From an uncultured Pseudomonadota bacterium (GTDB taxonomy: Bacteria > Desulfobacterota > Syntrophorhabdia > Syntrophorhabdales > Syntrophorhabdaceae): a stretch of 33,344 nucleotides of DNA. The notes under the pieces were generated by a model, which was given only the letters and a program-made list of their open reading frames with translations, ran no database searches and was not told the DNA's origin. The number at the start of each line of letters is the position of its first letter. Positions within the stretch are counted from its first letter, which is position 1. Below, one piece after another: positions 1-33,344 of this stretch. The stretch covers positions 1 to 33,344 of the forward strand of contig CALMFJ010000076.1 in the NCBI GenBank assembly GCA_937862865.1, written 5' to 3'. Made by a program: the position numbers and the translations under genes.

Positions 1-30
1 CGGAAAAGGATCGTACGATGAACGGCGTAA

Positions 31-59
31 GGCTAACGGCTAACGGCTAACGGCTTCTA
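31..59. repeat. Heptanucleotide (7-bp period) tandem repeat, GGCTAAC x ~3.4
   Basis: ggctaacggctaacggctaacggc read directly; flanking GCGTAAG and GCTTCTA keep the 7-bp phase. Confidence 0.9.
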
Positions 60-112
60 TCACCCCTGTCCGTCATTCCCACTTTCGAGGCTGGGCATAA
101 TTGAAATTTTGT

Positions 113-250
113 CGTCATTCCGGCGCTTGACGCCGGAATCCAAGGTTTGTCGTTGATCTGGTTTTCTGGTTGTTCACAACATTTTAAATTCAGAAAGGTT
201 CAACAGGAAAACAAAACCTTAGATCCCGGCGTCAAGCGCCGGGATGACGG
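113..250. repeat. REPIN/MITE-like element: two inverted copies of a REP-like palindrome
   Basis: Arm 113-148 CGTCATTCCGGCGCTTGACGCCGGAATCCAAGGTTTGT and arm 211-250 (reverse complement CCGTCATCCCGGCGCTTGACGCCGGGATCTAAGGTTTTGT); each arm contains the palindrome CCGGCG-CTTGA-CGCCGG. Confidence 0.8.
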
Positions 251-293
251 GAGGAGGAGGACGGGATGACGGGAGGAGGGGGCCGGGATGACG
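240..293. repeat. 22-bp direct repeat, ~2.5 copies (CGGGATGACGGGAGGAGGRGGM)
   Basis: Units begin at 240, 262 and 284; first unit overlaps the REP-like arm. Confidence 0.75.
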
Positions 294-324
294 ATAGAAG
301 GGAAACGCCTTACGCTCTCACGCC

Positions 325-1884
325 TTACGGTCCTTTGTAGTCGAGCAGCCGCAGGATTATCCTGTCGACCATCCTGTCTACCGCTGCCGTCGATGTGTGG
401 CCGTTGGAGATGATCGAGAAGACGAGGTCCTCGCCTCCGTATGTCGTCATGTAGCCTGAGAGGCTCCTGACGCCGTTGATGGTCCCCGTCTTCGCACGGA
501 TGAGCCCCGATGCGCGTGACCCCTTGAGGCGGCGCTTCAGGGTGCCGTCAATGCTCATGATGGGAAGGGATTCGGAGAAATGGGCGGAATAGGGGCCGGC
601 CGCCATGACCCCCAGCAGGCGTGCAAGCTGGCGGGGCGCGACGAGGTTCAGCGGCGACAGGCCGCAGCCGTCGGCCATCACGATGCCGCGGGCGTCGATG
701 CCGGCTTTTTCGAGGGCCGCAAGTGCGACAGCGGCGGCGTTCCCGGTCGAATATGCGTTCCCCGCAGTCCTGCCGATCGCAAAGAGGAGCATCTCCGAGT
801 AAAGGTTGTTGCTCAGCTTGTTGATGACCTTGATGATCTCCGAGAGCCTGACAGACTGATAAACCGCCAGCGTTTCAAGAGGCCCGTTCCTTTTCCGTTG
901 TGCGATGTCAGTGATATCCGGGCAGTTGCGGGCACACAGGACGTTCCCCGTCGTATGTATCCCGGCCGCCGCCAGTGTCTCCTTCATGACGAACCCGCCG
1001 AACTGGGCAGGATAGCGGACTGGCACGTAGTGAATGGTCGCCGCGCCCCCGGGGCTTTTTGAGCCAAGGACCTGCAACGTCCTCGGGTCCGTGTAGTGAA
1101 AGCGGACCCCGTCCCCTCCCGCCCCTTTCCGGGAATTGAGCCTGTTCACAATTCGTATGTAATCACTCATGGGCTCCATGATGAACCGGAATCCCTGTCC
1201 TTTCTCGACCGGCGGGATGATGTCGAGCTGAATACAGTTGTTGTTGAAGGTGAAGGCATCCCGGGGGGCGCAGAAGCAGCGGTACGCGTCGTCCAGGTTC
1301 CAACCGTCCCCGTAAGGGCTTTCGGGGAATGCCGCGTTGTCGATGACGACATCTCCCCGTATCTCCCTGATGCCCCTGTCTGACAGGCGTTTTGCCCAGT
1401 CCTTGAAGACCCGTACCGGGTCATTGTCGTTGAAGTACCCGGAAATGGTCGGATCGCCGGACCCTTCGACAACAAGGTCCCCGTAGAGCACCCCCGACCG
1501 CACGCTGCCGTTCGTTGCAAGCCGTGTCTCATAGCGAAACTCGGGCGTCAGGACGATGAGGGCCGCCGCGCTCGTGAGAAGCTTCATGTTGGATGCGGGC
1601 CTGAGGGGCCTGTCGGGATTGAGCTCGAAAAGCCTTTCCCCCGTTGTCATCGATTCGACGACGACCCCGATCTTCGCCGGGCGAATTGCCGGGTCCTGTA
1701 CAATGGCCCGGAGATCACGAGCGAGGTTCGTGTCCGTGCCCGATGCCTGGCAGGGATGGAAGAGACCGATGAGAGACATGATGAAAACGCTGAGGGCAAT
1801 GCGAAGCATAAGCGGTTTTATCCGGCAATTGTGATGTGTTGCTTTCGTCAATAATTTGAAAGGAGGCATCTGTCGTTCTGGCAT
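325..1884 (-). CDS. dacB: D-alanyl-D-alanine carboxypeptidase/endopeptidase, PBP4 (S13) family; likely true start ~1809 giving a signal peptide MLRIALSVFIMSLIGLFHPCQA
   Basis: RPASNMKLLTSAAAL (SxxK), SNNLYSEML (SxN) and RAKTGTINGVRSLSGY (KTG) motifs. Confidence 0.92.
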   Translation of the reverse strand: MPERQMPPFKLLTKATHHNCRIKPLMLRIALSVFIMSLIGLFHPCQASGTDTNLARDLRAIVQDPAIRPAKIGVVVESMTTGERLFELNPDRPLRPASNMKLLTSAAALIVLTPEFRYETRLATNGSVRSGVLYGDLVVEGSGDPTISGYFNDNDPVRVFKDWAKRLSDRGIREIRGDVVIDNAAFPESPYGDGWNLDDAYRCFCAPRDAFTFNNNCIQLDIIPPVEKGQGFRFIMEPMSDYIRIVNRLNSRKGAGGDGVRFHYTDPRTLQVLGSKSPGGAATIHYVPVRYPAQFGGFVMKETLAAAGIHTTGNVLCARNCPDITDIAQRKRNGPLETLAVYQSVRLSEIIKVINKLSNNLYSEMLLFAIGRTAGNAYSTGNAAAVALAALEKAGIDARGIVMADGCGLSPLNLVAPRQLARLLGVMAAGPYSAHFSESLPIMSIDGTLKRRLKGSRASGLIRAKTGTINGVRSLSGYMTTYGGEDLVFSIISNGHTSTAAVDRMVDRIILRLLDYKGP

Positions 1885-3518
1885 TTCAGGACCTTGATAC
1901 GGCCGGGAAATCTCTTTTGCACATTCTCGATCCTTTTGTGTTTCGTCACGAAGAGGACTTTCTTGCCGGACCCGAGGGTGTCGAAGAATTCTTTTTCATC
2001 CATGAAATGTGCCCCGGCATCCTCATACTGAGAGCCCATTGCGAGCTCGCCGGTGTAGGACGCAATGACGACGGGTTTCTGCAGGTAAAACGGGAGCGTG
2101 AGATCGAGGGCGGAGTAGTTGACGATAATGTCGGGCTTGTCCTTCTGGGCCCGGGCCTCGATTGCCAGGTCTTTCGCGGTATTTGCCCTGTCGAGTATCC
2201 CGGAATGTGCTATGATCGCGATGATCATGGACAGCGAAAAGAGGAGCAGGATACGGAAAACATTGCTTGTATCCTTCATGCGCCTGAACAGGAAAAGGAC
2301 GAAGCAGGCCGCGGCGCTCAGGGAAACGGTGAGGGAGAAAGAGAAGAGGTCCCTGGCGATGTCCCGGGATTCCATTGTGATATTGTCGATGTATGCCATA
2401 AAAGAAGGGCTCAGGTAGAGAAAGACGGCCAGCGCGAACACCGCCATTATCACGCTGTTCCCGATGATCTCCCAATTCCGCTTGAACAGGGAATGCCTGT
2501 GCTCATAAAAGAGCACCGCAATAAGTATGGCAAGTGCCGGAAAGGCAGGAAGAATATACGGCGGGAGCTTCGATCCGGAGAGGCTGAAAAACACGAACAC
2601 AAGTGCGGACCAGATCGCGAACAGGCGGCATTCGCTCTTTTTCCAGGCCATGGCGAACGCGCGCGGGATATACAGCGACCAGGGGAGCATGCCTCCGAAA
2701 AGGACGGGGATAAAATAATAGACCGGCCCGCTGCGTTTATGCTTCGTCGAGATGAACCTGAGCACGTGCTGGTCAATGAAAAAGAAGGTGAAAAACTCCT
2801 TCTCCCTGATGGAGATGATGACAAACCACGGTGCCGCTATCAGGCAGTACAGCGCGATACCGCGTATGAGCTTCATTTCTTTGACGAAAGCGAGGTTTCC
2901 CTCCATGAAAAGGAAAATGAGGAGCGCGCCGCACAGAAGGACCGGGGAGACGGGGCCTTTTGTCAGGGTGGCCAGCGCCATGGCCGCATAAAATCCCCAC
3001 AGGAACGGGCCGCACCTTTCCCGGTAATATCCGTAAAAACATAAAAGCGACAGGAAGAGCCAGAATGTGAGCAGCATATCGGTCGTGACGATGCGGGCCA
3101 TCGCGAAGAAACCGAATGACGACAGGAGGACGAGGGACCCGAGAAATGCGGCCAGGTCATCGGTCCACCGCCGCACGAAAAAGAAAAGGCTGAACACGCA
3201 TAAGAGAGCGGCAAGGGCATTCGGGAACCTGAAGGACCATTCGCTGACCCCGAAAACCTTATATGACAGCGAGACAGCCCAGTAAAGCAAGGGAGGTTTC
3301 TCGAAATAGCGGACGTCGTTAAGCCGGGGCACCGTGTAATCGCCGGTTTCAACCATTTCACGCGGGATCTCGGCATACCGGCCTTCGTCCGGCTCTTTCA
3401 GGGAATACGAGCCGAGCCCTGCAAGAAGAAAAATAGAGGAAAGGACAAGGAGGACGCCGATGTACCCGGCAAGCCTCTTATTCTGTTGTGCCAAATTATC
3501 CATCACCTTCTTTTGCAC
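1848..3518 (-). CDS. ArnT-like GT39 family integral membrane glycosyltransferase
   Basis: N-terminal LKEPDEGRYAEIPREM and FEKPPLLYW motifs, multiple TM segments. Confidence 0.85.
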   Translation of the reverse strand: MQKKVMDNLAQQNKRLAGYIGVLLVLSSIFLLAGLGSYSLKEPDEGRYAEIPREMVETGDYTVPRLNDVRYFEKPPLLYWAVSLSYKVFGVSEWSFRFPNALAALLCVFSLFFFVRRWTDDLAAFLGSLVLLSSFGFFAMARIVTTDMLLTFWLFLSLLCFYGYYRERCGPFLWGFYAAMALATLTKGPVSPVLLCGALLIFLFMEGNLAFVKEMKLIRGIALYCLIAAPWFVIISIREKEFFTFFFIDQHVLRFISTKHKRSGPVYYFIPVLFGGMLPWSLYIPRAFAMAWKKSECRLFAIWSALVFVFFSLSGSKLPPYILPAFPALAILIAVLFYEHRHSLFKRNWEIIGNSVIMAVFALAVFLYLSPSFMAYIDNITMESRDIARDLFSFSLTVSLSAAACFVLFLFRRMKDTSNVFRILLLFSLSMIIAIIAHSGILDRANTAKDLAIEARAQKDKPDIIVNYSALDLTLPFYLQKPVVIASYTGELAMGSQYEDAGAHFMDEKEFFDTLGSGKKVLFVTKHKRIENVQKRFPGRIKVLKCQNDRCLLSNY

Positions 3519-5148
3519 GATGGAAGATCACCATTTCCGTGTCCCCGATCGTATCCCGGGACCGCATGGCGGCACCGGGCACGGCGTTTTTCACCTCACC
3601 CGCATCGCGCTTGCGGGTGAGCAGGTAAAACTCGCCGCCACGCGCCGCATACTTACGAAGGCCGTTGATATCATGTTCGTCGATATGCACGGCAAATCTG
3701 CCGACATAGTATACATATACTCCACGGATACTGCCATAATAGACCCAGGGTGTCGTGCCGCCCGCAAGCGACCTCAGCTTTTCGGCCACCGGCCTCGGGG
3801 ATTTATAGCGATTGAGCTTTTCGAAGACGGAAATATTACCGATCAGGTATGCGAGCCCGAGAAATATAGCGATGGACGTAAAGGCCTTCCGGCCGGACAA
3901 AAATTTGGGGGGAACAAATACAAAGATGCTGCTGCAGATCGCCGCAATGCCGAGCATGGTACGTTCGGGCATGAATTCGCCGTATCGGGCAGGGGCGTAA
4001 ACAAAGAGGGCTATGCCGAGGCAAAGGAAAAGGACCGCGGCAACCGAAAAGGCTATCCTGTTGTAAAGCCTGTCCCATTCGACCATCGGGCCCGAAACGA
4101 TAACGGCAAGGGCCGGGAGGACGGGCAGCATGTATTTGCTGATCTTTCCCGAGGACATTGAAAAAAAGAAAAAGAACCAGAGGGACCACAGCAGGAAAAA
4201 ACGCGTTCTCTTATCGGTCCTCCAGTTTTTGAACGCAGCGTAAAGGCCGAGCGGCAAAAATAAGGTCCATGGAAAGAAATCAAGCGGGAGTGTCGTGAAA
4301 TAATAATAGAAAGGCCGTTTGTGGCTCCAGGCCTCGAAGAACCTCAGGAAGTTCTGACGAAGTATATTCTCATAAAGGTAAGGGTAACCCTCTTTCAGAT
4401 ATACCGCGCAATACCAGGGAAGGACAACGGCAAGGAATACGAGAATACCGAGTACGGTATGCCGGGTCAGTATAACGGACAGTCTCTTTTCGGAGATCAG
4501 GTAGAGAATGATGACCGGGACAGCGAGCACGGCCGCGAGAGGCCCTTTCGCCATGAACGCAAGGGCGAGCATAATGAAAAAAGCGTAGTACCAGCCGCTT
4601 CTGCCGTTCTCCGTAAATCTGAAGAACGCCAGAAGCGCGAGGACGAGTGCGGCCGAAAAGACCATGTCGACCTGGAGGTAGCGCGCCTGCCAGTAAAAAA
4701 GCGGGGCCAGCCCCAGGACAACCACGCTGACGAGTGATCGTGAAGGACCGAATGCCGACCGTGTGACGAGAAGGAGGGCAATGAGAGTGATGAGCGCGGC
4801 ACATGCGGAAGAAAGGCGCATCGAGGTCTCTGCCGGAAAGCACCGAAAGGTTTTTGCAAAGGCAAAGGCCGCATAATAGAATAACGGGGGTTTCTCGCCG
4901 TATGGCGTATTGTTGAGATGGGGCACGACAGGATTGTTGTCGAGCTCCTTCACGATCTCGGCGAAATCACCCTCATCGGGCGCCCAGAAATCCCGCCCCC
5001 CGAGGTTCGTGAAGAAGAGCAGCGCAGACGCGATGATGACAGAGATTATCAGGAGCTTTGCAGATATGCGGTCCGTCGAACCTGCCCGGTGATCCATTAC
5101 CAATGACCGTCTTTTTCCATAACGAGCTGTTTCACGCTGCGGCCCCAC
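3496..5148 (-). CDS. ArnT-like GT39 family integral membrane glycosyltransferase (second tandem paralog); start may be at ~5097
   Basis: WAPDEGDFAEIVKEL, GEKPPLFYY, multiple TM segments; 23-bp overlap with the downstream GT39 gene. Confidence 0.83.
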   Translation of the reverse strand: MGPQRETARYGKRRSLVMDHRAGSTDRISAKLLIISVIIASALLFFTNLGGRDFWAPDEGDFAEIVKELDNNPVVPHLNNTPYGEKPPLFYYAAFAFAKTFRCFPAETSMRLSSACAALITLIALLLVTRSAFGPSRSLVSVVVLGLAPLFYWQARYLQVDMVFSAALVLALLAFFRFTENGRSGWYYAFFIMLALAFMAKGPLAAVLAVPVIILYLISEKRLSVILTRHTVLGILVFLAVVLPWYCAVYLKEGYPYLYENILRQNFLRFFEAWSHKRPFYYYFTTLPLDFFPWTLFLPLGLYAAFKNWRTDKRTRFFLLWSLWFFFFFSMSSGKISKYMLPVLPALAVIVSGPMVEWDRLYNRIAFSVAAVLFLCLGIALFVYAPARYGEFMPERTMLGIAAICSSIFVFVPPKFLSGRKAFTSIAIFLGLAYLIGNISVFEKLNRYKSPRPVAEKLRSLAGGTTPWVYYGSIRGVYVYYVGRFAVHIDEHDINGLRKYAARGGEFYLLTRKRDAGEVKNAVPGAAMRSRDTIGDTEMVIFHRAKEGDG

Positions 5149-5169
5149 AATCCGAATTGCATATTAAAA

Positions 5170-5528
5170 GGGCAGACTGTAAGCCGGGTTCTGTTTTTCC
5201 GCCTTTTGAAGCGGAAACGGCGATCATTTCTCTGTATCCGGCATCACCGGATATCAAGCGGCCTACCCGGGTATTGGACGGGCCGTCCACGCCGCGTGAA
5301 GCGGCACCCTCTTTGGCCTTGCATCGGATGGGGTTTACAAAGCTCCCGCGTCGCCGCGGGACTGGTGGGCCCTTACCCCGCCATTTCACCCTTACCCTTT
5401 GAGGGCGGTATATTTTCTGTTGCACTTTCCCTGGGGTTGCCCCCGGTTCCCGTTAAGAACCATCCTGCCCTTCGATGCCCGGACTTTCCTCCCCGCCTGA
5501 TTCAGGCGGAGCGATCACCCGTCTGCCC
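5170..5528 (-). ncRNA. rnpB: RNase P RNA, bacterial type A
   Basis: Minus strand has GAGGAAAGTCCGGGC near the 5' end and ACAGAACCCGGCTTACAGTCTGCCC at the 3' end; P1 formed by GGGCAGAC/GTCTGCCC. Confidence 0.95.
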
Positions 5529-5921
5529 TTTTAATATGGCATCCTTCGCAAGTTTATCGGCTTCCCGATTTTGTTCCCGCGGAATATAGTGTATCGCAAA
5601 TCGGTCGAAATTGCTTACGGTTTGTTTTATTTTTTTCACATACTGAAAAAGGGTCATATTCTTGATCTTGTACAACCCGTTGACCTGGTTGGCAACAAGC
5701 TGTGAGTCCGTGTAGACCGTAACGTTTTTCACGGAATTCGAAACTGCGTCCTTGAGCGCGATGAGAAGCGCCTCGTACTCGGCCATATTATTGGTCATCT
5801 CACCGAGAAAGACGCTTTTTGAGAGGATGATGTTCCCGTCGTTGTCCCGCGCAACGATACCTGCACCCGACCTTCCGGGGTTGCCCGATGATGCGCCGTC
5901 GACGTTGATATGCCACTGCAC
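5502..5921 (-). CDS. Ribonuclease HI family protein; likely GTG start at 5921 (open frame extends to 5966)
   Basis: INVDGASSGNPGRSGAGIV, MAEYEALLIAL, YTDSQLVANQVNG and HYIPREQNREADKLAKDA are RNase H-fold motifs with D/E/D/D; GTG overlaps the upstream TAG stop. Confidence 0.9.
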   Translation of the reverse strand: MQWHINVDGASSGNPGRSGAGIVARDNDGNIILSKSVFLGEMTNNMAEYEALLIALKDAVSNSVKNVTVYTDSQLVANQVNGLYKIKNMTLFQYVKKIKQTVSNFDRFAIHYIPREQNREADKLAKDAILKGQTGDRSA

Positions 5922-6631
5922 TAATCGTTTTCCCGGAAAAAGAGTATGCGGTTGCAGCTCGGGCACTGGATGAGCTGTTTGTTCTTCGTCACTTCGATAA
6001 AAAGCTGTGGCGGGATGTTCATGTTGCAGCCGAGGCAGACTCCGTTCTTGACGTTTGTGACCGCGATGCCTCCGCGTCCTTCCTTGAGAATTCGATACAT
6101 GTTCCGCAGGTTCTCGCTCACGACGGACAAAAGGTTGTCTCTTTCCTGCGTGAGCCTCGCAATCACCTCATCCATGGACTTCATTTCCTTTTCGATAACG
6201 GCCCTTTCCCCCTCGGATTGTCTTTCGATCTCCTTGAGATGAACATGCGAGCTTTCATAGTCCTTCTTGAGGTCTTCCACTTTTTCCATGAGGACGAGGA
6301 CGTCTTCCTCGGTGCGGTCGTTGGTCTCCTTCGCTGCTTCGATCTCTTTTAGAAGGGCCTGGTATTCCTTGTTCGTTTTGACATCATAGAGCCGTACCTC
6401 GAGTTTCTTTATCTTTTCTTTTTCGACTTCGAGCTCTTTTTCTTTCTTGCGCCTTTCTTTTTCCAGTTCGTCAATTATTTCTTTTTCCTTTTCGATCTTT
6501 TGACGCACCGCGAGCAGTTCTTCGTCCATCTGTTTAAGCCGTTGCGGCGCACGAAGGAGCTTTCGTTCATCCTCCATGATGAGTGTTTCTATTTTCTGCG
6601 CTTCAAAAAGGGTTTCGAGTTCCCGCTCCAA
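5921..6631 (-). CDS. Coiled-coil protein with C-terminal C4-type zinc ribbon
   Basis: Long charged coiled coil followed by GVCLGCNMNIPP...IQCPSCNRILFF. Confidence 0.85.
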   Translation of the reverse strand: MERELETLFEAQKIETLIMEDERKLLRAPQRLKQMDEELLAVRQKIEKEKEIIDELEKERRKKEKELEVEKEKIKKLEVRLYDVKTNKEYQALLKEIEAAKETNDRTEEDVLVLMEKVEDLKKDYESSHVHLKEIERQSEGERAVIEKEMKSMDEVIARLTQERDNLLSVVSENLRNMYRILKEGRGGIAVTNVKNGVCLGCNMNIPPQLFIEVTKNKQLIQCPSCNRILFFREND

Positions 6632-6642
6632 TGTATTGCCTC

Positions 6643-6680
6643 CAAAAATGAAAGGGGGTGTACCCGTTGGTACACCCCCT
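6643..6680 (-). terminator. Rho-independent terminator, probably for the tRNA
   Basis: Perfect 12-bp stem AGGGGGTGTACC/GGTACACCCCCT (6653-6680) with 4-nt loop, followed on the minus strand by TTTCATTTTT. Confidence 0.8.
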
Positions 6681-6736
6681 CTTCGTTAGTTAAGATCCCG
6701 TTCTATGAGAAATTTTTTCACCATTTCCATTTTCAA

Positions 6737-6809
6737 TGGGCCCACTTGGGTTCGAACCAAGGACCTACCGGTTATGAGCCGGTGGCTCTTCCAGCTGAGC
6801 TATGGGCCC
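6737..6809 (-). tRNA. tRNA with CAU anticodon (Met, or lysidine-type Ile2); no encoded CCA
   Basis: GGGCCCATAGCTCAGCTGGAAGAGCCACCGGCTCATAACCGGTAGGTCCTTGGTTCGAACCCAAGTGGGCCCA folds as a cloverleaf. Confidence 0.95.
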
Positions 6810-6866
6810 AATTTGTCAATAAAATAAACGATTTTATCGCTATTGTCAATTGAATCCGTGAACCGG

Positions 6867-6937
6867 GTGAACAGTCAACAGTAAACAGTGAGGAGTCGGT
6901 AAAGCTCTCCACTGTTTACTGTTTACTGTTCACTGTC
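6867..6937. repeat. Inverted pair of 7-bp-period repeats
   Basis: 6867-6894 GTGAACA GTCAACA GTAAACA GTGAGGA; 6910-6937 CACTGTT TACTGTT TACTGTT CACTGTC; the arms are complementary. Confidence 0.9.
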
Positions 6938-6988
6938 TTTGTAATAGAATGTCGACACAGCCACGAATCGATAAAGGAGAGGCACATC

Positions 6989-8335
6989 ATGAGTGACGAA
7001 AGGGTCACCAAGGAAGTATTGCTTGAAAAGGCGCGGAAACCCGCTCTCGATGCTATGAAAATGCATCCGTTCTATAAAGGAAAGATAGAGATGGTCCCGA
7101 AGTGTGTCGTGAGGGACGTCAATGACTTTGCGATCTGGTACACGCCGGGTGTTGCCGAACCGTGCAAGGCGATCAATAAAGACCCTGAAAAGGTTTTCGA
7201 ATACACGAACAAGGGGAACACGGTGGGCATCGTGACCGACGGGACGCGCGTTCTCGGCCTCGGTGACATCGGCCCGATGGCAGGACTGCCCGTCATGGAA
7301 GGAAAGGCGCTGCTGTTCAAGTATCTCGGCGGCGTCGACGCCTTCCCGATCTGCCTCGATACGAAAGACCCGGATGAGATAATACGGACCGTAAAATTGA
7401 TCGCTCCCGTGTTCGGCGGAATAAATCTCGAGGACATAGCGAGCCCGAAATGTTTTTATATACTGGAGAAATTACGGGCCGAATCGCCGATACCCGTCTG
7501 GCACGACGACCAGCAGGGCACGGCTGCCGTGACGCTCGCGGGCCTTGTCAACGCGCTTAAGATTGTCGGCAAGAAGATCGAAGACGCGAAGATCACGATG
7601 ATCGGCATAGGCGCCGCAAATGTCTGCATCGTCCGGATGCTGATCAAGGCCGGCGCGGACCCGAAGAAGATCATCGTTGTCGACAGCAAAGGCATTCTCA
7701 ACCGCAGGCGTGATGACATAAAGCCCGCCTATAAAGAGAAGCTTGAGCTTGCGCAGATGACGAACGGAGAAAACCGTGAGGGGGACACCGCTGCGGCGCT
7801 CAAGGGGCAGGATGTGCTGATCGCCCTGTCGAAGTCGGGGCCCGACGTTATCCGGAAAGACTGGGTGGCATCAATGGCTGACAACGCTATTGTGTTTGCC
7901 TGCGCCAACCCGATACCCGAGATGTGGCCGTGGGACGCAAAAGAGGCAGGCGCACGGATCGTGGCGACGGGCAGGAGTGATTTTCCGAACCAGGTAAACA
8001 ACTCGGTCGGCTTTCCGGCCATCTTCCGGGGCACCCTCGACGTTATGGCGCGCACGATAACGGATGAGATGTGTATCGCGGCCGCATACGAGCTTGCACG
8101 GTTCGCCGGGGACAAGGGGCTTGACGAGGACCATCTTCTTCCCACGATGAGCGAGTGGGAGGTTTTCCCGAGGGAAGCGGTCGCCGTCGCGAAAATGGCC
8201 ATGCAACAGGGAGTGGCGCGCCCGACGATAGACGAGAAGGAACTCTACAATATGGCCGCCGCGAAGATACGCAGGGCACAGGACGAACTGGGGCTTCTCA
8301 TGGAGAAGGGCATCATAGCACCTTACCAGGAATGA
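6989..8335 (+). CDS. NAD(P)-dependent malic enzyme (oxaloacetate-decarboxylating)
   Basis: YTPGVAEPCKAI, GNTVGIVTDGTRVLGLGDIGP, VWHDDQQGTAAV, IGIGAANVCIVRML. Confidence 0.95.
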   Translation: MSDERVTKEVLLEKARKPALDAMKMHPFYKGKIEMVPKCVVRDVNDFAIWYTPGVAEPCKAINKDPEKVFEYTNKGNTVGIVTDGTRVLGLGDIGPMAGLPVMEGKALLFKYLGGVDAFPICLDTKDPDEIIRTVKLIAPVFGGINLEDIASPKCFYILEKLRAESPIPVWHDDQQGTAAVTLAGLVNALKIVGKKIEDAKITMIGIGAANVCIVRMLIKAGADPKKIIVVDSKGILNRRRDDIKPAYKEKLELAQMTNGENREGDTAAALKGQDVLIALSKSGPDVIRKDWVASMADNAIVFACANPIPEMWPWDAKEAGARIVATGRSDFPNQVNNSVGFPAIFRGTLDVMARTITDEMCIAAAYELARFAGDKGLDEDHLLPTMSEWEVFPREAVAVAKMAMQQGVARPTIDEKELYNMAAAKIRRAQDELGLLMEKGIIAPYQE

Positions 8336-9186
8336 GGGATACCGGCATGCGCGAGATCCATATCGACGATATCACTGCCGCGATCGAACGTCTTTTTATC
8401 GATGCGAACATCAACCTCTCCGGGAACATGTACACCGCTATCAAGGACGCGATAGACAGGGAAGCGTCGCCTGTCGGGAAAGAGGTGCTCCGGGAATTGC
8501 TCAGGAATGCCGATGTCGCGCGGGAAGAGAAGATGCCCATATGCCAGGATACGGGGCTCGCCGTGGCCTTCCTTGAGATCGGGCAGGACACCCATATCAC
8601 GGGCGGCGACTTGAGCGAGGCCGTCTCCGAAGGCGTCCGCCGCGCATACCGCAACGGCTATTTGAGAAAGTCGTGCTGCCACCCTTTTACGCGGAAGAAC
8701 ACGGGGGACAACACCCCTCCGATCGTTCATATAAAGATCGTACCCGGGGACAGGCTGAAGGTCACCGTTCTGCCGAAGGGAGGGGGAAGCGAAAATTATG
8801 GCGAGGTGCGCATGCTGACCCCATCGCAGGGCAAGGAGGGTGTCAGGGCGTTCATTCTTGAAATGGTCCGCAAGGGCGGGCCGAACCCGTGCCCCCCGAT
8901 CACGGTGGGCATCGGGATCGGCGGCAACTTTGAAATGTCCGCCCTTCTGTCCAAGGAGGCGCTCATGGTGCCCCCGGGCGAACGGAGCACCGATCCGGAA
9001 ATGGCCGACCTGGAACGGGAGATCCTCGAAGAGATAAACAGGACGGGCATCGGCCCGCAGGGGTACGGAGGCACCGTGACCGCGCTCGATGTCCACATAA
9101 AGATGGCGCCCTGCCATCTTGCGTCGTTGCCCGTGGCGGTCAACATCCAGTGCCACGCGCACAGGATGAAGGAGGCTGTCCTGTGA
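8332..9186 (+). CDS. Fumarate hydratase class I, alpha subunit (N-terminal domain); ATG 8332 overlaps the malic enzyme stop (ATGA), alternative ATG 8347
   Basis: [73 protein letters not shown]. Confidence 0.93.
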
Positions 9187-9755
9187 CAGGCATACCGGGA
9201 AACGACGCGGTAAGAAGGATCGGGACTCCGCTCATGGATGCCGTTGTGGGTTCTCTGAAGGCGGGAGACAAGGTGCTGCTCTCCGGTTTTATCTACACGG
9301 CGAGGGACGCCGCGCACAAGCGTTTTTCGGAGGCCCTTGCCGCAGGGAAGGAGCTGCCGTTCGACATAAAGGGACAGGTGATCTACTATTGCGGCCCCGC
9401 CCCCGCACCACCGGGGAGGGTCATCGGGTCCTGCGGCCCGACCACCAGCTCGCGCATGGATTCGTATGCGCCGGGGTTGATATCTCTCGGCCTCGGGGGT
9501 ATGATAGGGAAAGGTAAACGCTCTGATCAGGTAAAGCAGGCGCTGATAGAACACAGGGCGGTCTACTTCGGAGCGACAGGAGGGGCCGGAGCGCTTTTAG
9601 CGCGTGCGGTTGTCGCTGCGGATGTGATCGCCTACGAGGACCTCGGGCCCGAAGCTGTCGTGAGGCTTGAAGTGAGGGATATGCCGCTTTTCGTCATTAA
9701 TGACATTTTCGGAAACGATCTCTACGAGGCCGGTACAGAACGTTACAGGCGGTGA
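9183..9755 (+). CDS. Fumarate hydratase class I, beta subunit (C-terminal domain), GTG start overlapping the alpha stop
   Basis: [55 protein letters not shown]. Confidence 0.92.
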
Positions 9756-9819
9756 GACCCGTGTTTAAGGGGTTTTTGGGATATGAATTCGAAGAGAACG
9801 ATTGATATAAGGAGATGCG

Positions 9820-10911
9820 ATGCCTGAGATCCGTGTTGCGATTGCCGGTGTGGGGAACTGTGCGAGCTCGCTGGTACAGGGGATCTTCTATTACGCCCGG
9901 CAGAACCGGGACGCCGTCGGGCTTATGCATCCTGACATCTGCGGGTACGGTCCCGGGGACATAAAGATCGTCGCGGCTTTTGATATCGACGAGCGTAAGG
10001 TGGGCAAACCTCTTGAAGAGGCCATATTCGCACCGCCGAATTGCACGAAGACCATTGAACCCAAAATCCCGGCGACCGGGGTCTCCGTTCTCATGGGCCA
10101 CGTTCTCGACGGCGTGGCGCCCCATATGAAGCAGTTCCCGCCGGAGCGCACCTTCGTCGTATCCCGTGCCGAACCGGTCAATGTCGCGGCCGTGCTTGAG
10201 GAGTGCAAGGCCGACATCCTGGTCAACTACCTTCCCGTGGGGTCCGAAGAGGCGGCGCGCTTTTATGCGGAGGCGTGCCTTGAAAAAGGCGTGAGCCTGA
10301 TCAACTGCATCCCTGTTTTTATCGCCTCTGACACGTCATGGGCGAAACGGTTCGAAGAAAAGGGCATCCCGGTCATCGGCGACGATGTGAAATCCCAGAT
10401 CGGGGCGACCATCATCCACAGGACGCTTGCAAAGCTCTTCAACGACCGGGGTGTGAAGCTCGACAACACGTACCAGCTCAATACCGGCGGCAACACTGAT
10501 TTTCTCAACATGCTGAACCGGGAGAGGCTGACGTCGAAAAAGATATCGAAGACCGAGGCGGTCCAGTCGAATATCGACGTGCCGATCCCGGCGGACAACA
10601 TCCATATCGGCCCGTCCGATTACGTTCCCTGGCAGAGGGACAACAAGGTCTGTTTCATGCGGCTCGAGGGCAGGATATTCGGTGACATCCCGATCAACTG
10701 TGAGCTGAGGCTCTCCGTCGAGGACTCGCCGAACAGCGGCGGATGCATCATCGATGCGGTACGGTGCTGCAAGGTCGCGCGCGACAGGGGGACAGGCGGT
10801 GCCCTGGAGTCGATATCCGCATACACGATGAAACACCCGATCAGGCAATTTTCCGACGAAACAGCCCGCGCCATGGTCGAGGAGTTTATCCGGGGCGAAA
10901 GATCCCGGTAG
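9820..10911 (+). CDS. Inositol-3-phosphate synthase (myo-inositol-1-phosphate synthase)
   Basis: VAIAGVGNCASSLVQG, VNYLPVGSEEAARFYAEACL, GDDVKSQIGATIIHRTLAKLFNDRG, NTGGNTDFLNML. Confidence 0.94.
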   Translation: MPEIRVAIAGVGNCASSLVQGIFYYARQNRDAVGLMHPDICGYGPGDIKIVAAFDIDERKVGKPLEEAIFAPPNCTKTIEPKIPATGVSVLMGHVLDGVAPHMKQFPPERTFVVSRAEPVNVAAVLEECKADILVNYLPVGSEEAARFYAEACLEKGVSLINCIPVFIASDTSWAKRFEEKGIPVIGDDVKSQIGATIIHRTLAKLFNDRGVKLDNTYQLNTGGNTDFLNMLNRERLTSKKISKTEAVQSNIDVPIPADNIHIGPSDYVPWQRDNKVCFMRLEGRIFGDIPINCELRLSVEDSPNSGGCIIDAVRCCKVARDRGTGGALESISAYTMKHPIRQFSDETARAMVEEFIRGERSR

Positions 10912-10912
10912 G

Positions 10913-11521
10913 GTGCCGCAGGTGATTGGCCCAAAGATCGGTCACCGGCTGGATCCCGTCATTGTTTCCCTGTGCCGCTTTATCCTTAAGAGCAAGGTCA
11001 TTTCACCGAATGTCATCAGCGTGACGGGCACCCTGTTCGGTTGTCTCTGCGCCCTCCTCGTCTTTTTCGAGCACCCCGTAGCGGGAGCTGTCTCACTTCT
11101 CATCGCAGGTTTTCTCGATATCCTTGACGGGGCGGTCGCACGCTCGTCGGGCCGGGTGACACGGTTCGGGGGCTTCTTCGATTCCGTCCTCGACCGGTAC
11201 ACGGACCTCGCGGTCATGGGGGCCATCATGCTGGTCTACATGCGCCACAACGAAATGGGGTACGCATTGACCGGTTTTGTAGCCGTCATCGGCACAGCCC
11301 TCATACCTTACGCACGCGCCCGCGCCGAAGCCGCATCCGTCCAATGCAAGACCGGCCTCCTCGAGCGCCCCGAACGCACCGTCCTCATCCTCATCGGCCT
11401 GTTCATCCCGTTTTTGTTGAATTATGTCGTGATTGTTCTAGCGGTCTTGACGCACGTAACGGTCATTCAGAGGATCGTGCATGTGTGGAGGGAAACAAAG
11501 AAATTAGACCGTAAGGGCTGA
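10913..11521 (+). CDS. CDP-alcohol phosphatidyltransferase family protein (GTG start)
   Basis: DILDGAVARSSGRVTRFGGFFDSVLD matches D-x2-DG-x2-AR-x8-G-x3-D-x3-D; multiple TM segments. Confidence 0.92.
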   Translation: MPQVIGPKIGHRLDPVIVSLCRFILKSKVISPNVISVTGTLFGCLCALLVFFEHPVAGAVSLLIAGFLDILDGAVARSSGRVTRFGGFFDSVLDRYTDLAVMGAIMLVYMRHNEMGYALTGFVAVIGTALIPYARARAEAASVQCKTGLLERPERTVLILIGLFIPFLLNYVVIVLAVLTHVTVIQRIVHVWRETKKLDRKG

Positions 11522-11591
11522 TGGCACAATAAACGATCACCACCCCCGTCATCCAGAACCGTCCTCTGCATTTCCGGGTGCATCCTGCCAT

Positions 11592-11623
11592 CGTCATCCC
11601 GGCGCTTGACGCCGGAATGACGG
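11592..11623. repeat. Single REP-like palindrome between convergent genes
   Basis: CGTCATCCCGGCGCTTGACGCCGGAATGACGG; same core as the element at 113-250. Confidence 0.85.
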
Positions 11624-11646
11624 CCGCGAGGGGACTCACGATCCGA

Positions 11647-12714
11647 TCATTTATTAATCATATTAAAGATCTCTTCCTTCAATATATTCTTCGCCATCTC
11701 CTTCGGTATCCCCGACTTGATCACTGTGCCTTTTTTAAAGAGCATTGCGCTCGTTGCGCCGAAAGCGAGGCCTATGTCGGCTTCCCGCGCTTCACCGGGG
11801 CCGTTGACCTCGCAGCCCATGATGGCGACGTCGAGGTGGGCGTCAAATTCAGCGATCTCGTTTTCGAATTCCTCGACGATCTCGGCGAGGTTTGTCTTCG
11901 TCCGACCGCACGTGGGGCAGGAGATGATGTTTATTCCGCGTTTTCTTAGACCGAGGCCCCTGAGGATATGATACCCGGCGATGACCTCCAAAACGGGGTT
12001 GCCTGTGAGCGATACCCGGATGGTGTCGCCGATCCCTTCGTGAAGAAGGATGCCGATACCGATCGCCGACTTGATCGCGCCGGAGAAAACAGGGCCCGCC
12101 TCGGTTATCCCGACATGGAGGGGGTAATCGGAGCGTTTGGAGAATTTTTTGTATGCGGTGATGGTTTCCTGTATGTCGGACGCCTTGAGGGACACCTTGA
12201 TCTCCGTCCAGCCGACATCTTCAAAGAGCGCGATGTGATACAGGGCGCTTTCGACCATCGCATCGGCGTTCGGCCTTGGGTGGTCCTTCAGGACGCGCTT
12301 CTCAATGGACCCGGTGTTCATCCCGAGGCGGACCGGCGTTTTCGTATCCCGCGCCATGACGGCAACTTCTTTGACCTTCCGCAGGTTATTTATCGTACCG
12401 GGATTTATCCGGATGCCGTCGATGCCGAGTTCCATCGCCTTGAGCGCGATCTTATGATTGAAATGAATGTCGCCGATGATGGGAACGTCCACTTCCTTTT
12501 TAAGGAAAGGGATGATCTTGCACGTCTCTTCCTGGGGAAGAGCTATCCGCACGAGTTCACATCCCGCCTTCTTCAGTTCCCGGGTCTGTGTCAGCGTCTC
12601 GTTGAAATTTTCCGGGTTTGTCTTCAGCATCGACTGAACGACGATAGGGGCCCCGCCCCCTATGGGCACCCCGCCGACCTTGATCGGCCTTGTTTTTTTT
12701 CTTTTCATTCTCAC
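11647..12714 (-). CDS. ispG: 4-hydroxy-3-methylbut-2-enyl diphosphate synthase
   Basis: KTRPIKVGGVPIGGGAPIVVQSM, GIRINPGTI, LGMNTGSIE, CPTCGRTKTNL, MGCEVNGPGEAREADIG. Confidence 0.96.
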   Translation of the reverse strand: MRMKRKKTRPIKVGGVPIGGGAPIVVQSMLKTNPENFNETLTQTRELKKAGCELVRIALPQEETCKIIPFLKKEVDVPIIGDIHFNHKIALKAMELGIDGIRINPGTINNLRKVKEVAVMARDTKTPVRLGMNTGSIEKRVLKDHPRPNADAMVESALYHIALFEDVGWTEIKVSLKASDIQETITAYKKFSKRSDYPLHVGITEAGPVFSGAIKSAIGIGILLHEGIGDTIRVSLTGNPVLEVIAGYHILRGLGLRKRGINIISCPTCGRTKTNLAEIVEEFENEIAEFDAHLDVAIMGCEVNGPGEAREADIGLAFGATSAMLFKKGTVIKSGIPKEMAKNILKEEIFNMINK

Positions 12715-12778
12715 TGTCCTCGATTGAAGTGACGGAAACCTTGGTTATCTTATCCCGTGCCAATAAGGTTGTCAAACA

Positions 12779-12872
12779 GGTAATAGGTAATAGGCGATAG
12801 GGAAAGCTGTATTGGTTCCCATCACCCATCACCCATCACCGGGTTTTTTTCTGTAGCCCATAGCCCATAGCC
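12779..12872. repeat. Three blocks of 7-bp-period repeats, the first two inverted relative to each other
   Basis: 12779-12799 GGTAATA GGTAATA GGCGATA; 12818-12838 CCCATCA x3; 12855-12871 AGCCCAT AGCCCAT AGCC. Confidence 0.88.
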
Positions 12873-12923
12873 TGCATTTCTGCACTGAATTGATTTGCTC
12901 TCATCCAGCCGACCTGATATATT

Positions 12924-13268
12924 GTGAAACGCATGAAGCCGGAAAAGAAAAAAGGCATTTTGCTCATCGTGATAGGCCTGTGCATCCCTCTTTTTGCCCT
13001 GCCGTTCGTCTCGGGTTTCGATATGAGCAAGGGTTTTATGGACAACTTCTACAATACGGGGATCAGGATAACGAAAGACACAGGCCAAACCGCTCCGGTC
13101 GCGAAGATCTCTCCCGCCGGCAGTTCGAAAAACCCTCTGGACCTGAAGAAAATGCGGATCGAAAAGATCCCCTACAGGTTCTTTTTCGTTCCGGCCATCT
13201 TTCTGATCTATGTCGGGATCGTTATGATAGACAGGGCCCGGACAAAATCTTCCGGCCAAGAAACCTGA
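12924..13268 (+). CDS. Hypothetical small membrane protein (two predicted TM segments)
   Basis: KKKGILLIVIGLCIPLFALPF and FFFVPAIFLIYVGIVMI hydrophobic segments; no recognised family. Confidence 0.6.
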   Translation: MKRMKPEKKKGILLIVIGLCIPLFALPFVSGFDMSKGFMDNFYNTGIRITKDTGQTAPVAKISPAGSSKNPLDLKKMRIEKIPYRFFFVPAIFLIYVGIVMIDRARTKSSGQET

Positions 13269-13358
13269 ATGTAAACAAGGGATTCCCGCAATGTCCCTAT
13301 CAAAAAGCAGTAACGGCAAAAAAATAATGCACATTAATGTATTTTGTTAACTATTTCA

Positions 13359-13386
13359 CTTGACTATAGTCGAGGGGTGGGATAAT
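13359..13386 (+). promoter_or_regulatory. Candidate promoter for oadG-oadB with palindrome over the -35
   Basis: TTGACT (13360-13365) and GATAAT/ATAATT (~13381-13387), spacer 15-16; GACTATAGTC perfect palindrome 13362-13371. Confidence 0.5.
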
Positions 13387-13449
13387 TTCTTACAGCAATT
13401 TCAGGACCTTTATTATCACATCTCAATACGCAGCCAGGAGGACAGGTAT

Positions 13450-13587
13450 ATGATGGACAAATGGACCTTTGGCTTTACAATGGTTGTTGTCGGCATGGGC
13501 GGAACGATCTGTACCCTCATAGTGTTCAGCCTCATAATGTCTGCACTGAAGAAGGTGTTTCCGTACAAAAAAGAAGAAGACAATTAA
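13450..13587 (+). CDS. OadG-like (Na+-pumping decarboxylase gamma) small single-TM protein
   Basis: MMDKWTFGFTMVVVGMGGTICTLIVFSLIMSALKKVFP; AGGAGG RBS upstream; adjacent to oadB. Confidence 0.7.
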   Translation: MMDKWTFGFTMVVVGMGGTICTLIVFSLIMSALKKVFPYKKEEDN

Positions 13588-13602
13588 AGGGAGGACGAGG
13601 GT

Positions 13603-14745
13603 ATGTTTCTTGATTCCGTAATGAGTGGCTTAAACGGGTTGATAGCTGGTTTCGCAAACATGCACTGGTCGAATCCGGTCATGATGCTTATCGGTTGCCT
13701 GCTGTTGTACCTTGGTATAAAGAAGGACTGTGAGCCGTTGCTCCTGCTCCCGATAGGGTTCGGGTGTATACTTGTTAACGTACCTCTCGCGGGCCTGATG
13801 GACAAAGAGGGTTTCCTGCGCATAATCTACGATGCCGGTGTTATCACGGAACTTTTCCCGCTGTTCATATTCGTCGGTATCGGTGCAATGACGGATTTCG
13901 GGCCGGTGCTCGAGAACCCGTATACTTTTCTCCTTGGCGCGGCGGGGCAGTTCGGTATCTTTATTACCCTGCTTCTTGCGCTGGCAATCGGGTTCCCTTA
14001 TAAAGATGCCGTTACGATCGGTATTATCGGTGCATGCGACGGTCCCACCGTCATATATGTCGCGTCGCAGTACGCCCAGCATCTGCTAGGGCCCGTGACA
14101 GTTGCGGCGTACTCGTACATGGCCCTTGTGCCCGTGCTTCAGCCGCCTATCATGAAAATGCTGACGACGAACAAGGAAAAGGTCGTTGTCATGAAAACAC
14201 ATGCAAAGACCGTTTCCAAGACGACCAAGATGCTTTTCCCCATAGTCATCACGATCATCGGCGGCTGTATAGCACCGAAGGGCCTGCCCCTTCTCGCGAC
14301 GATCATGCTCGGCAACCTCATGAAGGAGTCGGGTGTTGTCGGCCGTCTGACAAGCGCTGCAGAAAATGAAATAGCCAACATCGTCACGCTTCTCCTCGGT
14401 CTGGCGATCGGGGCGACAATGAGCGGCCCTGTCTTCGTTCAGCCGAAGACGCTCATCATCCTTGTCCTGGGCCTTCTGGCAATATGTCTTGATACCGTGT
14501 TCGGCGTTCTTTTCGGAAAGGTCCTCTACATTGTCACCGGCGGGAAGGTCAATCCTCTCATCGGTGCGGCCGGCATCTCGGCGTTCCCGATGTCGGCGAG
14601 GGTCGTTCAGAAGGAAGGTATGAAATATAACAAGAGGAACTACCTGCTCATGCACGCCATGGGCGCGAACGCAGGCGGGCAGGTCGGTTCCGTTATGGCC
14701 GCAGCGGTTATGCTGTCGGTGCTTAATGGAATGGGAATTATATAG
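13603..14745 (+). CDS. oadB: Sodium ion-translocating decarboxylase, beta subunit
   Basis: GIGAMTDFGPVLENP, GACDGPTVIYVAS, MALVPVLQPPIMK, GNLMKESGVVGRLTSAAENEIANIVTLLLGL, LLMHAMGANAGGQVGS. Confidence 0.94.
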   Translation: MFLDSVMSGLNGLIAGFANMHWSNPVMMLIGCLLLYLGIKKDCEPLLLLPIGFGCILVNVPLAGLMDKEGFLRIIYDAGVITELFPLFIFVGIGAMTDFGPVLENPYTFLLGAAGQFGIFITLLLALAIGFPYKDAVTIGIIGACDGPTVIYVASQYAQHLLGPVTVAAYSYMALVPVLQPPIMKMLTTNKEKVVVMKTHAKTVSKTTKMLFPIVITIIGGCIAPKGLPLLATIMLGNLMKESGVVGRLTSAAENEIANIVTLLLGLAIGATMSGPVFVQPKTLIILVLGLLAICLDTVFGVLFGKVLYIVTGGKVNPLIGAAGISAFPMSARVVQKEGMKYNKRNYLLMHAMGANAGGQVGSVMAAAVMLSVLNGMGII

Positions 14746-14750
14746 AGACA

Positions 14751-14774
14751 GGCGATAGGCCATGGGCAATGGGA
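14751..14774. repeat. 7-bp-period repeat immediately 3' of oadB
   Basis: GGCGATA GGCCATG GGCAATG GGAA. Confidence 0.75.
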
Positions 14775-14812
14775 AAACCACCAATGGCCTGTGAAACGCG
14801 ATGAATCTTTTA

Positions 14813-14847
14813 GGGTCGGACGGGCAGCTGTCCGACCCCGTTTTTTT
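14813..14847 (+). terminator. Rho-independent terminator after oadB
   Basis: GGGTCGGAC-gggcagct-GTCCGACCC followed by CGTTTTTTT. Confidence 0.88.
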
Positions 14848-14872
14848 GTTGAAGAGACCTTAAGGAATAGGC

Positions 14873-14900
14873 TTGCACAACGTGTTTAACTTGGTATACA
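14873..14900 (+). promoter_or_regulatory. Candidate sigma70-type promoter for the NhaD-like gene
   Basis: TTGCAC (14873-14878), 16-nt spacer, TATACA (14895-14900). Confidence 0.5.
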
Positions 14901-14906
14901 CTAGGG

Positions 14907-14985
14907 CAGTGGCAGGACAGGGGAAAATAAGGGGCATTTTCTTTCACTAAAATTGGGTAGAAGGGCGCTTGTCGCCCTTTTTTTT
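14907..14985 (+). promoter_or_regulatory. Structured leader with intrinsic terminator upstream of the start codon (candidate attenuator/riboswitch)
   Basis: AGTG/CACT closing helix, GAAAAT/ATTTTC hairpin, then AAGGGCG-cttgt-CGCCCTT + T8; terminator ends ~31 nt before the ATG at 15017. Confidence 0.5.
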
Positions 14986-15016
14986 CGGGGTAATATTTCA
15001 AAAGGGGGTTCGGTGT

Positions 15017-16348
15017 ATGGAATTCATGCAAGTCGCAGCTACCGTTGTGTTTCTCGCCAGCATCATTCTTGTCATCACAGGCTGGATCGACAGCGTCATT
15101 GCCGCCCTGGGCGGCATTCTTTTGATGGTCTTTCTGGGGGTATATTCGGATGTCGATGCCTTTAAGATCGTCGACTGGAACGTCATATTCATCCTGCTCA
15201 GTATCTGGATCATATCGGGGTATTTCGGGCGGTCAGGTGTCCCCGATTTTCTTTCAGCTTTAATGCTCAAGCTGTCCAAGGGAAACATTGCATTTTTTGT
15301 TACCTCCATTGGCGCGCTGGCCGGCCTGGTCTCCATGCTGATCGATAATGTCGTCGTCGTCATCATGTTCGCACCCGTTATTTTTCATGCGTGCAGGAAA
15401 TTCAAGTTTCCGGCTTTTGCCCCTGTCTTATTTGTCGGTTTATGCTCGAATTTTATGGGAACGGCTATGCTCCTCGGCGATCTGCCGCCCCAGATGCTGC
15501 ACAGCGTTTCAGGAATCGAGTTCTGGGGGTTCATCTGGCACTCCGGCAGGCCCTCATCGTTGTTTATCCTTATGATATCCTATGTTGTAACGTGCTGGAT
15601 GTTCTATCTTATCTTTGCAAGGAAATATAAGGGAAAGAGAATGGACGTCGCATCCATTGAGGAGAAACCCTCTGACCATATCAAGGACAAACCCTTTGCG
15701 GTCGTGTCATGCGGTATATTCCTCCTGACGATCCTCGCAATGGCCTTCAGGCCCGTTTTCGGGTATCATCTCGGTTTTATCGCAATGTGGGGGGCAATTG
15801 CCCTGATTCTCTTCTTCGAATTGTTCGGTAAACATTTCACGGTCGAGACGCCTGACGTCGAGCATATCCTCGCGGAACTTGACTGGAGGGCGATCGGTTT
15901 CTATGTGTCACTCTTTGCGCTGGTCGGCGGCCTCGAGCACGCCGGCGTTATCAAGATCGTCACGAGCGCCATCACCCCCATCATCCAGAAAAGCCTTATC
16001 GTGGGAAGCTCGGCCCTGTACTGGATAACCGCCCCTATCGTCGGCATCGTCGAGCATGATGCCTATATTCTGACATTGCTCTATGTCATCAGGGACCTTG
16101 GCAAAGACACGGGCATGAACCCCTGGCCTCTTTACTGGATGCTCCTGTGGGCGGGGACACTCGGCAGCAACCTGACGGTCGCGGGCGCGCCGGCGCTTTT
16201 CGTGGCCAAGAATCTGGGCGAGAAGGAAGACGATAGAAAAGTCGGCCTGAAGGAATTTCTGGGTATCACGGTGCCGTATGTTGTCGTGTCGCTCGTTGCC
16301 TGTTATATACCCGCAATGTTTATCTGGGTCATTCCTTTTGCAAAATAG
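15017..16348 (+). CDS. NhaD/ArsB (SLC13-type, ion transporter superfamily) permease
   Basis: MLIDNVVVVIMFAPVIF, SNFMGTAMLLGDLPPQML, ~11-12 TM; AAAGGGGG RBS before ATG 15017 (open frame extends to 14969). Confidence 0.85.
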   Translation: MEFMQVAATVVFLASIILVITGWIDSVIAALGGILLMVFLGVYSDVDAFKIVDWNVIFILLSIWIISGYFGRSGVPDFLSALMLKLSKGNIAFFVTSIGALAGLVSMLIDNVVVVIMFAPVIFHACRKFKFPAFAPVLFVGLCSNFMGTAMLLGDLPPQMLHSVSGIEFWGFIWHSGRPSSLFILMISYVVTCWMFYLIFARKYKGKRMDVASIEEKPSDHIKDKPFAVVSCGIFLLTILAMAFRPVFGYHLGFIAMWGAIALILFFELFGKHFTVETPDVEHILAELDWRAIGFYVSLFALVGGLEHAGVIKIVTSAITPIIQKSLIVGSSALYWITAPIVGIVEHDAYILTLLYVIRDLGKDTGMNPWPLYWMLLWAGTLGSNLTVAGAPALFVAKNLGEKEDDRKVGLKEFLGITVPYVVVSLVACYIPAMFIWVIPFAK

Positions 16349-16363
16349 GGGGAGGGGGTAATT

Positions 16364-17212
16364 ATGGCCATACTTACTATTTCGCGGCAATTTGGCGGTG
16401 GGGCGAAAGCTGTAGCCCTTCAGGTAGCCTCCGACCTTGGCTACGAATATATCGACCGGGCGACGATGTTCAAAGATATCTCGGCGCAGGGGCCCCGCTG
16501 GGGATCGTATGCAAAGGATTTCGATGAGCAGTATCCCAATGTGTGGGAAAAGAATGACTGGTCATTCAAGGCGTTTGTCGCAATTATCCAGAGCCTTATC
16601 TACGACTATGCCCAAAGAGATAACGTGATCATTGCGGGAACGGGCGGTACTTTTTTGCTGAAAGGCGTCCCGCATGTTCTGAGGGTACGAATCGAGAGCA
16701 GCCTGGAGGACCGGATCAATCGTGTTCAGGGAGATCAGGTCATCAACGAAAATACGGCGAAATGGATCATCGAAAAGATCGATGCCGATATGTCACGGTC
16801 TATGTATATCCTTTACGGGAAGCACTGGGACGACCCCAGGGAATTTGACCACGTATTCAATAGTTCGACGCAGGGCAAGGACCAGATCGTGGAAGAGATC
16901 AAAAAAGGTGTTCTCGCGAAAGATGCGTTAAAAACACAGGACGCCATGAACATTCTCAATCTCAGGGCCCTCGCAGCAAGGGCTAAGGCGGCGATACTTA
17001 CAGATCCGAATTTTACAGTGTCATATCTCGATGTAACGCCTGTCGAAGAGGGCATGCCGAAATACGGCCTGAGAGTGCACGGATTCGTGCATGAAACGGA
17101 TGACGCTTCGGGCATTAAAGAGGCGGTTAAAAAAATTGTCACGGATATCCCGGTCGAATTCGATGTTCACTACCAGATGTACCCGCGGTTCGGCCATTTC
17201 GATTTTAAGTAA
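16364..17212 (+). CDS. Cytidylate kinase-like family protein with C-terminal BON-like segment
   Basis: MAILTISRQFGGGAKAVALQVASDLGYEYIDRATMF; C-terminal AKAAILTDPNFTVSYLDV...YGLRVHGFVHETDDASGIKEAVKKIVTDIPVEFDVHY. Confidence 0.75.
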   Translation: MAILTISRQFGGGAKAVALQVASDLGYEYIDRATMFKDISAQGPRWGSYAKDFDEQYPNVWEKNDWSFKAFVAIIQSLIYDYAQRDNVIIAGTGGTFLLKGVPHVLRVRIESSLEDRINRVQGDQVINENTAKWIIEKIDADMSRSMYILYGKHWDDPREFDHVFNSSTQGKDQIVEEIKKGVLAKDALKTQDAMNILNLRALAARAKAAILTDPNFTVSYLDVTPVEEGMPKYGLRVHGFVHETDDASGIKEAVKKIVTDIPVEFDVHYQMYPRFGHFDFK

Positions 17213-17231
17213 TTGTTTGCACAGAGACAGA

Positions 17232-17268
17232 AGATCCCCGGCTAAGGTCATGCCGGGGATCTTTTTTA
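17232..17268 (+). terminator. Rho-independent terminator after the cytidylate kinase-like gene
   Basis: AGATCCCCGGC-taaggtcat-GCCGGGGATCT-TTTTT. Confidence 0.9.
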
Positions 17269-17904
17269 TACATTCTGCCGGGCTTCCCGGGCCAATCTTT
17301 GCGCTTTGATCTTCATCAGCGCGCTCGTTGTCGAGCGCTCCGTCTCTTCAAGCTTCGCCGTGATGAAGTGTATCGTTTCCTCGATCCGGGGTATGAAGGA
17401 ATACTCCAGGGCGTTGACGCGGCGCCGGGTCTTCTCGACCTCGCTCGCCATCCGGCGGACCTTGTCTTCCGTTTCGGACATCGCGAGGAGATCCGGCAGA
17501 AAATCACGCAGCCGGGAGACGGCAATGTCGAGTTCGGGCGATGTGTGAACGACGGAGTACCTGCCGGTCACGTCGCCGTAACGGATGTCGAGCTTCTGGA
17601 TCCTCACCCCCAGCATCCTGACGGGCTCGACAATGATGTCCAGTTCCTGCTGTACGGATTCAAGGGCGTTCTCCGTTATCGTTCGCGAGGACGTTATCTC
17701 CGCAAGCACGAACAGCTTCATGACGAGGGGGAGTTCGTCGTCCACCATCTGGCGGAGCCTGCGGTATTCGTGGGCCACGTTCATGAATTCCTTGATGAGG
17801 CCCTCGAGCTTGTCCTTCAGGAGCTTATGCCCCCGCCGGGCGACGACGAGGCGCCGTCTGAGTTTCAACAGTTCCATCCGGGTGGGGTTTACGGCAAGTC
17901 TCAA
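17266..17904 (-). CDS. atpD: V/A-type ATP synthase subunit D
   Basis: NPTRMELLKLRRRLVVARRGHKLLKDKLEGL; TRRRVNALEYSFIPRIEETIHFI. Confidence 0.95.
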   Translation of the reverse strand: MRLAVNPTRMELLKLRRRLVVARRGHKLLKDKLEGLIKEFMNVAHEYRRLRQMVDDELPLVMKLFVLAEITSSRTITENALESVQQELDIIVEPVRMLGVRIQKLDIRYGDVTGRYSVVHTSPELDIAVSRLRDFLPDLLAMSETEDKVRRMASEVEKTRRRVNALEYSFIPRIEETIHFITAKLEETERSTTSALMKIKAQRLAREARQNV

Positions 17905-17914
17905 ATGTCCATCC

Positions 17915-19303
17915 TCAATTCGAGCTCTGCGGGTAGTACTTTTCTATGAATTCATTGCGAATACGCTTGAGCAGCCTGGTCGGCAGCATGCCGAGCAGCT
18001 GCCAGCCGATATGGAGGCTCTCCTCGATCGTCCTGTTCTCGTATTCGCCCTGCCGAATGAACTTATCCTCAAACGCATCGGAGAATTTCACGAAGAGGAT
18101 GTCCTCGTCCGTCAATGCCGATTCACCGAGCACCACGGCGAGCTCCCGTGCATTTTTCCCGTGCGCATACGCAGAATAGAGCTGGTTCATGACATCCGCA
18201 TGGTCTTCCCGCGTCTTTCCCACACCGATACCCTTGTCCTTCAGGCGTGAAAGCGAGGGCAGCACGTCGACGGGCGGGTATATGCCCTGCGTGTGGAGCG
18301 GGCGCAGGATGATTATCTGGCCCTCCGTGATGTAGCCGGTCAGGTCGGGAATGGGGTGGGTCTTATCATCTTCGGGCATGGTGAGGACGGGTATCTGCGT
18401 TATCGAGCCTTTCTTGCCCTTGATGCGGCCGGCGCGCTCATAAATGGTCGAAAGGTCGGTGTAAAGGTACCCCGGATACCCGCGCCTTCCCGGCACCTCC
18501 TTGCGTGCGGCTGAAATCTCCCTCAGCGCTTCGCAGTAGTTCGTGATGTCGGTGAGTATCACAAGGACGTGCATGTCCTTCTCGAAGGCAAGGAATTCGG
18601 CCGTTGTGAGGGCCATGCGCGGGAGTGCGAGCCTTTCTATCGGGGGGTCGTCAGCCAGGTTGATGAAGAGAACCGACCGCTCTATGGCGCCAGTTTTCTT
18701 GAAATCAGCAATGAAGAACTCGGATTCTTCAAACGTGATTCCCATGGCAGCGAACACGACCGCAAATTTCTCGCCCGTTTTCAGGACGGTCGCCTGCCGC
18801 GCTATCTGGGCGGCGATGCGTGAATGGGGAAGACCGGATGCGGAGAAAAGAGGCAGCTTCTGGCCGCGGACGAGGGTGTTCAGGAGATCGATCGTGGAAA
18901 TGCCCGTCTGAATGAACTCATTCGGGTAATCGCGGGCATAAGGGTTGATCTGGTTCCCGTTCACATTGAGGTATTTCTCCGGGATGATGGGGGGCCCGTC
19001 GTCGATCGGCTGGCCTGAACCATCGAACACGCGGCCGAGCATGTCGATCGACATTCCGAGCTCCATGCCCTTGGCGAGGAATTTGACCCTGACGTCGCCC
19101 GGTGAAAGTCCCCGGGTACCCTCGAAGACCTGGACCATCGCTTTGTTGCCGTGCACTTCCAGCACGCGCCCCCTGCGGATAGTCCCGTCATCAAGCTTGA
19201 TGTCCGCCAGTTCTCCGTATGTCACGCCCTCGACGTCGTCGACGAGCATCAGGGGGCCGGCGATCTCCCTTACTGTCTTATATTCGCGCATGATGTTCTG
19301 CAT
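17915..19303 (-). CDS. atpB: V/A-type ATP synthase subunit B
   Basis: [66 protein letters not shown]. Confidence 0.96.
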
Positions 19304-19325
19304 ATTTCCTGCCTTGTCACTGAGT

Positions 19326-21086
19326 TTACCAGACCAACGCCCGGATGCTGTTGGTTATGTCTCTCTCGATAGCGTCGAACTGTTCCAGCTGGTCCTCCGG
19401 TATGAGTTTCGCCTGCACGATCTCTTCGATGACATTGAGGTTGAGCAGGGCCTCAAGGGTCGCGCCGTCGGAGAGACCCGTGCGGATCTCGTCGTAATAC
19501 CGCAGGATGAGGTTGAGCATCAGGAACTGTTTCCTCGGTGATGTGTATGTGTCGCGGTCGTCAAACGCGTTCTGATGGAGGAAATCCTCCCTGATCATGC
19601 GTGCCGCCTGCATGAGGAGCCGGTCCTCCGTCGTCAAGGAATCGACCCCGACCAACCGGACGAGCTCGTCGAGCTCGGCTTCCTTCTGCAGGATGGACAT
19701 GGCTCGCTTCCTGTTGACCGACCACATTGTATCGACCGTTTTATCCGCGTCCTCGTCAACGGTGTCCTGGTAGAGGGAATATGAGGAGAGCCAGTTGACG
19801 GCGGGAAAATGCCGGGCGAACGCCAGCTTGTCGTCAAGCCCCCAGTACACCTTCACAACACGCAGGGTCGTCTGAACGACGGGCTCGGACAGGTCGCCGC
19901 CGGGAGGCGATACAGCGCCGATGATGGAAACGGCTCCGCGCCGGTCGTTTGCGCCGATGCAGACAACGGAACCGGCACGTTCGTAGAACCCCGCAATGCG
20001 CGACCCGAGATACGCGGGGTACCCTTCTTCCCCGGGCATTTCCTCGAGCCGTCCCGATATCTCGCGCATTGCCTCGGCCCAGCGGCTGGTGGAATCCGCC
20101 ATGAGCGCAACCGAGTACCCCATGTCCCGGAAGTATTCCGCAATTGCGATCCCCGTAAAGACGCTGGCCTCGCGCGCGGCAACAGGCATGTTGGAGGTGT
20201 TTGCTAGGAGCACGGTCCGTTCCATGAGCGGTTCGCCTGTCGCCGGGTCCTTTAAATGCGGGAACTCCATGAGAACGTCTGTCATTTCGTTTCCGCGTTC
20301 CCCGCAGCCGACATACACGACGATCTGCGCGTCGGCCCATTTTGCCAGCTGGTGCTGGACCACGGTCTTCCCGCTGCCGAACGGCCCGGGAACGCATGCC
20401 GTTCCACCCTTCACGATGGGGAAGAACATGTCTATGATCCGCTGCCCCGTCACCATCGTCTGTACAGGGGGCATTTTCCGCTTTACCGGGCGCGGGTCCC
20501 GGACGGGCCATCTCTGGACCATGGTGACGCTGAGAAGGCTGCCTTTTTCTTCGATGACCGCAACCTCGGTATCGACGTCGCCGGTGACGGGACTGATCCT
20601 CTTCACGATCCCGGACCTTCCCGGGGGCATCATTATCTTATGTACAATGATCGCGGTTTCCTGGACCGTGCCGAGAATATCGCCCCCGGTTACCAGGTCC
20701 CCGACATGGACGCTCGGTATAAAGTCCCACTGCCGTGTCCTGTCAAGGGCGGGCCTGCGGGCCCCCCTCACGATGTATTCGCCGAAATCACGGGCCAGGG
20801 CATCAAGGGGCCGCTGGATGCCGTCGTAAATGGAGCGGATGAGGCCCGGGCCCAGTTCGACACTGAGAGGTTCCCCTGTTCGCACGACAGGCTGCCCGGG
20901 GCCGATCCCTTCGGTTTCCTCGTACGTCTGGATCGAGTACTCGCCCCCCCTTATCTCGATTATCTCGCCAAAAAGCCCCAGGTCCCCGACGCGAACCATT
21001 TCATACATTCGCGCACCCGCCAGACCCTTTGCCACTACAAGCGGTCCCGAGACTTTTATGACCTGTCCGCTGGTTCCGTCCATCAT
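19326..21086 (-). CDS. atpA: V/A-type ATP synthase catalytic subunit A
   Basis: [18 protein letters not shown]-loop, [47 protein letters not shown]. Confidence 0.97.
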
Positions 21087-21434
21087 TTATCCCTCATTCT
21101 CTTCGCTGGTCTCATCCTTCTTGAAAAGATCGATCCCCACCGAGCGTTCTATGGCCCATCTCATTTCCTTGTAGCTTGTCCGCGGGCTGTCTTCATGCAT
21201 CGGGACCACGGTAAGGATCGTAGAACTGCGTGAGCGAAACTCGTCTATCACGCCTTTCGGGGCCTCCGCAACGATACTTTCCGTGACAAGGATAAGCCCG
21301 ACGTCATGCCTGCGTGTCAGCATGAACAGTTCCTCGGCCAGGTCTTTCGGATCGGAGACGGGCACTGTCTCAAAACCTATGCCCTTGAAGCCGAGTATCA
21401 GGTGTTTTTCCCCCACTATGCATGCCTTAGACAT
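21087..21434 (-). CDS. atpF: V/A-type ATP synthase subunit F
   Basis: CIVGEKHLILGFKGIGFETVPV; position in operon. Confidence 0.9.
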   Translation of the reverse strand: MSKACIVGEKHLILGFKGIGFETVPVSDPKDLAEELFMLTRRHDVGLILVTESIVAEAPKGVIDEFRSRSSTILTVVPMHEDSPRTSYKEMRWAIERSVGIDLFKKDETSEENEG

Positions 21435-22437
21435 TCACATACCTCAATCGCTGGGCGAGGATGTCCGGGTCGATCCTGTTGATCTTTCCGGTGACAACAA
21501 GCTTGAGGTTTTGCATTTCCGCTTCGAGGGCCATGAGAAAATCAAAGACCCGCTCAGGCCCCGATGTTTCGAACCGCGCGTATGTTGCCATATGGAGGAC
21601 GAGGTTGGTCACCTTGAGATCGAACGTCGAGACCTGCTCCTCAAAGGGCATCTGCAAGGCCCGCGACAGGAGGTCACCCAGCTCTCCCCCGATGATCTCA
21701 GGCCATGCCGACGGGTCCCGGATGTCCGCCAGTTCGAGGACCAGGAGATCCTCGTCCCCGACCGGCAGGAGATAATCCGCCACCTGCCTGAGGTCCCGGT
21801 CCTGCCTGAGAACACGCCAGAGGGCCGAGACGACGTGGCCGGAAACAAGTTCCCTGACGCACGTCTGGATCAGGGGGCTGTCTATGGCGGATGCCAGGGC
21901 GAGCATCTGGCGCAGATACGCCCCGTCGACAAATATATCGGACAATGACTGGTCCATCTCGGAGACATTTATCGAGCTTCCCGTGATGCGCTCCCGGAAA
22001 GCCGGCGGGAGGTCGTCATATTCACCGTCGAGAATGGAAATGATCGTATTCTCCGGTATCATTCCGGGCAGGAACCGGATATCTTCCATCCCGGCAAGGG
22101 CAGTCTTTATGTTGAGGTAGTCGTTTTTGATGAGGAAGAGATCTGCCGGTACCGGCGACGGGCAGTCGCGGCGGATCGAAACGGCATAGTCGTAAAAACA
22201 CCGGTCAGCAACGGCGCTGAAATCTTCCCAGGGTACGCCGGGGTCGAGGTAATCCTCGATGAGCGTGCCCTGTAAATGCTGAAAAACGTCTTCCGTGTGA
22301 TGCATTTCGATGATCGAGGGAAAAAACTCGCGGGGCAGCAGTTTGCCTTCGAGGGCACTTATCCTGCCGCACACAAAACCCCATTTCGGGCGGTTCTTTA
22401 TGGAAGGTGCTATAAGAGAGGTTGTTAAAGTGGTCAT
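21427..22437 (-). CDS. atpC: V/A-type ATP synthase subunit C (AC39-like)
   Basis: YGFVCGRISALEGKLLP-type N terminus, FFLIKNDYLNIKTAL; position between E and F. Confidence 0.9.
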   Translation of the reverse strand: MTTLTTSLIAPSIKNRPKWGFVCGRISALEGKLLPREFFPSIIEMHHTEDVFQHLQGTLIEDYLDPGVPWEDFSAVADRCFYDYAVSIRRDCPSPVPADLFLIKNDYLNIKTALAGMEDIRFLPGMIPENTIISILDGEYDDLPPAFRERITGSSINVSEMDQSLSDIFVDGAYLRQMLALASAIDSPLIQTCVRELVSGHVVSALWRVLRQDRDLRQVADYLLPVGDEDLLVLELADIRDPSAWPEIIGGELGDLLSRALQMPFEEQVSTFDLKVTNLVLHMATYARFETSGPERVFDFLMALEAEMQNLKLVVTGKINRIDPDILAQRLRYVNV

Positions 22438-23021
22438 ATGCCTGCCAGGTCGCGTGCTATTTCAGGAAGAAGGGCCGTTTCTATATCCCGCATGATCGTC
22501 TCTATCGTTGCGTCTATCTCGTAGTTGTCGCCGATAAAAATGAAGCCGCCTTTCCCGGAAAGGGATCCTTCATCGATCTTCAGGTCCAGCCCGGCATTCC
22601 GTTTTGAATTGATCTCACGCAATATCTTTTCAAAGATGTCCCGTTCGCCGCCGTGTACCCTTACGGCGCCTCCGCGCCCCTCCGATATGCGGTCCAGGAG
22701 CTGTCTCATTTTCTGCTCATATCTGTCCGCCGGCCAGGAATGCAGTATATCCCGTGCCTCCTTGAAAATGGCGCGCACTGCATTATTTCTTGCCTCAAGA
22801 AGCTCTTTGGCCGCGTTCCCCTGGAACCGGGCGAGTTTGCGGCCGTACTCTTCCCTGATCAACCTCGAGCGGGCCTGGAATTGGTACTCGAATTCCCTGC
22901 GGAGATTTTCCTTTTGAGCCTCCGCCTTCTCCGAAGCCTGCTTCTGCGCCGCGGTGCTTATATGCCCGGCCTCGGTGCGGGATGCGTTGAGAACGGCTTC
23001 CTTGATCTTCTCTAAACTCAT
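22434..23021 (-). CDS. atpE: V/A-type ATP synthase subunit E (peripheral stalk)
   Basis: Charged helical N terminus and GGFIFIGDNYEIDATIETIM; position in operon. Confidence 0.88.
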   Translation of the reverse strand: MSLEKIKEAVLNASRTEAGHISTAAQKQASEKAEAQKENLRREFEYQFQARSRLIREEYGRKLARFQGNAAKELLEARNNAVRAIFKEARDILHSWPADRYEQKMRQLLDRISEGRGGAVRVHGGERDIFEKILREINSKRNAGLDLKIDEGSLSGKGGFIFIGDNYEIDATIETIMRDIETALLPEIARDLAGI

Positions 23022-23032
23022 ACGCGCATCTC

Positions 23033-23551
23033 TTACTGTATAACCTGCTGCAGAATTGCCGGCTGGGTCAGGAATATTATGAACAATATCGTTGCAAGGA
23101 GCGCAACAACGGCATATGTTTCAACGAAGGCCGGGAACAGGATGGCCCGGCCTGCCGATTCCGGCCGTCGGGCTACCAGAGAGATCCCTGCCGCCGAGGC
23201 TTCGCCCTGTTTTATTGCCGATATCAATTGGGCGATCCCGTTTCCGAGACCAATGAAGAACAGGGCAAGCCCGGTCCCGAGGCTTATCTTGATGGGCCCT
23301 CCGGCTATAAGGCCCGTTTGCGTCATGATGAGTATAGCGGCGATAAAACCGTAAAAACCCTGGGTCCCGGGCAGGGCGACCATAACGAGCATCCTGCCGA
23401 ACAATTCAGGTTTTTCGCGCATGACGCCGGCTGCCGCATGGGAGGCGATCGCGATCCCGAACGCAGAACCGGCCCCGGCCAGCCCAAAGGTAAGCCCTGC
23501 ACCTGCATAGCAAAGTCCTCGACCAATTTCGATCCATTCAGGGGTCATCAC
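23033..23551 (-). CDS. atpK: V/A-type ATP synthase subunit K (four-TM duplicated proteolipid)
   Basis: LPGTQGFYGF, AIKQGEASAAGISLVARRPE, FVETYAVVALL. Confidence 0.95.
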   Translation of the reverse strand: MMTPEWIEIGRGLCYAGAGLTFGLAGAGSAFGIAIASHAAAGVMREKPELFGRMLVMVALPGTQGFYGFIAAILIMTQTGLIAGGPIKISLGTGLALFFIGLGNGIAQLISAIKQGEASAAGISLVARRPESAGRAILFPAFVETYAVVALLATILFIIFLTQPAILQQVIQ

Positions 23552-23575
23552 TGTGTTCCTCCCGGAATTGTATAA

Positions 23576-25651
23576 TTATCCATGAGATGTATCCTCCTTT
23601 TTCATCGCGCACAGAGGGGAGTCAAATCCCAATGCCTGGAAAGGGCGCGCTCCCGCATCGTAAAAGCGCCCGAAAAATTCAACGAAGATAAGGCGCATCG
23701 AGTGAACGAAAGCGCCGAGAAGGCTGATCAGGAAATTAAAGAGGTGTCCCACCACGACCACGATAATAAACAGAATGATCCCGACATAAGGGATGTCTTT
23801 CAACAGTCCGCCGAGCATGTTGAAGGTCATGCCCACGATGCTTGTCGTAAGCCCCAGGGCAAGCAGGCGGCAGTATGACAGGACGTCCCCGATAAATGCC
23901 GTTATCCCGTAGCTGCCCATGATACCGTACAGGCTCACTATCCCGCCCAGTATCCGGGCAACGGGATTCTTGAGTTCCCGCCCCTGGGTGAGGATGAGCC
24001 CCAGGGCCCCCGCAGCGAACAAAATGAGCCCTGACCGGTAGACAAGGACAGGTGTTGCCACAAAGATCCTGCTTGCTATGATCAGAAGCCCGGGCAACGC
24101 CAGGAACCAGAAAAAACCGTCGAATAATGCGCTTTTCCAGTCACCCTGCCGAATCGACCCGTACATTTTCAGAGCTATGCCGAAGAACTGGTTCATAACG
24201 CCGATGAAAAGGGCTATCAGCAGGGCGGGAATTGTCTTGCTCACCGGGTCAAGCACCGCAAAAACCGATTGGATGCGTAAAAGGAGGTTGCCTTCCCCCA
24301 GGTACTTGGGTTGGTAAAGGTCGCCGAACCAGGAACCGAGAAGGGAGCCGAATATAACGGTGCTGATCCCCCCCATCAGGAGTATGCGGCCAAAATCCGC
24401 CACCCCTTCGTACTGTTTCGTGCGGCTGATGAGATACAGGGAGGCCGCTATCAGCATAAGGCCGTAGCCGACATCGGAGAAGCATATCCCGAAAAAAAGA
24501 TAAAAGTTTATATGGAGGTACGGTGTGGGGTCGAAACCCTTGTAAGGCGGCAGCCCGAACATTTCCACAAGCAGGGAAAGCGGACGGAAAACCTTCGGCA
24601 GGGAAAGACTGACCGGAACCTCTTCGTCCTCGCCCGGTTCTTCCAGGATAATGACGGATTCAGGAAACTGGCTGCCAAATTTCTCCTGAAAATGTGCTAT
24701 GTCCCTTTCGCGAATATATCCGGTAAGGATGTTCACCCATTTCCCGCCCACCGTTTTTCCCACCGCGAGGTGTTCATTTTTGTTTGCCGTCCAGAAAGCC
24801 TTGAGGGTTGTCAGGGTGCGGCGCTCGGGTTTAAGCGCCCGGACTTGCGCAATCGTTTCCTCTATGGTTGCCGATACCGCCGCCAGGTCCCCTTCCAGTT
24901 CCCGGACGTGGTCGCCGATGGTGCCGTTGAATTCGGGCAAAGTGATCTCAACGAAGGAAAGCTTTGCCAGTCCGGCTTTTACCTCGTCACTATCGTCCTT
25001 GAGGGCGGCGATCACTATTCGCTGCGCGTCCTTTATGTTTTTTACCGTTCTGAGGCCCTCGGCCGCAGCGGCATCCGGACCTTCCGCTCCCGTCAGCGTT
25101 TCCCAGGCAGTGTTTTTCCACGGGTACGAGGGCCTGTCAAGGTCTCCCAGTTTTTTCTCCGGGATGTAACCGAGAATGAGATCAATCCGCCGTCGCCGGT
25201 GCCAATCCTCCATCCGGAAAGGGATATCTGAAAAAGGCCGAAGCGCGGAAAGGCTGTTCTCTATCTCACCTTTGATGCGCTCATTGCGTCGCAGTATATC
25301 GTCGAGTTCGCTTGCCTTGCGAAACCTGTCGTCCAGGTCGTAATCTTCAGTGGCGTACCGCAGTTCTTCCCGGGTGATCAACTGGGGGACCGGGGTCAGT
25401 CCCTCGAAAAAACCCTGTTCTTCGGGCGCATATGTTTTGAGGAGATTCAGAATGGTATCGATCTTCCGCAAAACATCGTCTGTGTCCTCGGTGGATGAGC
25501 GACCCGTCTTGAAATAGCCGGATTCATCCGCAATGAGCCTGCCGGCGTCCGTCACGTCGATCATCCCGAGGGAACTGACAACGCGCATAACCCTGCTGGT
25601 GCTGTGGATGGTACTTACGATTGTCAGTTTCTTGATCGGGTCTATTGCCAT
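23576..25651 (-). CDS. atpI: V/A-type ATP synthase subunit I (a-like)
   Basis: FGICFSDVGYGLMLI, SYCRLLALGLTTSIVGMTFNML, VGHLFNFLISLLGAFVHSMRLIFVEFFGRFY. Confidence 0.96.
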   Translation of the reverse strand: MAIDPIKKLTIVSTIHSTSRVMRVVSSLGMIDVTDAGRLIADESGYFKTGRSSTEDTDDVLRKIDTILNLLKTYAPEEQGFFEGLTPVPQLITREELRYATEDYDLDDRFRKASELDDILRRNERIKGEIENSLSALRPFSDIPFRMEDWHRRRRIDLILGYIPEKKLGDLDRPSYPWKNTAWETLTGAEGPDAAAAEGLRTVKNIKDAQRIVIAALKDDSDEVKAGLAKLSFVEITLPEFNGTIGDHVRELEGDLAAVSATIEETIAQVRALKPERRTLTTLKAFWTANKNEHLAVGKTVGGKWVNILTGYIRERDIAHFQEKFGSQFPESVIILEEPGEDEEVPVSLSLPKVFRPLSLLVEMFGLPPYKGFDPTPYLHINFYLFFGICFSDVGYGLMLIAASLYLISRTKQYEGVADFGRILLMGGISTVIFGSLLGSWFGDLYQPKYLGEGNLLLRIQSVFAVLDPVSKTIPALLIALFIGVMNQFFGIALKMYGSIRQGDWKSALFDGFFWFLALPGLLIIASRIFVATPVLVYRSGLILFAAGALGLILTQGRELKNPVARILGGIVSLYGIMGSYGITAFIGDVLSYCRLLALGLTTSIVGMTFNMLGGLLKDIPYVGIILFIIVVVVGHLFNFLISLLGAFVHSMRLIFVEFFGRFYDAGARPFQALGFDSPLCAMKKEDTSHG

Positions 25652-25654
25652 AGC

Positions 25655-25966
25655 CTACCAGTTGTTGAATCTGTCGATGATCTTGCCGGCGTGAAAACGT
25701 ATGAAATCAACGGGCAGCTTTTTCAGGGCATCGAGCTTTGCTGTGTGCTCCTGTAATGCAGCTGCAAGGGATGCTTCGCATTTCTCGTCCTCGTCGGCCT
25801 TGAACCGTGCAAGCCGTGCTTCAAGCTCAAGGGACAGTTCGTTGCGATAACGGGCTATCTCATCGTCCGATGCCTTGAGGATGTTTTTGGATTGGGTATG
25901 GGCCTCATCGACAATGGCATCCGCTTCTTTTTCAAGTGAAATAATGCTGTCAACAAGGGATGCCAT
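25655..25966 (-). CDS. atpH: V/A-type ATP synthase subunit H-like peripheral stalk protein
   Basis: 103-aa charged coiled coil, first gene of the operon. Confidence 0.75.
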   Translation of the reverse strand: MASLVDSIISLEKEADAIVDEAHTQSKNILKASDDEIARYRNELSLELEARLARFKADEDEKCEASLAAALQEHTAKLDALKKLPVDFIRFHAGKIIDRFNNW

Positions 25967-26055
25967 ATCGTAGTCCTTTTTGGCTCTTACGAAAGGGCTG
26001 CGCTATTCTCTACAACCGTGCAGTAAACCGGTTGGCCGTTTCGACAAGTTTTACT

Positions 26056-26084
26056 ATTTAAATAAATAGGTCACACCATGTCAA
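26056..26084 (-). promoter_or_regulatory. Candidate sigma70-type promoter of the V-ATPase operon
   Basis: Minus strand TTGACA - 17 nt - TTAAAT; start of transcript can form AGTAAA.../...TTTACT hairpin. Confidence 0.6.
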
Positions 26085-26136
26085 GTCTTTTCGGCCCGGC
26101 CCGGCACCCGTAAAGGCGGCGCGCCCCCGTCAGGCC

Positions 26137-27972
26137 TTACATTTCAACGCGGGTGACAACCCCGTGCAATTTGTTCAGGGGCAGGTCGTGGAACTGGATG
26201 AACGGGGGGGCGAGCTTCTTCAATGTCGAAAATATTTTCCAGATGGGTTTATCCGTGGCAATCTCTTCAAGGCCGTAGAAAATGACCTTTTCATTTATCC
26301 CCGCCTCCTGCAGGATCTTTTCGATCTCGACGACCTCCATGTACCCCATTGTTATCTCGAAAACTTCGAGCCCTTCCGCCAGGGGCTCCTTGAACGTGCT
26401 TGTGACGCCGAACGGGTTGTCGAGGGTCTTTATCGATACGATAATGTTGGTCTCATAGATAATGTGGTTCCGGAACATCGTGTGGACCATGTACGGCGGG
26501 ATGAACCTCGGGTCCCGGGCGAAATACAGGGCCGCGCCGGTGATCTTGTTGAGTTCCCGGTACACCTGGTTGTAGCTTTCGAGAAACACGTCAAGAGGCA
26601 GGGGCCGGATCTTCCGGTAGAGCTTGCGCTGCCCGGCCGTGTATATGAGCATGATGATGAGGGGTATCAGGGCGATTATTATGGACCAGTAACCGCCGTG
26701 GGGGATCTTGTACATGTTGGAGACGAGGAAGATGATGTCGACGATCGTTACAAAAACGGATACAGCCATACGGAAGCGCATCCGGCGGAAGTAAAAGATC
26801 GCTGTCATCATGATGCCTGTCAGGGTCATCGTTCCTGTGACGGCAAGGCCGTACGCCGCCGCGAGCTTCTCGGATTCTTTGAACTCATACATTATGAAAA
26901 GCACGGAGATCAGAAGAAACCAATTGACGAAGCCGATGTATATCTGCGAGCGCAGGTGCGTCGATGTGTAATCGATCTTAAACATGGGGAGAAGCCGCGT
27001 GTTGATCCCCTGGTAAACTATGGAGAACATGCCGCTTATCATTGCCTGTGAGGCGATCACGGTGGCAATGATGCTCAGGACGAGGAAAGGCACGTAAAGA
27101 AGGACAGACTGACTTAAGACCATGCCGAAAAGGATGTTGGTCCCCCGGGCATGGCGCAATATGAACGAACCCTGGCCGAGGTAGGACAGGACAAGGGCGA
27201 TGAAGACGAAATACCAGGCCCTCAGGATAGGTTTCCTCCCGAGGTGGCCCATGTCGGCGTACAGCGCCTCGCCTCCCGTGGCACACAATATAACTTCGGA
27301 CAGAACGAAGAACCCGGCTATGCCGTTGTGGTAAAGAAATGTAATGGCATAATAAGGATTTACTGCCTTGAGCACCGACGGGGTGTGGGTGATCGACAGG
27401 ACACCCGACACGGAGATCGCGAGGAACCAGACGAGCATCAAAGGCCCGAATGCGCCCGCGACCCTGTCGGTCCCTTTTTTCTGAAAGGCAAAGAGCAGGA
27501 TCGCTATAATTGCGGCGACGATGATCAATGTGGCCTGTTTCGTTCCCGCGAAGCCCGGGATGAGAAGTATGCCCTCGACCGCGCTCAATATACTGATCGC
27601 GGGCGTAATGACACCGTCGCCGACGAGCAGGGAGATGCCGATATACGTCACAATTGTGACAAAAACCATGGACCGGGTCTTCTTGAGGAGGCGAACGAGA
27701 ATGCCCCGGAGAACGAACGCCCCGCCTTCGCCCTTTTCCCCGAGGCTCATCGCAAGCCACGCATATTCCACCGAAACAAGCACCGTGAGGGTCCAGATGA
27801 CGAGGGACAGGACCCCCATGACATTCGCTTCGCTGGGCTTCAGCAATATGAAGAGTATCGTCAGGGTATATATCGGGCTCGTGCCGATATCGCCGAAAAC
27901 AAGGCCCAGGGACCGGACGATCTCTCTTACGGCTGCAGACTTCGTTTGGGGTGCCGACGGGGTTTCTATCAT
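26137..27972 (-). CDS. kup: Kup-family potassium transporter
   Basis: LGLVFGDIGTSPIYTLTILF, GDGVITPAISILSAVEG, TGGEALYADMGHLGRKPI, SQAMISGMFSI. Confidence 0.96.
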   Translation of the reverse strand: MIETPSAPQTKSAAVREIVRSLGLVFGDIGTSPIYTLTILFILLKPSEANVMGVLSLVIWTLTVLVSVEYAWLAMSLGEKGEGGAFVLRGILVRLLKKTRSMVFVTIVTYIGISLLVGDGVITPAISILSAVEGILLIPGFAGTKQATLIIVAAIIAILLFAFQKKGTDRVAGAFGPLMLVWFLAISVSGVLSITHTPSVLKAVNPYYAITFLYHNGIAGFFVLSEVILCATGGEALYADMGHLGRKPILRAWYFVFIALVLSYLGQGSFILRHARGTNILFGMVLSQSVLLYVPFLVLSIIATVIASQAMISGMFSIVYQGINTRLLPMFKIDYTSTHLRSQIYIGFVNWFLLISVLFIMYEFKESEKLAAAYGLAVTGTMTLTGIMMTAIFYFRRMRFRMAVSVFVTIVDIIFLVSNMYKIPHGGYWSIIIALIPLIIMLIYTAGQRKLYRKIRPLPLDVFLESYNQVYRELNKITGAALYFARDPRFIPPYMVHTMFRNHIIYETNIIVSIKTLDNPFGVTSTFKEPLAEGLEVFEITMGYMEVVEIEKILQEAGINEKVIFYGLEEIATDKPIWKIFSTLKKLAPPFIQFHDLPLNKLHGVVTRVEM

Positions 27973-28054
27973 TGTGCGCTACGAGCTTTCCCATTGTAGG
28001 ACAAAACGGGCTCAAAAAGCAACATGCGAGGGTGTCCCGCCGCTCAGAAATGCG

Positions 28055-28083
28055 TTGACATGACAGGTGCCATTTTTTATATT
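28055..28083 (+). promoter_or_regulatory. Strong sigma70-like promoter
   Basis: TTGACA (28055-28060) - 17 nt - TATATT (28078-28083). Confidence 0.65.
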
Positions 28084-28089
28084 GTGATC

Positions 28090-28262
28090 GATAATGGGTA
28101 TTATTGATGGGGCTTGGGCCGTGACCGGCCCGGCCGTATCGGAAATGGTGCCCCGCGGTATCTCACCGATTCAGGAAGGGTTGCGACACGCTTCTCAAAA
28201 AGCAATGTATTGTTATGTGATTATTCGGCCGGACTAATTGTGGAGGGGTACCGAAATTTGAT
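28090..28262 (+). ncRNA. Candidate structured non-coding RNA or leader (unclassified)
   Basis: GGGGC/GCCCC enclosing GGGCC-gugacc-GGCCC and CCG-uau-CGG, then CGGU-aucuc-ACCG; near-consensus promoter upstream; no convincing CDS. Confidence 0.35.
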
Positions 28263-28290
28263 TGACAGCTTTTTTAGAATAGGTTCTAAT
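28262..28290 (+). promoter_or_regulatory. Sigma70-like promoter for the HTH/ExeA-like gene pair
   Basis: TTGACA (28262-28267) - 17 nt - TCTAAT (28285-28290). Confidence 0.65.
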
Positions 28291-28413
28291 GTACTTAAAC
28301 TTGTTTGTAAAAGTAGTTTGATATAGAATGCATATAAGTATCGGTTTTAAAAGTAAAGTAAAGCATTTTAGGGGAAATGCGATACCATTAAAAATTGTAC
28401 ATGAAGGGGAGTC

Positions 28414-28983
28414 ATGGAAAAGATTTGCATAGTCAAACGAAGGAAGGCAACAGCACCTGCCGCTCAGGATCCTGTCGTTGAAATTCATACAGCTCCTCCT
28501 GACACCGGTCCGATCAGCGATCAGGAAGTCGTCCAGATAGAACAGCTGCCGGAGGTGTCATCCCCGGGCCCCATGATCGCCTCCCCGGAGAGCTTCAGCA
28601 TTCAGGACGGCGACCACCTCATTTTCAAGGAGGTCACGGGAGAAGAGGAGCAGATCTTCTCGATCCAGTTAAGCCCCCAGCAATCCCAGGTCGTTCAGTC
28701 GATGAATTGCATCAAGGACCTTTTGAGCGGTAAGCATCACGGGGTGAAGATGTCGATGGAAGAGACCCCGGACGGAAATACGGCCTTTAATTTCCATTTC
28801 AAGCCCGTTTACACGACGCGGATGCTCAACCCGAACGATGTTTCGGTCATGCTCCAGATAAGCAAGAGCATGCTGTATCGCCTGGTGAAGGATAAAGAGA
28901 TAAAAAGCTACAAGATTGGTAAGCTCAGGAGGTTTCTCCTCGAAGATGTTGTTGACTATCTGAGCAGCAGCGTTCAGATGTAG
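28414..28983 (+). CDS. Helix-turn-helix (excisionase/MerR-like) DNA-binding protein with long N-terminal extension
   Basis: C-terminal LNPNDVSVMLQISKSMLYRLVKDKEIKSYKIGKLRRFLLEDVVDYL. Confidence 0.8.
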   Translation: MEKICIVKRRKATAPAAQDPVVEIHTAPPDTGPISDQEVVQIEQLPEVSSPGPMIASPESFSIQDGDHLIFKEVTGEEEQIFSIQLSPQQSQVVQSMNCIKDLLSGKHHGVKMSMEETPDGNTAFNFHFKPVYTTRMLNPNDVSVMLQISKSMLYRLVKDKEIKSYKIGKLRRFLLEDVVDYLSSSVQM

Positions 28984-29059
28984 GTCAACGGCACACAACT
29001 GTTATGAGGACCAGACAGGCAGGTCAGCATGTCTGCCTGACAGAAGGAGGACATAACAT

Positions 29060-30889
29060 ATGTACACCGATTATTGGGGCCTAAAAAAACCGCCATTCGA
29101 TAATGTGCCAGACCCGTCGATGTATGTAGATTCCCATCTTTCCGTTGAAAATACCGTCGCAGAAACCCTCTTTGCCATCGAAGAAGGAAACGAATGTCTC
29201 ACCGTCATCGTCGGAGACGTCGGGCTTGGCAAGACGCTGTCCCTGCGGCTTATCCTTGATTCCCTCGACCAGAGCAAGTACAAGATCGCTTTTGTCACTA
29301 ACCCCGATATGTCCTTCGTTCAGATCTTGAGGGAGATCATCGGCCAGCTCACGGGAAAAGAGTGCGAGATCAGAGGCAGGACCGAACTCCTCGAAATATT
29401 CAACAAGCTTTTGTTTGAAACGGCCGATGAGGGCAAAAAGGTGCTGGTGTTTATCGATGAGGCAAACGCTATATCGCCGACCAACCTCGAAAGCCTGCGA
29501 CTTCTCACGAATATGCAGGATGATACCCGGAACCTGTTCACGATAGTCCTTGCGGGACAGATGGAGCTTGCCAAGAGGCTTGAACATCCCAAGAGGGCAA
29601 ATCTTTTCCAGCGTATCGGCACGTATAACAGGATCGAAAAAATGGACAGCGAGGAGCTGGTGAGAAATTATGTCGATACCAGGCTCAAGCTGGCGGGTGC
29701 GGACAAGGCCATTTTCACGGATGACGCCATTCGCAGGCTGTATCAATATTCGGAGGGCGGGGTCCCCCGTCTCGTGAACAAGATAGCGAAGCTTTGTCTC
29801 AAGGCGGGTGAGACGAATAATTTCTCATCCATCAATGGTGACATAGTCCAGCAGATCGGGCAGCGTTTTATAAAGATGACGGGCCCTGCCGTACAGAAGC
29901 GGACCCTCTCCGGGAAACCGAAAAGGGTCAGGGAAGAGGAAGCCCCGGAGAAGGCTGCACCGAAAAAGAAGGCAGCGGCGCAGGCGAAACAGGTCGCCGC
30001 ACCGCCACCGCCGCCACCGCCTCCTCCTCCCGAGGAAAAGCCGGTCTTCGCACCGCCGCCTCCTCCGCCACCGCCACCGCCACCGCCTCCTCCTCCGCCA
30101 CCGCCTCCTCCTCCGCCCGCGGAGAAACCTGTCGCTGCACCTCCTCCACCGGTGGAAGAGAAGCCGATTATTATTCCGGAACCCGCATCACCGCCGCCGC
30201 CTGAGGCCCCGCCAGCAGTTCCTGAGGCCGTGCAGGAGATAAAACTTGCAGTGGAAGAAGAGTTTCAGGAAGGTTTCGAAGTCAAGGAAGTGCTGGAGCC
30301 GGCAGCAGTGATCGAGGCGGAAATAGAACCCGCTGTTGTCCCCGAAGAAGAAGTGCAGGCGGTCACGCCGGAGCCTCAGAAAGAAGAACCCGCAGCAGCC
30401 GAACCGCCACCGGAGGAGGCACCGGTCGCTGCGGCTCCCGAACCGCCACCGCCTCCAACCGCTCCTGCGGCCGTAGAGGAACAGCCGGTTGTTGCACCAC
30501 CGCAAGCACCGGAAAAACAACCGATCTTTGTGCCCGAACCTGCACCTGTCCCTGAACAGCCGGTCTTTACAGCGCCGGCACCGCCAGCTCCGCCGCCGTC
30601 TGCCCCGGAACCAACCCGGCTCGCTACTGAGGCGCCGGCAGAGCCCATACAGGAGCTGGAACCGGATGCCGCCATGATCGCGGGCTGCAAGATCAGGGTC
30701 GAGATACCGACACATATTTTCGAGCAGACGGTCGGTGCCGGTCTGGACCAGAAACGGAAGATCGCCGGCGTACTGGCCGCCCAGACCCTGGAGAAGAACC
30801 CGCAACTTACGGCGTCGCCCACGGTGGACCCCGTATCGGTGTGGAGCGAAATACTGGCGGTGATAATGAAACGCCTCGAGGCGGCCTGA
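29060..30889 (+). CDS. ExeA/GspA/MshM-like AAA ATPase with long proline-rich C-terminal region
   Basis: YWGLKKPPFDNVPDPSMYV, Walker A GDVGLGKT, Walker B VLVFIDEAN, GGVPRLVNKIAKLCL; Pro runs of 10 and 22. Confidence 0.88.
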   Translation: MYTDYWGLKKPPFDNVPDPSMYVDSHLSVENTVAETLFAIEEGNECLTVIVGDVGLGKTLSLRLILDSLDQSKYKIAFVTNPDMSFVQILREIIGQLTGKECEIRGRTELLEIFNKLLFETADEGKKVLVFIDEANAISPTNLESLRLLTNMQDDTRNLFTIVLAGQMELAKRLEHPKRANLFQRIGTYNRIEKMDSEELVRNYVDTRLKLAGADKAIFTDDAIRRLYQYSEGGVPRLVNKIAKLCLKAGETNNFSSINGDIVQQIGQRFIKMTGPAVQKRTLSGKPKRVREEEAPEKAAPKKKAAAQAKQVAAPPPPPPPPPPEEKPVFAPPPPPPPPPPPPPPPPPPPPPPAEKPVAAPPPPVEEKPIIIPEPASPPPPEAPPAVPEAVQEIKLAVEEEFQEGFEVKEVLEPAAVIEAEIEPAVVPEEEVQAVTPEPQKEEPAAAEPPPEEAPVAAAPEPPPPPTAPAAVEEQPVVAPPQAPEKQPIFVPEPAPVPEQPVFTAPAPPAPPPSAPEPTRLATEAPAEPIQELEPDAAMIAGCKIRVEIPTHIFEQTVGAGLDQKRKIAGVLAAQTLEKNPQLTASPTVDPVSVWSEILAVIMKRLEAA

Positions 30890-30911
30890 GGCCGCTTTTC
30901 CGCACAGTCTG

Positions 30912-31841
30912 CTAACCGTCTGTCCTGTTCTGGCGGGACCTGTGAAGCTGGATCATACCGAGGAGTTGTTTGGCTTCCCTGTGCTGGGGGTTTGTGCCGA
31001 GCACGTACTGAAGCCTGTTTTTTATGCCTTCGAGAAGTTCGGGCTCGGGTTTTTCCCGGTATTGAATATACTGAAGGCGGGCAAGATTATAGTGCGCGTC
31101 CTCCTGGTAGTTGTTTATGCCTAAAGACGTGCCGTACGCAAATATAGCGTTCTCAATGCTTCCCAGCATTTCGTATATGTAACCGAGATAATTCCATGCA
31201 GTCGTGTTGTCGGCGCTGAGTTCTACAACGCGGGAGAATGCGTCGAACGCCTTTCTTGGCTCGCCTTGCTGGAGGTAGAGGCGGCCCATGTTGAACCACG
31301 CCTTCACATGGTGCGGATCGATCTCGAGCGCTTTGCGGTATTCTTCGATTGCTTCGTCGAACATGTCATGTCTGTCCAGGATCGATCCGAGAAAAAAGTG
31401 GGGCTGAGGGGCGTAAGGATCGATCTCGATGGCCTGTTCCCAGAGGTCTATCGCACCATTGTAATCGGCTTGCATCTCGTGAATGTGCGCCAGGTTGATA
31501 AACGCTTCCATATGCTTCGGGTTGATCTTGAGGGCCTGCTCGTACATTTGCCTGGCCATGCCGAAACGGTCCATCTTCTCGTACGTGTAGCCGAGATTGA
31601 TATATGCCTCCACGTTTCCCGGTTCAAGCTGAACAACCTTCGTGAAATAATGGAGCGCCTTTTCGTAATCCTCCTGCTTGAGATAAATGAGCCCCAGGTT
31701 CACATAGGCTTCTGCATAGTCGGGGTCGATCTGGATGCATTTCTTGTATGCCTTGACCGCTTTTTCGGCTGACTGCTCGAGGAGGTCATAGTGGTAGGCT
31801 TCGAGAAACCATTGCTGTGCGGTCTTTTTGGTCGTTGCCAT
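30912..31841 (-). CDS. Tetratricopeptide repeat protein
   Basis: At least six 34-aa TPR units, e.g. AEAYVNLGLIYLKQEDYEKALHYFTKVVQLEPGN. Confidence 0.93.
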   Translation of the reverse strand: MATTKKTAQQWFLEAYHYDLLEQSAEKAVKAYKKCIQIDPDYAEAYVNLGLIYLKQEDYEKALHYFTKVVQLEPGNVEAYINLGYTYEKMDRFGMARQMYEQALKINPKHMEAFINLAHIHEMQADYNGAIDLWEQAIEIDPYAPQPHFFLGSILDRHDMFDEAIEEYRKALEIDPHHVKAWFNMGRLYLQQGEPRKAFDAFSRVVELSADNTTAWNYLGYIYEMLGSIENAIFAYGTSLGINNYQEDAHYNLARLQYIQYREKPEPELLEGIKNRLQYVLGTNPQHREAKQLLGMIQLHRSRQNRTDG

Positions 31842-31891
31842 ATATCACCTGCAATATTACCACGCGAAGCAGGAAAACAGAACAGAAATAA

Positions 31892-31977
31892 CGTTCTGCG
31901 TTCCGGGTTCTACGTTCTACGTTAAGAAATCTCATAATGAAGCGTAAACGTAGAACGCAGAACGTGGAACGCAGAAC
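31892..31977. repeat. Inverted pair of 7-bp-period repeats abutting the MFS gene stop codon
   Basis: 31892-31926 CGTTCTG CGTTCCG GGTTCTA CGTTCTA CGTTAAG; 31943-31977 CGTAAAC GTAGAAC GCAGAAC GTGGAAC GCAGAAC. Confidence 0.9.
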
Positions 31978-33185
31978 TAGGCCTTTTTTTTCAGTATCAG
32001 GGAGCCGAACGCCCCGACGAGCGACACTCCTGCGGAGAGCAGGAATGCGCCCGTGAAGCTTCCCGTGGAATCCTTGATCATGCCGCCGGCGAGAGGCCCG
32101 AGGGCCTGGCCTATGCCGAAGAACAGGGTTATGAACCCGAGGCCGGCCGGTGCAAGGCGCCCGCCGACAGCGTCACCGGACGCCGCCGCCATTATGGTGG
32201 GGATGGAGAAGGCTGCGATGCCGAAGATGACGGCGGAAACATAGAACCCTGTCGTGTCCTTCCAGAAAGCGAAGACAACATAGGATAGTGCAAGCGTGAG
32301 GTAGGCCAGCATCGACCCGTACCTTCTGCCGAGAACGTCGGATATCCAGCCGTAGATAACCCCGCAGAATATACTGAAGATCCCGAGGACCGCAAAGATC
32401 CTGCCCGCTGCGATCGGCGTCACGTGCATTTCCTTCGTGAGGAAGGCCACGAAAAACGTAAGGTAGATTATGTACGAGAACCCGTACATGAAATAAACGG
32501 CGCCAAGCTTCCATATCTCCGTTTCGACAACGACGTCCTTGAATGCCGAGAAGAGTGTGACCTTTGGGCCGCCCTTTTGTTCCTCGGTCCCGCCATACAT
32601 CGTCAGGCCCTTTTCGGCCGGGTTGTTCCTTAAGAATGCGTAGCAGACGAACGCAAGGACGAAGACGGCGATCCCGAGTGAGTACCACGCGTAACGCCAG
32701 CCGTCCTTCCCGAAATGCGATATGATCGGTGGCAGGATGATACCGGCGATGAAAAGGCCGGTCCCGATACCTGCGGACACTATGCCTGTTGCGAGGCCCC
32801 TTTTCTTCGCGATGAACCATGCCGCCGGCAATGCCATGATCGGGACGTAGGCGCCGCCATTACCGAGACCTGCGATAAGCCTCATGAAGAATGCGAACAG
32901 GAACGAATCTGAAAGGCCCGTGAGGAACAAGCTGACCCCTATCACCAGAAGGGAGATGAAAACGACACGCCGGACGCCGAAACGGGCCGCAAGGAAGCCT
33001 CCTATGATGGCGAGGCTGAGATATCCGATGAAATTGCCGGTCGCTATGGAACCAAGCTGCGTGTAGTTGAGCATGAGCCCGTCCTTCATCGGCGGCAATA
33101 TAACCGAGTAGGACATCCGTCCGAAGCCATGGGCGAGAATTGTCACGAGCGTACCGGCAAAAGCGATAACCCACGCATAATGCAT
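31977..33185 (-). CDS. MFS transporter (OxlT/monocarboxylate-like)
   Basis: 12 TM pattern, GFLAARFGVRRVVF and GWISDVLGRRYG MFS signature loops. Confidence 0.88.
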   Translation of the reverse strand: MHYAWVIAFAGTLVTILAHGFGRMSYSVILPPMKDGLMLNYTQLGSIATGNFIGYLSLAIIGGFLAARFGVRRVVFISLLVIGVSLFLTGLSDSFLFAFFMRLIAGLGNGGAYVPIMALPAAWFIAKKRGLATGIVSAGIGTGLFIAGIILPPIISHFGKDGWRYAWYSLGIAVFVLAFVCYAFLRNNPAEKGLTMYGGTEEQKGGPKVTLFSAFKDVVVETEIWKLGAVYFMYGFSYIIYLTFFVAFLTKEMHVTPIAAGRIFAVLGIFSIFCGVIYGWISDVLGRRYGSMLAYLTLALSYVVFAFWKDTTGFYVSAVIFGIAAFSIPTIMAAASGDAVGGRLAPAGLGFITLFFGIGQALGPLAGGMIKDSTGSFTGAFLLSAGVSLVGAFGSLILKKKA

Positions 33186-33250
33186 CGTTCACCTCCGGCA
33201 AAACATTGGATTTTCTTTCAATGCTACGTCCTCATCCCCGGAAATGCAAG

Positions 33251-33280
33251 AAAAAGCCGCCTGCTTCCAGGCGGCTTTTT
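33251..33280. terminator. Bidirectional intrinsic terminator hairpin
   Basis: AAAAAGCCGCCTG-cttc-CAGGCGGCTTTTT. Confidence 0.85.
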
Positions 33281-33283
33281 CGG

Positions 33284-33344
33284 TCCTACGTCCTACGTCC
33301 TACGTCCTACGTCCTACGTCCTACGTCCTACGTCCTACGTCCTA
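33284..33344. repeat. Perfect heptanucleotide tandem array TCCTACG x >=8.7, running off the window
   Basis: 61 nt of uninterrupted TCCTACG repeats. Confidence 0.98.

What the first reader, a model, noticed from the sequence alone, without database searches (positions are those of the whole stretch)
31..33344. Sequence-unrelated intergenic repeats that all share a strict 7-bp period
At least six intergenic sites carry short repeats with different units but the same 7-bp period: GGCTAAC (31-59); GTNAACA/TACTGTT (6867-6937); GGTAATA, CCCATCA and AGCCCAT (12779-12872); GGCGATA/GGCCATG/GGCAATG (14751-14774); CGTTCTA/GNAGAAC (31892-31977); TCCTACG (33284-33344). Several degenerate units still hold the 7-nt phase, which suggests a process that selects or generates the period rather than one sequence. 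Heptanucleotide STRR repeats are known in heterocystous cyanobacteria, but one genome hosting many different heptads in this gene context looks different. A mechanism (slippage unit of a polymerase, or a protein with a 7-bp footprint) is speculation.
Basis: partly seen in the sequence, partly recalled or inferred. Interest (0 to 1): 0.72.

Follow-up and report, generated by a model that had tools for sequence, protein, structure and literature searches.

The report
Species-specific heptad-armed palindromes after genes
This uncultured Syntrophorhabdus-like bacterium has scores of short palindromes sitting just after the stop codons of its genes, with arms made of about four and a half copies of a 7-letter word; sister species have the same kind of palindrome built from a different 7-letter word, so the layout outlasts the sequence.

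Summary
All six sites exist, and period 7 dominates intergenic DNA genome-wide: in blindly chosen contigs (1.35 Mb), 75 intergenic arrays of period 7, plus 31 and 9 of its multiples 14 and 21. Every other period has at most 3, and shuffles give 0.

The arrays are the arms of palindromes: 112 of 156 have an inverted partner within 220 bp (random places: 4). Arm length peaks at 31-33 bp, about 4.5 heptads, across families. Polarity is fixed (A 19/19, C 7/7, B 8/9). None of 85 palindromes lies inside a gene; outer edges sit a median 4 nt from a stop codon. The units fall into four main families (GYRGRAC, GGYNATR, ACGGCNA, ACAGYRA).

Each species of the genus has its own dominant heptad. One orthologous gap carries GTAGAAC in the window and GTAAATC, GYAAGTC, YTGAAAC or CTGAGAC in sister species, or nothing.

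A fair permutation test rejects within-element arm homogenisation. Best reading: dispersed REP/MITE-like palindromes whose arms are heptad-array recognition sites of an unidentified trans-acting protein. Closest precedent: paired tandem-repeat sites of Geobacter metallireducens. The protein and the reason for 7 bp are unknown.

The parts
21..59 (+). Family C array (AACGGCGTAAGGCTAACGGCTAACGGCTAACGG), probably one arm of a wide palindrome cut by the contig start
   Evidence: score 54, period 7
304..330 (-). Likely partner arm of the same family in reverse (ACGCCTTACGCTCTCACGCCTTACGG); overlaps the stop codon of the D-Ala-D-Ala carboxypeptidase-like gene 325-1884(-)
   Evidence: read by eye; units GTAAGGC/GTGAGAGC
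116..248 (.). REP-like palindromes ATTCCGGCGCTTGACGCCGGAAT and GATCCCGGCGTCAAGCGCCGGGATGAC lying in the spacer of the outer palindrome
   Evidence: similar cores recur in the loops of about 20 other elements
6867..6933 (.). Palindrome of family D (ACAGYRA): arms 6867-6895 and 6905-6933, 29 bp each, 90% identical, upstream of the malic enzyme gene (6989-8335)
   Evidence: RNA fold -42.1 kcal/mol, z -8.3
12779..12840 (.). Palindrome of family B (GGYNATR): arms about 12779-12802 and 12818-12840, followed on + by CGGGTTTTTTT, between divergent ispG-like gene (11647-12714 -) and gene 12924-13268 (+)
   Evidence: RNA fold of - strand -38.8 kcal/mol, z -8.0
12854..12872 (-). Extra family B array (TAGCCCATAGCCCATAGCC)
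14751..14774 (+). Family B array (GGCGATAGGCCATGGGCAATGGG) starting about 5 nt after the stop of gene 13603-14745, with a short partner about 14776-14790; a canonical terminator follows at 14813-14838
   Evidence: weak fold z -2.3
31893..31977 (.). Palindrome of family A (GTTCYRC ... GYRGAAC): arms 31893-31923 and 31947-31977, flush with the stop codon of the MFS transporter gene (31977-33185 -) and upstream of the TPR-protein gene (30912-31841 -); the orthologous site studied in relatives
   Evidence: RNA fold -49.0 kcal/mol, z -8.2
33283..33344 (.). Perfect GTCCTAC array (8.9 copies) at the contig end, after a canonical terminator; variant of family A (GTAGGAC); length may be set by the assembly

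Best explanation
Shown: the sites belong to a genome-wide class of intergenic palindromes. Each has two inverted arms of about 31-33 bp (about 4.5 tandem heptads) with fixed polarity and a variable spacer (median 50 nt), placed immediately 3' of stop codons. Within a genome the arms follow a few heptad consensuses with degenerate Y-R positions; sister species have the same architecture with a different dominant heptad. Inferred: these are dispersed, non-autonomous REP/MITE-like palindromes, whose arms are arrays of the recognition site of a lineage-specific trans-acting DNA-binding protein (most likely the enzyme that spreads them). Successive families with new heptads amplify and replace older ones in each lineage, and purifying selection leaves only copies between a stop codon and the next promoter or opposing stop, where their hairpins may secondarily shape mRNA 3' ends. 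Not shown: the protein, the movement itself, and why the unit is 7 bp (4.5 heptads equals three turns of B-DNA, which is only suggestive).
For: Inverted pairing 112/156 versus 4 at random places and 15 direct. 85 palindromes, none inside genes, outer edge median 4 nt from a stop; in tandem gene pairs the stop-side gap beats random placement in 38 of 47. Arm-length mode 31-33 bp in family A (43 of 77), with 88 of 163 arrays of all families at 29-34 bp. Polarity A 19/19, C 7/7, B 8/9; A arrays next to a stop codon have one strand orientation in 41 of 42. Species dialects: two tandem GTAGAAC, 185 hits in G000 versus 29 in G004, 12 in G009 and 0-2 in other members of the genus; three tandem GTRARTC, 0 in G000 versus 130 in G004 and 13 in G009; three tandem YTGARAC, 9 in G000 versus 29-282 in six species; three tandem GCRATRG, 156 in G000 versus 0-3 in the rest of the genus; reversed-pattern controls near 0 in the genus. 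At the MFS-TPR site the local heptad agrees with the genome's own dialect in the window and L190, L191, L194, L195, L196, only remnants are visible in L197, and L192/L193 lack it with about 22 nt between stop and the -35-like TTGACA (G-number mapping from positions). Nested palindromes with different heptads, like shells, in L195 and repeated arms with similar linkers (AGAAAC, AGAAGAC) in L034, L041, L087, L147. Arms of an element are no more alike than arms of different elements (A p=0.51), as expected if each arm is constrained by a common reader rather than by its partner.
Against: Loops are mostly unrelated between copies and arm similarity does not predict loop similarity (Spearman 0.04), which is odd for elements that jump as a unit. 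The obvious mobiliser, a REP-associated Y1 transposase, is not supported: G002 has 236 YTGARAC hits and no PF01797 match. No target-site duplication could be established. Unrelated transposon families would not be expected to share a 7-bp period in their ends.
Confidence: 0.4

Rival explanations
1. Selected functional sites, not mobile elements: each arm is a 4-5-fold binding array for a chromosomal protein (DNA-uptake receptor, nucleoid or 3'-end factor). The sites accumulate where insertions are tolerated, after stop codons, and the dialect follows changes in the protein's specificity, as with DNA uptake sequence dialects.
For: Fixed polarity and strand relative to the gene end, conserved arms with unrelated loops, degenerate Y-R positions with the other positions nearly constant, species dialects; DUS show inverted pairs near terminators and species dialects (PMC3630211).
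Against: Arms of about 32 bp would have to arise de novo at scores of loci within one genus; nested shells and clean empty sites look like insertion; no candidate protein was identified.
Confidence: 0.27
2. Mutational origin: replication slippage in steps of 7 plus template switching between hairpin arms builds and homogenises the palindromes in place.
For: Tandem arrays and inverted arms are known products of slippage and quasipalindrome template switching (PMC7202029 and PMC8604942, abstracts); heptamer simple repeats are over-represented in many bacteria and a polymerase-footprint cause was proposed (PMC4692102); the L190 arms look identical over 28 nt including variant units (read by eye).
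Against: The same heptad consensus recurs at dozens of unrelated loci in one genome and is absent in sisters; arm length has a sharp mode rather than a decaying distribution; a fair permutation test finds no excess similarity of the two arms of an element.
Confidence: 0.12
3. 3'-end hairpins: the palindromes are selected as transcription terminators, bidirectional insulators or mRNA stabilisers.
For: Flush with stop codons and filling gaps between converging genes; outer 3' flank T-rich (TTTT in 30% of flanks versus 10%), loop start A-rich; very stable predicted folds.
Against: In tandem contexts arm mismatches are G-U 51 versus A-C 42 in the sense RNA, no sign of selection for RNA pairing; canonical terminators coexist beside or inside elements; the absence of elements at the same gap in G007 and G011 is tolerated; a hairpin function does not need a 7-bp period or a species dialect.
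Confidence: 0.15

Closest known systems
Paired tandem-repeat sites of Geobacter metallireducens (classes 1-3 and the H4 GGACCGG elements; PMC2700814)
   Same: Dispersed multicopy sites made of 3-5 tandem 7-9 nt repeats (H4: four heptanucleotides; class 3: five heptanucleotides), mostly in pairs on opposite strands with variable spacing; several different units in one genome; called predicted global regulator binding sites.
   Different: Units differ (GGACCGG, MTYCTGA, GTTGCTYN); H4 elements also lie inside genes; species-specific replacement of the unit at orthologous sites and placement flush with stop codons were not described in the text read here.
REP/BIME palindromes and MITEs
   Same: Short dispersed intergenic palindromes, absent from coding DNA, near gene 3' ends, family turnover between species (own knowledge).
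   Different: Arms are period-7 arrays; loops unrelated; PF01797 transposase absent from an element-rich genome.
DNA uptake sequence dialects of Neisseriaceae (PMC3630211)
   Same: Inverted pairs associated with terminators, species-specific dialects, many copies.
   Different: DUS are short single words, common inside genes, not tandem; here the sites are tandem heptads and none of 85 is intragenic.
Heptanucleotide repeats: STRR of heterocystous cyanobacteria, GGGNATC of Xanthomonas/Nostoc (PMC4692102), TAACTGA of Beggiatoaceae (PMC4679880)
   Same: 7-nt tandem units in intergenic DNA, many loci; Xanthomonas repeats mostly four units and some inverted pairs.
   Different: Mostly direct arrays of one unit; Beggiatoaceae repeats lie just upstream of start codons, here downstream of stop codons; no paired polarity rule or dialect switching at orthologous sites reported in the text read.

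Membership tests
G. metallireducens-type paired tandem-repeat sites | tandem 7-9 nt units, about 3-5 copies per site | tested here: met
   mode 31-33 bp, about 4.5 heptads
G. metallireducens-type paired tandem-repeat sites | sites paired on opposite strands at variable distance | tested here: met
   112/156 inverted partner; spacer median 50, 10th-90th percentile 15-105
G. metallireducens-type paired tandem-repeat sites | same unit sequences | tested here: not met
   units GTAGAAC, GGCGATA, ACGGCTA, ACAGTAA versus GGACCGG, MTYCTGA, GTTGCTYN
REP/RAYT elements | intergenic palindromes in many copies | tested here: met
   85 palindromes in 1.70 Mb, none inside a gene
REP/RAYT elements | Y1 (PF01797) transposase present with the elements | tested here: not met
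   G002 element-rich with no match; one 35.8-bit match in G000
REP/RAYT elements | transposase gene flanked by its own palindromes | not testable with these tools
DNA uptake sequences | single short word, frequent in coding DNA | tested here: not met
   tandem heptads, 0 of 85 palindromes inside genes; 3 of 100 blind arrays more than 30 nt inside a called gene
DNA uptake sequences | species dialects and inverted pairs | tested here: met
Slippage-generated simple repeats | decaying copy-number distribution, locus-specific units | tested here: not met
   sharp length mode and units shared by many loci
Intrinsic terminators | GC-rich stem, short loop, T-tract | tested here: inconclusive
   T-rich outer flanks in a minority, long spacers, canonical terminators nearby
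Rfam families | score above gathering threshold | tested here: not met
   only RNase P RNA and a tRNA in the window

The most novel reading that the evidence does not exclude
A dedicated trans-acting system (a protein with a 7-bp reading step, or an enzyme carrying a heptad template) writes or mobilises arms of fixed length at gene ends, and the heptad it uses is swapped during speciation, so that a whole genome's set of palindromes is rewritten in a new dialect.
Probability: 0.15. Interest if true: 0.9.

Novelty: new variant of a known kind. Interest (0 to 1): 0.62.

Why it matters
Architecture (period 7, about 32-bp arms, fixed polarity, position at stop codons) is kept while sequence is replaced between sister species. 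That separates the maker or reader of such repeats from their sequence, and makes an old puzzle, why heptamer repeats are over-represented in bacteria, testable: compare genomes of one genus that differ in dialect and look for the gene that changes with it.

Tried and rejected
1. In-register arm matching first suggested hairpin-templated homogenisation; the alignment had been chosen for best register, so the test was biased. The permutation test on independently detected arms found nothing, and I dropped the claim. 2. RNA pairing selection: G-U 51 versus A-C 42, no strand bias. 3. RAYT/REP mobilisation: Y1 transposase distribution does not follow element number. 4. Elements spreading as arm-plus-loop units: loops and flanks mostly unrelated, no correlation with arm similarity. 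5. Rfam: no family at the sites. 6. 'Every heptad carries a stop codon so three units close all frames': considered; fails for family A, whose sense strand after the gene reads GTTCTAC with no stop. 7. A single meta-consensus GYRRNNN for all units: considered; breaks down because family A has the opposite strand polarity to B and C. 9. A phylum-wide scan for NTGAAAC triplets found only sporadic low counts in 14 of 395 genomes, so amplification of that heptad is largely confined to this genus among those sampled.
Full report
The window is a complete contig (C76, 33,344 bp) of a 2.64 Mb, 96.5%-complete metagenome assembly. Named relatives recovered with the TPR-protein gene include two Syntrophorhabdus MAGs and other deltaproteobacterial MAGs. 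All six reported sites exist. Lag-7 runs of 10 or more matches occur seven times in 3.1 kb of intergenic DNA and never in the coding DNA of the window.

Of this, 1.35 Mb was taken blindly by contig number; 20 stretches were picked because of GTAGAAC hits and are not used for rates. In the blind set, intergenic tandem arrays with TRF score >=40 number 75 at period 7, 31 at 14, 9 at 21, and 3 or fewer at any other period. Twenty order-3 shuffles of the pooled intergenic DNA gave none at period 7. Period 7 is therefore a genome-wide property.

The units form families: A, GYRGRAC (AACGTAG, AACGCAG and so on); B, GGYNATR; C, ACGGCNA and GTAAGGC; D, ACAGYRA; E, NTGAAAC. Degeneracy sits at one or two positions, mostly a pyrimidine-purine step: in family A, TA 115, TG 48, CG 31, CA 8.

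The arrays are arms of palindromes. 112 of 156 arrays with enough flank have an inverted partner within 220 bp, against 15 direct, 0 reversed-control and 4 at random places. 85 palindromes were delimited. Array length, re-measured by lag-7 extension, has a sharp mode: 43 of 77 family A arrays are 31-33 bp, and 88 of 163 arrays of all families are 29-34 bp. Polarity is fixed: left/right orientation is -+ in 19 of 19 A pairs, +- in 7 of 7 C pairs and 8 of 9 B pairs. The array next to a stop codon lies on one strand relative to that gene in 41 of 42 cases for A, 12 of 14 for C and 21 of 29 for B.

Position: none of 85 palindromes lies inside a called gene; the outer edge is a median 4 nt from a stop codon (n=83) and 35 nt from a start. 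In tandem gene pairs the gap to the stop is smaller than random placement in 38 of 47. Most convergent cases fill the gap from stop to stop. Gene calls are my own (ORFs scored by codon usage), so edges carry a few nucleotides of uncertainty. Blind occupancy is 14% of convergent, 10% of tandem and 6% of divergent gaps of at least 25 nt.

Relatives give the most striking result. Counting matches in whole genomes: two tandem GTAGAAC (up to 1 mismatch), 185 in G000, 29 in G004, 12 in G009, 0-2 in the rest of the genus. Three tandem GTRARTC: 0 in G000, 130 in G004, 13 in G009, none in other members of the genus. Three tandem YTGARAC: 9 in G000, but 84, 236, 29, 162, 64 and 282 in G001, G002, G003, G005, G006 and G010. 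Three tandem GCRATRG: 156 in G000 and 0-3 elsewhere in the genus. Reversed-pattern controls are near zero in the genus. Each species thus has its own dominant heptad, where one was found; G007, G008 and G011 showed none of the four tested.

At one orthologous gap, between the MFS transporter stop and the TPR-protein start, the local heptad agrees with the genome's dialect: GTAGAAC in the window, GTAAATC in L190 (G004), GYAAGTC in L191 (G009), YTGAAAC in L194 (G002), NTGAGAC in L195 (G001) and L196 (G010), and remnants in L197 (G006). L192 (G007) and L193 (G011), whose genomes have no YTGARAC triplets, have no element and only about 22 nt between the stop and a -35-like TTGACA (loci mapped to G handles by position). 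On a TPR-gene tree the YTGARAC genomes form one clade (100/100) and the GTAGAAC, GTAAATC and GYAAGTC genomes another. L195 shows nested palindromes with different heptads around a REP-like core.

What keeps it so? A first comparison suggested the two arms of an element match in register, but that alignment had been chosen for best register. With independently detected arms and permutation within families there is no excess (A 0.766 own versus 0.766 permuted, p=0.51; B and C also null). Arm similarity between elements does not predict loop similarity, and flanks outside the arms are unrelated. In sense RNA, arm mismatches are as often A-C as G-U. So the arms look constrained one by one to a genome-wide consensus, not by pairing with their partner. 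That favours a common trans-acting reader over hairpin-templated repair or RNA-structure selection.

Two readings remain: terminal-repeat-like ends of dispersed palindromic elements, or chromosomal binding arrays selected at gene ends. Nesting, empty sites and lineage-specific amplification lean to the first; unrelated loops and the shared period across families lean to the second. The obvious REP mobiliser is not supported: G002, among the richest in elements, has no PF01797 match.

Comparison with the known. The nearest description is in the Geobacter metallireducens genome paper (PMC2700814): dispersed sites with four or five tandem heptanucleotides or three to four octanucleotide-like repeats, mostly paired on opposite strands at variable distance, proposed as global regulator sites. 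DNA uptake sequence dialects (PMC3630211) are a functional analogy for species-specific inverted pairs at gene ends. Heptamer repeats in Xanthomonas/Nostoc (PMC4692102) and Beggiatoaceae (PMC4679880) are mostly direct arrays of one unit. I found no report of dialect replacement at orthologous sites in the searches made, which cover open-access papers only.

Limits: one MAG with about 64% of its letters read; relatives known mainly through pattern counts; one orthologous site compared in sequence; contig-end arrays may have assembly-limited lengths.

Noticed in passing
window 5164-5530 (-): Bacterial RNase P class A RNA (Rfam 284.6 bits).
   Followed up: no
window 6737-6809 (-): tRNA gene directly before the family D palindrome.
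   Followed up: no
window 17266-25966 (-): Complete V/A-type ATPase operon (subunits read from the ORFs) in a deltaproteobacterium.
   Followed up: no
window 116-293: REP-like palindromes of the ATTCCGGCG..CGCCGGAAT kind followed by a 22-bp tandem GCCGGGATGACGGGAGGAGGGG; similar cores recur in the loops of about 20 heptad palindromes.
   Followed up: partly
window 1-55 and 33283-33344; L026:1-53; L052:1-52: Contigs begin or end in heptad arrays of 35-62 bp, so these repeats probably fragment the assembly.
   Followed up: partly
L105:687-790: About 15 perfect copies of GCGACCT in a relative (G010), far longer than the usual four to five units.
   Followed up: no
L034:1757-1811, L041:13674-13763, L087:5176-5231, L147:5539-5602: Two family A arms in tandem joined by a short similar linker (AGAAAC or AGAAGAC); the motif AAAGA/AAGAC lies within 20 nt of the loop start in 23 of 64 family A loop ends.
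   Followed up: partly
window 29060-30889: ExeA-like AAA protein with very long polyproline stretches.
   Followed up: no
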